From an uncultured Hyphomonas sp. (GTDB lineage Bacteria > Pseudomonadota > Alphaproteobacteria > Caulobacterales > Hyphomonadaceae): 64,000 bases of DNA. The stretch lies in the NCBI RefSeq assembly GCF_963678195.1, contig NZ_OY782759.1, forward strand, positions 1,550,001 to 1,614,000. Reading direction: 5' to 3'. Under the pieces are notes generated by a model. That model made no database searches and had not been told where the DNA came from. It was given only the letters and a program-made list of their open reading frames with translations. Every line of letters starts with the position of its first letter. Positions within the stretch are counted from its first letter, which is position 1. Of the stretch, positions 1 through 64,000 are shown in pieces. A program made the translations under genes and the position numbers.

Positions 1-1272
1 CGTCTCATCCGACAGGTTGGCATCAAGGGGCATTGGCGCTGGATCGCATTGGGAATGCTGTGCCTGTCTCCCCTCTGGGGGCGCTATGCGAGCATCGTTC
101 GCATGGACATGATGCAGGTATTTTTCATGCTGGCCGCGCTCCTCTTCAGCAGCGAGGCTGTCCAGCGTATCACGCCAGTCCGCAACCTGGTCCTTGCGGG
201 TGCGTGTGTTGGTATTGCCGTCACCAGCAAGTTTCCAGGTATTGTATCGGCTGTCCCGGTCGTCGTCTGTGCCGGATTGCTGCTGAAGGACAAAGTTTGG
301 ACCGTGAGAAAGAGTTTCACGGTGCTGATGCTTTCAGGAATCGCCAGCATCGTTACCGCATTCCTCACAGGGCCTTATCTGTTCCTCAATTTCAGCGGCA
401 TGCTGAATGATGTCCTGTTTGAGGCGAGGGGCACGCATCTCGGCCACACGGGGGCAGGATTCCCGGAGCAAATAGTTTTCTATATGACAAGCGCACTTCC
501 CGAAGCGATATCCATCATCAGTGTTATTGTTGGCTTGGTCGGACTTATTACTGTTCTTCCCCGTTCAAATGCAGGAAAGCTGGTTAGTATTCTGGCGCTG
601 ATCTATCTCGTGTTTATATCCTGTCTTTCGCTCCAATGGGCACGTTGGACGTTGCCATTGTTACCGCTGCTGGCGATCGGCATCGCTGCTGGGGGAGATA
701 CAATCGAGAGTCTCGTGAAGCGGAAGTTCGCGGATCCGCGCTCCGGCGCGCTCTTTACCGGTGCCTGCATACTCTTGTTTGTGCCCATTCTGGCAACCCA
801 AACTTTTCCGGCTGCAATGGCGCGAGCGACTAATAGCAACACTCGTGTGCAGGCGCTTGCCTGGGTGGAACGGGAGGTCCCTGCCGGAACACGCATTCTG
901 ACGGAGACGTATGCGCCGGCGCTTCGTACCGACATGTACGACCTTTATGTGCCTGGCAATGAAGGAGGGTTCCAGCATTGGAGTGACCGGTCCAAGCGCG
1001 TCCGCCCAAGTGGTTATTATGGCCGTCTCCACGAAGGCTGGAACGGCGACCTGGAGGGTTTCAGAAGCGCTCTGGCCGATCTTGATATTGAATACGTGAT
1101 GCTGAGCGACTCCTTCTACAATCGCTACAAAGCGGATGAGACTGAAGGGCCGTCTGTGCTCCCGTTCTATGAAGCAGTTTTTGAAGACTATGATGTCATT
1201 AAGGAATTTGACAGTTCGCTTTTCACTCTCGGACAAAATGTCTTCATTCTGAAACGAAAAGAAGGTGCCTGA
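1..1272 (+). CDS. GT39/ArnT-like membrane glycosyltransferase, 5' end outside window
   Basis: The frame is open from base 1, so the true start lies upstream and only about 420 C-terminal residues are seen. They hold several hydrophobic helices in the first two thirds and a soluble tail of about 150 residues. This layout fits multi-membrane GT-C enzymes of the GT39/PMT_2 type, which move a sugar from a polyprenyl-phosphate carrier to a periplasmic acceptor. The N-terminal loop that normally carries the catalytic acidic residues is missing from the window, so the family call rests on topology and on the GtrB-like gene just downstream. Acceptor and sugar cannot be read. Other GT-C families are possible. 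Confidence 0.6.
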   Translation, partial: RLIRQVGIKGHWRWIALGMLCLSPLWGRYASIVRMDMMQVFFMLAALLFSSEAVQRITPVRNLVLAGACVGIAVTSKFPGIVSAVPVVVCAGLLLKDKVWTVRKSFTVLMLSGIASIVTAFLTGPYLFLNFSGMLNDVLFEARGTHLGHTGAGFPEQIVFYMTSALPEAISIISVIVGLVGLITVLPRSNAGKLVSILALIYLVFISCLSLQWARWTLPLLPLLAIGIAAGGDTIESLVKRKFADPRSGALFTGACILLFVPILATQTFPAAMARATNSNTRVQALAWVEREVPAGTRILTETYAPALRTDMYDLYVPGNEGGFQHWSDRSKRVRPSGYYGRLHEGWNGDLEGFRSALADLDIEYVMLSDSFYNRYKADETEGPSVLPFYEAVFEDYDVIKEFDSSLFTLGQNVFILKRKEGA

Positions 1273-1378
1273 TGTGATCAGGCAGACTGATTGCCGTGCT
1301 ACCTTACAATCTGGTACGTAAATTGCTCTCCCGGGAGATGAGTATCTGTATCGGGATTCAATCCTCAGGAGGCATGGA

Positions 1379-2356
1379 ATGGTAGAGCTCTCTCTGATCG
1401 TACCAATGTACAACGAGGAAGAGGTCTGCGCGGAGTTTTTCCGTGTTGTCGTTCCGATCATTGAGGACATAGCTGACAGTTATGAAATCCTGTGCGTTGA
1501 TGACGGAAGCTCTGACGGCACGGTCGAAGCGCTGGACAAGTTACGGAAGAGCAATCCCTCCATAAAAATACTTTGCTTGTCGCGGAATTTCGGCAAGGAA
1601 GCCGCGCTGACGGCAGGACTCGATTTCGCCACTGGCAAGGCGGTGATCCCAATCGATGCTGATCTGCAAGATCCGCCGGAGCTCATCCGGGAAATGGTCG
1701 AGAAGTGGCGCAACGGGGCAGAAGTGGTCCTGGCCCGGCGCGCTGATCGTGCCAGTGACAGCATTATGAAGCGAACCACGTCTCATCTGTTTTATCGCCT
1801 GATATCCAAGATTTCGAAACCAGATATCCCCGAAAATGTGGGGGATTTCCGACTGATGGACCGCATGGTTGTCGAGGCGCTGAAACAATTACCGGAGCGG
1901 GCCCGCTTCATGAAGGGCCTGTTTGCTTGGGTGGGCTACAAGACAGAGATCATTGATTATGTCCGTGTGCCCCGGACAGCTGGGGATACGAAGTTCAACT
2001 ATTTGAAACTCTGGAACTTCGGACTTGAGGGGATCGCGTCTTTTACATCTCTACCATTGAAGGTCTGGTCCTACTTCGGCGTCTTCATCAGCTTTCTGGG
2101 TGTGTGTTACATGCTGTTTCTGGTGATCAGGACCCTGATCACTGGTATTGATACGCCGGGTTATGCATCCTTGATGAGCGTGCAGCTCTTCTTCAACGGC
2201 ATACTGCTTCTTAGTCTCGGGGCGATTGGAGAATACCTGTCCAGAATCTTTATCGAGACCAAGCAGCGACCTGTTTACCTCGTGCGCCGCGCTGAGGGCG
2301 TACTTCCGGGGAAGTCAGAAGTCCGCGATCAGTCGCTTCAGACGTGCGGACGATGA
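1379..2356 (+). CDS. GtrB/DPM1-like polyprenyl-phosphate glycosyltransferase (GT2)
   Basis: This 325-residue protein starts with a GT-A glycosyltransferase domain: VPMYNEEE near residue 8, DDGSSDG near 42 and the metal-binding DADLQDPP near 97. Two C-terminal membrane helices (about 235-258 and 268-292) follow. That is the architecture of GtrB/ArnC/DPM-type enzymes, which load a sugar from a nucleotide donor onto undecaprenyl phosphate at the inner face of the membrane. An AGGAGG site at 1367-1372 supports the start. The stop overlaps the ATG of a GtrA-like fragment, so GT39-like, GtrB and GtrA formed one carrier-linked glycosylation unit. The donor sugar is unknown. Confidence 0.85.
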   Translation: MVELSLIVPMYNEEEVCAEFFRVVVPIIEDIADSYEILCVDDGSSDGTVEALDKLRKSNPSIKILCLSRNFGKEAALTAGLDFATGKAVIPIDADLQDPPELIREMVEKWRNGAEVVLARRADRASDSIMKRTTSHLFYRLISKISKPDIPENVGDFRLMDRMVVEALKQLPERARFMKGLFAWVGYKTEIIDYVRVPRTAGDTKFNYLKLWNFGLEGIASFTSLPLKVWSYFGVFISFLGVCYMLFLVIRTLITGIDTPGYASLMSVQLFFNGILLLSLGAIGEYLSRIFIETKQRPVYLVRRAEGVLPGKSEVRDQSLQTCGR

Positions 2357-2484
2357 AATCCCACCACCTGATAGAAGTCTTTTTGTTCGCAGCAGTTGGA
2401 GTGAGCGCCTCCATTGTGCACTTCGTTGTAGGCGTTTTGCTTGTCCGTCGTCAGGTATTTGAGACTTCAGGCTGCCTGACTTAA
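2353..2484 (+). pseudogene. GtrA-like flippase, truncated by IS insertion
   Basis: The ATG overlaps the gtrB-like stop (ATGA). The first 30 or so codons give a short polar start and a hydrophobic helix with a GtrA-like pattern (LFAAVGVSASIVHF then VVGVLLV). At 2442 the frame enters the end of an insertion sequence and reads 13 or so IS-derived residues to a stop at 2484. GtrA proteins normally have four membrane helices in about 120-150 residues, so this product lacks most of the fold. No continuation was recognised on the far side of either IS copy, so the rest of the gene was probably lost by a rearrangement. Confidence 0.7.
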
Positions 2485-3532
2485 GGAGGGTTTGGCGCAT
2501 CTGGGTTGAGTTAAGCAGCGGATTGGGCGTGCTGCAAGCGCCGTAGTTTCATGGTCCTCCTTTTGATTCTTTCGCGTTCGAGCAGGATGGTCTGGCCGCG
2601 GCCCGTATAGACATCGGCGGGAGTGAGATTGTTCAGGCTCTCGTGATAGCGCTGGTGGTTGTAGTAACCGACGAACGCATCGAGCTGCGCTTCAAGGTCT
2701 CCCGGCAGGAAGTAGTTTTCCAGCAGGATGCGGTTCTTCAGCGTCTGATGCCAGCGTTCGATCTTTCCTTGCGTCTGGGGATGATAGGGCGCGCCGCGCG
2801 TATGCTTCATTCCCCTGTCGGCAAGATACTCAGCCAGGTCGCCAGAGATGTAGGATGGTCCGTTGTCTGAGAGTAGTCTCGGACGATGAGCCACATTCGC
2901 CTCATCCAGTCCTGAAGCCTCCAGTGCCAGGTTGAGCGTATCCTCAACATCGCTCGTCGCCATGCCGGTGCAGAGCTTCCAGGCAATGATGTAGCGGGAG
3001 AAGTCATCGAGCACGGTTGAGAGATAGAACCATCCCCAGCCGATCACTTTCAAATAGGTGAAGTCGGTCTGCCAGAGCTGGTTTGGCGCGGTGGTTTTCT
3101 CCCTGAACTCGTCAGCAGCTTTCATCACGATGAAGGCCGGGCTCGTGATCAGGTCGTGGGCCCTCAAAAGCCTGTAAACACTGGCTTCCGAGACGAAGTA
3201 GCGTTTCTCGTCTGTGAACGTCACCGCTAGCTCCCGGGGAGAGAGAGCCGGCCGGCCGAGCGCCATTTCCAGAACCTGCTCGCGCACCTCGTTCGGGATG
3301 CGGTTCCAGACCCGGCCAGAGCCGCCGCGCAGGCCTTCCAGCACGATGCGGATCTTCTCTTCGGCGGAGAATTTGCGCCGGGTCTTCCGGCGGATTTCCT
3401 TCACATGTTTTTCGGCCGATCCGTCCGGCCCGGATTTCTGTCTCATCTTCGCTCCCTGAATGGGCTACGATGTGCCAGAAATCCTCCTTAAGCAATTTGC
3501 CCGATCTGTCTCATGGTCGCTGACGGGGAACA
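2442..3532 (-). mobile_element. IS3-family element, copy 1, internally deleted
   Basis: Comparison with the second copy at 24035-25539 sets both ends. The left end begins TGTCCGTCGTCAG and the right end, read inwards on the other strand, begins TGTTCCCCGTCAG. These are imperfect terminal inverted repeats of TG...CA type. Further inside, both ends share CTTAAGGAGG. The copy is 1091 bases against 1505 for copy 2. Nearly all the difference is one deletion of 413 bases across the orfA/orfB junction. No matching target duplication is visible (gct before, gtc after). The left end interrupts a gtrA-like gene. Confidence 0.85.
2511..3446 (-). pseudogene. Fused, deleted OrfA-OrfB of IS3-family transposase
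   Basis: The first 40 or so residues match OrfA of copy 2 up to VLEGLRG, then the protein jumps into OrfB at GGSGRVWNR. The rest of OrfA and the N-terminal helix-turn-helix part of OrfB are gone. The 413-base deletion lies between two imperfect copies of CCGCGCxGGxCTTCCAG and happens to restore an open frame. The catalytic core is still present, with D in WQTDFTY, D in SDNGPSY and E in GKIERWHQ. The product keeps the DDE domain but has lost most DNA-binding parts, so it is probably not an active transposase. Confidence 0.8.
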
Positions 3533-3709
3533 GTCGCCGCTGGACCTGAAGCGGACACTTGGTAATGTGCATGTAATTACCGCCACTTCTGTCTGAGGAG
3601 CCGGTGTGTTTTCGTATCGGAAATCTGCCCTACTTACCGCGGAGCCGCTCCCTCGAAGCTGAAGCGACAGCTGGGTCGTTTCTCCAGAAGCCTGTTTGCT
3701 CCCTCCCGC

Positions 3710-4354
3710 TCACTGCCCGCCCGTGAGTGCGGCCATCCGATCTGTAAACGTAATCATGCGATCGACGTCCTCCGGCTTTATCAGGTTCTGTTTCTGAGCA
3801 TAGTCGACCAAAATGAGGTAGGAGCCGTAATTCAGCTGGGAAGAGTCGGCGAAGGTTGCTGACCAGTCCGGGGTCATTTCTTCCGTCACCGTAGTCAGAT
3901 AATCAACTTCATCATAGCAGGACTTTGCCGCCATCTGGGCGGCATAGAAATTTCTGACCATTCCGTATGCTCCGCCCATGACCGCACCGCCGACCATGCC
4001 GGCTTCGCCCATGCTGCCTAGGAAAGCGCCGTTCATCGCGTACTCTTCGATTTCACCCGGATTTGTCAGTGGGCCTCCATAAGTCCGGCACATCCGTGCA
4101 CGAAGTTCCCGCGAGCATTCGTATATGCGCTCAGAGCCCGGTACCGCGGTGATGCCACTCAAATTCTCATCCGACCAGATCATCATGGCGCCAGCAAAAG
4201 TAACGGCATCCGGCTGTGTAGATGCGAGGATCCGGCAATTGAGGTAGGCGGGTTCAGCCTTCATCCCTTGGGCGCTGGCCACTGAAGCGGTCGCGGTAGT
4301 AAAAGACACCGCGATCGCTGCGGTTTTCAGGATGCTTTTGAGGGGCGTGAACAT
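3710..4354 (-). CDS. Exported protein of unknown function
   Basis: I chose the internal ATG at 4354 because an AGGAG lies 9 bases upstream and the protein then begins with a clear signal peptide (residues 1-29, cleavage after ASA). The mature part of about 185 residues has four or five Cys and a Gly/Met/Ala-rich hydrophobic stretch (GSMGEAGMVGGAVMGG) that might insert into or sit against a membrane. I recognise no family. It is the last of three minus-strand exported-protein genes that back onto the srf/tag-like locus. A role in the same envelope system is only a positional guess. Confidence 0.55.
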   Translation of the reverse strand: MFTPLKSILKTAAIAVSFTTATASVASAQGMKAEPAYLNCRILASTQPDAVTFAGAMMIWSDENLSGITAVPGSERIYECSRELRARMCRTYGGPLTNPGEIEEYAMNGAFLGSMGEAGMVGGAVMGGAYGMVRNFYAAQMAAKSCYDEVDYLTTVTEEMTPDWSATFADSSQLNYGSYLILVDYAQKQNLIKPEDVDRMITFTDRMAALTGGQ

Positions 4355-4421
4355 TTGGACAATCTCCTGATCGGTCTGGGGGGCGTTTGATGCTGTTGGT
4401 GTCATGTCAGGGGACCGGTCA

Positions 4422-4934
4422 TCAGGGACCGGACGGACCTTTCAGGCCCTTCTGATCCTTGCTGAACTTCGGGGGCGGATGATTGTTGGCTGGAGGCTGG
4501 CCGGGCGGCCTGGTGCTGGCGGTGTCTTTCTTGCCCGCGCCCGAGACCTTGTTGAATTTCGGTGTGATGGAGTCTTTCGCCGCCTTGTTGAAGGATGATT
4601 TGGCAGAGCCTTCCCGTGCTGCCTTGTTGAACACCGGCTTGATGGACGCCCGGGCCGCCGTGTTGAAAGCGGTCTTGGTGCCGATCTTGGCTGCACCTTG
4701 CAGACTGCCAGGCTTCCCGGCGACGGTCGAACTAACCGGCTTTCCGGTTTTGACGATCCGGTGTGGATTGGCAGCTTTTTCGAAGTCTTTCTTGATTTTG
4801 GGCGGAGGCTTCCGCTGGGCGAAGGCCTGAGCAACCGAGAAGGTGGCCTGGCCGTCAGTCAAGTGGATGGACGGGTTGAGAAGAAACAAAAGGGCGAGCA
4901 CTGCCGCTGCGCGTCCCAACTTCCAAATCATCAT
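4422..4934 (-). CDS. Exported Lys/Pro-rich protein with F-x-K-A-A repeats
   Basis: The protein has 170 residues. A signal peptide (about 1-39, ending AFA|QR) is followed by a very basic low-complexity chain. The unit F-x-(K/T)-A-A recurs at residues 51, 90, 102, 115 and in degenerate form at 127. The last four are spaced 12-13 residues apart and linked by S-I-K-P / S-I-T-P. The tail is rich in Pro, Lys and Gly. AAGGGGAC upstream supports the start. No known domain is recognised. The neighbouring protein (5079-5813) has the same I-K-P-x-F style motif, which suggests that the two are related or handled by the same partner. Confidence 0.6.
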   Translation of the reverse strand: MMIWKLGRAAAVLALLFLLNPSIHLTDGQATFSVAQAFAQRKPPPKIKKDFEKAANPHRIVKTGKPVSSTVAGKPGSLQGAAKIGTKTAFNTAARASIKPVFNKAAREGSAKSSFNKAAKDSITPKFNKVSGAGKKDTASTRPPGQPPANNHPPPKFSKDQKGLKGPSGP

Positions 4935-5078
4935 TTGCGTCCCCTTGTTTCTGTGCCGATCAGGCCGAGCTGTCGATCGAGCGTGCGTTCAAGCCGCTCA
5001 ACCACCCGCTGACGTTCCGACCTGGCAAGTATTGTGAAGTCCGGTTGAGCAGCGTTACCAGGATAAAGCCGAGGTGGA

Positions 5079-5813
5079 TCATTTCAGTCCAATCCTTGCT
5101 CTAACGCTCTGGGACGATACTTTCACGTACGGCCCGGAATGGATGTTTCCTGCCTCAGCGCCCTTATAGTTGCCTTTGTTGACAATTACCGTTTCGTCAG
5201 GTCGCTTTGGATTGGTGTAGCGCACGCCATTACCGTCCCGTGAGGGGCCTTTGTTCCAGCCTTTCTGCGCCAGCTGCCGATCGGCGATCTTCAGGGCTTC
5301 ATGATAGGTTTTTCCCTGCATCGTTTTTGCGGTTTTAATCGCGAGATCCGACGTCACTCGCGTCTTGACGATGTTCCCGTCCTTGTCCCTAACTTTTGTC
5401 GACTTCTGGGATTTCAGGCCGGCTCTTGCCTGGAACACCGGTTGGATCGGGCCGGAGCCGGAAGTGGCTTTCGCTGTGGTGGTGGAGGCGTCCTTTGCTT
5501 TCGCATTGGCCGACTTGCCCTTGGCGACTTTGTCTTTGTGACCCTTGGCGAAAGTGGGCTTGATCTCTGTTTGCTGTTTGGATGCGGTCTTGGAGGCGCC
5601 GTGTGACTTCCCGACGATGGTCTCTTGTTTATCTGACTTCTTTTTGCTGCGGGATTTCTTTTTGTTCTTGAGTTTGATCGCGCGGGCTTTGATCCCGCTG
5701 CCGCCGGAAGCGTGACTCTCGACGAATGGAACGGAGATTGGGGGCGGCGCCACATAACAGCTGCCAACCAGTGCCGCGATCAAAACGGTTCTGAGAAGTT
5801 GGCGCCACATCAT
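5079..5813 (-). CDS. Exported basic protein, possible lipoprotein with small toxin-like C-terminal domain
   Basis: The protein has 244 residues. Residues 1-19 form a hydrophobic leader ending L-V-G-S-C, a plausible lipobox with Cys19. Residues 40-140 are Lys-rich low complexity with I-K-P-T-F (84-88) and I-Q-P-V-F (123-127). From about 150 the chain becomes a compact domain with GWNKGPSRDGNGVRY, NPKRPDETVIVNKG and HSGPYVKVS. That size, position and basic character resemble C-terminal domains of polymorphic toxins, but I cannot name a family and no immunity gene is obvious. The promoter region is shared with the divergent srf-type locus. Confidence 0.55.
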   Translation of the reverse strand: MMWRQLLRTVLIAALVGSCYVAPPPISVPFVESHASGGSGIKARAIKLKNKKKSRSKKKSDKQETIVGKSHGASKTASKQQTEIKPTFAKGHKDKVAKGKSANAKAKDASTTTAKATSGSGPIQPVFQARAGLKSQKSTKVRDKDGNIVKTRVTSDLAIKTAKTMQGKTYHEALKIADRQLAQKGWNKGPSRDGNGVRYTNPKRPDETVIVNKGNYKGAEAGNIHSGPYVKVSSQSVRARIGLK

Positions 5814-6194
5814 GCTGGATTTGCCTCCCCTCCACCTGAAATTGGTGCACCTGAATTCATTTTAAGGTGAAAAGAGGCCGCTTGCATAGTCTTGCGCTTG
5901 GCTGCCGGCGATTTTGTCAGGAAATCGCTTGGGGAGAAGCAGAATTCCCACCTGAAGAGAAACATCGATATTCAGCGACGATAAGCGGTTTGCGAGCTTG
6001 TAAACTTGCTGGATCACTCTAGTGTATGTGCAGAGGGACGACAAAAGCGTGGGGACGTGAATATTCATTTTTTTTCAATCCAACATATTCAGCGGCGTCG
6101 TGCCTTCGGCGCTTCGAATCCGAATTCAGGCCGATTGCACCGCTAGCGGGCAGACTGCCCGGCCACGGCCGGACACCTGTCAAGAAATTACACG
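5814..6194. other. Divergent intergenic region with two overlapping hairpins near the plus-strand start
   Basis: This 381-base gap between divergent genes must hold promoters for both directions, but I see no confident -35/-10 pair. Just before the ATG at 6195 there are two GC-rich inverted repeats that share bases: CGGGCA-gac-TGCCCG (6147-6161) and CCGGCC-ac-GGCCGG (6159-6172). They cannot form fully at the same time. They lie about 22 bases from the start, where they could affect translation. No strong ribosome-binding site precedes the ATG. No small gene was recognised. Confidence 0.45.
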
Positions 6195-8372
6195 ATGATA
6201 CGTATTACCCGTACCCCCGCCGATGAATATGAGATGCCCGAAGGGGACGGCCCTTCGGCACGGTATGAGCGTTTGCGGCGTCTTCTGACGGGACGAGTTT
6301 CGGCTCCGACCATGTCGCTGTTTCCCGAACCCAAGGCGGTGGCCGATGGCGGTATAGACTGGATCAGCAATCTAGGGGGGCAGCCGGTTGCGCTGACCTC
6401 CCTTCCGGAAGAGCAGCAGCTCGCGGCCACAAGCATTCTGGACGAGCGCCTGCAAGGTCTGCGCGTTGCCGCCCAAGACCTTGAACAGACATCACCGGCA
6501 GACGCTGCATTTCTTCGTGAGGTTGCGTCCCGGCCGTCCGACAAGGATGTGTTTGTCCTCAATGGACAGCCCACGATTGTTGGTTGGGGGTTGAGACGGC
6601 CTGGGGAGGTAGACATCCCGCCCGCTGCAGCGGCAGCGACGGCAGCGGACATTGCACCGGAAGTGGAAGCCCGTCCGAAACGCTGGTGGCTTTGGGGCAT
6701 TCTGGGGGGATTGCTACTGATCGCGGCGCTCGTGGCGGCCTGGTGGCTTTTCCTGAGAGGGGATCCCTACGCGGACCTGCTGGCGAAGGTCGAGGTGGCG
6801 GATTGTGCAGAGCTGCAGGACATTCGCAGCCGGAAGGGGCTCTTCAAACTCGACGATGAGCGTTATGTGGTATTGCTCGTGGACGTGGACCGGCGGCTTG
6901 CCGATTGCGCCTATGAAAAGGTCAAGTCGCAGGTCGAGGCGGCAGAGAAAGACTGTGAAGCGTTGGAAGACCTGCGTGAAATCGACATCCTGATGAGCTC
7001 CCAGGAGGATCGGTACAAGGTCTTGCGGGAACGCGTGGATTCGCAATTACTCGATTGCACTTATGAGCGGGTGAAAAACACCGTCGAGACGGCGGAGTGC
7101 CCGGCATTGCGGCCGCTGCTCGCGAGTGAGCCCTACCTCGCAAAACCGCCGGAACAGCGCTTTATGGAACTGCGTGCGGCGGCTCTCACTCGGGGTGCCG
7201 ATTGTGAATATGAACGCATCTCCGCTGCCGTCGAGGAATATGAGGGGCAGTGCGAGCCGACACAGGAATTGCTCGACGGCGAGGCCTATCTGTTGTCGCC
7301 GCCTGAAGAACGCTACTCGGTATTGCGGGCTTCGGTGGACAATACATTGCTGGAGTGCCGTATCGCCGACTTGCGCGAAAAGCTCGAGGCTGCCGATTGC
7401 GAGGAGGTGCGGCAACTGTATGAAACAGAGCCCTTGCTGGCACTGGACGATCCCCGGATAGCCGAATTGCGGGAGATCGGCGACGAAAAGATCGCCGATT
7501 GTGAGTTCGGGGAAGTCGAAGACGCAGTCAACGAAGCGATGGGAGACTGCAAGGCGATGTCGAGCCTGCTGGCTGGAGAGCCGCGCCTGAACAATGCAGC
7601 CCCCCGCTTCAAGGCGCTGCGCAGCAAATTGAACAAGGACCTGATGGCCTGCAAGGCGCAGCAGGCAAAAGACGCGCTTGATCAGTGCGCGGGCGAGCGC
7701 CCCGAAGAACTGGCCCCTCAGCTGGTCGTGGTCATGGACCAGTCCGGCAGCATGGACACATCGATGGGCATTACCCAGGCCATGCAAGACCGGTGGAACC
7801 GGATGATCCAGGTGAACTCGCTTCTCGGCACGATTCAAGCTGCTGCAGAGAAGGAGCAGATTATCGCCTCGACCCCCTCGCGGATGACTGTCGCCAAGGA
7901 TGCCTTGCGCATGGTGGTGTCGACGCTTCCGTCGGACGTGCCGGTCGGTCTGGTGGAAGTCTCCGATTGCACGCGCGCGATCAATCACGGCTTTTTCAGA
8001 CCGTCACAGCGGGGATCCTTGCTGAGCATCATTAACCGCGCTTCGCCCAAGAACGGCACTCCGCTTGCGGATGGGGTCTCCCGGGCAGGCAACCTGATTA
8101 CGGATAAGAACCGGCCTGCCGTTATGGTCGTGGTGTCCGACGGCGATGAAAGCTGCGGAGGCAATGTCTGCGCGGTCGGTCAGAGCCTGGCCCGGAGCCA
8201 CCCCAAGCTGACGATCAACGTTGTCGATATCCTGGGAGTTGGCGCTGCGAACTGCCTGGCCGAGGCAACCGGTGGGAAAGTGTATCCGGCAAACAATGCC
8301 GCCGATGTGGCCTCAACGATGGAACGTGCAGCATCTGAGGCGCTAGGCCCGCAAAGGTGCCGCAAAAAGTGA
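6195..8372 (+). CDS. VWA-domain membrane protein with SrfA-like N-domain and six Cys-paired repeats
   Basis: The protein has 725 residues. Residues 1-135 resemble the N-terminal domain of the next protein (GDGPSARYERLRRLL, then GGIDW and a run ending VFVLNGQPTIVGWG). One membrane helix follows (about 164-187). Residues 201-495 are six tandem repeats of about 50 residues, each with two Cys (204/238, 254/288, 302/337, 353/388, 402/436, 452/486). A von Willebrand factor A domain begins near 508 with the MIDAS motif D-Q-S-G-S (515-519), a Thr in TPLADG and an Asp in VSDGDES. With the helix as anchor the repeats and VWA domain should be periplasmic, where the Cys could form disulfides. It is the first gene of the SrfABC run, so partner binding or scaffolding is likely. 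The exact role is unknown. Confidence 0.75.
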   Translation: MIRITRTPADEYEMPEGDGPSARYERLRRLLTGRVSAPTMSLFPEPKAVADGGIDWISNLGGQPVALTSLPEEQQLAATSILDERLQGLRVAAQDLEQTSPADAAFLREVASRPSDKDVFVLNGQPTIVGWGLRRPGEVDIPPAAAAATAADIAPEVEARPKRWWLWGILGGLLLIAALVAAWWLFLRGDPYADLLAKVEVADCAELQDIRSRKGLFKLDDERYVVLLVDVDRRLADCAYEKVKSQVEAAEKDCEALEDLREIDILMSSQEDRYKVLRERVDSQLLDCTYERVKNTVETAECPALRPLLASEPYLAKPPEQRFMELRAAALTRGADCEYERISAAVEEYEGQCEPTQELLDGEAYLLSPPEERYSVLRASVDNTLLECRIADLREKLEAADCEEVRQLYETEPLLALDDPRIAELREIGDEKIADCEFGEVEDAVNEAMGDCKAMSSLLAGEPRLNNAAPRFKALRSKLNKDLMACKAQQAKDALDQCAGERPEELAPQLVVVMDQSGSMDTSMGITQAMQDRWNRMIQVNSLLGTIQAAAEKEQIIASTPSRMTVAKDALRMVVSTLPSDVPVGLVEVSDCTRAINHGFFRPSQRGSLLSIINRASPKNGTPLADGVSRAGNLITDKNRPAVMVVVSDGDESCGGNVCAVGQSLARSHPKLTINVVDILGVGAANCLAEATGGKVYPANNAADVASTMERAASEALGPQRCRKK
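6795..7680 (+). repeat. Six protein-coding tandem repeats of about 150 bases
   Basis: The repeats encode residues 201-495 of the VWA protein. Each unit begins near a Cys in a context like (A/E)DC-x-x-L, has a central E-R-Y/R-F-x-x-L-R, and ends D-C-x-Y-E-R-(V/I). First-Cys positions 204, 254, 302, 353, 402 and 452 give a period of about 50 residues. The units have diverged at the DNA level, so this is an old protein repeat rather than a recent tandem duplication. I do not recognise the repeat family. Confidence 0.7.
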
Positions 8373-8490
8373 CACGGAAGGGACCTCATACGTCGAAAGT
8401 GGCACGTTTGACCGACGGGCGGCTTGCCAGGAGGTGCTGGCGCCCCGCAGATTGCCATGGGCCCCTTGAGAACATTGGAGCGAACCGATC

Positions 8491-9939
8491 ATGACCATTT
8501 TGCCTATCCGGTCCGGCAAGCTGAAAGACTATCGGCCGCTCGGAGAAGAGGGGAACGCTGTCTACCGGTCTGCCGGCCAGCTCCTGGAGGCCATCAGGCT
8601 TCAGCTCGGACCGGAGAAGGCGGCGTATTTTGCGAGGCCCAAGGTCAATGAAGCGGGCGATGGCATTGACTGGTACCCGCATAATGAAGGCCTGGTCGTT
8701 CCCTGGTCGAGCGCCTCACCGGCGGAGCGGTCTGCCGCCAAGGCTAGCCTCCAGGACATGCAGGCCGAAATTGGACAGCTCAGCGAGCGGATGCTTGCCT
8801 CGCCGGATGAAGAGCGCCGGACTTTCGGCAAACTGCTGACGAAGATCACCGTCTTTCCCGGTGATGACTATGTCTATCTGGTCGATGGCAAGCCGGTTCT
8901 CAGCTTCTGGGGGTTTTCGGATCCGAACCAGACTATCGTCGACCCGCTGGACCAGTTGACGGTCGCGCCTGCGGTTCCGACCGGCCCGGCGCCGGGTGCG
9001 GCGGCCGGAACTGCGGCGGTTGTCCTGGAAAAGAGACGCGGGTGGCCTTGGTGGATGTGGCTTCTTCTCCTGCTGCTCCTGCTGGCGCTGCTGTTCATGT
9101 TCCGCACTTGCGCGACCGGAAAGAATGCCGACCTGCCGATGATTCCGGGCAACCAGACACCGCTGGAGGAGTTGGCTCCGGACGATGAAGGTATTCGGTA
9201 TGATGACGAACAGGGGCGGCGCTATATCGACCGCAACGGCGTCCGTTATTACGATGTCGATGGAGACGGCATTCCCGACCGGGAAGGCGCCGTGGATCCA
9301 TCGGATGGCCTCCCCCCGGAAGCCGGTGAAGAAGGTCTGTTGCCGGAAGAGCCGCTGACGGATGAGGGCCTGCCGCCTGACGAAATGGCTCCGGACGTAC
9401 CGCCTGAAATGCCGCCAGAAATGACGGAAGAGCCTCCGATGGACCAGCCTGCGCCGGAGGACATGCTGCCCGACGAAATGGACCCGGACGCTGAACAGAC
9501 GCCGGAACCGCCAATGCTGGAACCGCCGGCGGATAACCCTCCGCAGGATCCGCAAACGCCCCCCGAGCCGATGTCTATTCCTCCGGAAGCCCTGCAGTCT
9601 GGCGACTCGAGTTTCCTGGATGGCAACTGGCAGGCAACGACCGGTCTCATGGACGAGCGCGGTCGTCCCGTCGACGTGCAGTATGAGTTTGACGACAAAG
9701 GCCAGGGTCAGGTCAAAATGACCAATGCGGATGGCCAGACCTGTGTAGGGGGCGTTTCGTCCAGCATGTCGTCCGGAGGATTGACGCTCAAGGGCAATGG
9801 GGCGGTGAAGTGTCCGGACGGCAGCGAATTCAGCCCGGCAGATGTGAACTGCAAAGTCGGCAAAAATGGCCAGGCGGATTGTTCCGGCTCTTACGAGTCC
9901 GGTGAAACCTTCGGTGTTCAGATGGAGCGTGACAATTGA
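8491..9939 (+). CDS. srfA: SrfA-like bitopic membrane protein
   Basis: The protein has 482 residues. Residues 1-140 match what I know of the SrfA N-terminal domain: LGEEGNAVYRSAGQL, NEAGDGIDWY, VPWSSASPAERSAA, then a beta stretch ending DGKPVLSFWGF. One membrane helix follows at about 187-205. The periplasmic part has a calcium-loop-like DVDGDGIPD (255-263), a Pro/Glu/Asp/Met-rich linker (about 270-370) and a C-terminal domain with four Cys that resembles a small beta-sandwich. SrfA is named from Salmonella SsrB-regulated genes and its biochemical role is not established. It sits directly upstream of srfB and srfC, the usual context. Confidence 0.7.
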   Translation: MTILPIRSGKLKDYRPLGEEGNAVYRSAGQLLEAIRLQLGPEKAAYFARPKVNEAGDGIDWYPHNEGLVVPWSSASPAERSAAKASLQDMQAEIGQLSERMLASPDEERRTFGKLLTKITVFPGDDYVYLVDGKPVLSFWGFSDPNQTIVDPLDQLTVAPAVPTGPAPGAAAGTAAVVLEKRRGWPWWMWLLLLLLLLALLFMFRTCATGKNADLPMIPGNQTPLEELAPDDEGIRYDDEQGRRYIDRNGVRYYDVDGDGIPDREGAVDPSDGLPPEAGEEGLLPEEPLTDEGLPPDEMAPDVPPEMPPEMTEEPPMDQPAPEDMLPDEMDPDAEQTPEPPMLEPPADNPPQDPQTPPEPMSIPPEALQSGDSSFLDGNWQATTGLMDERGRPVDVQYEFDDKGQGQVKMTNADGQTCVGGVSSSMSSGGLTLKGNGAVKCPDGSEFSPADVNCKVGKNGQADCSGSYESGETFGVQMERDN

Positions 9940-9973
9940 TCTTGGAAGCTACAATCCATGGCGGGGCGGTTGA

Positions 9974-12946
9974 ATGACGTCCTCGTTGAAAGACCTCGTC
10001 AATTTCGAGGAGAGCATCGGGCTGATCCTCGATAGCGGGATCCAGTTTATCGATCTCGGATTGTCCATTGATGCGAAGAAAGCCCCGGTCGGGGAGTTTA
10101 TCAAACGTGATAGCAAGCGCTCGCTTGCCCGGCTCGAATATGACGAGCGTCGCGATATCTATTTCTATCCCACCCGGCCCGGACAGGCGGCGAAGTCAGA
10201 ATTCTCCGTGCCGCTCGATGAATCCCTGAAGCTGCTGGAAGGGACATGGCTTCCGATCCCGTACCTTCGCTTCAGCCCGCCGGACAAGTTTGCGGAAGGC
10301 CCGTTCAACTGGGCGAGGGCGCGGATTATCGAGGTCGACCCGAAAGAAGACCCCAAACACACCCACAGGGTTGTGATCGCCTTCGACACCCGGGCGCATG
10401 AAAGCGACTCCCGTGCGACCTATTTGGCACCGACTATGGATGATGTGCGCACCGGCGCGCCTTTCCGCCTCGCGCACCGGGCAGACCAGATCGCTTGGTT
10501 CACCGAAGCGCCGTGGATCGATGCCTGGATCAAGGAAATCTTTCTGGAGAGGGCTCAGGAGAGGCTGCGGATTTCGCCGGAGGATCTGGAAGAGCAGATT
10601 GGCGACATGCAGCATCAGGCCCATTACCTGAACTTCCTGCATGTGCTCGGGCATTATGTGAAGCCGCCTGAGACGAAGATCGATTCCAATCTGCAGTCTG
10701 ACAGGTTTGCGCCAATCCCGGTGGACTTCGTTCTAGATGTCGGCAATTCGAGGACCTGTGGCATTCTGATTGAGGAGCACCCCCAGGAATCGGACGGTCT
10801 TCGCCGGCGCTATGAGCTGGAGCTACGCGATCTGACCGTTCCGGAACGCACCTATGCGCGTCCTTTCGAAAGCCGTGTGGAGTTTGCACAGGCCAATTTC
10901 GGCAAGGACAATTTCTCGGTGGAGAGTGGCCGCCCGGATGCCTTCCAGTGGCCGACCATCGCCAGGGTCGGGCCCGAGGCCGCGCGTCTGGCGTCGCGGC
11001 GCCGGGGGACAGAAGGGGCCACCGGTCTTTCAAGTCCCAAGCGCTATCTGTGGGATGAAGAAGTTTTTGCCCCAGGCTGGCGGTTCAACAATGTGTCGGC
11101 GCGTTCGGAAATTGAGCCGCTCGCGACAGCTGCGCCGTTCACATACGCCATCAACGATATCGGCGAGGCGCTCTACAAGTTCCCGCCTGATGAGCGGATG
11201 CCGGTGTTTACGCCTTGCTATTCGCGCAGTTCACTGATGATGTTCATGCTCGCGGAGGTGATCGCTCAGGCCATCGTGCAGATCAACAGCTGCGCTCAGC
11301 GGATGAAGCTCAGCCACGCGAACAAGCCAAGGCACATGCGCAGCATCGTGCTGACCGTACCGCCTTCGATGCCCAAACCTGAGCGGGAACTGTTCCGGGA
11401 GCGCGTCCGGCAGGCGGTCGTCCTGGTCTGGAAGTCCCTCGGCTGGCATGAGCGCGACGCAGATCCGGATGAGGACGGGGACAAGCCGTGGCCGCTTTTC
11501 CCGGAAGTGCTCGTCGAATGGGACGAGGCATCCTGCGGTCAGGTCGTGTACATGTTCAGTGAGATCCAGAACAATTTCTCCGGGCACCCGGAAGAATTCT
11601 TCCGCACCATGAAGCGCCCGGACAGCGCAACGGACGACACGAAGACCCTGACGGTCGCCTCCATCGATATTGGTGGCGGGACCACGGATCTTGTGGTGTG
11701 TGATTATTCCCTGGATGACGGGCAAGGGGCGAACGTCTTCATTTCGCCCAATCAGCGGTTCCGGGACGGGTTCAAGAGCGCAGGTGATGAGATCCTGCTC
11801 GACGTTGTCAGGGACGTTCTGGTGCCGGCAATTGCCAGTTCGCTGAAGGCGCATGGGGTCGGCAATACCGATGCGCTGATTTCGCGGCTCATCGGATCTG
11901 AAGCGCTTGATGCCCGCGAGTCGACCTTGCGCCAGCAATTGACCTTGCAGGTGCTCTATCCCATCGGCCTGCGCCTGCTGAAAGAGTACGAAGCGTATGA
12001 CCCGATCAGCCGGACGGGGCAGATCGTCATCGATATCAAGGATGTGCTTCAAGGCGAAAACGAGCCGTCTCACGAGGTGAAGGAGCACATCGCCTCGATC
12101 GTCGGCCGCGAAATGCCGCATGGCTCTCCACGCTATGACATCATGTCCCTGTCGATTCCTCTGAACCTGCGCCAGCTTCACGAGAATTTCCTGCGCGGCA
12201 AGTTTGACATCGCTAAAACAATCCGCTCACTGAGTGAAATTGTGTATCTGTACAATTGCGATGTTTTGTTGCTGACCGGTCGGCCCTCGCGGCTTCCGGG
12301 CGTGCAGGCGCTGTTGAAGGTTCTGTTGCCGCTGCCGCCGGAGCGCATTGTTTCCATGCAGGACTATCCTGTCGGGTCCTGGTATCCCTTCCACCGGCAA
12401 GGAAGGATCGACGATCCGAAAACGACAGCTGCGGTAGGTGCAGTGTTGTGCGTCCTTGGACGCGGACGCCTGCCGAACTTCTTTTTCCGCTCCGACGCGT
12501 TCAAACCTTATTCAACCGTCAAGTTCATCGGCCTGATGGATGACAATGGAATGATCAAGGATGCCGATGTCTATTACAGGGATGTCGATCTTGACGATCC
12601 GGACTATGAGCTGCCGGATTCCACATTCGAGATGCGGGGCCTGATGAGGATCGGCTTCCGTCAACTGGATGCAGAGCGCTGGGCAGGGGCTCCGCTCTAC
12701 ACATTGTCTTTCGCCGATGACCGCGTTCGCGACAGGATCTACACCGAGGGCGATGTCCTTCAGGTGCGGCTTAAGAGTGAAAGCCGGCGCAGCGCAGGCG
12801 GCGGGAATGACCGTCTGGCCATTGCGGGCGTTTCCTCGGGCCGCGGTTCCGTCGGCGCACGGGCGATTAAACTGCAACTGAACACCCTCGCCAATGTCGG
12901 TATTGGCGAGACAAACTACTGGCTTGATAGCGGAAGCGTGGTCTGA
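9974..12946 (+). CDS. srfB: SrfB-family actin/Hsp70-fold ATPase
   Basis: The protein has 990 residues, close to the usual SrfB length. After a region of about 250 residues it shows the ATP-binding signature of the actin/Hsp70/FtsA superfamily: phosphate-1 motif FVLDVGNSRTCGIL (252-265), phosphate-2 motif ASIDIGGGTTDLVV (about 566-579) and an adenosine motif LLTGRPSRLPG (near 765). No signal peptide or membrane helix is visible, so it should be cytoplasmic, near the membrane proteins encoded beside it. The stop overlaps the srfC start (ATGTCTGATATG context), so the two are probably translated together. In known srfABC operons SrfB is a putative virulence-associated factor. Its molecular action is unproven. 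Confidence 0.85.
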   Translation: MTSSLKDLVNFEESIGLILDSGIQFIDLGLSIDAKKAPVGEFIKRDSKRSLARLEYDERRDIYFYPTRPGQAAKSEFSVPLDESLKLLEGTWLPIPYLRFSPPDKFAEGPFNWARARIIEVDPKEDPKHTHRVVIAFDTRAHESDSRATYLAPTMDDVRTGAPFRLAHRADQIAWFTEAPWIDAWIKEIFLERAQERLRISPEDLEEQIGDMQHQAHYLNFLHVLGHYVKPPETKIDSNLQSDRFAPIPVDFVLDVGNSRTCGILIEEHPQESDGLRRRYELELRDLTVPERTYARPFESRVEFAQANFGKDNFSVESGRPDAFQWPTIARVGPEAARLASRRRGTEGATGLSSPKRYLWDEEVFAPGWRFNNVSARSEIEPLATAAPFTYAINDIGEALYKFPPDERMPVFTPCYSRSSLMMFMLAEVIAQAIVQINSCAQRMKLSHANKPRHMRSIVLTVPPSMPKPERELFRERVRQAVVLVWKSLGWHERDADPDEDGDKPWPLFPEVLVEWDEASCGQVVYMFSEIQNNFSGHPEEFFRTMKRPDSATDDTKTLTVASIDIGGGTTDLVVCDYSLDDGQGANVFISPNQRFRDGFKSAGDEILLDVVRDVLVPAIASSLKAHGVGNTDALISRLIGSEALDARESTLRQQLTLQVLYPIGLRLLKEYEAYDPISRTGQIVIDIKDVLQGENEPSHEVKEHIASIVGREMPHGSPRYDIMSLSIPLNLRQLHENFLRGKFDIAKTIRSLSEIVYLYNCDVLLLTGRPSRLPGVQALLKVLLPLPPERIVSMQDYPVGSWYPFHRQGRIDDPKTTAAVGAVLCVLGRGRLPNFFFRSDAFKPYSTVKFIGLMDDNGMIKDADVYYRDVDLDDPDYELPDSTFEMRGLMRIGFRQLDAERWAGAPLYTLSFADDRVRDRIYTEGDVLQVRLKSESRRSAGGGNDRLAIAGVSSGRGSVGARAIKLQLNTLANVGIGETNYWLDSGSVV

Positions 12947-15657
12947 TGTCTGATATGACTCCCGAAGCACTTGAGCAGAGCTGGAACCGCCTGCACGAAT
13001 GTGCTGGCAAAGGCATTGAGTGGGTTGAGAAGGTCCGGGAAACGGCGCCGAGCGTTGCGAGTGAGGCCGAAGGGCTGGTCGAGAAGTTAAGGCGTGTCCG
13101 CAACCTGTCGCGAAAGCTGGGCCAGGTGTCTGGGCGGCCCATGTCGGTCGGCTTTTTCGGCCTGTCCCAAGCGGGCAAGTCCTATCTGATCTCGGCGCTG
13201 TCGGCCGGTGAGAATGGCCGGCTCGAGACCGTTTATGACGGTCAGCGGCTCGACTTCATCGATCACGTGAACCCTCCGGGAAAAGGGAAAGAGGCGACGG
13301 GGCTCGTCACGCGCTTCACACGGCGGTCCAAACCAGGCCCCGATGGCTATCCGATCGAGATGAAGCTATTTTCGGAAGTCGATCTGGTTAAAATCCTCGG
13401 CAACTCCTTCCTCAACGATTTCGACAAGGAAAAGGTTGAGCACAATCTGGATCCGGGGCGGCTTCACGACTTGCTGAACACACTGGAAAGCCGTGCCCAG
13501 CACGGGCCGACAGACAGCCTGACCGAGGACGATATCATCGACCTCTGGGATTATTTCCAGCTTCGATACACTAAGACGTCCGACGCGCTGAAGGGGGAAT
13601 ACTGGCCCCGCGCTGTCCGGCTCGCGCCGCGCCTGTCCCTTGCAGACCGGGCGGAATTGTATGCCGTGCTGTGGGGCGAGGTAGAGGCAATGACCGACGC
13701 CTTCAACAAATGCCGCTCGGCGCTGGAGTCGCTCGCCTACGCGCCGACGATCTATGCGCCGCTGTCAGCGATTGTCACGAAGACCCCTGATGGGAAATTC
13801 TCTCAGGCTGACAGTATCATGAATGTTGACATTCTGGGCCGGCTCGGCGGTGCAGAAGATGACCTCATTGAAGTGTTGCCCTTTGTAGACGACCGGACTC
13901 TGGCGCCAGCCCGTGTGTCACGGGCCCTGCTTGCGGCGCTAACGGTGGAACTGGTTTTCCCGCTGGTCGAGGAGCCGGTTACTCGCGGAATCGAAGAGGT
14001 CGATCTGCTCGACTTTCCCGGTTACCGCGGTCGCCTGAGCGTCGAAAAGAAAGAAGATGCGTCCGGATTGAACAGTACGGGCGACGGTCCGTTGATCGCC
14101 GATCTCCTGTTGCGCGGCAAGGTTGCCTATCTGTTCGAGCGTTACACCGAGCATCAGGAAATGAACGTCCTGATCGTCTGTACGCCTTCCAACAAGCAAT
14201 CGGACGTGACCGAAGTGGGGCCAGTCCTCTCTGACTGGATCGATCGAACGCAAGGCGCCACACCGGAAATCCGAGCGCAGCGCTCGCCGGGGCTCGTCTG
14301 GGCAATCACCATGTTTGATATTCGTGTGCAGAGCTCCCTGGGAGACTCGGAAGACCTGCTTAGAATCGCATGGGGCGATGGCGGCCTGATGAAGATGACG
14401 CTGCTGGAGCGCTTTGGCCGATATTCCTGGCTCAACAACTGGTCGAAAGGTCAGCCGTTTAACAACATCTTCCTAGTGCGCAAGCCGCGCCTGCCTGGCA
14501 CATTCATGCGTATCGAGGGCGGCGACGAGAAGGGGGTGCAGGGTGAGTATTCAGCCCAATTTGATCTCATGAAGAAAACCTTCGTTGCAGATCCCACCGT
14601 CTCGAAACATTTCTCGAATGCCGCCGAAGCCTGGGACGCGATGGCGAAACTGAACGATGGCGGGATGAGCCGACTGGCGCATTACCTCTGCGACGTCACG
14701 CCATTGAAGTTCAAAGTTCAGCGTCTGGAAGAACAGCTCAACGCAACGATTGCGGATACGCTCGAACACAGTCTGGGGAGATACTTCTTCAGCGAGGGCG
14801 CCGGGGAAACGGGCAAGAAGGAAAAAATTGCAGCGCAGGTAAATGAAAACCTGCGCGAACGCGCGCCCATCGTGGGTGAGCTGATTTCTAGGCTGCATCC
14901 CCGCCCGGACCAGTTGCGCACTGTCTATCTTCGTGCTGAGGACGGCGACGATGACAAGGGGCCTGCGAAAGGCGAGGAAGAAGAAGTCAGCTCCGGCGCG
15001 CTGAAGGCGGATGGCCTGATTTCATTCGATTTCGAGGAAGCGCCGATCGTTGATATTGAGGACGACAGCGCCGACCACGTCCAATTCATCCCGGCAGAAC
15101 GGAGGTTTGCGCGTGCGGCGACCCGTTACTGGATCAAACAATTGCGGTCATTGCCGGATGAGGAGTCGCTTCTGGACTTCATGGCGCTGTCGAAAGACGT
15201 TGTGAGTTCGTTGGTGGACGAGGTTATTACCGGCGCGTTGCGGCTCAAGATCGAAGACAAGGTGTTCGAAGCGACACGACATTCCGAACTGGAAGCCGGA
15301 TTGCGTTCGGACCAGCTGGTTCAGCGCCAGGTCCTTGCGGCGCAGCGCGTTTTTGCGGACATGCTAGCGCAGCTGGGTCAGAACGACGTGGCCCTGGCAG
15401 ACCGGGCGGAAAGCGTTGCTGCAGGCCCGGGACGGGTTGGAAAGCGCCGGTTGTTCGAGCCGCCTCCCGAGATCACAAATGGAACCCTGCCGAAGCTTGG
15501 GCAAAAGCCGGTTAACTTCTCGGCCATGTATCTTGTTGACTGGATGGCGGCTTTTAAGGCGCTATGCGTTGGAAACGCAGGTCACAGCGCCGGGCGGGAC
15601 ATCACACCAGAGCAGAATGCTGAGCTGGGTGAGATTTTGGCGCCACTGAGGGGATAG
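12946..15657 (+). CDS. srfC: SrfC-family dynamin-like P-loop protein
   Basis: The protein has 903 residues. A helical start is followed by VGFFGLSQAGKSYLISAL, a Walker A/G1 loop (GLSQAGKS, 72-79). Near residue 350 VDLLDFPGYRGR supplies the DxxG of a G3 motif. The second half is long and helical, rich in charged residues. The order (helical start, GTPase-like head, long helical body) fits the SrfC family and its resemblance to dynamin-type GTPases. It has no membrane helix. Coupling to srfB by overlap suggests that the two act as a pair, perhaps on the inner face of the membrane carrying the VWA, SrfA and Sel1-tail proteins. Confidence 0.85.
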   Translation: MSDMTPEALEQSWNRLHECAGKGIEWVEKVRETAPSVASEAEGLVEKLRRVRNLSRKLGQVSGRPMSVGFFGLSQAGKSYLISALSAGENGRLETVYDGQRLDFIDHVNPPGKGKEATGLVTRFTRRSKPGPDGYPIEMKLFSEVDLVKILGNSFLNDFDKEKVEHNLDPGRLHDLLNTLESRAQHGPTDSLTEDDIIDLWDYFQLRYTKTSDALKGEYWPRAVRLAPRLSLADRAELYAVLWGEVEAMTDAFNKCRSALESLAYAPTIYAPLSAIVTKTPDGKFSQADSIMNVDILGRLGGAEDDLIEVLPFVDDRTLAPARVSRALLAALTVELVFPLVEEPVTRGIEEVDLLDFPGYRGRLSVEKKEDASGLNSTGDGPLIADLLLRGKVAYLFERYTEHQEMNVLIVCTPSNKQSDVTEVGPVLSDWIDRTQGATPEIRAQRSPGLVWAITMFDIRVQSSLGDSEDLLRIAWGDGGLMKMTLLERFGRYSWLNNWSKGQPFNNIFLVRKPRLPGTFMRIEGGDEKGVQGEYSAQFDLMKKTFVADPTVSKHFSNAAEAWDAMAKLNDGGMSRLAHYLCDVTPLKFKVQRLEEQLNATIADTLEHSLGRYFFSEGAGETGKKEKIAAQVNENLRERAPIVGELISRLHPRPDQLRTVYLRAEDGDDDKGPAKGEEEEVSSGALKADGLISFDFEEAPIVDIEDDSADHVQFIPAERRFARAATRYWIKQLRSLPDEESLLDFMALSKDVVSSLVDEVITGALRLKIEDKVFEATRHSELEAGLRSDQLVQRQVLAAQRVFADMLAQLGQNDVALADRAESVAAGPGRVGKRRLFEPPPEITNGTLPKLGQKPVNFSAMYLVDWMAAFKALCVGNAGHSAGRDITPEQNAELGEILAPLRG

Positions 15658-15661
15658 ATTT

Positions 15662-16831
15662 TTGGTGAAGATTCTCGTTCAGGCAAGCGACAGAGGGCCA
15701 GGGTTCGCCACGTTGACGATCAGCAACTGGCGGGGCGGCAAGCCGCCTACTAGCATGTGCATTCAGCGTAATCAGGACCAGAAATTTCTCGGGTCTGGCG
15801 GTAGCTGGTCTTCCACGCCGGTCTGGCATGACATCGCGCCGATGTCGAAAAAATCGGACACCTTGTCGGCAACGGTCGGACCTTCCTTTGTTGATCCCCT
15901 GCTGAGTTCGCCGAATGCTGCCTATCTGGCTCGCACGCGGGCGGAGGACGGGGGCGAAGACGCGTCGGGTGTGGTATTCATGGGGCAGGTTCTGTCCTCG
16001 CGCGCGATGGGAACGCAGGACCGTCCTAGCGAGTGGGGGGACGGCTTCTTCGATATGTCGGAGCCGGTCAGCGAGCCTGAGCCGCAGCCACCGGTGGAGG
16101 AGCCGGAAGTCGTCGATCAGGTTGAGGTGCCAGAGCCGCCACCAGTCAAGCCGCCCATCGTGACCAAAGACAAGGAGAAGTCCAAACGGCCGCTCTTCCT
16201 GATCCTCGCGGCAATCGGTGCGGCGCTGATCATCGGGATCCTGCTTTGGTTTTTATTCGGCCGCACTGCGGATACACCGCCAGAACCTGAAGAGGATACT
16301 GAAGCGGCGGTGTCTGAAACCGTAGAGGACACTGTCGAAGAAGCTGATGCTGGCGGATCTGATTCCGAGGCTTCTGCTTCGGACGCGTGTGACATCAAAT
16401 CACTCACCGCCAATCAGCAAACGCAATTCCTGCAGGGGTGCCTTGCGACTTCGCCGGATGCCGCAACAGTCATCCGTACCTATGAAGCAGCAGAAAAAGC
16501 AGGTGAGTGTGACATGGGCCGGCGGCTGATGATCTTTGTCAGCCAGAAGGGCGATGCGGATGTCGCTTCGGATTTCGCTCATCGCATGGATCCGGACTTC
16601 CATAAGGCGTCAGCTTGCCAACCGGCACCGGATGCTGAAAGTGCCGCTTACTGGTACGAAATTCCGGCGGCGGCCGGTGATGTCGAAGCCCAGCGGCAAC
16701 TCGGCAAGCTGATCACCGCACGAGGGTCCTCCGATTTTGAGTATGACCGGGGGGTGGATTTCCTCCAGCAGGCCGCAGACGCGGGCGATACCGAGGCCAG
16801 TAATCTGCTGCAGGCGCTGGAAAGTAAGTGA
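15662..16831 (+). CDS. Bitopic membrane protein with Sel1-like C-terminal tail
   Basis: The gene starts 4 bases after srfC, with TTG at 15662 or GTG at 15665. Residues 1-130 form a soluble domain of unknown type, followed by a Pro/Glu-rich stretch (132-165), one membrane helix (177-200), an acidic linker and a helical end with Sel1/TPR-like units (AAYWYEIPAAAGDVEAQRQL, then GVDFLQQAADAGDTEA). It shares the plan cytoplasmic N-domain, single helix, periplasmic C-domain with the SrfA-like and VWA proteins of this locus. I infer a subunit of the same envelope complex. I recognise no named family for the N-domain. Confidence 0.65.
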   Translation: MVKILVQASDRGPGFATLTISNWRGGKPPTSMCIQRNQDQKFLGSGGSWSSTPVWHDIAPMSKKSDTLSATVGPSFVDPLLSSPNAAYLARTRAEDGGEDASGVVFMGQVLSSRAMGTQDRPSEWGDGFFDMSEPVSEPEPQPPVEEPEVVDQVEVPEPPPVKPPIVTKDKEKSKRPLFLILAAIGAALIIGILLWFLFGRTADTPPEPEEDTEAAVSETVEDTVEEADAGGSDSEASASDACDIKSLTANQQTQFLQGCLATSPDAATVIRTYEAAEKAGECDMGRRLMIFVSQKGDADVASDFAHRMDPDFHKASACQPAPDAESAAYWYEIPAAAGDVEAQRQLGKLITARGSSDFEYDRGVDFLQQAADAGDTEASNLLQALESK

Positions 16832-16874
16832 AGTCCCCTTCTGCGGACCTAAGTGAGAGTAAGGAGCAAAGTTG

Positions 16875-18866
16875 ATGTCTAGAAGGCGCATTGCGAAGAT
16901 GGCGCAGGGGGTGCTCTCTCTGATGGTATTTTTCTGCCTCTCGCTGGCATTGCCTGCCAGCGCCAAAGAACCCCTGTTGATGGATGGCAAGAAAACCATC
17001 TACCAGCGTGTGCTGACGCGTCCCGGAGCTGAGATCGCGGCTCAGCCAGGCGCCAGCGGCGGGACCGAGGCCGATGCATTTTCCAGATACTATGTCTACG
17101 AACGAAAGACGGTTGCGGGCAAGGAATGGATTGAGGTGGGACCTGACTCAAAAGGCAAGATCGACGGCTGGATCCAGGCTGAACAATCAGTGCCTTGGAA
17201 GCAGCAGATTGCGCTGTCGATTACCAATCCATCGGGCCGTAGCCCGCTCCTGTTTTTCAAGGACCGCAAAACGGTCGAGGATATCTATGGAGACTTCAGT
17301 CCGTCTTCGAAGTTCGATGAGGTCCGGTCCTCGCTAGAAAAGAACGGTTTCGATCAACGTGTCATGACGCGGGAGCCGGATACGGCCGTCGACATGAAGA
17401 AGAAATTCTATCTTCTTCCGATACTCGACGCTGAAGAGATATATTCCGGCGCTGGGCAGACTGTTCGGATTTTGAATGTCGCCTCCGTCGCCAAGCCGCC
17501 AGATTCCGGGGCGTCAAAAGGCGCGTCGGCAAAGGCTGGACAGCTCAAGAATTTCAATGCGGCAATCGTGTTCGTGATCGACTCCACGATTTCAATGGGC
17601 CCCTATATCGATCGCACTCGGGAGGCGGTGCGGGAAATCTACGATACGATCGACAATGAGGGGCTGTCGGACCGGGTGCGGTTCGGTCTCTATGCGTATC
17701 GCTCCAGCACCAAGGCCGTTCCCGAACTCGGATACGTGTCGAAACTCTTTGCGGATCCGTCCAAGACAAAGGATGGCGATGATTTTCTTGCCAAAGTCAA
17801 TGCGCTTAAGCCTGCAACCGTCTCGAGTAAGCTGTATGATGAAGATGCATACGCTGGACTGATGGATGCAATTCAGAATGTAAATTGGACCGAATTCGGT
17901 GGCCGATACATCATCCACATTACCGACGCCGGCGCGATCGACAGCCAGAGCCAGTATTCGGATACAAAACTCGGCGCCAAGGAAGTGCGTCTGGAGGCAA
18001 AGCACCGCGGCATTGCACTTTACACGCTTCACCTCAAAACCCCGAGCGGAGCGAAGAACCACTCCAGTGCGGAAGCTCAGTATGAGGAATTGACAGAAAA
18101 CGATATCGTCTCAAAGCCTCTTTATTATGGCGTTGACGCGGGTGATGTTGAAGAGTTTGGCGAAATCGTCGAGACACTGGCGAGCACGGTCGCCGAACAG
18201 GTCGACGGAGCGTACCGCGGCAAAACCGTTGCAGGAAGCGCCCGGACAGCTGATCCTGATTTCGGTGCGGACGAGGATGCCAGCGATCAGGCCAAGCAGG
18301 CCGCAGAGGATGCGGCTAAAATGGGGCACGCCATGATGCTCGCTTATCTTGGCAGCAAGAACGGCGAGGGGGCTCCAGATGTGCTTGAAGCCTGGATTGG
18401 TGATCGTGATCCAAAGGACATGAACCGTGCCATGACGGAGGTGCACGTTCTGCTCACCAAAAGCCAGCTAAGCGATATGCAACAGATTCTGAAGAAGGTC
18501 TTGGATGCTCAAAATGCCGGCATCATCCAGTCATCCCAGATGTTCGAACAACTTCGTTCGGCTGCAGTGGCGCTCGGTCGGGACCCGAGCCAGATCAATC
18601 AGTCGAAATCGACCAAGTTGATCGAACTCGGCCTGTTTGGAGAATATCTCGACGGTCTCCCATACAAGTCAGACCTGCTGAATATGTCCGAGGACGAATG
18701 GAGCAGCATGAGCGCAAACATGCAGAATTCGTTCCTTGTCAGCCTAAATCGCAAGCTCCGTATGTATGAATACTACAACCGCGATGCGGACCGCTGGGTG
18801 CGCCTTGTCAAGGGCGGGGATGCCAGCGACGATGTCTATCCCGTTCCGTTGGACGCGTTGCCCTAG
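16875..18866 (+). CDS. Secreted VWA protein resembling the periplasmic half of T6SS kinase PpkA
   Basis: The ATG at 16875 follows AAGGAG (16861-16866). A signal peptide covers about residues 1-31 (ending PASA|KE). The mature chain begins with KTIYQRVLTRPGAEI and an SH3-like stretch, then a VWA domain from about 230 with the MIDAS variant D-S-T-I-S and an Asp in ITDAGA, and ends in a helical region. I know this combination from the C-terminal half of PpkA, the serine/threonine kinase of the type VI secretion threonine-phosphorylation pathway. Here there is no kinase domain and no membrane helix beyond the signal. The downstream genes are TagT-, TagS- and TagR-like in the PpkA-module order, which supports the comparison. 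Confidence 0.7.
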   Translation: MSRRRIAKMAQGVLSLMVFFCLSLALPASAKEPLLMDGKKTIYQRVLTRPGAEIAAQPGASGGTEADAFSRYYVYERKTVAGKEWIEVGPDSKGKIDGWIQAEQSVPWKQQIALSITNPSGRSPLLFFKDRKTVEDIYGDFSPSSKFDEVRSSLEKNGFDQRVMTREPDTAVDMKKKFYLLPILDAEEIYSGAGQTVRILNVASVAKPPDSGASKGASAKAGQLKNFNAAIVFVIDSTISMGPYIDRTREAVREIYDTIDNEGLSDRVRFGLYAYRSSTKAVPELGYVSKLFADPSKTKDGDDFLAKVNALKPATVSSKLYDEDAYAGLMDAIQNVNWTEFGGRYIIHITDAGAIDSQSQYSDTKLGAKEVRLEAKHRGIALYTLHLKTPSGAKNHSSAEAQYEELTENDIVSKPLYYGVDAGDVEEFGEIVETLASTVAEQVDGAYRGKTVAGSARTADPDFGADEDASDQAKQAAEDAAKMGHAMMLAYLGSKNGEGAPDVLEAWIGDRDPKDMNRAMTEVHVLLTKSQLSDMQQILKKVLDAQNAGIIQSSQMFEQLRSAAVALGRDPSQINQSKSTKLIELGLFGEYLDGLPYKSDLLNMSEDEWSSMSANMQNSFLVSLNRKLRMYEYYNRDADRWVRLVKGGDASDDVYPVPLDALP

Positions 18867-19612
18867 TGATGCAGTCGGTCGAGCCACTGCTGCATGTGTC
18901 CGGCCTGGTGGCGGAACGCCGCCTGTCCAATACTACGCCGTTCCGGGTCAGCCTGGATAGTCTGATCGTGGCGCCCGGCGAAGTGGTTGCGGTCACGGGA
19001 GAGTCCGGAGCGGGTAAGAGTACGCTGCTCGAGGCGCTAGCATTGATCCTCAGGCCGAAGTCCCTGGATGCGTTCACCCTGCAGACAGAGGCCGGTGAAT
19101 ATGACCTGGCCCGCATGTGGCAGCGACGGCAGCGGGAGGGACTCGCCGGCATTCGCGCCCGCTATTGGGGGATTGTGCTGCAGACAGGGGGGCTGTTGCC
19201 ATTCCTGTCTCTCCGAGAAAACATTGTGCTTTCACGCCGGTTGCTTGGTCTTTCCGGTCTCGGGCATCGCTACGAAGAGATCATGGATGCATTCGAACTG
19301 GCTGGGTTCGAAAATCACCGGCCAGCGCAATTGTCGATCGGCCAGCGCCAGCGCGCCTCGATCGCCCGCGCGATGCTGCATGATCCTGTACTGGTTCTTG
19401 CAGATGAGCCGACTTCCGCGCTCGATCCGGATCTATCCCTGGCAACCTGGCGCCTGATGATCTCGATTGCGGAAGCAGCAGGCATCGCATTTTTGGTCGT
19501 CACGCATGAGTGGCGTGTCGCCAACGATCTTGGGCTGCGTCAGTACCGTGCCCGGCCCATGGAAGGCGGAAAGGTTCGGGGAAGCGAATTCCGTGAGGAT
19601 TGCGTTGCCTAA
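18866..19612 (+). CDS. ABC transporter ATP-binding protein, TagT/LolD-like
   Basis: The start (GTG 18866 or ATG 18869) overlaps the preceding stop. The 248-residue protein has a Walker A motif GESGAGKST, a Q-loop near VLQTGGLLPF, the signature LSIGQRQR and Walker B VLADEPTSALD. This is the MacB/LolD/FtsE type of ATPase that works with FtsX-fold permeases in transenvelope mechanotransmission rather than bulk transport. The permease gene overlaps its 3' end. In Pseudomonas the TagT/TagS pair sits next to PpkA and TagR in this order, so I read this as the TagT-equivalent. Confidence 0.8.
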   Translation: MMQSVEPLLHVSGLVAERRLSNTTPFRVSLDSLIVAPGEVVAVTGESGAGKSTLLEALALILRPKSLDAFTLQTEAGEYDLARMWQRRQREGLAGIRARYWGIVLQTGGLLPFLSLRENIVLSRRLLGLSGLGHRYEEIMDAFELAGFENHRPAQLSIGQRQRASIARAMLHDPVLVLADEPTSALDPDLSLATWRLMISIAEAAGIAFLVVTHEWRVANDLGLRQYRARPMEGGKVRGSEFREDCVA

Positions 19613-20849
19613 GCCGCTTGCTCCCCCGCGTGTTGGATTGCGCCGCCAAGCAGCGATCGCCATGGGACTGGCCGTGCGCGATCTCGTTCAGGGGTTCGGC
19701 ATGACTTTGTGCCTCACCGCGGCGATATCGGCCATCATTGCGCCGCTACTGCTGCTGATCGGTCTGCGAACCGGAGTCGTCGAAACTATGCGCAATCGCA
19801 TTTTGTCCGACCCCTCGGCTCTGGAAGTGTCGATCCGGGGAAATGGTGCATTGGATCAGGCATGGTTCGATGCCTTGAACGAGCGTGAGGAGCTAGCCTT
19901 TGCCATACCGCTTACCCGATCGCTCAACACGGAAATCGACCTCGTCAAAACCCCCCGGGAATTCGTCAGGTTTGTGGAGCTGATTCCGACGGCCGCTGGC
20001 GATCCGGTGCTGACACGATTTGGCCTTCAGCCACCGGAGCAGCCAGATCAGATCGTCCTGTCCAAGCCTGCTGCAGATGCCCTGAACGTTCAAATTGGCG
20101 ACATTGTAAACGGCAAGGTTTTGCGAAAGCGGGAAGGAGAATTCGAACCTGCTGAAACGCCACTGACTGTTATCGCGATCGCGCCTCAGGAAATGACCAA
20201 CAAGAAGCAGGCGTTCGTCCGGCTCGTGCTTCTGGAAAACGTGGAACGGTATCACGATGCGGAGACAGCTCCGATGTTCGGGGATGAGGGGGAGCTGGCC
20301 GCAAAAGGCAAATATGCCCGTGCACGGATTTACGCCCGCTCCCTGGAGCAGGTGCAGCCTCTAGCTGAATTCGTGCAGTCCACTAACGTTGAATCCGAAT
20401 ATGCCGCTGGTGATATCCAGACGCTTCAGTCAATTGAGCGGAATTCCCGGCGTGTGTTGCAGGTCGTTATCGGTACGACGCTTGTAGGCGGGATCGCAGC
20501 GCTCATGGGCTTTGTCATAACCAAGGTGGAGCGCCGCCGCATTGAACTGGCCGTCCTTCGAATGCTGGGGTTTTCGAGTCTCGGAGTTGCCAGTTTTCCG
20601 GTCGTACAGGCGGTGGCAATCAGCCTTGGCGGCCTGGCATTGGCTTTCGGTCTGTATTTTGTTGGAAACAATCTTTTTAACCTGTCCCTCGGTTTCAGTT
20701 TGGGCGAGGGGGAATCTGTGAGCGTCCTTCCGGGCAGAATCGTTCTCCAGGCATTTTTATGTGTCTTGGGCGCGAGCATTCTGGCCGCGGGACTAGGAGG
20801 GATATATGCGAGCCGAATTGATCCGTCGGAGCCGCTTCGCGATCACTAG
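19593..20849 (+). CDS. FtsX/MacB-type permease, TagS-like
   Basis: I place the start at GTG 19593, which overlaps the ATPase gene by 20 bases; ATG 19662 is a possible shorter start. The protein has about 418 residues, with one membrane helix near the N-terminus (LCLTAAISAIIAPLLLLIGL), a large periplasmic domain of about 240 residues, then three helices near the end, the first followed by ITKVERRRIELAVLRMLGFS. This FtsX coupling pattern (ERR-x-E-x-A-x-LR-x-LG) marks the superfamily. With the ATPase it should form a MacB-type machine that passes a mechanical signal across the inner membrane. It is TagS-equivalent by gene order. Confidence 0.75.
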   Translation: MRIALPKPLAPPRVGLRRQAAIAMGLAVRDLVQGFGMTLCLTAAISAIIAPLLLLIGLRTGVVETMRNRILSDPSALEVSIRGNGALDQAWFDALNEREELAFAIPLTRSLNTEIDLVKTPREFVRFVELIPTAAGDPVLTRFGLQPPEQPDQIVLSKPAADALNVQIGDIVNGKVLRKREGEFEPAETPLTVIAIAPQEMTNKKQAFVRLVLLENVERYHDAETAPMFGDEGELAAKGKYARARIYARSLEQVQPLAEFVQSTNVESEYAAGDIQTLQSIERNSRRVLQVVIGTTLVGGIAALMGFVITKVERRRIELAVLRMLGFSSLGVASFPVVQAVAISLGGLALAFGLYFVGNNLFNLSLGFSLGEGESVSVLPGRIVLQAFLCVLGASILAAGLGGIYASRIDPSEPLRDH

Positions 20850-22398
20850 CCTTTTTCTGGCGGGTGTCGTTCCGAATGTGGCGGTGGCAGACCCGTGGCC
20901 GCCTGTGCTGGTCAATCCTCAACCGCTGGACGGGGATTTTGTCCTGCCCTTGCCGTGCGACGGAGAGATGGTGTTCCGCAAGGTTCGACTACCCGTGTCA
21001 GGCGTGCTCGCAGATCACGCATTTCAGCAGGGCGGTTCTGACGAGGATTGGGACTATTCTGAAAACCCGATAGAAACATATCTCTCTGGCGGGTTCGAGG
21101 ACAAGGATGGCCAGTACTACTACATCGCGAAATATGAGGTGAACCAGCTTCAGTACGACGCGGTCATGAGCGAAGATTGCGCCACGCCGACCCCGATGCA
21201 CCGTTTGCCCAAAACACAGATCAGCTGGTTCGATGCCATCGCATTTTCCGACAAGTTGAGCACTTGGCTGCTGACGAGCGCGGCTGACAAGCTGCCACAA
21301 TCGGCCGGAGCAAAGGCCTTTGTCCGACTGCCGACGGAAGCCGAATGGGAATATGCCGCGCGTGGCGGTATGAAGGTGTCTGCTACTGAGTTCATCGACA
21401 GAATGTTTCCCACGAAGACGAGCCTGAACGATTATGTCTGGTATTCAGGTTCGTCATCGGCAAACGGCAAATTGCAGATGATGGGCCTGAAATCACCCAA
21501 TCCGCTAGGGCTGTTCGACATAGTGGGTAACGCCGACGAGATGACGATGGATCTGTATCACCTCAATAAAGGCAGCCGAATGCATGGTTTGAGTGGTGGG
21601 TATATTATCCGGGGAGGAAACTTCCGGACCCCACGCGAGCAAATACGCACCGCCCAGCGGGAAGAGGCACCATTTTACATTGATACCGGCCCGCGCACAT
21701 CCCCGGCGACGGGATTCCGGCCGGTTCTCAGCACCATCGCGATCGCCTCCCTGAAGAGGCTGGATGAAATCAAGAAGGAGTGGAAGACTATCGGCAGCGA
21801 TGTCACTGGACTTGGCGAGGTGCAACCACAGCCGATAGCTGTTAGAAAAGTTGCCAAAGGCAAATCTGAAAACCCAATTGAAGAACTTGAGCTGATCGCC
21901 GACGCCATACAGGACAACGGCACCAAGCAACGGCTGGCTGATGTCAGGAACGTGCTGAAGTCCAGCATGATCGCGCGTGATGAGCAGCGGGATCGCGCTG
22001 TGAAGTCATCCCTGCGTCTCGGAGCCTTCCTTTGCGCGAACCTCTATAATGGAGGGAACACCGTTGAGCTGCTTCAGAATTCGTATGATGCGCGTTGCGC
22101 GACAAACGATCCGGCCCAGAGGTGCGACAAGCGGGCTGAACAGCTCGATGCCGAGAAACAGGCGCTGCGTGGAAACCTCGAATATTATTCAGATACAATT
22201 GTGCGCTCGGCGATGGATTTTTCTCCAGAGCTGATCGACCAGCAAAGCAAGATCCTGCGTCGGGAAATGGAGGCCAGAGATCTCGGCTCGATCGCCGACT
22301 GGGCCGACATATACGGAGATCAGGTAAAGTTTTTCTCTGAAGACGGGAAAATCAAACGACGGGACTGGCTCTCCGATTGTATGGCTGGTACAGATTAG
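20806..22398 (+). CDS. Periplasmic FGE-sulfatase-fold protein, TagR-like
   Basis: The start overlaps the permease gene by 44 bases. A signal peptide covers about residues 1-28 (ending AVA|DP). Residues 95-310 form a formylglycine-generating-enzyme (SUMF1/FGE-sulfatase) domain: VRLPTEAEWEYAARGG, NPLGLFDIVGNADEMTMD, YIIRGGNFRTPREQIRTAQR and GFRPVL. The active-site Cys pair of true FGE enzymes is not seen, as in non-catalytic members such as TagR. A helical tail of about 200 residues follows. In the T6SS threonine-phosphorylation pathway TagR promotes PpkA activation from the periplasm. Here the likely partner is the secreted VWA protein encoded upstream. Confidence 0.75.
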   Translation: MRAELIRRSRFAITSLFLAGVVPNVAVADPWPPVLVNPQPLDGDFVLPLPCDGEMVFRKVRLPVSGVLADHAFQQGGSDEDWDYSENPIETYLSGGFEDKDGQYYYIAKYEVNQLQYDAVMSEDCATPTPMHRLPKTQISWFDAIAFSDKLSTWLLTSAADKLPQSAGAKAFVRLPTEAEWEYAARGGMKVSATEFIDRMFPTKTSLNDYVWYSGSSSANGKLQMMGLKSPNPLGLFDIVGNADEMTMDLYHLNKGSRMHGLSGGYIIRGGNFRTPREQIRTAQREEAPFYIDTGPRTSPATGFRPVLSTIAIASLKRLDEIKKEWKTIGSDVTGLGEVQPQPIAVRKVAKGKSENPIEELELIADAIQDNGTKQRLADVRNVLKSSMIARDEQRDRAVKSSLRLGAFLCANLYNGGNTVELLQNSYDARCATNDPAQRCDKRAEQLDAEKQALRGNLEYYSDTIVRSAMDFSPELIDQQSKILRREMEARDLGSIADWADIYGDQVKFFSEDGKIKRRDWLSDCMAGTD

Positions 22399-22445
22399 AT
22401 ATCGGGGAAACAATTTCTTCCAAATTGGTGAGGAGACACTCAATC

Positions 22446-23147
22446 ATGTTGATCTGGAAACGCATGGGTGCTTATGCACTCGCAGGCGTCATGCTGTCGG
22501 CTTGTGCCACTACTTCCACGAATCCGGCCGCAGATCCGCGTCTTCAGACTAGGGAGGCGAAATTTTTTTCTCAATCGAGCCTTCAGGCCTGTGCTATGAC
22601 CGCAGGGGCTGGCGCAGCCGCCTATGCGGTGACGCAGATGCTCCGCAACCAGGATATTGAAGACGAAGGACTGATTGTTTCTGCCGTCGCTGGCTGTGCC
22701 GTTGGCGCCGGGGTCAACTACTATCTTGATGTGAAGCGGACCCAGAACCAGAATGAGCAGTCGCGCATCAGTGCAGAGATCGACGATGTGAAGCAGGACA
22801 ACCAGAAACTGGCCTCCTACATCGCGACAACCAAGCAGGTCGTCGCGGAAGACAAGCAGGAGATCGAAGCCATCACTGCGGGCCTCGAGGAAAGCACAAT
22901 GACCAAGGAAGAGGCGGAGGCCCGGCTGGTCGGAATTGATGCGAACCGGCAGGAACTTGAAAAGACGCTCGGTAACCTGAAAGAACGTGCGGAACGCTGG
23001 AACGCGGTTGCCGACCAGGAAAAGGCGGCCGGTGCAAACACAGCGGCTCTGGATGCGGAAATAAAGACGCTGGAGACTCAGGTCGCTAGCCTCCAGAGTG
23101 AACTCGACGACCTCAATAGCTATCGTTCTGTCGTCAAAACGGCCTGA
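22446..23147 (+). CDS. Coiled-coil lipoprotein, possible TagQ counterpart
   Basis: I chose ATG 22446 because GAGGAG lies upstream and the protein then begins with a lipoprotein signal ending V-M-L-S-A-C (Cys19). The 233-residue protein has a short Gly/Ala-rich hydrophobic stretch (about 45-90, including MTAGAGAAAYAV and a Gly-zipper-like segment) and then a long coiled coil to the end. With no Asp directly after the Cys it should be sorted to the outer membrane. TagQ is an outer membrane lipoprotein in the same relative position in Pseudomonas, but I cannot claim sequence similarity. It is probably a structural envelope part of the module. Confidence 0.65.
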   Translation: MLIWKRMGAYALAGVMLSACATTSTNPAADPRLQTREAKFFSQSSLQACAMTAGAGAAAYAVTQMLRNQDIEDEGLIVSAVAGCAVGAGVNYYLDVKRTQNQNEQSRISAEIDDVKQDNQKLASYIATTKQVVAEDKQEIEAITAGLEESTMTKEEAEARLVGIDANRQELEKTLGNLKERAERWNAVADQEKAAGANTAALDAEIKTLETQVASLQSELDDLNSYRSVVKTA

Positions 23148-23174
23148 TGAGCACGAAGGGGGGACGCAAGCACA

Positions 23175-23690
23175 ATGCGACCGGTTATTTTTATTGGAGC
23201 AATGCTGTCAGCCACTGTGTTGATGGTGTCGGCTTGCGCCACCAACCCGGCTGACTGCAATGCTCAGGTGGATCAGGGATTCCTGACAAAAATGGGATGC
23301 GTGAATGCCAGCGGATATCGCATGCAGACTGAACGGATGCGGTTGGAGTTGGAGGATGCCAAGGAGGTCAATGCCAACCTGAAAGACGTCTACGCTGCCC
23401 TCGAGAAAGAGCGCAACGAAGTGCGTGACGAACTGGCTGCCGACCGCGCAGAGTATCAGGATCTCACCAAGGCGATGAACACGCTTCTGGCTACGTTGAA
23501 GAAAAACAGCGCAAACAATGTGAAGCTTCAGCTGGAGATTGACAAGCTCAACAGCTCGATGAATCAGATCAACCAAACGGGCGGCGGCGACAGCGTGCTG
23601 GTGAAGCGCCAACAGCTCGATTCTCTGCAGCGCGAATTGCAGATGTTGGAAACGGAACTGGGTATCTCTGACGCGCAGGTAATCAGCTAG
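23175..23690 (+). CDS. Small coiled-coil lipoprotein
   Basis: The protein has 171 residues. The leader ends L-M-V-S-A-C (Cys21), a good lipobox. Four Cys occur in the first 45 residues (21, 28, 42 and one at the acylation site region), and residues 50-165 are heptad-rich with almost no Gly or Pro before the end. It follows the previous lipoprotein after 27 bases and shares its design, so the two may pair through their coiled coils. It closes the plus-strand locus. No family was recognised. Confidence 0.65.
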   Translation: MRPVIFIGAMLSATVLMVSACATNPADCNAQVDQGFLTKMGCVNASGYRMQTERMRLELEDAKEVNANLKDVYAALEKERNEVRDELAADRAEYQDLTKAMNTLLATLKKNSANNVKLQLEIDKLNSSMNQINQTGGGDSVLVKRQQLDSLQRELQMLETELGISDAQVIS

Positions 23691-23707
23691 CCAGGGGATA
23701 TTTGTCT

Positions 23708-23741
23708 GATCCGTTCCGGCCAATTCCACCGTGAACGGATC
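23708..23741 (+). terminator. Candidate hairpin after the lipoprotein genes
   Basis: GATCCGTTC (23708-23716) and GAACGGATC (23733-23741) form a perfect 9-bp stem with a 16-base loop, just after the last gene of the locus. There is no U-tract downstream, so it is a weak intrinsic terminator at best, or a 3' end protecting hairpin. Confidence 0.35.
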
Positions 23742-23889
23742 ATCTGCGGGGGCGTCGTTCCAGATACATTCCGCCACATTGGTCACGTTCTCGACATTTT
23801 CCCGGCCTTCGAGGTCTGCGATCAGGGCGAGAGGCATTGTCAAAGGAACCGAGCTTGAGGCGGTCGATCCCGTCGTCTGGCCTCGGAAT

Positions 23890-24034
23890 ATGACGAAACC
23901 ACTCTTCCGCTACTTCACAACCTTGCCCGAGATCATCCAGCTCGCGGTGATGATGTATGTACGATTTCCGCTGTCACTGCGTAAAGTCGAAGACCTTCTC
24001 CATGAGCGAGGGATCGATATCTGCCACGAAACGG
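23890..24034 (+). pseudogene. IS6-family transposase, N-terminal fragment
   Basis: The 48 or so codons read KPLFRYFTTLPEIIQLAVM, then YVRFPLSLRKVEDLLHERGI and ICHETV. This is the conserved start of IS6/IS26-family transposases (YF-x-T-x-PEII-x-LAVM, RFPLSLR-x-VEDLL-x-ERGI). At 24035 the frame runs into the end of the IS3-family element and the DDE part is missing. The segment after that element (25540 on) does not continue the transposase, so the right part was lost. No IS6 terminal repeat was recognised upstream. Confidence 0.75.
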
Positions 24035-24059
24035 TGTCCGTCGTCAGGTATTTGAGACT

Positions 24060-25085
24060 TCAGGCTGCCTGACTTAAGGAGGGTCTGGCGCATCTGGGTT
24101 GAGTTAAGCAGCGGATTGGGCGTGCTGCAAGCGCCGTAATTTCATGGTCCTCCTTTTTATTTTTTTCGCGTTCGAGCAGGATGGTCTGGCCGCGGCCCGT
24201 ATAGACATCTGCTGGGGTGAGGTTGTTCAGGCTCTCGTGATAGCGCTGGTGGTTGTAGTAACCGACGAGCGCATCGACCTGCGCTTCAAGGTCTCCCGGC
24301 AGGAAGTCGTTTTCCAGCAGGATGCGGTTCTTCAGCGTCTGATGCCAGCGTTCGATCTTTCCTTGCGTCTGGGGATGATAGGGCGCGTCGCGCGTATGCT
24401 TCATTCCCTTGTCGGCAAGATACTCAGCCAGGTCGCCAGAGATGTAGGATGGTCCGTTGTCTGAGAGTAGTCTTGGACGATGGATCACGTTCACTTCATC
24501 GAACCCCGAGGCCGCCAGTGCCAGGTTGAGGGTGTCCTGGACATCGCTTGCCGCCATGCCGGTGCAGAGCTTCCAGGCAATGATGTAACGGGAGAAGTCG
24601 TCCAGCACTGTGGAGAGATAGAACCACCCCCAGCCGATCACTTTCAAATAGGTGAAGTCGGTCTGCCAGAGCTGGTTTGGCGCGGTGGTTTTCTCCCTGA
24701 ACTCGTCAGCAGCTTTCATCACGATGAAGGCCGGGCTCGTGATCAGGTCGTGCGCCCTCAAAAGCCTGTAAATACTGGCTTCCGAGACGAAGTAGCGCTT
24801 CTCGTCTGTGAACGTCACCGCCAGCTCCCGGGGAGAGAGATCCGGTCGGTCGAGCGCCATTTCCAGAACCTGCTCGCGCACCTCGTTCGGGATGCGGTTC
24901 CAGACCCGACCGGAGCCGCCGCGCCGGTCTTCCAGTGCTGCTTCACCGAGCCCGCGATACAGATCGTACCAGCGATAGAAGGTCGGACGTGACACGCCGA
25001 CCTGTTCCAGCGTTCTTTTCCCTGGCTGATGCGATTGCTCAACCAGCCGGATGATCTCCAGCTTCTCGGAGGCGGGGTATCTCAT
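24060..25085 (-). CDS. IS3-family transposase OrfB (DDE integrase core)
   Basis: The 341-residue protein begins with a second helix-turn-helix (EKLEIIRLVEQS then VSRPTFYRWYDLY). The rve catalytic domain follows, with D in WQTDFTYLKV, D in LLSDNGPSYIS and E in QGKIERWHQTL, the DDE triad with the usual IS3 spacing. The last 25 or so residues differ from copy 1 through a one-base difference in a T-run, extending the protein beyond the copy-1 end (HAQSAA). This tail lies after the catalytic core, so activity may be kept. It could also act on the deleted copy at 2442-3532. Confidence 0.85.
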   Translation of the reverse strand: MRYPASEKLEIIRLVEQSHQPGKRTLEQVGVSRPTFYRWYDLYRGLGEAALEDRRGGSGRVWNRIPNEVREQVLEMALDRPDLSPRELAVTFTDEKRYFVSEASIYRLLRAHDLITSPAFIVMKAADEFREKTTAPNQLWQTDFTYLKVIGWGWFYLSTVLDDFSRYIIAWKLCTGMAASDVQDTLNLALAASGFDEVNVIHRPRLLSDNGPSYISGDLAEYLADKGMKHTRDAPYHPQTQGKIERWHQTLKNRILLENDFLPGDLEAQVDALVGYYNHQRYHESLNNLTPADVYTGRGQTILLEREKNKKEDHEITALAARPIRCLTQPRCARPSLSQAA

Positions 25086-25453
25086 TCTTCGGACTCCCCA
25101 TCCCCGGTCACGCTTTTTTTGAGGACTCGGTTTTCCAACGTCAGGTCGGCAACGACCTCTTTCAGGTCCCGCATCTCGCGCTTCAGGCCGCTCACCTCGC
25201 CGGACGTTGCCTGGCGCTCCGTATCGCCGGAGAACCGCCGCTTGCCAGCTTCCAGGAACTCCTTCGACCAGGTGTAATACAGCCCCTGGGCGATCCCCTC
25301 ACGCCGGCACAGTTCGGCAATCGAATACTCTCCGCGCAGGCCTTCCAGCACGATGCGGATCTTCTCTTCGGCGGAGAATTTACGCCGGGTCTTCCGGCGG
25401 ATTTCCTTCACATGTTTTTCGGCCGATCCCTCCGGCCCGGATTTCTGTCTCAT
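25082..25453 (-). CDS. IS3-family transposase OrfA
   Basis: The 123-residue protein has a helix-turn-helix of the IS3 OrfA type (RRKFSAEEKIRIVLEGLRG then SIAELCRREGIAQGLYYTWSKEFLEAG) and a C-terminal coiled coil (LKREMRDLKEVVADL). Near its end is an A7 run (25114-25120, minus strand) in L-K-K-S. Slippage of -1 there would give a frame that stays open through to orfB, as in IS3 elements that make OrfAB by frameshifting. The orfA stop and the orfB ATG also overlap as ATGA, so re-initiation is an alternative. Confidence 0.85.
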   Translation of the reverse strand: MRQKSGPEGSAEKHVKEIRRKTRRKFSAEEKIRIVLEGLRGEYSIAELCRREGIAQGLYYTWSKEFLEAGKRRFSGDTERQATSGEVSGLKREMRDLKEVVADLTLENRVLKKSVTGDGESEE

Positions 25454-25539
25454 CTTCGCTCCCTTGGCGGGCTACGATGTGCCAGAAATCCTCCTTAAGC
25501 AATTTGACCGGTCTGTCTCACAGTCGCTGACGGGGAACA

Positions 25540-25898
25540 GTTAGCGGAAGGCGCCGTTAAGAGGCTCGTGTAGAGAACCGACGGCAGGGATTTCCAGTAA
25601 AAGATATACCATTATAGGGGGTCGGCAATGGATTGTACCGTCGCACCTCCGGGCGGGGCATGCCGAGCAGAGTAGGGCGTTCTGATGTCTGCTTTGATGC
25701 GTGGTGATTCTGACAATGCCAGCCAAGTGCGAAAGGTGTCCCAGGTCATGGCTTGTATCGAACGCTTCGGGAAAAGTTTCCCATATAAATAAAATTGTCA
25801 AATAGTGAAAATTTTCTATTCCAATAGCTCCTGCTCATGTTAGGGAGGAACCGTGACCTTTGCCTGTGACGGGGTTGGGTCCGTAGCGTATTTTATCG
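25540..25898. other. Intergenic region with AT-rich promoter-like inverted repeat
   Basis: These 359 bases lie between the IS end and the aminotransferase operon. No gene was recognised. The right half is strongly AT-rich and holds the inverted repeat AATAG-tgaaaatttt-CTATT (25801-25820) with the palindrome GAAAATTTTC in its centre (25807-25816). Related AT-rich elements occur before other operons of the catabolic region (35584, 47271, 52248), so this is a candidate operator for the operon that follows. No clear sigma-70 boxes can be fixed by eye. Confidence 0.4.
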
Positions 25899-27254
25899 AT
25901 GAACGTTGTCGTCGTTAGGCGACACAAGGCAGGTGTGTCGTTGAATCCCGTAGACATCATTGAGCGTAACCGACGCCACTTACCGGGAGGATGCGCGAGT
26001 AGCGCCCGGTATATTGATCCTGCGATCGTGTTTTCACAGGCCGAAGGTGGGCGCATCTTCGATCATGCCGGGCAGTCCTATCTGGATGTGAATTGCGCCT
26101 TCGGTGCGATCCTGCTTGGACACAAGGACCCTGAATTCGAAGACGAAATTCGCCGGATGACCGAGGGGATGGACCTGATTGGGCTGGGAACCACGGAACT
26201 GGAAGGCGAGCTTGCTGAGAGATTATGCCAGGCCATTCCGTGCGCGGATGCAGTCGCCTTTTGTTGCAGTGGAACGGAGGCGACCTTCCATGCAATCCGT
26301 GTGGCTCGGGCCCATACGGGGCGAAATCTGATCGTCAAGTTTCAGGGCGCGTATCATGGCTGGCATGACTATGTTGCCAACAACACTCTTTCCGTCAGCG
26401 CGCCGGAAGGGCCCAGGGATTTTGGTTCTCTTGGTATCCTGACCGCCGCGCGTGATGCGACGATTGTTCTGCCCGTCAACGATGTTCAGTGCCTGGAAGA
26501 GGCTTTCCGGCAGCACGGTGATGATATCGCCGCAGTCCTTTACGAACCTCTCATGCATAATGCCGGGTGTATCGAACCGGCGCCTGAATTCCTGACGGCG
26601 CTTCGTGACGTCACTCGCCGCCATGAGTCCGTGCTGATTTTCGATGAGGTCATAACCGGCTTTCGTCATGCGCTCGGCGGCTATCAGGAAGTGTGCGGTA
26701 TTACGCCCGACCTTTCGACTTTCGGCAAAGGGCTGGGCAACGGCTATCCGGTATCGCTGATAGCAGGTGCCCACAGATTGATGAAACATTTCAATCCCAG
26801 GCCGCTTGGCGGCGATGTGCTGCTGGGTGGGACATATAACGGACATCCATTGGCCATGGCCGCAAGCCTGGCTGTGCTGGATCGCATGTCACGCCCCGGC
26901 GCATATAAGCACCTCTTCGATCTTGGCAGTCGGTTCCGTGATGGCCTCAAGACGATTGCGCAGGCGTCGGATATTTCGATGGGCGTATTTGGCTTCGGCT
27001 CAATCAGCGCGATTCACTTTGGCGCCTTTGGCTCCGGAAGTGTCAGTGGATTCGACCAGCTAACAGAGAATAACACGGCGATGGATGTTGCCTTTCGGCG
27101 GGCGTTGCTGGCGCGCGGTGTCGCCTGTTCTACTACGCCACTACGGCGATATCACTTCTGCCTCGCGCATTCATTCCAGGATGTTGACGCGCTGCTTTCA
27201 ACGATTGCGGAAATACTGCCAGAGATTGTTAACACCCAGGAGCAAACGAAATGA
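25899..27254 (+). CDS. Class III PLP aminotransferase, GSA-aminomutase/beta-amino-acid type
   Basis: The 451-residue protein begins its conserved part at ERNRRHLPGGCASSARY. It has the PLP-cofactor motifs SGTEATFHAIRVAR and FQGAYHGWHD, the Asp of LIFDEVITGFR and the Schiff-base Lys in STFGKGLGNGYP. This is the glutamate-1-semialdehyde aminomutase branch of class III, which includes beta-phenylalanine and other beta-amino acid transaminases. It is an unlikely hemL because it sits in a catabolic operon and overlaps a dioxygenase-like gene. The ATG at 25899 has a poor ribosome-binding site; TTG 25941, before the conserved part, is possible. The substrate is inferred, not shown. Confidence 0.8.
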   Translation: MNVVVVRRHKAGVSLNPVDIIERNRRHLPGGCASSARYIDPAIVFSQAEGGRIFDHAGQSYLDVNCAFGAILLGHKDPEFEDEIRRMTEGMDLIGLGTTELEGELAERLCQAIPCADAVAFCCSGTEATFHAIRVARAHTGRNLIVKFQGAYHGWHDYVANNTLSVSAPEGPRDFGSLGILTAARDATIVLPVNDVQCLEEAFRQHGDDIAAVLYEPLMHNAGCIEPAPEFLTALRDVTRRHESVLIFDEVITGFRHALGGYQEVCGITPDLSTFGKGLGNGYPVSLIAGAHRLMKHFNPRPLGGDVLLGGTYNGHPLAMAASLAVLDRMSRPGAYKHLFDLGSRFRDGLKTIAQASDISMGVFGFGSISAIHFGAFGSGSVSGFDQLTENNTAMDVAFRRALLARGVACSTTPLRRYHFCLAHSFQDVDALLSTIAEILPEIVNTQEQTK

Positions 27255-27781
27255 CTTCCGACCTGGTTATCGAAAAGATGACTGCCGACAAGGTGCCTGC
27301 GCTTCCCGTTGACATGCTGCCCGACATTATTCAGCCGGACACATGGCTTGGGCATGATGAACGCGCCTGGGTGCCGCTTGGCAATGAATGCTATTCAATG
27401 CCGCTTTGCCTGAATGTCAGTGAGGGGTATTGGGTGCACTTGATGCGGGTGCGCAAGCCCGGTATCATCAATCGTCACCGGCACTCATCGCCCGTGCATG
27501 TGATGACCCTCAAGGGCCACTGGCACTATCCGGAGAAGGACTGGATCGCATCGGCCGGAACCTATGTCTTCGAGCCGCCGGGCGACTATCACACGCTTTG
27601 TGTTCCCGAAGGTGGGGCTGAAATGATCTTCATGGCCAATGTGAAGGGGGCGCTTCTCTACGTCGATGAAGATGGAAACCCGAACGGATATGATGACGTC
27701 TTCACCCGGATCGATTCAGCGCGTCGCCACTATGAGGCCATCGGCCTAGGGGCCGATTACGTGAAACGTTATATCCGTTGA
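27251..27781 (+). CDS. Cupin dioxygenase, 2,4'-dihydroxyacetophenone/acetylacetone dioxygenase-like
   Basis: This 176-residue single-domain cupin overlaps the aminotransferase stop by 4 bases. It has a metal-binding pattern R-H-R-H-S-S-P-V-H followed by LKGHWHYPEKDW and EPPGDYHTL, giving several His around one metal site. I recognise this from the family of 2,4'-dihydroxyacetophenone and acetylacetone-cleaving dioxygenases, iron enzymes that break C-C bonds next to keto groups. A role on a beta-keto or aryl-keto product of the neighbouring aminotransferase would make sense, but that link is inference. Confidence 0.65.
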   Translation: MTSDLVIEKMTADKVPALPVDMLPDIIQPDTWLGHDERAWVPLGNECYSMPLCLNVSEGYWVHLMRVRKPGIINRHRHSSPVHVMTLKGHWHYPEKDWIASAGTYVFEPPGDYHTLCVPEGGAEMIFMANVKGALLYVDEDGNPNGYDDVFTRIDSARRHYEAIGLGADYVKRYIR

Positions 27782-27791
27782 ATCAGGCGTC

Positions 27792-28769
27792 ATGACCATC
27801 ACAGCTTCGGAAAAACTGTATCCTCCGATAGAGCCGTACCAGACAGGATGGCTCGACGTTGGTGACGGACATAATCTGTATTGGGAAGAATCCGGCAATC
27901 CGGATGGTGTTCCTGTCGTTTATCTGCATGGCGGCCCCGGCGGGGCACTGGGGCCTGCCGTGCGGCAGTTCTACGATCCTGAATTCTACCGGATTGTATA
28001 TTTCCACCAGCGTGGCGCGGGACGGTCGACTCCTTTGGGGGAAACGCGCGCGAACACCACCGCGCACCTGATCTCAGATATTGAACGGTTGAGACAGGCA
28101 CTGGACGTTCCGGCATGGGTCGTCGCGGGTGGATCCTGGGGATCAACGCTGGCATTGGCCTATGCTGAGGCGCATCCGCACGCGTGTCTTGCACTACTGG
28201 TGAACGGAGTTTTCCTTGGCCGGCCTCGCGACATTGCCTGGTTTTTCGAAGGCGCACGCGATTTTCATCCGAGGGCTTGGAAAGCCTTTCTGGAATTCCT
28301 TCCGGAACCGGAGCGCGCGGACTATTTTGCCGCTTATGCACGCCGCATTCTGAACGACGACCCGGCTGTTTATGGACCCGCCGTCAAAGCATGGTCGGCC
28401 TATGAGGGAACAATTGCGACCCTCGTGCCGGATCCGTCGGTTTTCGATAGCTTTCAGGATGATACCTTTGCGCTCGCCTATGCGCGGATGAATATACACT
28501 ACTTCGGGAACAATTGCTTTCTCGACGAGACTCCGATTCTCGACAGGATTGGCCGGCTCTCTGGAATCCCCGGATTGATAGTGCACGGACGGTATGACAT
28601 GGCCACGGCTTATCGTTCTGCTGTAGAACTCGTGGACGTCTGGGAGGAAGCAGAACTCATTACAGTGCCGGATGCCGGACACAGCCGGTTCGATCCACCA
28701 AACACGTTGGCGCTGCTTGCCGCGCAGGAGCGATTGAAAGCGTTGCTTGGGGCGCGTGAGGCACGATGA
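27792..28769 (+). CDS. pip: Proline iminopeptidase-type alpha/beta hydrolase (S33)
   Basis: The 325-residue protein has the oxyanion motif YLHGGPGG (44-51), the nucleophile elbow GGSWGS (Ser115), then the Asp of HGRYDM and the His of DAGHSRF. Length, HGGPGG and the GGSWGS elbow are typical of prolyl aminopeptidase (S33), which removes N-terminal Pro from peptides in the cytoplasm. It starts 10 bases after the cupin gene. In this operon it probably trims peptide products imported by the catabolic system. The specificity for Pro here is not proven. Confidence 0.8.
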   Translation: MTITASEKLYPPIEPYQTGWLDVGDGHNLYWEESGNPDGVPVVYLHGGPGGALGPAVRQFYDPEFYRIVYFHQRGAGRSTPLGETRANTTAHLISDIERLRQALDVPAWVVAGGSWGSTLALAYAEAHPHACLALLVNGVFLGRPRDIAWFFEGARDFHPRAWKAFLEFLPEPERADYFAAYARRILNDDPAVYGPAVKAWSAYEGTIATLVPDPSVFDSFQDDTFALAYARMNIHYFGNNCFLDETPILDRIGRLSGIPGLIVHGRYDMATAYRSAVELVDVWEEAELITVPDAGHSRFDPPNTLALLAAQERLKALLGAREAR

Positions 28770-29638
28770 AGGTTGATATCGGCGGCGTTCGTCTTTTCGT
28801 CGACATAGATGGCTTTTCATTGGTCCCATGCGGCAAGACCATGTGTGAGCGGCCCACAATTGTTCTGGTTCATGGCGGGCCGGGATTCGATCATACGATT
28901 CAGAAGGCATTTACGGACAAACTCACCCCGTTCGCGCAGGTCGTTTGCTTCGACCAACGTGGTCATGGGCGATCAGATCGATCGACATCAGAGTTTTGGA
29001 ACCTAGCGACATGGGCAGATGATATCGTGCGCCTGTGCGATGTGCTGGGAATAGAGCGTCCAATCGTGATGGGGTCTTCCTTTGGCGGAATTGTCGCGCA
29101 GGAATATGCCGTCCGTCATCCCGGACACGCTGCGGGCCTCATCCTCCACTGCACGACCCCCCATTTCAATCTGGAGCGGATCGCGGCAAAGTTCGGACAA
29201 CTTGGCGGTGCTGAGGCCAAGGCACTTGCCGAAGCGCTCTGGAAAGACCCTGGTAATCCGGACCTCCTGGGGCCGTACACCGAGCATTGCATGCCATTCT
29301 ATAATGTACGCAAGCGAGACCCTTCCGCTACAGCCGGGTGGGGTATGTCAACGCCTGACGTGCTCAGCCATTTCTACAGTTTTGGACAGGAGGGGCATCA
29401 GTTTGACTATCGCTCGCGGTTGGGCGCAGTGACGTATCCGGTCCTGCTGATGGCGGGGGAAGAAGACCCGATCTGCCCAATTGCGGATAGCGAGGACATC
29501 GCCGCAGCGCTTCCGTCAGAGCTTACGCAATTTCATCGCTTTGCTAAGTGCGGCCATGGGATCAACTGGGACGATCCGGAGGGCTTTATTGCAGCCATCC
29601 ACGATTTCGTGGTTCAGATACCCTCATCGATAAAGTAG
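28766..29638 (+). CDS. Alpha/beta hydrolase, second S33-like peptidase
   Basis: The start overlaps the previous stop (ATGA). The 290-residue protein shows LVHGGPGFD (35-42), FDQRGHGRSDR, the nucleophile elbow MGSSFGG (Ser104), an Asp in GEEDPICP and the His in KCGHGINWD. HGGPG is shared with proline iminopeptidases, but the rest is closer to general alpha/beta hydrolases, so an ester or small amide substrate is also possible. It is the last gene of this operon, and a hairpin terminator lies about 130 bases downstream. Confidence 0.75.
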   Translation: MKVDIGGVRLFVDIDGFSLVPCGKTMCERPTIVLVHGGPGFDHTIQKAFTDKLTPFAQVVCFDQRGHGRSDRSTSEFWNLATWADDIVRLCDVLGIERPIVMGSSFGGIVAQEYAVRHPGHAAGLILHCTTPHFNLERIAAKFGQLGGAEAKALAEALWKDPGNPDLLGPYTEHCMPFYNVRKRDPSATAGWGMSTPDVLSHFYSFGQEGHQFDYRSRLGAVTYPVLLMAGEEDPICPIADSEDIAAALPSELTQFHRFAKCGHGINWDDPEGFIAAIHDFVVQIPSSIK

Positions 29639-29766
29639 TGCTGTTGCAGGCGTTCGACCATCCGTCCGATAGCGCGGATCAGCTTTGGTGTCTTCTCCGT
29701 TCGAGAATCCACCCATGATTATCGACTTACATCCCCCTGACCGAAAACGGGAATTACCGTTCTTGT

Positions 29767-29805
29767 AGGACATGCCGCGCGATTAACGCAGCATGTCCTT
29801 TATTG
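29767..29805 (+). terminator. Intrinsic terminator between convergent operons
   Basis: AGGACATGC (29767-29775) and GCATGTCCT (29791-29799) form a perfect 9-bp stem with a 15-base loop, followed by TTATTGT. It lies between the ends of the plus-strand hydrolase gene and the minus-strand dgcA gene, where both transcripts must stop. Confidence 0.7.
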
Positions 29806-29866
29806 TATCATCAACATCGCGGTCGAAGAGATTACCTCTGCGCCGAGCGGCCCGGGAAGTACTTCT

Positions 29867-30856
29867 TCAGCCCCACAGAGCTGGTGAAGCCGGACGTACA
29901 AGACCATCAGCATATTCCATGCAATGATCACGATCCTTCCGAAGTGCAAGTGGTGCATCGAGATCGACATATTCCGCATGCTGTCCGACGATTAAGCCCG
30001 GTGCCATGGCCAACGACGTCGACAGCATGCAGCCAACCATGATGCCCATATCGTGCGCTTTGGCCGCTTTCACGAGGTCCAGCGCTCCATGCAGGCCACC
30101 GGTCTTATCCAGCTTAATGTTCACCATCTGGTACTTGCCGACGAGGTCGGCGACATCACTCGCGACGTGGCAGGATTCGTCCGCACACAGGGTGATAGGG
30201 AGCTTCAGACCCCGTAGCCCCTCATCGTCGCCTGCAGGACAGGGCTGTTCGATCATTTCGATACCAAGCGCTTTGAGGCGCGGCGCGTACTCGATCAACT
30301 GCTCGACGCTCCAGCCTTCATTTGCGTCACAGATGAGTTTTGCATCCGGGCGTGCCTTATGAACAGCAGCGACACGTTCCAGGTCGCCATCGGCGCTGCC
30401 CAATTTGATCTTGATCAGCTTTTGGTCAGGAAACAGAAGGGCGTCCTCGGCCATACTGTCTGGATCGCCCAGCGTGACGGTTGTGGTCGTGATCAGGGCT
30501 TTCGGTTCGGATTCTCCGAGCATGCGCCAGGCCGGTTCGTCCTTCAGCTTCGCCGCGAGGTCGATCAAGGCGCAATCAAGCGCATTCGCTGCGGCCCCTT
30601 GCAGACCCAGTGCATTGACGTCAGGATTGGCCTGCGTTTCGATCTCGGTTCGGCACGCTTCGATGGCTGCCTTTACGCTGTCCGTCGTTTCATCATAGCG
30701 CGCATAAGGTGTGCTTTCGCCCCACCCGGATTTCCCGTCTTGATCAACGCGCACGACGATGACGACGGCACTGTTGTCGGTGCCGCGCGAGATTGTGAAG
30801 GGCTTAATGAGGGGCCACTCTTCAATAAAAATGCTCAAATTTCTGATTTTGGTCAT
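29867..30856 (-). CDS. dgcA: N-acetyl-D-glutamate racemase DgcA (enolase superfamily)
   Basis: The 329-residue enolase-superfamily protein of the dipeptide-epimerase subgroup has the catalytic K-x-K (149/151 in IKIKLG), metal ligands Asp177 (CDANEGW), Glu203 (IEQP) and Asp226 (CADES), and the second catalytic Lys in NIKLDKTGG (248-254). The sequence style (WPLIKPFTISRG at the start, ASPALWG at the end) fits DgcA, which turns N-acetyl-D-Glu into N-acetyl-L-Glu in the marine D-glutamate pathway. Its partner DgcN is encoded at 52276-53301 in the same window. An L-Ala-D/L-Glu epimerase is the main alternative. It is the last gene of a five-gene minus-strand operon. Confidence 0.78.
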   Translation of the reverse strand: MTKIRNLSIFIEEWPLIKPFTISRGTDNSAVVIVVRVDQDGKSGWGESTPYARYDETTDSVKAAIEACRTEIETQANPDVNALGLQGAAANALDCALIDLAAKLKDEPAWRMLGESEPKALITTTTVTLGDPDSMAEDALLFPDQKLIKIKLGSADGDLERVAAVHKARPDAKLICDANEGWSVEQLIEYAPRLKALGIEMIEQPCPAGDDEGLRGLKLPITLCADESCHVASDVADLVGKYQMVNIKLDKTGGLHGALDLVKAAKAHDMGIMVGCMLSTSLAMAPGLIVGQHAEYVDLDAPLALRKDRDHCMEYADGLVRPASPALWG

Positions 30857-30864
30857 GATGTGGG

Positions 30865-32412
30865 TCAGCTCCGGTCGCTAAGGTGGGTATAGGTATCGCG
30901 AAGTTCGCGCTTCAGGATTTTCTCGAGGCTGCCGCGTGGGAGTTCGTCGATCAGGACGAGTCCGCAGAGCCGCTGCAGTTTGCCAAGCCGTTCATTGGTC
31001 CAATGGAGTAGGTCGCTTTCGGAGACCGTGGCGCCCTTGTTCAGAACAATCGCTGCTGCTGGCGTTTCACCCCATTTTGGGCTCGGAACGCCGAATACTG
31101 CCGCTTCCGAAACATCTGGATGGGACAGAAGAACCAGTTCAAGATCTGAGGCATAAATGTTGAAGCCGCCCGAGATAATCATGTCCTTTTTGCGGTCGGT
31201 CACTTGAAGAAAACCGTCTGTATCCAGAAGACCTATATCGCCGGAGCGGAACCAGTCATTGCCGTCAGAGTCCCGCCAGATAAGTGCATCAGTCGCAATT
31301 GGGTTGTTATTGTAACTTTTCATCACGCTACGCACGCGGCCGACGATTTCGCCCCGTTTGCCGACCGGCAACTCCTGATCATCCTCGTCAATGATCTTGA
31401 CGTCCTCTGGCGGGTTTGCCCGGCCGACAGTATTCAGTTTGTCCGGAAATTCGTCTGCTCGTAGCATTGTGAAAGGGGCCCCTTCGGTCATGCCATAGAT
31501 CTCGGTCAGGCCTCCCGCCCATTGTGACAGGAGCTGCGCCTTGGCGTCTGGCGCAAGGTAAGAACCGGCGCTCCATTTCATCGCGGGTGGCAGTGATTCG
31601 ATTGGCTTCGTCAGCGTCGGGTCGCCTAGAAGCCGGTCGATCTGAACCGGCACCAGGAAGACATTGTGCGGTTCGAAGTCCGCTACCGTCTGTGTAAGCG
31701 CTGCAGGTGAAAACTTGCCCAGAAACCGAAGCGTTCCGCCGGCCCAGAGCGTGTAGATCAGGGCCCCCATCGTCCAATTCGAGTATAGAGCCGTGGTCAC
31801 CAGCGTTCGCGCGCCCGGTGGGAATGATACGGCTCCGAAATCGAGAGCAGCTTTGGCGCGCATGGCATGGCTGATCACGATCCCTTTCGGGGTGCCGGTT
31901 GTACCGGAACTGTAAATTATGTTGAATTCATCATCCGGCGCCGGCTCTGACCGAAGCGGGGAGGTGGGCGCATCGTCCAGAAATTCGTGCAATGTGGTCC
32001 ATTGGGGCGCATCGAAGTCGATCGAAACAATTCGGCCGCCGACAGTGTCCGACACTGTTCGGGCCAGGGCCTCAAACTTCTTGCTTGCAAATACGATTTT
32101 CGATCCACTGTCCGCAACAATGCGGTCAATTGCATCTGCAGCCAACATCGTTGGGACTGGAACGTGAGTTGCGCCAGCCTTCAGTATACCGATCGTAATC
32201 AATGCCGTGCGCACACTGGAGTCGCCGATGACTGCGATACGGTCTCCCGGTTCAGTGCCTTCCCGGATAAGGGCGTGGGCGATGTGGTTCGACTCTGCAT
32301 CAAAGGTTCGCCAGCTGAGTGTCTCACGATTGTCTGCAAGGGCCGGCTGGTCTGGCCGTTCCGACGCATGAACCCGGATCCGGCTTATGAGAGTTGCATC
32401 GGGTGGAGACAT
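30865..32412 (-). CDS. AMP-dependent acyl-CoA synthetase
   Basis: I start at ATG 32412, which overlaps the thiolase stop (TGATG), giving 515 residues. The ANL-superfamily motifs are YSSGTTGTPKGI (P-loop), YGMTEG, the hinge TDRKKDMIISGGFNIYA and, near the end, LPRGSLEKILKREL with the catalytic Lys. Such enzymes activate a carboxylic acid as acyl-AMP and pass it to CoA. Between a thiolase and an aminotransferase it most likely activates a keto acid so that it can be cleaved. Chain length and substrate cannot be read from the sequence. Confidence 0.85.
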   Translation of the reverse strand: MSPPDATLISRIRVHASERPDQPALADNRETLSWRTFDAESNHIAHALIREGTEPGDRIAVIGDSSVRTALITIGILKAGATHVPVPTMLAADAIDRIVADSGSKIVFASKKFEALARTVSDTVGGRIVSIDFDAPQWTTLHEFLDDAPTSPLRSEPAPDDEFNIIYSSGTTGTPKGIVISHAMRAKAALDFGAVSFPPGARTLVTTALYSNWTMGALIYTLWAGGTLRFLGKFSPAALTQTVADFEPHNVFLVPVQIDRLLGDPTLTKPIESLPPAMKWSAGSYLAPDAKAQLLSQWAGGLTEIYGMTEGAPFTMLRADEFPDKLNTVGRANPPEDVKIIDEDDQELPVGKRGEIVGRVRSVMKSYNNNPIATDALIWRDSDGNDWFRSGDIGLLDTDGFLQVTDRKKDMIISGGFNIYASDLELVLLSHPDVSEAAVFGVPSPKWGETPAAAIVLNKGATVSESDLLHWTNERLGKLQRLCGLVLIDELPRGSLEKILKRELRDTYTHLSDRS

Positions 32413-33578
32413 CAGAGTTTTCCAAGTATCAGGGCTGAAGTGGGAGACGGGCCTGGGCCGCCCGTCACGAGGCAGAGTTCGGCATCCGCGACCTGGCATG
32501 TGGAGGTCCCACGGATTTGGCGGACGCCTTCCAGAACATGGTTCAGGCCGTGAATGTAAGCTTCGGACAGGTTACCGCCGTGAGTGTTCACTGGCAGGTG
32601 ACCATCGGGCCAGCTCATGGCGCCGCTTTCGCAAAACGCGCCTGCTTCGCCGCGTCCGCAGAGGCCAAAGTCCTCCATCATCATCATCGCGATTCCAGTG
32701 AAATTGTCATAGATTTGGGCCACGTCGAGATCATCGGGGGTGATGCCAGCGCGCCCATAGAGGCTTTGCGCAAGGCCTTCGGCGCCCATGGTTGTGAACC
32801 GGTCCAGGGGCATGTTGTAGGATCCGAGTGGACCTGAGGACCAGCCTTCGTCGCCGCCATGAATTGAGGCAAGGAGGGGAACGGGTTTGGCATTAAGATC
32901 GCGCGCCCGTTCGAGTGTCGTCACAATGACCGCGCAAGCTCCATTGGTTTCCAGGCAGCAGTCGAACAGTCGCAGTGGGGAGGCAATCATCCGCGAAGCA
33001 AGATAGTCGCTTATATCCATCGGCCGATCTCTCATGATCGCTACCGGATTGCGCTGAGCATGCGCGCGGCAGGCAACAGCGAACGAGCCAATTTGCTCGG
33101 GTGTTACATTATAGTCGTACATGTAGCGCCGGACGATGGGCGCCAACAGCTGGGAGGCCGCCAGCATACCGAAGGGGTGGGTGAAGCTTGCATGCCGCCA
33201 ATTCGGATCGTAGGAGCCGAAACGCCCGGTCTGGCCCTGCGCGAGGCTTCGGAAGGCGACGGCGTAGTTTGCCCTGCCGCTCTCAACTGCCATCGCGGCC
33301 AGGTCGACGGCTCCGCAGGATCCGCCTCCACCACCTGCCCAGACCATGCCGCTCATCCGTAATGCTTTCATGCCCAGAGTCGCCTGGATGAGCGGTGCTT
33401 CGTTCGCGTCGTCTCCGAAAGATGTCACCCCATCGATCTGGTCCACCGGCAAGTCGGCATCGCGCGATGCGGCAAGAATGGCTTCGCATGCCAACTGGAG
33501 TTCGTTGCCGCAGTCGGTATTCCAGCGCGCATATGCCGATTGGCCAATTCCGATGATACAGGGCGTATTCGGTCTCAT
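32412..33578 (-). CDS. SCP2-type thiolase or Ltp2-like aldolase
   Basis: ATG 33578 has a GGAG ribosome-binding site and gives 388 residues. The thiolase fold shows in GIGQSAYARW at the start, QIYDNFTGIAMMMMEDFG and, near the end, VNTHGGNLSEAYIHG and VTGGPG. The region that normally carries the nucleophilic Cys reads AGGGGGSCGAVDLAA. The Cys is present but seems shifted from the usual spot, as in SCP2/Ltp2 relatives that work as retro-aldolases. The next gene upstream encodes the Zn-ribbon/OB-fold partner typical of this subgroup. It probably cleaves a beta-keto- or beta-hydroxyacyl-CoA made by the coupled ligase. Confidence 0.75.
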   Translation of the reverse strand: MRPNTPCIIGIGQSAYARWNTDCGNELQLACEAILAASRDADLPVDQIDGVTSFGDDANEAPLIQATLGMKALRMSGMVWAGGGGGSCGAVDLAAMAVESGRANYAVAFRSLAQGQTGRFGSYDPNWRHASFTHPFGMLAASQLLAPIVRRYMYDYNVTPEQIGSFAVACRAHAQRNPVAIMRDRPMDISDYLASRMIASPLRLFDCCLETNGACAVIVTTLERARDLNAKPVPLLASIHGGDEGWSSGPLGSYNMPLDRFTTMGAEGLAQSLYGRAGITPDDLDVAQIYDNFTGIAMMMMEDFGLCGRGEAGAFCESGAMSWPDGHLPVNTHGGNLSEAYIHGLNHVLEGVRQIRGTSTCQVADAELCLVTGGPGPSPTSALILGKL

Positions 33579-34009
33579 TGGCACTCCTCCGGGTGTGGAC
33601 GGAAACGTGGTAGGCGCCGGCCGGGTTGAGGCTCTTCCCAAACGAGAGTCAGTCTCATGCCAATCCGAAGGCTGGTCGGATCGCAGTCGACGATGTTCGT
33701 AACCAAACGGACGGATTGAAGTTCAGGGAACCGAACGATGGCCGATATGTATGGAAGGCTTTCAGCGAGTGCCGGATGGCTCGCATAGTGGACGACCGTA
33801 TAGGTATAGAGTTCGGCTTCGTCGCCTGCGTCCTTCCAGATATCATGAGGAGAATGACAATCCGGACAGATAGGTGCTGGTGGGTGGCGTAGAAGGCCAC
33901 AGTCGCGGCAGCCCTGGAAGCACAACCGGCCCTCATTGGCCAGATCCCAGAAGCGTTGCTCCCATGGTTGGGCGATTGGCCAAGGCGTTTCGGGTGGTAA
34001 ATAGGTCAT
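33575..34009 (-). CDS. Zn-ribbon/OB-fold (DUF35) partner of the thiolase
   Basis: I take ATG 34009: it has GGAGGAG just upstream and overlaps the aminotransferase stop (ATGA). The 144-residue protein has a rubredoxin-like zinc ribbon, C-x2-C ... C-x2-C (CRDCGLLRHPPAPICPDC), followed by an OB-fold (AELYTYTVVHY, then MRLTLVWEE). DUF35 proteins form complexes with SCP2-type thiolases or aldolases and position the acyl-CoA. The stop overlaps the thiolase start, so the two subunits are probably made in equal amounts. Confidence 0.85.
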   Translation of the reverse strand: MTYLPPETPWPIAQPWEQRFWDLANEGRLCFQGCRDCGLLRHPPAPICPDCHSPHDIWKDAGDEAELYTYTVVHYASHPALAESLPYISAIVRFPELQSVRLVTNIVDCDPTSLRIGMRLTLVWEEPQPGRRLPRFRPHPEECQ

Positions 34010-35442
34010 GTGCTCCTCCAACCGGTCAGCGCGTGACCCGCTTTGCGTAAATCTTGTAGTGCTGACGAAAACGCACTGGCCGCTTTCTGGATATCCCCCG
34101 CTTGATGAACTGCGGAGACTGTCCCGCCGGGCCAGCCATTTATGTCGAGGCCATGGTGCAGGCAGGCGACACGTAGATCGTTGTTCAGGACCGGTGATTT
34201 CGCAGATGCTTCTTCAAAAGATATTGTTGTCGGATCGACGTCCCGGAGCGAGCGATCGTTGGGATTGAGGAACAGGTGAACAGCGGAATGCTGCCCATAC
34301 GCACGCCATTGAATGCCCGCTTCCTCCAGTACATTATTAAATGCCTCGCGGACGGCCTCGGCCGCTACTTCGGCCGCATTTCCAGCTTTGCCGTCGGCTA
34401 TGAGCTTGAGCGTAGCTGTTCCGGCTGCTGCTACGAGTGGAGATCCGTTTCCGGTGCCCATATGAGATATTCCCGGTCGTTGGCTTTGGCTGATTCGATT
34501 GTCCAGCGGCGCGAGGATTTCGTCCTTCCCGGCGATCGCGCCGCAGGGCAGGCCGCCGCCCAGTATCTTGCCGAGAACCGTCAGGTCAGGCTGGACGTTG
34601 AGTAAAGACTGAGCACCGCCCGGTGCCACGCGGAAGCCGGTGATCGTCTCGTCAAAAATGCAGATCGTACCTGACGCGTGCGCAGCTGCCGCCAGTTCAG
34701 AAACCCATTCGGCCCCGAGTGGGTATTTCCCGAAAGAGCCACCTGTTGGCTCAATGATCAAAGCAGCGAACTGCTTTGAGGAGAGTGCTTCACAGGCGGC
34801 CTGCGGCGTCGTTGCCGTGACTAAAGCGTATCCAGGCAATGTACCTTGTAAACCGTCATCCAGCTCGAGTGTTGTACAAGGCATGCTGGCGGGCGCAATC
34901 CAACCACAGTAGTGGCCACGGAGTGTCAGGACAGGCGATCTGCCTGTTCGTTCGCGGGCAATTGCGAAAGCGAGCATGCAGGCTTCATTTCCAGACGCTG
35001 TGAAACGAACTTTCTGAATCCCCGGCATAAGCGCACAGACGGTCTCGGCCCAGAGGATTTCCCGCTCGCTTGTGGCGCTGAAATTTAGCCCCTCCTTCAG
35101 TGCAGTTTCGCACGCTGCCAAAACGGTCGGATGCCCATGTCCCAGGATCAGTGATCCATTCCCACACTGAAGGTCGGTGACACTGCGACCGTCCGTTCCA
35201 GTCTTTTCTGCGCCTTGCGCATGCGCGGCGACAAAGGAAAGAGGAGACAGCTGACGGGCGTCATGGCTCGCTCCGCCGGGCAGGACGGCGAGTGCACGCT
35301 TTTCGGAGATACCAGCAACTCCGGTCTGAGATTCTGAAGAATTTTCCATTTCTGAAAAATTCTGCATGGGTTTTGGTTTTTGTTTCGCGTCTTGGCTTGC
35401 CTGCTGCCCATAGATCGGGCTTTCAGGCTTCATTTTCGACAT
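34006..35442 (-). CDS. Class III PLP aminotransferase, GSA-aminomutase-like (second copy)
   Basis: I start at ATG 35442, which has AGGA about 8 bases upstream, giving 478 residues. A polar N-terminal extension of about 45 residues precedes the conserved part. Motifs are FTASGNEACMLAFAIARERTG, GHYCGWI, the Asp in CIFDETITGFR and the PLP Lys in LTVLGKILGGGLPCG. It belongs to the same subgroup as the enzyme at 25899-27254 but is clearly diverged, so the two likely serve different substrates or steps. It is first in the operon aminotransferase, Zn-ribbon, thiolase, acyl-CoA ligase, DgcA, an order that would suit transamination of a beta-amino acid followed by CoA activation and thiolysis. Confidence 0.8.
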   Translation of the reverse strand: MSKMKPESPIYGQQASQDAKQKPKPMQNFSEMENSSESQTGVAGISEKRALAVLPGGASHDARQLSPLSFVAAHAQGAEKTGTDGRSVTDLQCGNGSLILGHGHPTVLAACETALKEGLNFSATSEREILWAETVCALMPGIQKVRFTASGNEACMLAFAIARERTGRSPVLTLRGHYCGWIAPASMPCTTLELDDGLQGTLPGYALVTATTPQAACEALSSKQFAALIIEPTGGSFGKYPLGAEWVSELAAAAHASGTICIFDETITGFRVAPGGAQSLLNVQPDLTVLGKILGGGLPCGAIAGKDEILAPLDNRISQSQRPGISHMGTGNGSPLVAAAGTATLKLIADGKAGNAAEVAAEAVREAFNNVLEEAGIQWRAYGQHSAVHLFLNPNDRSLRDVDPTTISFEEASAKSPVLNNDLRVACLHHGLDINGWPGGTVSAVHQAGDIQKAASAFSSALQDLRKAGHALTGWRST

Positions 35443-35705
35443 TGGGGATATCCTACTCACTAAGCTCGGTAAGGCGAAACTTGCCGGAACAAGAGATATC
35501 GGACGAGTTGTGTGCTCGCTGCCTTCTGGTTTCAGGAGAAAAACAACAAAAAAATTATCCAATCAAGAAAAATATTGCGAAACAAGATAATTTTGTGTAT
35601 CTGCCAAGACGGTGACTGTCGGCTTGTCCGGGCACTAATTCAATAATTCAATGGTCACGCGACGGGCGCGGGGCCCAAAATCAAAAATTAAGATCGGGGA
35701 AAATC
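35443..35705. promoter_or_regulatory. Divergent promoter region with AAAATTATCTT sites
   Basis: This region lies between the divergent aminotransferase and TonB-receptor operons. It holds AAAAATTATCC (35550-35560, plus strand) and AAGATAATTTT (35584-35594, the reverse complement of AAAATTATCTT). They face each other with about 24 bases between them. The same 11 bases occur before dgcN (52248-52258) and before the TonB receptor at 63313 (63243-63253). A shared regulator is inferred. Confidence 0.45.
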
Positions 35706-37928
35706 TTGGTGCACGCGAAAAGGTTCTTTGAAAGAAAGATCATCCGTTTTGCCGCTGTTGCGGCAACCAGTGTCTTATGCTGGCAGTCTTTCGCTCTCGC
35801 CGATGAGGCAACAGCAGATGAGGCAACGGTAGATGAGGCCACCGCAGAATCGGACAGTGATACGGTTCTGGACGTAGTCTATGTGACGTCCACCAAGCGG
35901 ACAGAGATTTTGCAGGATGTTCCTCAGTCGATCAGCCTTCTGGATGAAGAATATCTTTCCCGTCTGAGTTCTGACAGTCTTGCCGACTATGCTGACTTCG
36001 TGCCTGGCCTCGAACTTCAGACGTTTGCGCCCGGGCGTAGTCGTATAACCATGCGGGGCATATCGCCTGACGAGCAGACAGGCCTCACAACGGTCAGCTT
36101 TTATCTCGACGAGATCCCGATGACGGCGGCCGGCCAGACTGCGCAGCCTGAAGTTCAGCTCTATGATATTGAGCGGGTTGAATTGCTCCGTGGTCCGCAA
36201 GGCACGCTTTACGGAGAGGGTGCGATGGGGGGGACGATACGCATCATTACGGCCAAGCCTGATACTGAGGAAGCAGGGGGCTCGTTCAAGTTATCCACTC
36301 AGACGATCGATGGTGGTGAGAGTGGCTATTCCTTGGCAGGCATGATCAACTTGCCGCTTGTCAAGGACAAGCTGGCTGCCCGGATTGTCGCCGAGACGCG
36401 TGAAAATCCCGGTTGGATCGATCAGCGAAATTTGACCATTCCTGATCCGTCGCTCGCGCCGCCATCGCGCTATGTCATTGCGTCAGAAGAAGAGGATGTG
36501 AACTCGTCGACCAACTCCTGGGTTCGTGCGGCGCTGCGCTACACGCCGACCGATAATCTCACGATCGACTTGACCTACCTGCACGATAAACTTGATGTGA
36601 ACAGTTCCAATCAGGCGAACATCGATTTCGACACGAACCAGAATCTGGGTCTGACGCCGAGTGAAAATGAAAGTGATCTCTGGAACCTGACGGGGAGCTA
36701 TGACTTTGACGGGTTCACTCTGACGTCGGCCAGCTCTTATACGACCCGTGATACGATTACTAAGACCCCGCAGGAGCCGGTTCTACTCGGCACTACGGAT
36801 TTGTCGACCTATGAGACGGTCAGCGCAGATGAAACAACATCCTTCACGCAGGAAGTGCGGGCCGTATCGAATGGTGAAGGACCGTTCCGCTGGGCGGTGG
36901 GGGCGTATTATCGCAATGGTTCGTATAAAAATGACATTGCTGCAACGGGTTATGTTCCTGCGTTGATGTCAGAGATTCCCATCTTCTCGATCACCAACAG
37001 TTCTGATTTTCGGACCCATGCCGTGTTTGGCGAAGTGGAGTACGATCTCACCGATATCCTGACTGTTGTCGCTGGCGCCCGCTGGTTCGAGGAAAAGGAA
37101 GAGGCGCCGGGCGGGCTTGAGCGCAAATCCGATGATATAACGCCGCGTGTGACTTTGAAGGTCGAGCCGTCCGACAGTTTTATGGCCTATGCCACCTATT
37201 CAGAAGGATACCGGTCTGGAGGCTTCAACCCGAATGCCGGCCCAACTCAGTATGAGCCTGATACGACACAGAATTACGAAATTGGCGCAAAATATACGCG
37301 GGGTGGCCTGAGTGCTTCCGGTGCGGTCTATTATATTGACTGGTCGGATATGCAATTCATTCAGTTGGATTCCGGTGGTTTCTTTACATTCGTGGGTAAT
37401 GCGAGTGCGGCATCGAGTACGGGGGCTGAATTCGACCTTGTCTACGATTTTGACAATGGGATCTGGGCGCGAATTGGCGGAAATGTGACCGACGCGAAGC
37501 TTGAAAGTGATGTGTTCGGAAACTTTACAGGTGTGATCCCAGCGGGACGTGCCCTGCCGGCAGTTCCTGAGTATAAGCTCGGTCTTTCCGGGGGCTATGA
37601 CACGACCCTCCAGTCTGGTTATACGGTAGGTGTATCTGGGGGTATCAGCTTTGTCGGCCCTCAAGAGTCGAAGCTTGAAGAAGGCGGTACTTATACCGAA
37701 CCCTTGTTTGGTTCGTCATATACGATTGGTAGCTCGATCGATTCGTATGCGTCCGGCCGTATCCGCGCGCAGTTGGGGAAGGATAACTGGACGGCGGCGG
37801 TCTACATCAACAATATCTTCAACGAAGAGGCGGCCATCGGAAACGATAACTACCTGCCGACTTTTGGCCAGCCACTCTACTATCTCCAGCCGCGGACCTT
37901 CGGTGTAGAGCTCTCCAGCCGGTTCTGA
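35706..37928 (+). CDS. TonB-dependent outer membrane receptor
   Basis: The start codon is TTG 35706 or GTG 35709. A signal peptide covers about 1-32 (ending ALA|DE). The mature N-terminus begins with a DEATxDEATxDEAT run before the plug domain (VYVTSTKRTEILQDVPQSI, then RGPQGTLYGEGAMGGTIRI). A beta-barrel follows, with a C-terminal FGVELSSRF ending in Phe. Such receptors bring scarce, large ligands across the outer membrane with energy from TonB. It heads an operon of a transporter, three serine hydrolases and two M81 peptidases, so a peptide-like ligand is likely. Iron or vitamin B12 uptake is less likely in this context. Confidence 0.88.
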   Translation: MVHAKRFFERKIIRFAAVAATSVLCWQSFALADEATADEATVDEATAESDSDTVLDVVYVTSTKRTEILQDVPQSISLLDEEYLSRLSSDSLADYADFVPGLELQTFAPGRSRITMRGISPDEQTGLTTVSFYLDEIPMTAAGQTAQPEVQLYDIERVELLRGPQGTLYGEGAMGGTIRIITAKPDTEEAGGSFKLSTQTIDGGESGYSLAGMINLPLVKDKLAARIVAETRENPGWIDQRNLTIPDPSLAPPSRYVIASEEEDVNSSTNSWVRAALRYTPTDNLTIDLTYLHDKLDVNSSNQANIDFDTNQNLGLTPSENESDLWNLTGSYDFDGFTLTSASSYTTRDTITKTPQEPVLLGTTDLSTYETVSADETTSFTQEVRAVSNGEGPFRWAVGAYYRNGSYKNDIAATGYVPALMSEIPIFSITNSSDFRTHAVFGEVEYDLTDILTVVAGARWFEEKEEAPGGLERKSDDITPRVTLKVEPSDSFMAYATYSEGYRSGGFNPNAGPTQYEPDTTQNYEIGAKYTRGGLSASGAVYYIDWSDMQFIQLDSGGFFTFVGNASAASSTGAEFDLVYDFDNGIWARIGGNVTDAKLESDVFGNFTGVIPAGRALPAVPEYKLGLSGGYDTTLQSGYTVGVSGGISFVGPQESKLEEGGTYTEPLFGSSYTIGSSIDSYASGRIRAQLGKDNWTAAVYINNIFNEEAAIGNDNYLPTFGQPLYYLQPRTFGVELSSRF

Positions 37929-37951
37929 AGATAGTTTAAGCCGAAACTCAC

Positions 37952-37975
37952 CGGGCAAGGCGTAAGCCTTGCCCG
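37952..37975 (+). terminator. Hairpin between receptor and transporter genes
   Basis: CGGGCAAGGC (37952-37961) and GCCTTGCCCG (37966-37975) form a perfect 10-bp stem closed by a GTAA (GNRA) tetraloop, followed by CACCTTTC. It lies in the 74-base gap after the TonB receptor. It could partly terminate transcription or protect the receptor mRNA, giving more receptor than downstream enzymes. Confidence 0.65.
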
Positions 37976-38002
37976 CACCTTTCAGGAAGAGAAATTCCCA
38001 AA

Positions 38003-39397
38003 ATGCCTGATAAAAACAGTGCTCGAGGTTCCGGTCCGCGCTTATCTTTCCTGTCGCTTTTGATCTTCGGCAGCCCGGGCGTTGCTGCGACGTTGCTGGT
38101 AACTCCCATTTATGGTGTCCTGCCCAGCTACTATGCCCTGAACACGAAGGTGACTCTGGCGCAAGTTGCTGCGGTTTTTCTCGTGGCTCGCGTTCTGGAT
38201 GCGCTGACAGACCCATTGGTTGGGATACTTTCGGACCGCACTCGCACGCCGATCGGGGCCCGACTGCCCTGGATGATTTGCGGCGCCGCGCTGGCAATGC
38301 CATCTGTATACTATCTATTTGTGCCTCCTCCGTCGGCCGATATGACGTATTTTTTCATTTGGTCTTTCCTGGCGATGACAGCTTGGACTCTGTTGACCAT
38401 ACCTCACAATGCCTGGGCGGCTGAGTTGGCAGTCGACTATGATGAGCGTTCGCGCATCTTCGGAGTGAAGAACGTCTTGGCCTCTCTGGGAGGCTTCATG
38501 TTCTTTCTCCTGCCGGTTATGCTTTTCCCAATTACGCATACGACAGAGTTCGAGCATGAGACCATGATGGGGCTGGTCGTCCTGCTCTGGATTCTTCTAC
38601 CGCTGACGCTTCTCTGGGCGACACTAAAGGCGCCGCTGAAACCGCCAGGCGATATCCGGGCGACAGTCAAGGAAGCCAGCCTGATGGATGTTTTGCGCTC
38701 AGTTGCGCGCAATAAGCCATTCCTTCAGTTCGTTATGATTACAAGTTTCGGCGGCATTGCAAACGGCATGACGACGGCGCTCATATTCCTGTATGTGCAG
38801 GACTACATGAAACTCGGCGACTACTTTTATCTTGTTGGAATTGTAGGAGCGGTTTGTTCCATTCTGTCTGTTCCGCTTTGGATCAGACTTTCGAAAAAGT
38901 TTAACAAGCACTCGGTCTGGGCAATTGGTCTGATCCTGGAGAGTCTTATCGGATTGTCGCTCGTTTTCCTTCAGCCGGGACCAGCTGCGCTTGTGCCGCT
39001 CTTCATCATTTTGATTGCCGGAGGTATCATGCGGGGGGTGAGTCTTCCGCTTCCCGCATCGGTGCTTGCCGATGTCGCCGACTACGAAGCCTGGAAGCAG
39101 AATACGAATGCGACTGGGAACTATTTCTCCTTGCTCGTCCTTTTGTCGAAGACAACAGCGGCACTTGGTGGGGCCCTTGCGCTTTTTGTGAGCGGCGCGA
39201 TGGGGTATGTCCCGAATTCTGAGGATGCCCAGAATATTTCAGCCCTCATGGTGCCGATGGTCTTTATTCCTCTCTTCTTCAGCTTGGTTGCTGCATTCCT
39301 TCTCTGGCGCTTCCCGCTCAACCGTGGTCGCCAGGCGATCATTGCGAAGCGGCTCGCGCAGCGGGCGGATAGAGAACTGGCGAAAACGACGGCATGA
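38003..39397 (+). CDS. GPH-type major facilitator transporter
   Basis: The 464-residue protein has about 12 membrane helices. The loop VARVLDALTDPLVGILSDRTRTPIGARLPW matches the glycoside-pentoside-hexuronide:cation symporter group (MFS_2), with its D-x-x-x-DPx-x-G-x-x-D/SD-R-T signature, and WAAELAVDYDERSRIFG follows. In other clusters such proteins carry sugars or small solutes through the inner membrane with Na+ or H+. Its place between the TonB receptor and the hydrolases suggests that it moves the ligand or its first breakdown product into the cytoplasm. It overlaps the next gene by 4 bases. Confidence 0.82.
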   Translation: MPDKNSARGSGPRLSFLSLLIFGSPGVAATLLVTPIYGVLPSYYALNTKVTLAQVAAVFLVARVLDALTDPLVGILSDRTRTPIGARLPWMICGAALAMPSVYYLFVPPPSADMTYFFIWSFLAMTAWTLLTIPHNAWAAELAVDYDERSRIFGVKNVLASLGGFMFFLLPVMLFPITHTTEFEHETMMGLVVLLWILLPLTLLWATLKAPLKPPGDIRATVKEASLMDVLRSVARNKPFLQFVMITSFGGIANGMTTALIFLYVQDYMKLGDYFYLVGIVGAVCSILSVPLWIRLSKKFNKHSVWAIGLILESLIGLSLVFLQPGPAALVPLFIILIAGGIMRGVSLPLPASVLADVADYEAWKQNTNATGNYFSLLVLLSKTTAALGGALALFVSGAMGYVPNSEDAQNISALMVPMVFIPLFFSLVAAFLLWRFPLNRGRQAIIAKRLAQRADRELAKTTA

Positions 39398-40734
39398 CTT
39401 GTTCCGGTGATTTGTCAGACTTGACGGCCCGCCTTGATGAATTGACCCGGCGCTTCGGAGTTCCCGGCGCAAGTATGTCGGTTTTACGAGATGGCGTGGT
39501 CAGTAACGCAGCAAGCGGCGTACTGAACATCGAAACCGGGGTCGAAACCCGGTCCAATAGCTTGTTTCAGGTTGGCTCCATCACCAAAGCGTTCACGGCG
39601 ACGCTGATCATGCGTGCCGCAGGGGAGGGACGCATTTCGATCGATGACCCGCTGCAGAGCCTTTTGGGCTTTGCGGTTGGCGATGGTGAATGGGCCAAAG
39701 CTGTCACGATTCGACAGTTGCTGGCTCATACGAGCGGACTTGATGGCGACCTCTTTATCGATACCGGCAGGGATGATGATGCGCTCGCGCGATATTCTCT
39801 CAAATGCAAGTCGCTGAAATTCGTCTGTCCGCCGGATGCATTCTACAATTACTGTAACGCTGGATATGCATTGCTTGGCCGAGTCCTCGAGCTTGTCTAT
39901 GAAGGCTGTTACGACGATGTCTTGCGCCAGTACCTTACGGCTCCGCTCGGTATGGATCGCTCGACCACTCGGCCGGAGGAGGCGCTTTGCGCCCGGGTCT
40001 CCGCCGGCCACATTGTGGACGCGACGGGTGCGGCGTCACTTGCCCCGTATACACCGTTGCCACGTGCTCTGGGACCGGCCGGGCTGACGCTTCATTCCAC
40101 GGCAGAAGACCTTGTTCGTTTCGGGCAGGCGCATCTCAGTGGCACCGCTCCGTTGTCGCCGGACTTGTGCCGCGCGATGCAGGCGCCGCAGGTCGACCTT
40201 CCGGAAGGTGCATCATGGGGGCTTGGCTGGAAGCTCATAACTGCCAATGGAGTCGAGTTTTTCGGTCATGATGGCGGGACCATCGGCCAGGGCGCATTTC
40301 TTTGGATGTGTCCATCTCGGGGAATAGCGGTCAGCCTATGCGCAAACGGTGGTGCGTCGCATCATCTCTGGGATGCGCTTGCGGGTCCGTTGTTCGAGGA
40401 TGTGTGTGGCGCGGCGCCGCTGGTCGAAAAACTTCCAGTCGCACCGTGTGCAGATATGACGCCGTACATCGGGGAATATGAAAATGAGGGCGTGCGGATG
40501 AAGGTTTCGGAAGAGGCGGGGCAATTGCACGTCGTCGCGGTTCATAAGTACTTCTCAATGCCTGACACGGAATTCAAAATGGTTCCTGTCGGGGAAAACC
40601 GGTTTCGCGCCACAATCGGCGACCAGGACCGGGTTGTTACCGCGTTCTATCAACCTGACACGAATGGTAAGTTCCAATATTTCTCGGCTGGACGAGTCCA
40701 TCAGCGCATCTGTCGTGGAGACGGGCATGCCTGA
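39394..40734 (+). CDS. Class C beta-lactamase-fold serine hydrolase 1 (S12)
   Basis: The 446-residue protein has the three motifs of the S12/class C beta-lactamase family: S-I-T-K (Ser62, Lys65), Y-C-N (153-155) and H-D-G (His292, in GHDGG). No signal peptide is seen, so it should be cytoplasmic. The extra C-terminal domain of about 110 residues (ADMTPYIGEYENEG on) is a lipocalin-like beta domain found in D-aminopeptidase- or esterase-like members. MlrB of the microcystin pathway also belongs to this family. Here it most likely cuts an amide or ester in an imported peptide. The exact bond is unknown. Confidence 0.82.
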   Translation: MTCSGDLSDLTARLDELTRRFGVPGASMSVLRDGVVSNAASGVLNIETGVETRSNSLFQVGSITKAFTATLIMRAAGEGRISIDDPLQSLLGFAVGDGEWAKAVTIRQLLAHTSGLDGDLFIDTGRDDDALARYSLKCKSLKFVCPPDAFYNYCNAGYALLGRVLELVYEGCYDDVLRQYLTAPLGMDRSTTRPEEALCARVSAGHIVDATGAASLAPYTPLPRALGPAGLTLHSTAEDLVRFGQAHLSGTAPLSPDLCRAMQAPQVDLPEGASWGLGWKLITANGVEFFGHDGGTIGQGAFLWMCPSRGIAVSLCANGGASHHLWDALAGPLFEDVCGAAPLVEKLPVAPCADMTPYIGEYENEGVRMKVSEEAGQLHVVAVHKYFSMPDTEFKMVPVGENRFRATIGDQDRVVTAFYQPDTNGKFQYFSAGRVHQRICRGDGHA

Positions 40735-42049
40735 GGCAGGTTTCACGACAAGACTTTCCGAACTCATGCAGGAGGTCTACGAAGACACCGGACTGGATGG
40801 CGCGGCGGTGGCGGTTAGTGACGGGAATGAGACCCACTCTGCGGCGGCAGGTTTTGCCAATCGGCTCGAAGGCATCGAAGCGACACGGGATACGCTCTTT
40901 CACATCGGGTCTGTCACCAAGGCAATTACCGCCGAACTGATTTGGCGACTTGTGTCTCTGCGGCGTCTCCGTATCGACGCTCCGGTTGCAGAAGTGTTGC
41001 CCGAGATTACGCATCTCAGGGTCTTTCAAGACCGGGAGATTACGGTTGACCGGCTCTTGAGCCACACATCGGGTCTGGACGGGGATGTTATGCCCGACGT
41101 AGGCCAAAGCCGTGATGTCCTTCGGCAGTTCATGTGCCAGGTAGGCGAGCTTGATGCGCTGGCTACACCAGGAGTAGTCTTTTCCTATTCGAATTTCGCC
41201 TACAATGTTCTTGGCAGGATCATCGAGACCTGCGGTGGCAAAGCCTTTGAAGATGCGCTTAGCCTGCTCCTCCAGGGACAATACAATCTCACGCACTTCG
41301 CGTGTGTCCCGGATGCGAAGCTTCGTTTCCGGACTGCTGTGGCATTCAACGAAACGCCATCTGGACCCTACCCGCTTATAGCCGGGCCTGGGTCGAATAT
41401 TGCGTCTGGTACGATACTGGCGATGAGTGTTCCGGACCTTGTCCGCTGGGCGAGTCAGGTCATCAGGACTGACGCCTTCGCTCATATGATGCAACCCCAG
41501 GTCAGGCTGCCACATAGCCACCGCTATGACGGATGGGGTGCAGGTTTGGCAATTGTTGATGAGGTAGCGGGCATCGTAGGTCACGATGGCGGGACGGCGG
41601 GGACCTCAACCTTCCTAAGGATAGCACCGCAGGACGGAATGGTTTGGGCGCTTTCATGTACCGGGGCTGGTGCGGCGGCCGCTTGGAAGCGGGTCGACGC
41701 CGAGGTGCGACAGGTGCTGAAGCAACCTGTGGCAAAGGCAAAAACGTTCGTGCCGGCAAGCGTTCCTGATCCTGCACTCTATGCCGGAACCTATAAACGA
41801 CATGGAACAATCTACCGGATCGAGCCGGGAACCGGGGGCACTCTTGTCCTCAATACGGAGGGTGAGACGGCAACGCCGTTGCTGAACGGTCTTGTCCTCA
41901 GTCCGGTCAACGAGACCATTTTTGAAGCAAGGATCGAAGCCCTGAAGGCAAACCTCTGGGTCTCTTTCCATGAATTCCAGCCCGATGGCCGGCCGAGCCT
42001 GTTTTATGCACTCGAGAGGATGTCGCGGCGCACGGAGAGCAACCAATGA
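40727..42049 (+). CDS. Class C beta-lactamase-fold serine hydrolase 2 (S12)
   Basis: ATG 40727 overlaps the end of hydrolase 1 by 8 bases; an in-frame upstream start exists but would run deep into that gene. The 440-residue protein has S-V-T-K (Ser62, Lys65), Y-S-N (154-156) and H-D-G (His286, in GHDGGTAG), then a C-terminal beta domain (LYAGTYKRHGTIYRIE). It is similar in size and motif spacing to hydrolase 1, so the pair probably came from a tandem duplication that has since diverged. The stop overlaps the start of the first M81 gene. Confidence 0.82.
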   Translation: MPEAGFTTRLSELMQEVYEDTGLDGAAVAVSDGNETHSAAAGFANRLEGIEATRDTLFHIGSVTKAITAELIWRLVSLRRLRIDAPVAEVLPEITHLRVFQDREITVDRLLSHTSGLDGDVMPDVGQSRDVLRQFMCQVGELDALATPGVVFSYSNFAYNVLGRIIETCGGKAFEDALSLLLQGQYNLTHFACVPDAKLRFRTAVAFNETPSGPYPLIAGPGSNIASGTILAMSVPDLVRWASQVIRTDAFAHMMQPQVRLPHSHRYDGWGAGLAIVDEVAGIVGHDGGTAGTSTFLRIAPQDGMVWALSCTGAGAAAAWKRVDAEVRQVLKQPVAKAKTFVPASVPDPALYAGTYKRHGTIYRIEPGTGGTLVLNTEGETATPLLNGLVLSPVNETIFEARIEALKANLWVSFHEFQPDGRPSLFYALERMSRRTESNQ

Positions 42050-43530
42050 AATTCTATTGTGGTGTCGTGATTCATGAAACAAGCCGGTATTCTCCTATCC
42101 CGACCAATCTCGATAGCTATCGCGAAACCAGCCTATACCTTCCGTCAACGAATGAAGGTTCCAGATGGCGTGACCGGATCGTCGATGAAGTAGGTTGGAA
42201 GCAGATCCTCGGGCCGGGCGGGCATGAGGTCGCTGTCGGCGTACTTGCATCTGCGCAACCGAGCTTGCCGACCTCCGCTGCGGCCTATGGCCGACTTCGC
42301 AATGAGATGCTTGATGCGTTACGCAAGGCGATGCCTGTAGATGCCGTGGCGCTGTTCCTTCATGGGGCCCAGGTTGCCGAAGGCGTGGATGATTGCGAAG
42401 GCGACATGCTGAAAGGCGTTCGCGAGATTGTAGGCCCGGACGTGCCCGTGGGCGTTGTGTTTGATCTTCATGGCAATGTCTCGGATGAAATGGTGAGGTA
42501 TGCGGATGTCCTGCTCGCGTGCCTTGAGTATCCACACATCGATTTTTCACCGCGTGCGGCACAGGTCGCCCAACTTCTGGAGCGAGCCTACCGGGGTGAC
42601 GTTCGCCCTGTTATGGCGCATGTGCGTGTGCCCATGCTTGGAACCTACTATACGACTCGTTCACCGATGCGGGAATTTGTGGATTGGGCGAAGAGCCATG
42701 AAGGGCGGGACGGCATTCTCGGCGTGAGCCTGATCCATGGGTTTGCCTGGTCAGACGTAGAGGCCTGCGGCGCGGGGGTGATCGTCGTTGCCGATGGTGA
42801 TGAGGCCGCGGCGCAACGTCTTGCTGAAGAGATTGCGGAAAAATACTTCGCTTTGCGCGATGAGATTCGGGAACCGAAACCTTCGACTGCAGAAGCCGTG
42901 GCGGAAGCGCTGGCCCATCAGGGGGCGCCGGTCGTGATCGCGGATACAACTGATAATCCGGGGGGCGGGGCTGCGGGCGATTCAACCTTCCTTTTGAGCG
43001 AACTCCTGAATGCGGGCGTAAAGAATGCAGCGCTCGGCATGATCTGGGATCCGGTTGCAGTGCAGATGGCGATGCGGGCAGGGGAGGGCGCGACAATTGA
43101 CCTGCGTCTAGGCGGAAAGTGCGGGCCTGCGTCTGGTGCCCCGCTTGATGTGAAGGCTAAGGTTCTGAAGTGTAGGACAGACGCTGCACAAGTGGCGCAG
43201 GGCGTTCTCTCTCCTCTCGGTGATGCGGTGATGATAGAGATCGGTGGTGTGCGAGTTGTGCTGAATTCGTTACGCAATCAGGTATTCGACACCGCTTGCT
43301 TCGAGGAATTCGGAATCGATCCACGGGACCTGGAAATAGTGGTCGTGAAGAGCCACCAGCATTTTTACCAGACCTTCGGTCCATTTGCATCGAAAGTGAT
43401 CTACGCATCACCACCGGGCACGGTGGATCAGAACTATGCGGAACTTGGCTTGAAGAAAGTGCGGCGGCCGATCTATCCGATTGACAAACCACCATTTGCC
43501 GCATTCGACCGGGAATGGAGTGCAGAATGA
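42046..43530 (+). CDS. M81 family metallopeptidase (MlrC-like) 1
   Basis: The 494-residue protein has an N-terminal M81/MlrC domain with HETSRYSPIPT (10-20), ALFLHGAQVAEGVDDCEGD and the zinc ligands Asp140, His142 (FDLHGN) and His164 (EYPHIDF). The spacing D-x-H-x21-H is the same as in MlrC of Sphingomonas (Asp167, His169, His191). The C-terminal domain has DTTDNPGGGAAGDSTF and VVVKSHQHF. MlrC cleaves the linear tetrapeptide made from microcystin at the Adda-Glu bond. Here only the peptidase type is supported, not the substrate. It overlaps both neighbours by 4 bases. Confidence 0.85.
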   Translation: MKFYCGVVIHETSRYSPIPTNLDSYRETSLYLPSTNEGSRWRDRIVDEVGWKQILGPGGHEVAVGVLASAQPSLPTSAAAYGRLRNEMLDALRKAMPVDAVALFLHGAQVAEGVDDCEGDMLKGVREIVGPDVPVGVVFDLHGNVSDEMVRYADVLLACLEYPHIDFSPRAAQVAQLLERAYRGDVRPVMAHVRVPMLGTYYTTRSPMREFVDWAKSHEGRDGILGVSLIHGFAWSDVEACGAGVIVVADGDEAAAQRLAEEIAEKYFALRDEIREPKPSTAEAVAEALAHQGAPVVIADTTDNPGGGAAGDSTFLLSELLNAGVKNAALGMIWDPVAVQMAMRAGEGATIDLRLGGKCGPASGAPLDVKAKVLKCRTDAAQVAQGVLSPLGDAVMIEIGGVRVVLNSLRNQVFDTACFEEFGIDPRDLEIVVVKSHQHFYQTFGPFASKVIYASPPGTVDQNYAELGLKKVRRPIYPIDKPPFAAFDREWSAE

Positions 43531-44978
43531 GGCTGTTCACTGCTTGCTTTGCGCATGAATCTTCCTCCTTCTCTCCCATTCCGACAAGTCTGAGAAACTT
43601 TGAGGAGGCGCTACTGCATTCACAGGTGCGTGGAGCGTTTGTACCTGATGGTGATCGACTGGCCCGGGTCGAAACGGTTCTAACCGCAAAGGCGCTGGCG
43701 CGTGGACACGAGGTCGTCGAGGGCCTGTCGGCGGCGGCATCGCCGAGCGCACCGCTTGCGCGTCAGGATTATGAATCGCTGAGCGATGAGATTCTGGCAG
43801 GCCTGGAAGCGGCTCTGCCGGTCGATGCTGTTGCGTTGTTCCTGCATGGAGCGCAGCTGGCAGAAGGCATGGATGATTGCGAAGGTGACCTGCTGGTGAG
43901 GATCCGCAGACTTGTCGGCCCGGACATTCCTATCGGGGTCGAGATTGACCTGCATGGAAATTTAACTCAGGACATGGTGGACAATGCAACGCTCATCGCG
44001 GCTTGCCTCGAGTATCCGCACACCGACTTTCCTGAACGGGCTGAGCATGTTCTGGACGTATTGGAAAATGCTGTCGACGGAAAATGCAGGCCCGTAATGG
44101 CCCTGAAGCGTGTCCCTATGCTCGGTATTTTTCATACGACGCGCGATCCTATGCGGGGCTTTGTAGATCGGATATCCGCGCTTCAGGACTCTGGGGAAGC
44201 TCTATCCATCTCCGTGGCGCATGGTTTTCCGTGGGCGGACACGCCACAGACCGGGGCGGCCATCCTTGTTGTGATGGACGGGGATACCGGGAAAGCGCAG
44301 GAATTGGCAGAGAGGCTCTCGCAAGACTTTTTTGCCATGCGGGAGGACATAGCGGCGCCGCGTATCACAATTCTGGAAGCTCTGGATGAGTTTGAGACTG
44401 TGGGTGGCGGGCCGGTGGTGATCGCAGATACGGCTGACAATGCGGGTGGAGGTGCCGCAGGCGATGCGACCTTCATGCTGCAGGTTTTGCTGGAACGCGG
44501 CGTTAGCGACGCTGCACTCGGCCTGGTGTGGGATCCCGTCGCCGTCGATTTCGCTTTTCTCGCAGGTGAGGGTGCGTATCTGCCGATGCGCATAGGCGGA
44601 AAACTGGGGCCGATGTCTGGTACCCCGCTGGACGTGATGGCGGAGATTACTTGCTTGCAGCCCTCACTGGAGCAGGTCGCCTATGGTGTACCTGAGCGCC
44701 TTGGGCGCGCCGCAGCTATCCGGGTCGAAGGGATCGACATTGTCCTGTCGGAAGCGCGCGCACAGGTGCACAGTCCGGAATGCTTCCTCAATATGGGGAT
44801 AGATCCGACTGACCGGAAGCTCGTCGTCGTCAAGTCGGCGCAGCATTTTCATGCGCGATTTGTCCCGATTGCTGAGGAAATTATTTATGCGTCCGGTCCG
44901 GGGACGACCAGCGTCGATTTTTCTCAATTCAACTACAAGCGCCTGACACGGCCAATCTGGCCATTGGATGATATTTGA
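43527..44978 (+). CDS. M81 family metallopeptidase (MlrC-like) 2
   Basis: The start at 43527 overlaps the previous stop (ATGA). The 483-residue protein keeps HESSSFSPIPT, LFLHGAQLAEGMDDCEGD, the zinc ligands Asp141, His143 (IDLHGN) and His165 (EYPHTDF), and DTADNAGGGAAGDATF and VVVKSAQHF. It resembles the upstream gene all along its length, showing a tandem duplication, yet differs enough to suggest that each copy prefers a different substrate. A third, separate copy lies on the minus strand at 50693-52174. Confidence 0.85.
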   Translation: MRLFTACFAHESSSFSPIPTSLRNFEEALLHSQVRGAFVPDGDRLARVETVLTAKALARGHEVVEGLSAAASPSAPLARQDYESLSDEILAGLEAALPVDAVALFLHGAQLAEGMDDCEGDLLVRIRRLVGPDIPIGVEIDLHGNLTQDMVDNATLIAACLEYPHTDFPERAEHVLDVLENAVDGKCRPVMALKRVPMLGIFHTTRDPMRGFVDRISALQDSGEALSISVAHGFPWADTPQTGAAILVVMDGDTGKAQELAERLSQDFFAMREDIAAPRITILEALDEFETVGGGPVVIADTADNAGGGAAGDATFMLQVLLERGVSDAALGLVWDPVAVDFAFLAGEGAYLPMRIGGKLGPMSGTPLDVMAEITCLQPSLEQVAYGVPERLGRAAAIRVEGIDIVLSEARAQVHSPECFLNMGIDPTDRKLVVVKSAQHFHARFVPIAEEIIYASGPGTTSVDFSQFNYKRLTRPIWPLDDI

Positions 44979-45002
44979 AGTCGTGAAGTACAAGGTAGCA
45001 GC

Positions 45003-46433
45003 ATGAATTTCCCAAATCGTGATGAAGTCACTTCAATCGTCTCTCCGATTTTTGAACGGTTCGGTGTGCCAGGCGTGGGCGTAGCGCTGGTTGATGGTGA
45101 TAAGTCCGTTACACTCGGATACGGCGTGTCGGAACTCGAAACCGGAACGCCAGTTGATACACAGACGACCTTTCAACTGGCGTCCTGCAGCAAGGCGCAT
45201 ACGGCAACAACGTGTGCGATGCTCGTTGACCAGGGTGTGTTCAGCTGGGACGATCCGGTTGGAAAGTACCTGCCGGAATTCCGGATGCCAGATGACCGGC
45301 TGACAGAACTTGTTACACTTCGCGACCTCCTTTCAATGAGGCTCGGACTTGCCGGTCTGGGCACGGTGAATTGGGGGCGGAACCTGGAGCTGGGCGTCGA
45401 AAAGATATTTGAAGGGCTCCCCCACCTTCCAGCTGTGGCAGGCTTCCGCGAGTTGTTCACCTATCTGAATCCAGCCTACACGCTGATGGCTGAGATTGTC
45501 ACACGTGTGACCGGCCGACCATTCACCGACGTGCAGCACGATCTGGTCTATACCCCCCTCGGCCTGACGCGTACGCTGGTGCACGAAGGAACATATGTTC
45601 CGGAGTCGAACCATGCGTTCCCGCATGTCGAGCTCGACGAGAAGGTTTTGCCGGTTGGTATGGCACACTGCGGCGGACGATTGGGTGAAAGCTGCGTATA
45701 CTCTTGCGCCGACGATGCTGCGCGCTGGATCCGGTTTCACCTTCAGAGAGGTAATGTCGATGGTGATAGCCTCGTCTCGCCGGGTGTCATTGGCGAATTG
45801 TACCGCCCGCATGTCTACGCGCCCCCAGTTCGCGTACTGAAGAATAATTTCCTCTCCTATGGTATGGGGTGGCAGATTCGTGACACGCCCAATGGGCCGA
45901 TTTACCTGCATGAGGGAGGCGAGTTCGGTGTGTCGACGTTCACCATGCTGGACCCCGACCGAAATCTCGGCGTAGCAGTCTACGCCAACCTCAATTCGAG
46001 CGCCGCAACAAAATCGGCTTGCTACACGCTGCTTGACCGAATGGCGGGTCGCGAGGCTGGCAATTGGGCGGACCTGTTTGAGCGCCTCGCACGCGAGGAA
46101 TCCGATGGGATGAACCAATACCTGATTAATTCGCTAGAGCCTTATACGCAGGAAGCCCACTCCGAACATGAAATCGAAGGGAGCTATTACAATCCCGTCA
46201 GCGGGATGATCGACATTGTTCGTGATGCAGAGGGGCTGACTTTTCGCATCCGTGATGGTTGGGTCTATGATTGCCAACTCATTCAGCAGGACGGAAATCT
46301 GTATACGGGACGACCATTTTTCCGCGGCATGGAAGGTTTGGGGCGCCGGAATGTCCTGATCCGTTTTCACCAGGAAAACGGAAAAATGTGCCTGCACGCC
46401 GCCGGTTTCGGAGCAGCGGAGAAGCTCAGCTAG
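45003..46433 (+). CDS. Class C beta-lactamase-fold serine hydrolase 3 (S12)
   Basis: The 476-residue protein has S-C-S-K (Ser61, Lys64), Y-L-N (154-156) and H-E-G (His303, in HEGGEFG). Its core differs more from hydrolases 1 and 2 than they do from each other, with an inserted stretch around 115-150, so it is not part of the tandem pair. The C-terminal domain is again lipocalin-like (EIEGSYYNPVSGMIDIV). It has no signal peptide. It ends the TonB-receptor operon and faces the regulator gene 21 bases away. Confidence 0.82.
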   Translation: MNFPNRDEVTSIVSPIFERFGVPGVGVALVDGDKSVTLGYGVSELETGTPVDTQTTFQLASCSKAHTATTCAMLVDQGVFSWDDPVGKYLPEFRMPDDRLTELVTLRDLLSMRLGLAGLGTVNWGRNLELGVEKIFEGLPHLPAVAGFRELFTYLNPAYTLMAEIVTRVTGRPFTDVQHDLVYTPLGLTRTLVHEGTYVPESNHAFPHVELDEKVLPVGMAHCGGRLGESCVYSCADDAARWIRFHLQRGNVDGDSLVSPGVIGELYRPHVYAPPVRVLKNNFLSYGMGWQIRDTPNGPIYLHEGGEFGVSTFTMLDPDRNLGVAVYANLNSSAATKSACYTLLDRMAGREAGNWADLFERLAREESDGMNQYLINSLEPYTQEAHSEHEIEGSYYNPVSGMIDIVRDAEGLTFRIRDGWVYDCQLIQQDGNLYTGRPFFRGMEGLGRRNVLIRFHQENGKMCLHAAGFGAAEKLS

Positions 46434-46454
46434 AGTCCGAACGGATGAGGCAGA

Positions 46455-47141
46455 TTATTCCGCAGGTGTTTTCGAGGAGGACTTAGCCCCCTTCGTCTTC
46501 CCTTGAGGTGCCTTCATCGGCGCTTTGCTCGGTCGGGTGTTATCTGACGTCGCCCGGTCGATGATCCCGTGAGTCCCTACAAACAAAATCCGGGCGAGGT
46601 CTTCACCGACCGTTATCACGGCGTGTGGCATGGTCGAGTCGATGTAGATGGAATCGCCAACCGAGAGGCGGACCGGTTCATAGTGCTCGGTGTGAAATTC
46701 GACTTCGCCCTCCAGGACGAGAACAAATTCCTCTCCGGCATGCACAGCAAGTTCGCCATATTCCTCAAGCGAGCGGGCTTTCACAGTTGCGACTGTGGGG
46801 ATCATCCGTTTCTTGGAAATATCGGTGTTCAGATACTCGTAAATATAAGTATCGACTTCTGTGACATCGCCTCCGCCCTTGAAGGTGATTGACCGGCGGG
46901 CCGTGATGGGTGACGCGATTTCGGCATCGCCTCCGGAAACCAGTTCCGTCAGGTTCACGCCAAGCGCCTCACTGATCGCCATCATGCGCGTGTAACCCAG
47001 TTCCATGGCGTTGTTTTCGAGCTTGGATATTGTTGAGATCGAAATGCCGGTGAGTTTGCTGACGTCCTGAAGGCTCATTTTCCGGGCGCGGCGGTGATGA
47101 CGGATCAGTTGTCCGATTTCTTTCCGGTCTCGATTGGTCAA
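46455..47141 (-). CDS. XRE-family regulator with cupin domain
   Basis: The 228-residue protein has an N-terminal helix-turn-helix (10-64: QLIRHHRRARKMSLQDVSKL then SISTISKLENNAMELG) and a C-terminal cupin (110-180: ELAVHAGEEFVLVLEGEVEFHTEHY, then GDSIYIDSTMPHAV), followed by a basic tail. This PuuR/SutR-type layout usually senses a small metabolite in the cupin and controls a nearby degradation gene set. It is divergent from the aldehyde dehydrogenase gene, and the space between holds palindromes likely to be its sites. It is the best candidate regulator for the whole catabolic region. Confidence 0.85.
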   Translation of the reverse strand: MTNRDRKEIGQLIRHHRRARKMSLQDVSKLTGISISTISKLENNAMELGYTRMMAISEALGVNLTELVSGGDAEIASPITARRSITFKGGGDVTEVDTYIYEYLNTDISKKRMIPTVATVKARSLEEYGELAVHAGEEFVLVLEGEVEFHTEHYEPVRLSVGDSIYIDSTMPHAVITVGEDLARILFVGTHGIIDRATSDNTRPSKAPMKAPQGKTKGAKSSSKTPAE

Positions 47142-47232
47142 CTTTCCTGCTCCTGCTTCAAGCGCTGGCTGTTTTTATTTACGATTATAGCGCTCAGGCA
47201 ACGCTAAGGCCACATTTTTCAATAGCATGGAA

Positions 47233-47286
47233 TAGAATATCTAATATTTCTATAATTGAAAAAATGTAGAATAAGAAAATTCTTAT
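47233..47286. promoter_or_regulatory. Two inverted repeats between regulator and aldehyde dehydrogenase genes
   Basis: TAGAA-N10-TTCTA (47233-47252) and ATAAGAA-aa-TTCTTAT (47271-47286, perfect 7-bp arms) lie in the AT-rich gap between the divergent regulator and dehydrogenase genes. Both have two-fold symmetry expected of a dimeric helix-turn-helix regulator. The second is 26 bases from the dehydrogenase start, a position suited to repression. Confidence 0.5.
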
Positions 47287-47311
47287 CGTTTCGGATTCGA
47301 GAGGAGGAATT

Positions 47312-48844
47312 TTGTTGCAAATACTGGAAACGGGCGAAGACTGGCGCCGCCTGGCTGAAGATGTCCGCCAAACAACACCAAAGAACTTGTGGATCGACGG
47401 TGAAGAGCGGCCCGCCTGTAACGCCGGCGGGTTCAAATCTGTGGACCCGTTCCGGGAGTGCGACGTCGCAACGATCGCACTTGCCTCCGAGCTGGATATC
47501 GATGCGGCCGTTTCTGCGGCGGATGCGGCTTTCCGGAGCGGCGTTTGGTCGGCATTACCTCCGCGGGATCGGGCAGCGGTGCTGTTCCGTTTTGCAGATT
47601 TAATCGAGCAGGATGCCAAGGCGATTGCGGCGATCGAGTGTCTTGAAGTTGGAAAGCCTGTCTCCGCAATTCTGGCTGAAGATATACCTGTCGCGCTTAT
47701 GACATTGCGCTTCATGGCAGAAGCTGCCGACAAGCTCGAAGGTCATACAGGTGCTTCCCGCCACGACGTCCTTGCATTGACGCTTCGTGAGCCCTTGGGG
47801 GTGGTCGGAGCGATTTCACCGTGGAATTACCCCTTGATGCTGGCGATCTGGAAGATTGCCCCTGCTCTGGCGGCTGGAAATACGGTCGTCCTGAAGCCAG
47901 CTGAGCAGGCGTCTCTGAGCGCTCTGCGTCTCGGTGCCATGTTCAAGGCCGCCGGTGGTCCTGATGGTGTGCTGAATATTATCACAGGGCCCGGCGAGAT
48001 TACTGGCAGAGCGCTCGCATTGCATCCTGGTGTGGCGAAGATCACCTTTACCGGTTCGACGGAAGTGGGGCGGAAATTGTTCGCCTATGCGGGGCAATCC
48101 AGCATAAAGCGTATTGCATTGGAGTGCGGCGGCAAGTCGCCGCAGATATTTTTCCCGGATATGCCGGATATCCACAAAGGGGTCGAAGGCGCTGTACGGG
48201 GGGCGTTCGCTAATCAGGGTGAAGTCTGCAATGCCGGAACACGCATTCTGGTGCACCGCGACATCTATACGGATTTTCTTGACCTGTTTACTCAAATGAC
48301 GCCGGAACTGTACCAGTGTGGAGACCCAATGGATCCGGCGACGACTATGGGAACTCTGATTTCGCGTGACGATCAGCAACGTGTTCTGCGCATGGTTTCG
48401 GCGGGAGTCGACGAAGGCGCAAGGCTCGTGTTTGGCGGAACGGCGAGGGAAGGTGGCGGTTGCTTCGTCGAGCCGACCTTGTTCGCGGATGCGTCGAACC
48501 AGATGAGTATTGCGCAACAGGAAATTTTTGGCCCGGTAGCGACCGTCATACCCTTTGAATCAGAGAAGGAAGCCGTCTCGATCGCAAATGACAGTGTGTA
48601 TGGTCTTGCGGCAGCCGTATGGACGCAAGATGGCGCGCGCGGCTTGAGGATGGCAAAGGCTATTCAGGCTGGAACGATTTGGATCAACTGTTTCGACGAT
48701 GGCGACATGACCATTCCGTTTGGAGGCTACAAGCAGTCAGGCCATGCGCGTGACCGCAGCTTTGAAAGCCTTCGGGAATTTACACAAACAAAGGCCGTAT
48801 GGATGGATCTCGCATCCGCGGCTGTCGAGGGGCAAGGCGCATGA
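47312..48844 (+). CDS. Aldehyde dehydrogenase (PuuC/BetB-like)
   Basis: The start is TTG 47312 (or TTG 47315) after a strong GAGGAGGAA. The 510-residue protein has the usual motifs: ISPWNYPLMLAIWKIAPALAAGNTVVLKPAEQ, the coenzyme loop FTGSTEVGR, the general base Glu in LECGGKSPQ (near 271), the catalytic Cys in NQGEVCNAGTR (near 307) and EIFGPV. It oxidises an aldehyde to an acid with NAD(P)+. The regulator next to it and the style are like gamma-aminobutyraldehyde or betaine aldehyde dehydrogenases, but other aldehydes from the pathway are possible. It overlaps the next gene (ATGA). Confidence 0.88.
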   Translation: MLQILETGEDWRRLAEDVRQTTPKNLWIDGEERPACNAGGFKSVDPFRECDVATIALASELDIDAAVSAADAAFRSGVWSALPPRDRAAVLFRFADLIEQDAKAIAAIECLEVGKPVSAILAEDIPVALMTLRFMAEAADKLEGHTGASRHDVLALTLREPLGVVGAISPWNYPLMLAIWKIAPALAAGNTVVLKPAEQASLSALRLGAMFKAAGGPDGVLNIITGPGEITGRALALHPGVAKITFTGSTEVGRKLFAYAGQSSIKRIALECGGKSPQIFFPDMPDIHKGVEGAVRGAFANQGEVCNAGTRILVHRDIYTDFLDLFTQMTPELYQCGDPMDPATTMGTLISRDDQQRVLRMVSAGVDEGARLVFGGTAREGGGCFVEPTLFADASNQMSIAQQEIFGPVATVIPFESEKEAVSIANDSVYGLAAAVWTQDGARGLRMAKAIQAGTIWINCFDDGDMTIPFGGYKQSGHARDRSFESLREFTQTKAVWMDLASAAVEGQGA

Positions 48845-50685
48845 GCAATCCACCGGTATTTACAAGCGAAACGGAAGAACTGCCTTTCGGGCGTCCGCTT
48901 TACGAAGTTCGAAAACAGCGGAGCGTATTGGTGCCCATGCGGGACGGCGTTCGTCTGTCGACAGACTTATATTTCCCTGAGGGATTGGAAGGCCCGCTGC
49001 CTGTTATCCTGGTTCGGTCGCCCTATGACAAACGCGGCTGGCGGGTCGAATATTATGGCAAGCCCGGTCCTCTATGGTTTGCCAGCCAGGGTTACGTCGT
49101 TGCGGTTCAGGACAAGCGGGGAAAATTCGAATCTGAAGGGCAGTATTCCTTTTGCGGTGGTGATGTTCTGGATACCGAGGATACAGTGAATTGGTTGGTG
49201 GCGCAGGACTGGTCAAGCGGTAAGGTTGGCATGTTCGGATGCTCTTATCTGGGGGAAATACAGATACGCCATGCGCACATGCGAAATCCGCACGTCGCGG
49301 CAATCTGCCCGCATGCAGCAGGTGGCGCTGTGCGAGCTGCCGACGGGCGCTACTCGAATTCTGCGACACGGACGGGCGGGTGCATGGAGCTGGCGCAGAT
49401 GCTCGGCTGGTTCTTTCAGTACGGATCGAAAGTAACCTATCACCCGTCGACAGGCGCTGACGCAGACATGTTCGCCCGGACAGAGGCGTTTTTCTCACTC
49501 GCCCCTAAATTGCCAGAAATCGATCTGGGCGAGGCATGCCGTCATCTGCCGACAATAGATGTCATGAATCGGCCTGATATGCCGCCCTCGGACTGGGTCG
49601 ACTTCATGACCCGGGAACTTTCGGATCCCTGGTGGAAGGAGTTTGGGTTTCTGGACGGCGACGAACGGTTCGTCACGCCGGGTCTGCACGTGAATAACTG
49701 GTATGATTATGGCGTCGCGCAGACAATCGATACCTGGAAGCTGTTCCAACAGAATGCAGACACGGAACAGGCGCGCGACAATCAGTATCTGGTTCTTTCA
49801 CCCATGAATCACTGTCACCACGAAATGGCGAGTGAGCGGACGATCCTGGGCGAGCGTGACATCGGTGATGCACGCTTTGATTTTCATTCCCTTTATTTCC
49901 GTTGGTTTGAACGGTGGCTGAAGGGTGACCCCAATGCGATGGATGATGTGCCGAAGGTTCAGTATTTTGTCATGGGACAGAATATCTGGAAAGGTTCGGA
50001 CGTCTGGCCGCCAAATTATGTGAAACCAGCGAAGCTTTTCCTCCATTCGGAAGGCCGCGCGAACAGTTGCCATGGCGATGGTCTGCTCGATTTTGATATG
50101 CCGGGAGACGAACCGGAAGACAGTTTTGTCTATGATCCGGCCCATCCGGTGCCTTCTCGTGGCGGGCCAGTTTGCACGACGGGTCAGGATGGCCTGGAAG
50201 GCGCGTTCGACCAGTCAGTAAATGAGGTCCGCCAGGATGTGCTGGTCTACTCAACTGAACCCCTGGTTCATGGCATTGAGATTTCTGGACCCGTAACGCT
50301 CGATATTGCGGTTTCTTCATCCGCACCTGACACCGATATCAGCGCCAAGCTGATCGATGTCTATCCGGATGGCCGGGCATTCAATATCCAGGAAGGGATT
50401 ATGCGCTTGCGCTACCGGGAAGGTTTCGAAAAGCAGGTCTTTATGGAAAAGGGCAAGGTCTATCGCGCACGCGTTGACCTGCAGGAAACCAGCAACTGGT
50501 TTGCGCCCGGTCACCGGATTCGCATAGAGGTGTCTTCGAGCAGTTTTCCGCGCTTCGACCGCAACATGAACACTGGCGGGCGCAATTTTGACGAGACGGA
50601 GTGGCAGCTCGCCCACAACTCAATCCACCATAGCGCGGACCATCCGTCCTGGCTGAATGTATGTATACGGGAAGACGAGGACTGA
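48841..50685 (+). CDS. CocE/NonD-family serine hydrolase (S15)
   Basis: The ATG at 48841 overlaps the dehydrogenase stop. The 614-residue protein has an alpha/beta hydrolase domain with LVRSPYDKRGW and the nucleophile elbow GCSYLGE (Ser near 136), the Asp of HVNNWYDYG and the His of SPMNHCHHE, then a C-terminal jelly-roll (X-Pro dipeptidyl-peptidase C-domain: EISGPVTLDIAVSSSAPDTDIS on). The family includes cocaine esterase, glutaryl-7-ACA acylases and Xaa-Pro peptidases. No signal peptide is seen. In this setting an amide or ester bond in the imported compound is the probable target. Confidence 0.83.
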   Translation: MSNPPVFTSETEELPFGRPLYEVRKQRSVLVPMRDGVRLSTDLYFPEGLEGPLPVILVRSPYDKRGWRVEYYGKPGPLWFASQGYVVAVQDKRGKFESEGQYSFCGGDVLDTEDTVNWLVAQDWSSGKVGMFGCSYLGEIQIRHAHMRNPHVAAICPHAAGGAVRAADGRYSNSATRTGGCMELAQMLGWFFQYGSKVTYHPSTGADADMFARTEAFFSLAPKLPEIDLGEACRHLPTIDVMNRPDMPPSDWVDFMTRELSDPWWKEFGFLDGDERFVTPGLHVNNWYDYGVAQTIDTWKLFQQNADTEQARDNQYLVLSPMNHCHHEMASERTILGERDIGDARFDFHSLYFRWFERWLKGDPNAMDDVPKVQYFVMGQNIWKGSDVWPPNYVKPAKLFLHSEGRANSCHGDGLLDFDMPGDEPEDSFVYDPAHPVPSRGGPVCTTGQDGLEGAFDQSVNEVRQDVLVYSTEPLVHGIEISGPVTLDIAVSSSAPDTDISAKLIDVYPDGRAFNIQEGIMRLRYREGFEKQVFMEKGKVYRARVDLQETSNWFAPGHRIRIEVSSSSFPRFDRNMNTGGRNFDETEWQLAHNSIHHSADHPSWLNVCIREDED

Positions 50686-50692
50686 GGCTCTT

Positions 50693-52174
50693 CTAGTCCT
50701 CTGTCTTTCGGAGGGGCCGGATGGTCAGCTCCTGTTCGTCAAGTGGCCAGATCGGACGGGGCAGGTGCTGGAAGGCCAGAGCCCCGAAATCCGATGTGTT
50801 CGCGCCGGGTGCGTCTACGTAGAGAATCTTCTTCGCGAGGGGAGCAAAGGCAGCCTGAAAATGCTGCGCCGATTTGACGACGACGAGGTGACGGGTGGCC
50901 ACATCCACACCGACTTCCGTGAAGCAGTCGGGGCTGAACACCTGATCGCGTTGTATTCCGAGTACAATGTCGATTCCGGATGTTCGAACGGCCGCAAGGG
51001 CGCCGCGGGGGGAGCGCGCTCCGAATACGGTTTGGTAAGCCTCCAGGTTCTGACCGGTTACTTCGACGTCGAGACTCAAAGGTCTACCCGAAGTGGGACC
51101 AGCTTTGCCGCCAATGGAAAGGGTCAGCCGGTCACCGATCTCGTGAGTGAGAACGGTCTGGGCCGCTTCCGTGTCGCAAACCACTGCAACTGCCGCGTTG
51201 GAGATGCCGCGTTCCAGCATGGCCTCCAGAATAAATGTAGAATCGCCCGCTGCGCCGCCACCGGGATTGTCGGAGGCGTCGGCGAGAATGACCGGACCTT
51301 GCGGGTAATCTTCGGCTTCATCCAGAGCGTCATCGATCGTTATGAGCGGGGCTGAAATCCTGTCCCTCAGGCCGAAGAACTGCATTGCAAGGTCGTCTGC
51401 GATCTGGTCAGCAAGTTCAGGCTCGTCATCTGTATAGACCAGCACCGCTGCGCCGGTGTCGGGCATATCGGACCAGGCAAAGCCGTGCATCAGGCTGATA
51501 GACAGCACACCCGGACGGGTTTCCATATCCATGACGGCATCCACCAGACCCCGCATCGGCTCACGGGTTGTGTGGAACAGGCCGATCATCGGCAGGTAGC
51601 GGGCTGATGCCGTCGGCTGGATGTCGTCGGCGACATGGCGCTCGAACATGTCGAGCAAGGACTTGCCACGCTCCACAAAGTCGGTGTGTGGGTACTCCAG
51701 GCACGCAACGAGAATGTCGGCGTGTTCGACCATTTGGGCGGTGAGATTGGTATGCAGATCGAGTTCTGCACCAATGAAGACATTTGGGCCCACCTGCCTG
51801 CGGATGGCCCGTAACAGTTCACCTTCACAGTCATCAACGCCTTCTGCCATCTGCGCGCCATGGAGCATTAGAAGGACACCATCGATCTCGCCGGCGGATT
51901 TGATCCCCTCAAGGACTGAGTCGCGCATGGAGGCCCAGTCGCGTGCATTCAATGGAGAGCTCGGCTGCGCAATCGCGTGAAGGCCGGCAATGACGTCATG
52001 TTCGCGCTCGCGTGCGCCTTGCGCCAAAGTGAGGAAGGGGGACTCCCAAGCGGCCTGATGGAAAGGGTCGGTCTCGGGAAAGTAGTAAAGTGCCTGACGG
52101 AAATTCTCGAGCGTCGTTTCGATCGGCGAGAATCGGCTTGTCTCATGGGAGATGCATGCCGCGAATACCCTCAT
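50693..52174 (-). CDS. M81 family metallopeptidase (MlrC-like) 3
   Basis: I start at ATG 52174: GGAG lies 7 bases upstream and the protein then begins MRVFAACISHETSRFSPI, matching the other two copies. The 493-residue protein has zinc ligands Asp139, His141 (LDLHTN) and His163 (EYPHTDF), LHGAQMAEGVDDCEG, DASDNPGGGAAGDSTF and VVVKSAQHF. Copies 1 and 2 have LHGN where this one has LHTN. It is encoded alone on the minus strand, convergent with the CocE-like gene and divergent from dgcN, so it has its own promoter. Confidence 0.85.
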   Translation of the reverse strand: MRVFAACISHETSRFSPIETTLENFRQALYYFPETDPFHQAAWESPFLTLAQGAREREHDVIAGLHAIAQPSSPLNARDWASMRDSVLEGIKSAGEIDGVLLMLHGAQMAEGVDDCEGELLRAIRRQVGPNVFIGAELDLHTNLTAQMVEHADILVACLEYPHTDFVERGKSLLDMFERHVADDIQPTASARYLPMIGLFHTTREPMRGLVDAVMDMETRPGVLSISLMHGFAWSDMPDTGAAVLVYTDDEPELADQIADDLAMQFFGLRDRISAPLITIDDALDEAEDYPQGPVILADASDNPGGGAAGDSTFILEAMLERGISNAAVAVVCDTEAAQTVLTHEIGDRLTLSIGGKAGPTSGRPLSLDVEVTGQNLEAYQTVFGARSPRGALAAVRTSGIDIVLGIQRDQVFSPDCFTEVGVDVATRHLVVVKSAQHFQAAFAPLAKKILYVDAPGANTSDFGALAFQHLPRPIWPLDEQELTIRPLRKTED

Positions 52175-52245
52175 AAATGTCTCCATTCCTGAATGGTCGC
52201 ATTCATAGAGACAGCTCTTGATATTGGCAAACATTTTCAGATATA

Positions 52246-52258
52246 GAAAAATTATCTT
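52246..52258 (+). promoter_or_regulatory. AAAATTATCTT site in the dgcN promoter
   Basis: GAAAAATTATCTT lies in the short gap between the divergent M81 gene 3 and dgcN. Its last 11 bases (52248-52258) equal the sites at 35584-35594 (other strand) and 63243-63253. It is embedded in a rough palindrome ATATAG...CTTATAT (52241-52262). Confidence 0.4.
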
Positions 52259-52275
52259 ATATGAAAGGTTCTGCC

Positions 52276-53301
52276 ATGATCCCGAAGCCATACCTCGTTT
52301 TTCTGGGGGATGTTCAGTCGAAGAGTACGGCCAAAACGGCATTCGGCGTTATGGATTGGGTGCCGGATCAAGTCTGCGGTCAGTGGCGTTTGCCCGAATG
52401 TTCCGTTGATCTCGGCGTGCCAGACATGAAAGCGGATGCCGCCGTAGCCGCCGGTGCAAAATCCCTGCTCCTGGGTATCGCACCGACAGGCGGCGAACTT
52501 CCCGAGAGTTGGCAGGTTTACATTCTGGAAGCGATACGCGCGGGACTTGATATCGTTTCGGGGCTGCACAACCGCCTCGCGGATATTCCTGAAATCGCTG
52601 AAGCTGCGGATCAATACGGCTGTGAACTTCACGATATACGTTATTACGACAAGGCGATTCCGATCGCTAGCGGGAAACCGCGTACTGGCCACCGTGTCCT
52701 GACGGTGGGCACCGATTGCGCACTCGGAAAGAAATACGCCGCACTTGCTATCACGCAGGAAATGCGTGTCCGAGGTTATGACGCTGATTTCCGCGCCACG
52801 GGCCAGACAGGTATTCTGATCGCGGGCCAAGGCGTTCCCATAGATGCCGTCAAGGCGGACTTTGTGTCCGGGGCCGCAGAGATGCTCTCACCTGCGGCTG
52901 ACCAGGCGCATTGGGATATCGTCGAAGGGCAGGGGTCTCTGTTTCATCCGGCATATGCACCGGTGACGCTCGGGCTGGTGCACGGCTCTCAGCCCGATAT
53001 GCTGATCCTGTGTCATGAGCCCACACGCACGTCGGTCTTTAATTACCCAGATTATCCGCTGCCGGATCTTTGTACCGCGATTACCGCTTATGAGCAGGCG
53101 GCGCATCTGACGTGCCCGGGCGCTCGTGTTGTGGCCGTTAGCCTCAATACGTCTGCACTGAGCGAGCAGGCGGCTTTCGACGCCATTGCTGCGGCGGAGA
53201 AAGAGACGGGATGTCCTGCGACGGACCCAATTCGGTTCGGTGCGAGCAAGCTGGTCGACAGCCTTCTCAATACCCGTGAAAATGGGGATTCCTTGGAGTG
53301 A
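52276..53301 (+). CDS. dgcN: D-glutamate N-acetyltransferase DgcN (DUF1611)
   Basis: I prefer ATG 52276 because AAAGG lies before it, while ATG 52261 is preceded only by AT-rich operator-like DNA. The protein has about 341 residues: an N-terminal Rossmann-like domain (YLVFLGDVQSKSTAKTAFGV), then a P-loop-like GTDCALGKKYAAL, ATGQTGILIAGQGVPIDAV, and EGQGSLFHPAYAPVTLGLVHG. These fit the DUF1611 family, of which DgcN acetylates D-Glu in marine bacteria. DgcA at 29867-30856 would then racemise the product, so the two would feed D-Glu into central metabolism. Confidence 0.8.
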   Translation: MIPKPYLVFLGDVQSKSTAKTAFGVMDWVPDQVCGQWRLPECSVDLGVPDMKADAAVAAGAKSLLLGIAPTGGELPESWQVYILEAIRAGLDIVSGLHNRLADIPEIAEAADQYGCELHDIRYYDKAIPIASGKPRTGHRVLTVGTDCALGKKYAALAITQEMRVRGYDADFRATGQTGILIAGQGVPIDAVKADFVSGAAEMLSPAADQAHWDIVEGQGSLFHPAYAPVTLGLVHGSQPDMLILCHEPTRTSVFNYPDYPLPDLCTAITAYEQAAHLTCPGARVVAVSLNTSALSEQAAFDAIAAAEKETGCPATDPIRFGASKLVDSLLNTRENGDSLE

Positions 53302-53380
53302 CGGGTCTGAGGTCGCTTGTTGCCAAGCAATGTGACAAAGCGAGGTCGTGGCATCTTATGTCTTATCCGGCAGAGCGAAT

Positions 53381-55768
53381 ATGAAATTACGCCTTTCCCA
53401 CTTGAAAACCATCGAACAGCGCCTTCTCTGGCTATCGGCTTGGACGGTCCACAATGCGAACAATATCCGTCCGAAAGAGGACGGTGCGGTGAAGGTGGGC
53501 GGTCACCAGGCCTCCTGCGCGTCCATGGTGTCGATCATGACGGCGCTCTATTTCCACGTGCTGAAGCCGGAAGACCGCGTTGCGGTGAAGCCGCATGCCT
53601 CTCCGGTGTTCCACGCTATGCAATACCTGATGGGCAACCAGACGCACGAAAAGCTCGAATCCTTCCGCGCCTATGGCGGCGCGCAGTCCTATCCGAGCCG
53701 CACCAAGGACACCGACGATGTCGACTTCTCGACCGGCTCTGTGGGCCTCGGCGTCGCGGCCACCGCCTTCAACTCGCTGGTGCAGGACTATATCGCCGCC
53801 AAGGGGTGGCTCGGCGATCGGCGGCTCGGCCGGCAGGTCGCACTGGTCGGCGATGCTGAGCTCGATGAAGGCAATGTCTATGAGTGCCTGCAAGAAGGCT
53901 GGAAGCACGACCTTCGTAATACCTGGTGGGTGATCGACTACAACCGCCAAAGTTTGGACGGCGTGGTGCATGAGGGACTCTGGGAAAAGATCGACGCCAT
54001 CTTCAAGGCCTTTGGCTGGCGTACCATCGTGCTACGCCACGGCGTCCTGCAGCGCGAAGCGTTCGAGGAGCCGGGCGGCGAGGCGCTGAAAACCTGGATC
54101 CAGACCTGCCCGAACTCGGACTATTCGGCGCTCACCTATCAGGGCGGCAAGGCGTGGCGCAAACGACTGATGGACGACATTGGCGACCAGGGCGATATCA
54201 CCAAGCTGCTCGACAAGCGCAGTGATAAAGAGCTCGATGCGCTGATGAACAATCTCGGCGGCCAGTGCCTGAAGACGCTGACCGAGGCTTTCGATGCGAT
54301 TGAAGATGACCGCCCTACCGTCTTCCTCGCCTACACCATCAAGGGCTGGGGTACGCCGTTGGCCGGCCACAAGGACAATCATGGCGGCATCATGAACAAT
54401 CCACAGATGGCGGACTTCCAGAAGAAGATGGGCGTGCCGGAAGGTGAGGAATGGGAGAAGTTCGCGACCGTCCAGGACAAGGACGCGCTGCAGGTCTTCC
54501 TCGATAACGTACCCTTCTTCAAACAGGGCACGCGGCGCTATACCGCGCCGGAAGTCAAAAGCCCCGGCCCGGTATGGCTGGATGACCGCGAGCTCGCAAC
54601 CCAGGCTGGCTTCGGCAAGATCCTCGACGGGCTCGCGAAATCGAAGTCAGAGCTCGCTGACCGCATCGTCACGATGTCGCCGGATGTGACAAGCTCGACG
54701 AACCTGACCGGCTGGGTGAACCGGCGCTCGCTGTTTGCGCGCCGTGAAGTCTCCGACACGTTTAGAGAGAATTCCATCCCGTCTGCGCAGAAGTGGGAAT
54801 TTTCGCCTGAAGGCCAGCATTTCGAACTTGGTATCGCAGAGATGAACCTCATGCTGCTGCTCGGACAGGCGGGCCTCACCCGCTCCCTGTTCGGCGAGCG
54901 GCTGCTGCCCATCGGCACGGTGTACGATCCGTTCATTGCGCGCGGCCTCGATGCGCTGAACTATGCATGCTACCAGGATGCGCGCTTCATTATTGTCGGC
55001 ACCCCGTCCGGCATCACGCTTGCGCCGGAAGGCGGTGCCCATCAGTCGGTCGGCACGCAGCTCATCGGCATGAGCCAGGACGGGCTTGTGAGCTTTGAAC
55101 CCGCCTTCCTCGATGAGCTCTCCATCATCATGGACTGGAGCTTCGACTACCTCCAGCGTTCGGGAGAGAACGATCCGGACGAGCGGACCTGGCTGCGCGA
55201 CGAGACCGGCGGCTCTGTCTACCTGCGGCTTTCCACCCGCCCGATCGAGCAGCTCGGGCTCCGTAACCGCGATGATGCGGAGTTCCGCCGCGGCGTCGTT
55301 GACGGCGCCTACTGGCTGCGCAAGCCGGGGCCAAACTGCGAAGTCGTGATTGCCTATCAGGGCGTCATCGCGCCGGAAGCCATCGAGGCGGCCGGCCGCA
55401 TTGGAAACGACCGGCGCGACATCGGCGTGCTGGCCGTGACCTCCGCCGACCGTCTCAATTCAGGTTGGACAGCCGCCCGCCGCGCCCGGGCGCGCGGCCA
55501 CGTCACCGCCATGAGCCAGATCGAACGCCTCATGGCCGACGTCCCGCGCGAAGCGACCCTCATCACCGTCACCGACGGCCACCCTGCCACACTCGCCTGG
55601 ATCGGCTCTGTCGCCGGCCACATGACCGCCCCGCTCGGAGTTGAACACTTTGGTCAGACCGGGACCATCCCCGACCTGCACTCTCACTACCAGATCGATA
55701 CGGATGCGATAGTGAATGCTGCAAACCATCTTAGCGCCGGGCGGCGGATCAGGTTGGCGGGTGGCTAA
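53381..55768 (+). CDS. Homodimeric-type 2-oxoacid dehydrogenase E1 / transketolase-like enzyme
   Basis: I use ATG 53381 (GAG at short distance); GTG 53348 is possible. The protein has about 795 residues. The thiamine diphosphate site is VGDAELDEGNVYECLQEG ... WWVIDYNRQSLDG, a GDxE-x(n)-N motif as in homodimeric AceE-type pyruvate dehydrogenase E1. The middle pyrimidine-binding domain has FELGIAEMNLMLLLGQAG and TPSGITLAPEGGAHQS. No E2 or E3 gene is nearby. Codons here end in G or C more often than in the flanking genes, which may mean a different origin or high expression. The keto-acid substrate is unknown. Confidence 0.78.
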   Translation: MKLRLSHLKTIEQRLLWLSAWTVHNANNIRPKEDGAVKVGGHQASCASMVSIMTALYFHVLKPEDRVAVKPHASPVFHAMQYLMGNQTHEKLESFRAYGGAQSYPSRTKDTDDVDFSTGSVGLGVAATAFNSLVQDYIAAKGWLGDRRLGRQVALVGDAELDEGNVYECLQEGWKHDLRNTWWVIDYNRQSLDGVVHEGLWEKIDAIFKAFGWRTIVLRHGVLQREAFEEPGGEALKTWIQTCPNSDYSALTYQGGKAWRKRLMDDIGDQGDITKLLDKRSDKELDALMNNLGGQCLKTLTEAFDAIEDDRPTVFLAYTIKGWGTPLAGHKDNHGGIMNNPQMADFQKKMGVPEGEEWEKFATVQDKDALQVFLDNVPFFKQGTRRYTAPEVKSPGPVWLDDRELATQAGFGKILDGLAKSKSELADRIVTMSPDVTSSTNLTGWVNRRSLFARREVSDTFRENSIPSAQKWEFSPEGQHFELGIAEMNLMLLLGQAGLTRSLFGERLLPIGTVYDPFIARGLDALNYACYQDARFIIVGTPSGITLAPEGGAHQSVGTQLIGMSQDGLVSFEPAFLDELSIIMDWSFDYLQRSGENDPDERTWLRDETGGSVYLRLSTRPIEQLGLRNRDDAEFRRGVVDGAYWLRKPGPNCEVVIAYQGVIAPEAIEAAGRIGNDRRDIGVLAVTSADRLNSGWTAARRARARGHVTAMSQIERLMADVPREATLITVTDGHPATLAWIGSVAGHMTAPLGVEHFGQTGTIPDLHSHYQIDTDAIVNAANHLSAGRRIRLAGG

Positions 55769-55903
55769 AAGGTTTGGGAATAAATTCCTCTTTTGTTGTG
55801 CCGCGATCAGCGCGATGGATGCTTCACAAGAGATGTCCCATGCTGAAGGGCAATCAGGAAGTGCCGGCGGCCTGCGATGTCGTTCAAAACCATCACCCAG
55901 GCT

Positions 55904-56395
55904 TCAGGTCTTCGGTCGGGAAAGAAGGTGATCTAGCGGAAGTGCCGTACTGTATCTGACCTGCTTAAGAGCGAAGCTGCTCTTGATGTGGCTGATCTCT
56001 TCGATATCGGTCAGCTTGATGAGAAAAGTGTGAAACGCGTCGAGACTGGGAGCTACCACGCGGAGCAGATAATCAAAGTCCCCGGTCATGAGATAGAGTT
56101 CCATGACTTCCGGCCATCCGCTTACTACCGATTCAAAATGATCGAGCTTGCGACGTTTCTGCCGGCTCAACGTGATTTGAACGAACACGGTTACAGGCAA
56201 CCCCACTGCGTCAGGCGACACAAGCGTGACCTTCCCTCTGAAAAAACCTGCCTCCTCCAGCAGTTTTACGCGCCGGGAACAGGGTGTCGGCGATAAGGCG
56301 ATCTTGGCGGCAAGTTCCAGATTCGAAAGGCTGCCATCCTGCTGGAGAATCTGCAGGATTTTCAGATCCGTTGCATCCAAAGTAAATTCAGTCAT
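55904..56395 (-). CDS. Lrp/AsnC-family regulator
   Basis: ATG 56395 gives 163 residues. The N-terminal winged helix-turn-helix begins LDATDLKILQILQQDGSLSN and contains SPTPCSRRVKLLEEAG. The C-terminal RAM domain has VFVQITLSRQ, VMELYLMTGDFDYLLRV and FLIKLTDIEEISHIKSSFALKQV. Lrp-type proteins bind amino acids and control amino acid use. It is divergent from the indolepyruvate:ferredoxin oxidoreductase gene and so probably controls it and the dehydrogenase that follows. Phe or other aromatic or branched amino acids are likely effectors. Confidence 0.88.
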   Translation of the reverse strand: MTEFTLDATDLKILQILQQDGSLSNLELAAKIALSPTPCSRRVKLLEEAGFFRGKVTLVSPDAVGLPVTVFVQITLSRQKRRKLDHFESVVSGWPEVMELYLMTGDFDYLLRVVAPSLDAFHTFLIKLTDIEEISHIKSSFALKQVRYSTALPLDHLLSRPKT

Positions 56396-56572
56396 GGGGA
56401 ATACGCCTTCGTAAACCATCTACAATTTCAGTTTGAATTAGTGTTATGCGCTTGGATGGTAAGTATTGGTAGTGAAAAGATCCAAATAATTAGAAATATG
56501 ATGGGTGCTTTGGTATGACTGCCTAAGGCGGGTTCGGCTAGAAAGGCCATGTGCTCGAAAGAGGTGAAGCCC

Positions 56573-59500
56573 ATGGCCGCCACGGACTATAATTACCAGC
56601 TTGCTGACAGATATGAGGCGGCAAAAGGGCGGGTATTCCTGACCGGGATACAGGCGCTGGTGCGACTGCCCATGATGCAGCGGCAACTCGACCGGAAGAA
56701 CGGGCTGAATACGGCCGGCCTCATTTCAGGGTATCGCGGTTCGCCGCTTGGTGGATACGATCAGGAGCTTTGGCGCAGCAGGAAACACCTTAGGGCGCAT
56801 GACATAGACTTTGAGCCCGGGATCAATGAGGATCTTGGCGCGACGATCCTCTGGGGCGCGCAGCTCGTCGACTACTATCGTAATGATACGACCAAAGACG
56901 GTGTGTTCACTTACTGGTATGGCAAGGCGCACGGTGTAGATCGCTCCGCCGATGTTTTCCGCCAAGCCAATATCCAGGGTACCGCGAAGCATGGCGGTGT
57001 CCTTGCTTTTGTCGGGGACGATCACGCCGCTGAATCGTCGATGTTTTCGCACCAGACGGATCAGATTCTTGAATCCGCGATCATGCCTGTTCTTTTCCCG
57101 GCTTCGGTTGAAGAGTTCCTTTCCATGGGCCTCATGGGAATGGCGATGTCGCGGTATTCTGGACTTTGGTGCGGGATGAAGACGATTACCGAAACGGTTG
57201 AAAGCGCGGCTTCGATCAGCTTGCCAGAGCTTCCGGATTTTGTCATTCCCGACATCCCGGTTCCGCTGCATGGTTTCAACTATGATGTTCATCTGAGCTG
57301 GCCCGCCGAACGGCTTGAATTTGAACGCAGGATGATTGAAGAGCGCGTACCGGCGGCGCATGCCTTTGCCTATGCAAACAAGCTCGACCGCGTAGTCTTC
57401 AGCGCACCCCGAAAGCGGCTCGGGATCGTCACGACTGGTAAGGCCCATAGTGACCTGATGCAGGCGCTTGAGTTGGTTGGCCTCTCAGACGTCAAGCTTG
57501 CTGAGATTGGTATCAGCATCTTCAAGGTCGGCATGAGCTGGCCGCTTGAGCCGCGCGGAATTCGCGAGTTCGCAGAAGACATGGAGAGTCTGTTTGTTGT
57601 CGAGGAAAAGCGACCGCAACTGGAAAAGCAGATTAAGGAACAGCTCTTCAACTGGCCGCAATCGAAACGTCCGGAAATTATCGGCAAGCGCGATCGCGCT
57701 GGTGATGTGTTGTTGCCAGAGATATGGGTTTTTACCCCCGAAATCGTGGCACGGGCGCTGGTGCGCTGGCTGCAGGGGACGAGTGCAGAAGCTCAGGTGT
57801 CTGACGTTGTTGCGCCATTAGAGGTCCCCAGGCAGAACCGCAACGAAAAGCTGGTAACGCGCGCGCCCTATTTCTGTTCAGGGTGTCCTCACAACACATC
57901 GACAAAGGTTCCCGAGGGCAGCTCGGCCGGCGCCGGCATAGGCTGCCATATCATGGTGCTGGGGCAGGGCAGGCGATCCGAGACATTCACCCATATGGGT
58001 GGAGAGGGGATGCATTGGGTGGGCCTGCACCGATACTCAAGATCGGACCACATGTTTCAGAACCTTGGAGACGGAACCTACCAGCACTCCGGATCTCTTG
58101 CGATCCGGCAGGCTGTCGTGAGCGGGGCGAATATAACTTACAAGATTCTGTTCAATGATGCAGTTGCGATGGTTGGCGGGCAACCGGTCGAAGGAACACC
58201 GTCACCGGGACAGATCGCTCGTCAGGTATTTTCCGAGGGCGTGAAACGGGTTGCGCTCATCAGCGACGACATCGGAAAGTATCGTGGCGACAAGTCCATT
58301 CCCGCGAAAACCGAACGCCATGATCGAGACGAGCTGGACCGCGTTCAGCGCAGCATGCGTGAGACGAAAGGCGTCACGGTCATCATTTATGAACAGACAT
58401 GCGCTGCGGAAAAACGGCGGCGTCGCAAGAAAGGACTGATGGAAGATCCGGCCCGCCGTATCTTCATAAATGATCGTGTCTGCGAGGGATGCGGCGACTG
58501 CTCTGTACAGTCGAACTGTATTTCCATCGAACCAAAGGAGACAAAGTTCGGTCGTAAGCGGAAGATCAATCAATCGAGTTGCAACAAGGACTATTCCTGT
58601 GTGAAAGGGTTCTGTCCGAGCTTCGTGTCGGTGATTGGCGGCGAGATTAGAAAGCCCGACGTATCCCATATCGCTGCGCTCGAGCGGGACTATTTTTCTG
58701 GTCTGCCACAGCCTCCACTCCCGCCGATACAGAACGAGTACGCCATTCTGGTCGCCGGAATCGGGGGGATGGGAGTTCTGACGATCGGTGGTCTTCTGTC
58801 GATGGCCGCGCATCTCGAGGGCAAGGGGGCCACGACACTCGATTTTACGGGCCTTTCGCAGAAGAATGGGGCGGTAACGGCACATGTGAAGATCGCGCTC
58901 TCGCCAGATGACATACATGTGCCTCGGATTTCTGATGGAAGAGCTGACCTCTTGCTTGGCTGTGACATGATTGCTGCGGCCTCCTCGGTGAACAAGATTG
59001 GCCGGGGTCGTACCAAGTCAGTCATCAATACTGAGGAGGTTCCCGTCGCTGCCTTTACGCGAAACAATGAGATGTATTTTCCTGCCAAGGAGACACTGTC
59101 GCAATTTGTTCTGGCAAGCAGCGAAAAGGATGTCAGTTTCCTCCAAGCAAATGAGTATGCGAGAGAGCTTTTTGGGGATGCGATCGCAACCAATCTCTTC
59201 ATGGTCGGGTATGCCTATCAGAAAGGTCTCTTACCGCTTCAGGCAGCGTCGATCCTGCGCGCCATTGAGTTGAATGGCGTTGCTGTCGATTCCAACAAGC
59301 GCGCATTCCAATGGGGCCGGCTGGGGGCTCATAATATTGCAAAGGTTGACGCCTTGATCGGGCGCCAGGATGGCCGGCGGCCACCTAACCCATCAGAGCT
59401 GCCGCTTGAGGAGCTGATAGAGACGCACGCCAATGAGCTAGTCTCTTACCAAGGCCAGACCTATGCACAGCGCTATCGCCACACTGTGGAGACGTTTCGC

Positions 59501-60052
59501 GTTGCGGCGCGAAAGCGCGTACCTGACCCCGAATCTCTATCGCGTATCGTCGCCAACAATCTTTACAAGCTGATGGCCTGCAAGGATGAGTATGAAGTTG
59601 CCCGGCTCTATGCCGATCCTACCTTCTCGGAGAAGCTCAACGCCGAGTTCGATGGCCCCTTCAAGCTGAAATACCATCTGGCACCACCCATCCTTTCACG
59701 GATAAACAAGGCGACAGGCCGACCCGACAAGATCGTTTTCGGTGGATGGATGCGTCACGGATTTCGCTTGCTTTCAGCTTTAAAGGGGCTGAGGGGCACG
59801 CCCTTCGATCCTTTCGGCTATGCGAAAGAAAGACGAGACGAGCGGGCGCTGATCACAGAGTACGAAACCCTGATCGAGCGAGTAAGCCAGATGCTCTCGG
59901 CAGGCAATGCACCCGTTATTTCAAAACTCTTGAACCTTCCGGACGAGGTCCGTGGATATGGCCCGGTCAAGCACGCCAATATCGAAAAGATGCGTGTTAG
60001 AAGGGACGCTTTATTTGCCGAACTTAATACGCCGGTCGTTGAGGTTGCGTGA
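56573..60052 (+). CDS. Indolepyruvate:ferredoxin oxidoreductase, fused subunits
   Basis: ATG 56573 follows GAGGTG at good distance. The 1159-residue protein fuses the alpha, ferredoxin and gamma parts. The N-terminal part has LISGYRGSPLGGYD; the thiamine site region has FCSGCPHNTSTKVPEGSSAGAGIGCH; a 4Fe-4S ferredoxin motif C-E-G-C-G-D-C sits near residue 636; and the gamma domain has GIGGMGVLTIGGLLSMAAHLEG. The long fused form is typical of aerobic Proteobacteria, where it turns arylpyruvates (indole-, phenylpyruvate) or branched keto acids into acyl-CoA with ferredoxin as electron acceptor. The next gene can supply phenylpyruvate or 2-ketoisovalerate-type acids. Confidence 0.88.
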   Translation: MAATDYNYQLADRYEAAKGRVFLTGIQALVRLPMMQRQLDRKNGLNTAGLISGYRGSPLGGYDQELWRSRKHLRAHDIDFEPGINEDLGATILWGAQLVDYYRNDTTKDGVFTYWYGKAHGVDRSADVFRQANIQGTAKHGGVLAFVGDDHAAESSMFSHQTDQILESAIMPVLFPASVEEFLSMGLMGMAMSRYSGLWCGMKTITETVESAASISLPELPDFVIPDIPVPLHGFNYDVHLSWPAERLEFERRMIEERVPAAHAFAYANKLDRVVFSAPRKRLGIVTTGKAHSDLMQALELVGLSDVKLAEIGISIFKVGMSWPLEPRGIREFAEDMESLFVVEEKRPQLEKQIKEQLFNWPQSKRPEIIGKRDRAGDVLLPEIWVFTPEIVARALVRWLQGTSAEAQVSDVVAPLEVPRQNRNEKLVTRAPYFCSGCPHNTSTKVPEGSSAGAGIGCHIMVLGQGRRSETFTHMGGEGMHWVGLHRYSRSDHMFQNLGDGTYQHSGSLAIRQAVVSGANITYKILFNDAVAMVGGQPVEGTPSPGQIARQVFSEGVKRVALISDDIGKYRGDKSIPAKTERHDRDELDRVQRSMRETKGVTVIIYEQTCAAEKRRRRKKGLMEDPARRIFINDRVCEGCGDCSVQSNCISIEPKETKFGRKRKINQSSCNKDYSCVKGFCPSFVSVIGGEIRKPDVSHIAALERDYFSGLPQPPLPPIQNEYAILVAGIGGMGVLTIGGLLSMAAHLEGKGATTLDFTGLSQKNGAVTAHVKIALSPDDIHVPRISDGRADLLLGCDMIAAASSVNKIGRGRTKSVINTEEVPVAAFTRNNEMYFPAKETLSQFVLASSEKDVSFLQANEYARELFGDAIATNLFMVGYAYQKGLLPLQAASILRAIELNGVAVDSNKRAFQWGRLGAHNIAKVDALIGRQDGRRPPNPSELPLEELIETHANELVSYQGQTYAQRYRHTVETFRVAARKRVPDPESLSRIVANNLYKLMACKDEYEVARLYADPTFSEKLNAEFDGPFKLKYHLAPPILSRINKATGRPDKIVFGGWMRHGFRLLSALKGLRGTPFDPFGYAKERRDERALITEYETLIERVSQMLSAGNAPVISKLLNLPDEVRGYGPVKHANIEKMRVRRDALFAELNTPVVEVA

Positions 60053-60172
60053 TGACTTTCCCTTACTGGCGAAGGTCATACCGCCATAGTCGTTACGCCA
60101 TGGGGCCGCCTGCCAGGCCTGTGGTCCATTGCCCCTATTCCAATCCAATCTTCGAGAAAGCTGAGTTTCGAA

Positions 60173-61240
60173 ATGTTCGATAATCCCTGTTTCGACAACC
60201 ATGAACGTGTGACCTGTATTTGCGATCCGGAAAGCGGCCTGCAGGCCGTCATAGCTATTCACTCGACGGCGCTTGGACCTGCGGGTGGCGGGTGCCGCTA
60301 CTGGACCTATGGTTCTTCGGAGAGTGCAATAAGTGACGCCCTGAGCCTCTCGCGCGGGATGTCCTACAAGAATGCGATGGCCGGCCTGGATATGGGCGGT
60401 GGCAAGGCCGTGATCCTTGCGCCTGAAACGCCTGGGGACCGCCGGCAGATGCTGGAAGCGTTCGGCCGCGCGGTGAACAATCTGCAGGGTGACTATGTGA
60501 CCGCAGAGGATGTCGGAATCTCCGTTGCCGACATGCAAATCATCGCAACCCAGACACGGTATGTTTCAGGGCTTTCGACGGGCACCGGCGCAGGCGGTGA
60601 TCCCTCGCCCTATACAGCTCGAGGTGTGCGGCTCGGCATTCAGGCAGCGGTACACAAGAAATTCGGCCGCGATGACCTCGCAGGCTTGAGCGTCGCCATA
60701 CAAGGACTAGGCGGTGTTGGTGGGAATCTTGCCCGAGAGCTGGCTGAACGCGGCGCAAACCTTATCGTCGCCGACATCAACACATCGCGAGTGGAAGAGA
60801 TCTGTGATCTCTACGGAGCCGAGCGCGCGGCTCCTGAAAGTGTTCTCCTCTGCGAGGCCGATATCATAGCGCCTTGCGCCTTGGGTGGCGTGATCAGCGA
60901 TAGTGTGGCTCGTAAAGTGCGCGCCAGTATCGTTGCCGGTGGTGCAAATAACCAATTGGCAACGCCGACTACGGGCAGGATTCTTCACGAGCGTGGAATC
61001 GTGTACGCGCCGGATTACGTCATCAATGCTGGCGGCATCATCGTTGTGGCCGCCGAATATTTTGGGCGCAATGCTACCGACACTGTCGATGCCTCCATCG
61101 AGCTGATTTATGACCGCACGAAAGACGTGCTCGAACGGGCTTGCCATGAAGGCCGGCCTGCCGGTGAAGTTGCCGACGAGATCGCATGGCGGATTATCTC
61201 CAACGCCCGGCAGGACTCTTCACATGCTCCGGCGCAATAA
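60173..61240 (+). CDS. Leu/Phe/Val dehydrogenase
   Basis: The 355-residue protein has the amino acid dehydrogenase signature GPAGGGCRYW ... LSRGMSYKNAMAGLDMGGGKAVI with the two catalytic Lys (KNA, GGGKAV), the Asp in TAEDVG, the NAD-binding loop IQGLGGVGGNLAREL, and VAGGANNQLATP and YVINAGGII. Size and motifs fit the leucine/phenylalanine/valine dehydrogenase branch. It deaminates the amino acid to a 2-keto acid, which the oxidoreductase encoded upstream can then convert to acyl-CoA. I cannot tell Phe from Leu or Val by eye. Confidence 0.85.
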   Translation: MFDNPCFDNHERVTCICDPESGLQAVIAIHSTALGPAGGGCRYWTYGSSESAISDALSLSRGMSYKNAMAGLDMGGGKAVILAPETPGDRRQMLEAFGRAVNNLQGDYVTAEDVGISVADMQIIATQTRYVSGLSTGTGAGGDPSPYTARGVRLGIQAAVHKKFGRDDLAGLSVAIQGLGGVGGNLARELAERGANLIVADINTSRVEEICDLYGAERAAPESVLLCEADIIAPCALGGVISDSVARKVRASIVAGGANNQLATPTTGRILHERGIVYAPDYVINAGGIIVVAAEYFGRNATDTVDASIELIYDRTKDVLERACHEGRPAGEVADEIAWRIISNARQDSSHAPAQ

Positions 61241-61304
61241 GGTCACCCGTATTGCCAAAGGAGCCGGGCTTGAGGCTGCCAATCTTGGTGCATAGGCTCG
61301 AAAA

Positions 61305-61816
61305 ATGAGCCAGAATCCATTCCGCTATTTCAAAACATCGCCAGACATCATCCAGCTTGCGGTGATGATGTATGTCCGATTTCCGCTGTCATTACGAAAT
61401 GTCGGGTCCTTTGTGACCAAGACGCGCGACAAAGCTACAGCATTGAAATTCATGAAAAAAGGCCATGAAACGGTACGGGAATCCGCAGATTGTGGTGACT
61501 GATTAGGTGCCGATCGTATCGGGCCGCCATGAAGTCGATTGGGAATGCCAGGCGCCAGGAGTGTAGCCGTCATTTGAACAATCGCGCTAAAAACTCACAC
61601 TTGCTGTTTCGAAGACGAGAGCGGGTGATGTCTCGCTTCGGGCGAATGCGAAGTCTCCAGAAATTCGTTTCAATCCATTCGTCTGTGTACAATCACTTCA
61701 ATCATCAAAGGAATATCGAGAGCAGGGCCAGGTTCAAATCGCTACGTGATGCTGCTACTTACCAACCGCCGACTCAAACTTTAAGGTTGGACCAGTCCGA
61801 TTGGGCAAGCCACTGA
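61305..61816 (+). pseudogene. Decayed IS6-family transposase
   Basis: The start reads NPFRYFKTSPDIIQLAVM, then YVRFPLSLRNV as in IS6-family enzymes. It then jumps to RDKATALKFMKK, which in intact proteins lies well beyond the helix-turn-helix and the first DDE residue, so a large internal part is missing. After one frame change the DNA reads MKRYGNPQIVVTD, and after a second RCRSYRAAMKSIGNARRQEC, then NNRAKNSHLLFRRRERVM and SLQKFVSIHSSVYNHFNHQRNI to the end. One internal deletion and two frameshifts make it a relic. The fragment at 23890-24034 has a similar start. Confidence 0.8.
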
Positions 61817-61833
61817 TGGTTCGAATACCGCTT

Positions 61834-63093
61834 TCACGGTTTAGGGATACAAAGAATCTCAATCAGCCTTTTCATATCCGACCGGTTCTGTATCAGGAGT
61901 GCATGCGAAGGCTCCATGCCTTCGAGTAATTGCACGAACCATATATTGGACGCGCAAAGACTGAAGATCTGGGCATCCAGCCGACCGAACCCCGAACCTT
62001 CATTCGCGACTCTCGACAGAAGGTCCATCGAGGTATCACCGAAGCGGGCGAATGTTCCTTCTACATGGCTGCGACTCGACTCCTGAACGCTTGCAGTCAA
62101 CATTGCTCCAGATGTTCCAGCAAGGTCCTTCAGGAACGACCAGTCAATGGTGTCCGGACTGAACATGCTGTTGGCCATTGCTTCAATTGATGGCCGCTTT
62201 TTGTCCGCACGTATCGTATCTGTTCGTGATCGGGTTCGCTGAAACAGCGCGTCATGAGCCTGTTTCAGCAGTTCTTCTTTTCCCTTGATGAAATGAGTGA
62301 CCGAGGAGAGCGAAACGCCCGCCGATGCGGCCACCGACCTGTGCGTAATCGCCTCGGCGCCGTCTTTCAGGATGATGTCGACTGCGGCATTGATGATTTT
62401 GACATGCGTCGGATGCATGCTCTGCGGCGCGGCCGGAGCCATGTTCCATGATGCGGCTGACTGACGAAAGGCGCTGTCGCCATCCGGGTGGAGCGGCCGG
62501 CCCTGAAGCCGCGCCGCAAACCTTCCGCACAGGCGGTGTGCCCACGGATCGAACTTCCACTGCTCTCCAGCGACCACATAACCGAACCCCACACCGAGTG
62601 AGAAAGCTCTCAAGGAGGCAGCAAGCTGCGTATCGACCCCCGCAGTTTCAAGCAAGTTTTCCCAGAAGATCCTGGCCGCCCCCTGACCGGCATGTGCGGT
62701 CATCTGCGCCTTTGCCCGTATTGAACGCAGGAGCGCGTGCCACTGCAGCGCATGCTCGCGGTCCAGCCGGCAGTGAAGGTCACGGATGGCGGCAAACAGG
62801 CAGGCCTCGAAGTCACCCTCCCTGGTAGACGTGTCGGAGATCAGCTGCGTCCAGCCTGACCAGGCAGCTTCGATGCGCTGATCAGCAACAATGCACGCTT
62901 CTTCGATCAGAAGTGCCTGCGAGCCGAAATGGTAATTTACCAATGCAGGCGAAACGCCAAGTCGCGTGGCGATCTTCCTGACGGTCAGATCACCTAAGCC
63001 ATCCTGCCTGACGGTACTGAGTACGGCCTCAATGATCGCGGCCCGCATGGCTTCCGATTCACGGGCGCCTGATTGATACATTCGTTCAGGCAT
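61834..63093 (-). CDS. Tandem TetR-type regulator with two DNA-binding domains
   Basis: The protein has 419 residues, about twice the usual TetR length. The first helix-turn-helix lies at 16-66 (AAIIEAVLSTVRQDGLGDLT, RKIATRLGVSPALVNYHFGS) and the second at 229-280 (VKIINAAVDIILKDGAEAIT, RSVAASAGVSLSSVTHFIKG). Each is followed by a helical ligand-domain of about 130-160 residues. This looks like an in-frame fusion of two TetR units, so a monomer could act as a pseudo-dimer or bind two half-sites. It is divergent from a TonB receptor gene, its most likely target. Confidence 0.85.
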   Translation of the reverse strand: MPERMYQSGARESEAMRAAIIEAVLSTVRQDGLGDLTVRKIATRLGVSPALVNYHFGSQALLIEEACIVADQRIEAAWSGWTQLISDTSTREGDFEACLFAAIRDLHCRLDREHALQWHALLRSIRAKAQMTAHAGQGAARIFWENLLETAGVDTQLAASLRAFSLGVGFGYVVAGEQWKFDPWAHRLCGRFAARLQGRPLHPDGDSAFRQSAASWNMAPAAPQSMHPTHVKIINAAVDIILKDGAEAITHRSVAASAGVSLSSVTHFIKGKEELLKQAHDALFQRTRSRTDTIRADKKRPSIEAMANSMFSPDTIDWSFLKDLAGTSGAMLTASVQESSRSHVEGTFARFGDTSMDLLSRVANEGSGFGRLDAQIFSLCASNIWFVQLLEGMEPSHALLIQNRSDMKRLIEILCIPKP

Positions 63094-63242
63094 AACTATT
63101 CCATGCCGATGCTATTGATTGACTTCTCATCAATGGGTTTTCCGTTCCGGGTCAAGGTCCTGGCGTAAATAACGGTAAATTTTGGCATTACAAACGATCT
63201 ACAGCGCTTCGTAGCCTTCTTTGATCGTTCGTGACGTCACAA

Positions 63243-63253
63243 AAAATTATCTT
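63243..63253 (+). promoter_or_regulatory. AAAATTATCTT site before TonB receptor
   Basis: These 11 bases are identical to those before dgcN (52248-52258) and, on the other strand, in the 35443-35705 divergent region (35584-35594). The site lies 60 bases before the receptor ATG and 150 bases from the TetR-type gene start. Confidence 0.35.
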
Positions 63254-63312
63254 GGTACATTCGTTCAGTTTTGATTAACGCCGCGCACTCCCAGAACGCA
63301 AGGAAAGCTCCC

Positions 63313-64000
63313 ATGTTCAGAACTCGCAAAGCGCTCAACCTCTTGCTCGCGACCTCAGTGCTGGCCTGGCCAGCCGCCTGGGCCCAGGAAGGGACGGATG
63401 CCGAATCCCGCCAGCAGACCGTCGTCGTGACAGGAACGCCAATCCGCGATAGCCAGGTCGCTGCCATCGAAACGAAGCGGAACGCTGAAAACGTCGTCGA
63501 CATTATCGCGGCTGATACAATCGGTCGTTTTCCCGACCAGAACCTCGCAGACTCGCTGGGCCGCTTGCCGGGCCTGGCGATCGAGCGTGACCAGGGCCAG
63601 GCGCGTTACATCAACTTCCGTGGTCTGCCGTTCCGCAACACCAAGATCGCCTTCGATGGTATGGATATTCCCGGTGCTGAAAATGGCCGTACGACGCGCT
63701 TTGATGCCTTCCCCTCGGTGATCACCGCGGCAGTCGAGGCCAACAAGGCGATCACACCGGACATGCCGGGCGAAGCTGTCGCCGGCTTCGTCAATATCCG
63801 GACCTATAGCCCGTTCGACCAGGAAGGTTTCCACGTCTCCGCTGAAGCAGGATACGGAGAGCAGGAACTGGGCGGCGGCCCCGTGAAGAAATACAATGGC
63901 CGGGCATCCTGGTCGAACGATACGCTCGGTCTTGTCGTGTTCGGCTCCCACAATGCGCGTGTTCAAAACACAGACAACCGCGAGTACAGTCTCAGCCTTA
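63313..64000 (+). CDS. TonB-dependent receptor, 3' end outside window
   Basis: ATG 63313 follows AAGGAAAG. The first 229 codons are seen and the frame stays open to the window end. A signal peptide covers about 1-25 (ending AWA|QE), then a TonB-box region QTVVVTGTPIRDS and a plug domain with TIGRFPDQNLADSLGRLPGL, FRGLPFRNTKIAFDGMDIPG and EAVAGFVNIRT. This plug style (FPDQNLADSLGRLPG) is common in large receptors of Caulobacterales and relatives that import sugars or peptides. The divergent tandem TetR gene probably controls it. Confidence 0.85.
   Translation, partial: MFRTRKALNLLLATSVLAWPAAWAQEGTDAESRQQTVVVTGTPIRDSQVAAIETKRNAENVVDIIAADTIGRFPDQNLADSLGRLPGLAIERDQGQARYINFRGLPFRNTKIAFDGMDIPGAENGRTTRFDAFPSVITAAVEANKAITPDMPGEAVAGFVNIRTYSPFDQEGFHVSAEAGYGEQELGGGPVKKYNGRASWSNDTLGLVVFGSHNARVQNTDNREYSLSL

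Follow-up and report, generated by a model that had tools for sequence, protein, structure and literature searches.

A TagQRST-type envelope sensor with a kinase-less PpkA periplasmic half, encoded beside srfABC, may feed an SrfABC machine in an uncultured Hyphomonas sp.

The TagQRST-PpkA pathway of Pseudomonas aeruginosa senses physical and chemical damage to the outer membrane, as described in parts of PMC11881912 that also present the way in which TagQRST reads such damage as unresolved. TagQ recruits TagR according to passages of PMC6657622, which also report that TssK assembly persists, albeit at a reduced level, in tagS and tagT mutants, so that the ABC part appears to be accessory in this organism. 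The SrfA, SrfB and SrfC proteins of Xenorhabdus bind one another, and portions of PMC6950479 present them as a cytotoxin, i.e., with a function other than the one proposed here. The two sets of genes have been seen together in host-associated Deltaproteobacteria, where srfABC was described in 2013 with tagQ and 'ppkA', often also with tagR, tagS and tagT, and with T6SS machinery reported from one strain only (PMC3608642). Thus, the srfABC-tag combination itself is already known; what is new here is the absence of the kinase, the recurring gene set, the stand-alone form and the predicted Hsp70 fold of SrfB.

The window, i.e., the whole stretch of 64,000 nucleotides that was analysed, contains a run of 11 plus-strand genes (6195-23690), each an unbroken frame that overlaps its neighbour or is separated from it by a short gap. 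Family scans bear out the original prediction of this run and of its named genes:

vwa1, 6195-8372, plus strand: VWA_2 match (E 2e-10) and SrfA_fam N-terminal domain (E 3.5e-6); transmembrane segment (TM) at residues 169-187
srfA, 8491-9939, plus strand: NF040486 at 318 bits; single-pass membrane protein, TM 191-209
srfB, 9974-12946, plus strand: PF07520 at 1358 bits; ATPase with a predicted Hsp70 fold and an additional domain at the N-terminus (residues 1-247)
srfC, 12946-15657, plus strand: PF10139 at 1017 bits; P-loop protein
sel1, 15662-16831, plus strand: single-pass protein, TM 178-196, with a weak Sel1-like tail (Sel1 E 0.085, short of the family cut-off)
vwa2, 16872-18866, plus strand: periplasmic half of PpkA without the kinase and the TM; signal-peptide-like start
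abc, 18866-19612, plus strand: TagT-like ABC ATPase; ABC_tran match, 119-152 bits against six TagT
ftsX, 19593-20849, plus strand: TagS-like permease of the FtsX type with an uncertain start codon; six TagS match at 33-36% (E 2e-32 to 6e-56)
fge, 20806-22398, plus strand: TagR-like periplasmic FGE-fold protein; PF03781 (FGE-sulfatase); 28-29% (E 3e-51 to 5e-56) to six TagR across 516-542 columns
lp1, 22446-23147, plus strand: TagQ-like lipoprotein with lipobox, glycine zipper and coiled coil; hhalign match to TagQ
lp2, 23175-23690, plus strand: second lipoprotein, a remote relative of lp1 (hhalign prob 97.3)

SrfA, SrfB and SrfC are encoded by neighbouring genes, and each exceeds the cut-off of its own family. 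Promoter-like sites show no excess (4 found versus 5.5 expected from shuffles), and terminator-like sites are somewhat more numerous than in shuffles (24 versus 16.4, sd 4.1).

The secreted VWA protein of the original prediction is present, its relationship to PpkA having been missed there. Residues 30-664 of vwa2 align with residues 414-1032 of PpkA (37% identity, E 1e-139), and the PpkA TM (322-364) lies outside the matched stretch. Judged by this homology, which makes the identity of the protein clear despite VWA matches below the Pfam cut-offs, vwa2 is the whole periplasmic half of PpkA minus the kinase and the TM. An HRDxK-type kinase motif is present in all three T6SS PpkAs checked and in 0/88 vwa2 ORFs. 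A sequence-only search of the PDB with vwa2 yielded no match.

Kinship of the downstream genes with TagT, TagS and TagR, as originally predicted, also holds. In the ATPase tree, 26 cluster ATPases, six TagT and one stand-alone sequence are separated (99/100) from an outgroup of six rows, four from E. coli, of the LolD, FtsE, MacB and YbbA types, a split that places the ATPase with TagT rather than with the MacB, LolCDE, FtsEX or YbbAP transporters. The permease and the FGE protein score far higher with TagS and TagR than with MacB or PvdO models; the TagT grouping thus comes from the tree and the TagS and TagR assignments from pairwise and profile scores, and together they lead us to reject a generic MacB/PvdO reading. 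FGE-type enzymes carry the catalytic Cys after a GFR motif; the window's protein has GFR-P, four TagR have GFR-V, and 49 of 78 family rows lack any GFR match. Profile-profile comparison by hhalign, run without a glycine-zipper control, aligns lp1 with TagQ over 173 columns (prob 98.7, E 2e-16), and the single lp1 sequence reaches 18 bits against the TagQ model, whose cut-off is 300. As a genome marker, the NCBIfam TagQ model is too unspecific, with matches in 241 of 398 genomes at E 0.001 and 6 over the cut-off. Six T6SS loci, all from one family, have the order ppkA-tagT-tagS-tagR(-tagQ) along transcription, and the cluster has the same order rather than the mirror form that had been claimed.

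SrfB, originally regarded as an ATPase, is better called Hsp70-like on the strength of its predicted fold: the model of residues 248-970 matches the nucleotide-binding region of DnaK (identity 13-21% among the rows shown) with the invariant phosphate motifs kept, and longer, looser fold alignments also cover part of the Hsp70 substrate-binding region. A sequence-only search of the PDB with SrfB found no match. Remote SrfB-like/Hsp70-type genes without srfC occur in two further genomes (G550 and G191). SrfC, originally called dynamin-like, is at most a putative dynamin relative. Its P-loop reads GFFGLSQAGKS, and LDFPGYR is invariant (conservation in 30 rows); hhalign against the dynamin-type RdcA aligns 31 columns at the P-loop with 4% identity, and comparison with PDB profiles gave nothing significant (best E 0.4, for an SMC protein; GBP5, 0.85). 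The single-pass vwa1 product combines an N-terminal domain shared with SrfA (hhalign against the SrfA family, prob 100, E 9e-44), a six-unit Cys-paired stalk and a C-terminal VWA domain. One TM was found in 80/80 relatives of sel1, 66/78 of srfA and 60/67 of vwa1.

We propose, with somewhat more confidence than doubt, that a TagQRST-type sensor of outer-membrane damage feeds an SrfABC machine via three single-pass membrane proteins. The sensor would comprise the TagQ-like protein and lp2 as outer-membrane lipoproteins, the TagR-like protein, the TagST-like ABC unit and the secreted VWA2; the machine would comprise the predicted Hsp70-fold ATPase SrfB, the P-loop NTPase SrfC, and SrfA, VWA1 and Sel1, the last three of which could pass the signal across the inner membrane. 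Outer-membrane damage or contact would cause a change in TagQ, TagR or VWA2, VWA2 would engage VWA1, SrfA or Sel1 through their periplasmic parts, and SrfB and SrfC would then be recruited or switched at the same inner-membrane spot, where proteins of the membrane or envelope may be remodelled or disaggregated by them. The TagST-like unit may use ATP to set or reset the sensor, and PpkA-type phosphorylation would play no part.

The transmembrane segment of SrfA, the predicted Hsp70 fold of SrfB together with its lack of a hydrophobic N-terminal segment, and the absence of TssK and sheath genes from the host genome all make it unlikely that SrfABC is instead a secreted toxin complex, with the Tag-like part as its export or triggering device. 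Moreover, TagST-type ABC units are not known to possess a pore for folded proteins. This alternative draws on the harm that Xenorhabdus SrfABC proteins do to cultured cells, as recounted in sections of PMC6950479, and on the suggestion that PpkA might trigger SrfC export (PMC3608642).

Each of the 80 kept loci has parts of the cluster set next to vwa2, so that the gene set is more than a chance assembly: sel1 is found in 80, in each directly upstream of vwa2, srfC in 79, srfB in 75 and lp2 in 65, the count for vwa1 being inflated by matches to the N-terminal domain that it shares with SrfA (e.g., L107 and L108). The srfC-linked vwa2 relatives come from alpha-, beta- and gammaproteobacteria. 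Against this breadth of linkage, we consider it quite unlikely that two unrelated cassettes with separate tasks lie side by side by chance, although each does occur without the other. The sensor cassette stands alone in G014, and 13 of 21 SrfB genomes (12 of family f49, plus G139) lack a vwa2 match; SrfABC thus also occurs where the sensor is missing. Two loci, L107 and L110, keep srfABC-sel1-vwa2 with no plus-strand TagTSRQ, the abc match in L110 being an unrelated-looking minus-strand gene. For seven genes of the cluster, the similarity matrices are correlated (r 0.74-0.95), for which species ancestry alone could suffice, and correlations within the two blocks mostly exceed those between them, as separate cassettes would have it. 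Among 398 genomes there are 15 strong vwa2/PpkA matches; 8 of the 15 fall in the 21 SrfB genomes (P 7e-8), six are kinase-fused (one family) and one is stand-alone. This co-occurrence count excludes six weak VWA-only matches and the sub-cut-off match in G191. In G114, srfB is on one contig and vwa2 on another, both of them close to a contig end, from which we infer their linkage.

The complete host genome, searched with PF00069 for kinases and with PF05936 (TssK) and PF05943 (sheath VipB) for T6SS, has no match to any of the three, which, for these three families, extends to the whole genome the originally noted absence of kinase and T6SS structural genes from the window and, as far as TssK and the sheath show, leads us to reject a T6SS just outside it. 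Thus, given the kinship with TagT, TagS and TagR, these genes have neither a closer link to MacB/PvdO nor, judged by TssK and sheath, a T6SS nearby. A general "no T6SS" rule for carriers is contradicted by the sheath gene in 35 of the 50 carrier genomes tested (50 of the 80 loci given); the pairing of srfABC with the sensor genes, surveyed in other genomes, is upheld for srfC beside vwa2, and 15 of the 50 carriers have no sheath gene. In an even sample, the gene is present in 3/8 carriers and absent from 5/8, the window's own genome included. That most carriers still use the module for a T6SS encoded at another genomic site, the window's host being a relic, would fit these 35 and 3 genomes, bearing in mind that the former count stands without a matched background and that the carrier taxa may be T6SS-rich anyway. 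We deem this improbable in view of the sheath-less carriers, the lack of Fha and TssM in the 80 loci (tblastn), the missing kinase motif in vwa2 ORFs, the lack of Pkinase in the host and the intact frames of the window's genes.

The cluster lies between two IS3-like copies, 94-95% identical and in the same orientation:

left copy, 2442-3534, minus strand: internally deleted, with an rve domain
right copy, 24035-25541, minus strand: ORFs 24060-25085 and 25082-25453

Three minus-strand ORFs upstream of the cluster have no Pfam or NCBIfam match, and the originally suggested export of neighbouring basic proteins finds no support. An anti-phage or mobile-element defence island, which the sporadic, IS-flanked occurrence and the vwa2 relatives on 125 plasmid records out of 72,556 (114 from Klebsiella; one neighbourhood inspected) might suggest, is highly improbable, a PADLOC scan of ten of the 11 proteins (lp2 left out) having returned generic ABC-ATPase and coiled-coil matches only.

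Returning to the sensor-fed SrfABC machine, the presence of the sensor apart from the kinase and the T6SS means that sensing could be studied alone, and SrfABC, an operon that databases label a virulence factor, acquires a testable role as a damage-linked Hsp70-type machine within the producing cell. More tentatively, and with doubt outweighing confidence, TagQRST with the periplasmic half of PpkA might be an old, portable sensor of outer-membrane damage with SrfABC as a common partner, the Pseudomonas T6SS pathway being a kinase-fused offshoot. If so, SrfABC would be a phosphorylation-free, damage-triggered envelope response that perhaps repairs or remodels the wounded inner membrane. The T6SS and srf forms are not ordered by age in the vwa2 tree, where the srf form needs two changes and the stand-alone row is very long.

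With the TagQRST-PpkA(-PppA-Fha) pathway of the Pseudomonas H1-T6SS, the cluster has five sensor genes in common, in identical order; it differs in lacking a kinase domain, in a host genome without a Pkinase, TssK or sheath match, and in adding srfABC, sel1, vwa1 and the second lipoprotein. The srfABC operon of Salmonella and Xenorhabdus, found in a short form in family f49, encodes SrfA, SrfB and SrfC in the cluster's order, a set that the cluster extends by vwa1, sel1 and the sensor module; among the 13 f49 SrfB genomes, 12 are without a vwa2 match. In the deltaproteobacterial srf-tag system, which we compare by its description (PMC3608642), 'ppkA' is treated as a kinase within a host-linked system, whereas the kinase is absent here. 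Finally, SrfB shares its predicted fold with the Hsp70 chaperones (DnaK, YegD-like) and differs from them by its extra 247-residue N-terminal domain.

The 11 genes at 6195-23690, all on the plus strand of a 3.67 Mb, single-contig genome, form the run described in the original prediction: vwa1, srfA, srfB, srfC, sel1, vwa2, abc, ftsX, fge, lp1 and lp2. Family scans of the cluster proteins identify SrfA (318 bits), SrfB (1358 bits) and SrfC (1017 bits), together with ABC_tran, FtsX and FGE-sulfatase domains and a VWA domain in vwa1; the VWA match of vwa2 falls below the cut-off. Residues 204-486 of vwa1 (window 6804-7652), the longest of 67 such proteins, are built of six tandem repeats, each about 50 residues long and with one cysteine pair at a spacing of 34-35, and likely form a periplasmic stalk clamped by disulphides.

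Multiple comparisons with six reference T6SS loci, from the 6/398 genomes with a TagQ above the NCBIfam cut-off (all family f44), show that the sensor half is truly Tag-like, bearing out the predicted link to the Tag genes. Residues 30-664 of vwa2 align to PpkA from residue 377-414 right up to the C-terminus, at 37-38% identity (E 4e-134 to 1e-139). The abc product scores 119-152 bits against TagT by blastp and, in an only roughly comparable tblastn search, 100, 90, 84 and 81 bits against Escherichia coli LolD, YbbA, FtsE and MacB. In a maximum-likelihood ATPase tree, 26 cluster ATPases, the six TagT and one stand-alone relative are split from six others (branch 99/100). The ftsX product matches TagS at 33-36% identity (E 2e-32 to 6e-56) and E. 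coli MacB at 33 bits, with no tblastn match to LolC, LolE, FtsX or YbbP of E. coli at E 0.01. The fge product aligns with TagR over 516-542 columns (E 3e-51 to 5e-56), well past the FGE domain (Pfam stretch 94-305), and scores 18 bits with the PvdO model and 39 bits with GldK, while lp1 matches the TagQ profile with an hhalign probability of 98.7. The T6SS loci are transcribed ppkA-tagT-tagS-tagR-tagQ, the same order as in the window and not the mirror form originally supposed.

The absent part is the kinase, not the PpkA gene itself. Each of the six T6SS PpkAs has a single predicted transmembrane segment inside residues 322-364, with kinase motifs N-terminal to it in all three checked; vwa2 begins past the corresponding point, with a signal-peptide-like segment in its place. 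An HRDxK-type motif was found in 0/88 vwa2 ORFs, and a search of the whole Hyphomonas genome for Pkinase (PF00069), TssK and VipB gave no match to any.

This arrangement recurs. One scan of genome contigs yielded 312 vwa2 relatives, and near the best 80 tblastn detected sel1 (80/80), srfC (79/80), srfA and srfB (75/80 each), vwa1 (74/80), abc (78/80), ftsX (75/80), fge (74/80), lp1 (60/80) and lp2 (65/80), where several misses are contig ends and the vwa1 and abc counts contain some doubtful matches. TssM and Fha were found in 0/80 of these loci and a kinase match in 1/80, a Rahnella contig with a separate kinase-like ORF (7899-8870 of locus L152) downstream of fge. Locus L106, labelled Stygiobacter, may be a misbinned alphaproteobacterial contig, because its ATPase groups with Insolitispirillum (98/97). 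Among 398 sampled genomes of the phylum, 21 carry SrfB above the cut-off, and the vwa2 profile (E 1e-5) matches 21, of which six are weak matches confined to the VWA domain. The 15 strong ones comprise eight with SrfB, six T6SS PpkAs that are fused to a kinase and all belong to a single family, and one stand-alone case (co-occurrence of SrfB and vwa2, P 7e-8); 13 of the 21 SrfB genomes have no vwa2 match. The stand-alone cassette (G014, L177 8519-16344) reads vwa2-abc-ftsX-fge followed by two lipoprotein-like ORFs, and the 20 kb examined there contain no match to srf genes.

The predicted absence of a T6SS holds for the Hyphomonas genome as far as TssK and VipB go, neither of which has a match there, but is weakened as a general rule. 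A sheath gene is absent from five of the eight carriers in the sample, Hyphomonas included, and of the genomes behind 50 of the 80 loci, such a gene is present in 35 and missing from 15; therefore, the cluster neither requires a T6SS nor is bound to its loss.

The cluster was likely acquired by transfer. Two IS3-like copies in the same orientation, 94-95% identical, lie on either side of it, and between the left copy and the cluster is one further feature:

3710-5813, minus strand: three ORFs of 231, 170 and 244 aa, with 0 Pfam and 0 NCBIfam matches

SrfB occurs in 2/299 genomes of the order, Hyphomonas and one with a remote SrfB and no srfC nearby, and in 0/20 of the congeners listed. Relatives of vwa2 are present on 125 plasmid records (114 from Klebsiella), all less than 60% identical to that of the window. 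The full gene set is found on pENTE01 of Enterobacter sp. 638, about 2-3 kb upstream of an integrase; a 2010 paper describes a 23 kb island with srfABC on this plasmid (PMC2869309). Elsewhere in the window, the scanned ORFs of 35706-61240 include a TonB receptor, an MFS transporter, two beta-lactamase-fold proteins, CocE/NonD and MlrC-like hydrolases, a tryptophan-dehydrogenase-like protein and an indolepyruvate oxidoreductase, a set that suggests breakdown of peptides or amino acids.

The novelty is smaller than originally claimed, as the neighbourhood is already known: according to PMC3608642, host-associated Deltaproteobacteria carry srfABC with tagQ and ppkA, often with tagR/S/T, T6SS machinery is present in one strain only, and PpkA is regarded as a kinase. 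What is new is that this neighbourhood represents a variant of the TagQRST sensor that lacks the kinase, within a recurring, probably mobile, 11-gene system. Among the matches listed in the open literature, no paper was found that describes a PpkA without its kinase alongside SrfABC, or an Hsp70 fold of SrfB.

We propose that SrfB and SrfC act at the inner membrane under the control of the sensor, with three bitopic cluster proteins as obvious candidate partners for crossing it. According to PMC11881912, force or polymyxin nonapeptide damaging the outer membrane of Pseudomonas aeruginosa triggers the H1-T6SS via TagQRST-PpkA, with dimerisation of PpkA as the proposed switch; in the Hyphomonas cluster, the periplasmic half of PpkA stands alone as a separate protein. 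Finally, two loci (L107 and L110) retain srfABC-sel1-vwa2 with no plus-strand TagTSRQ genes seen inside the locus; PMC3608642 gives two Deltaproteobacteria as devoid of TagR/S/T.
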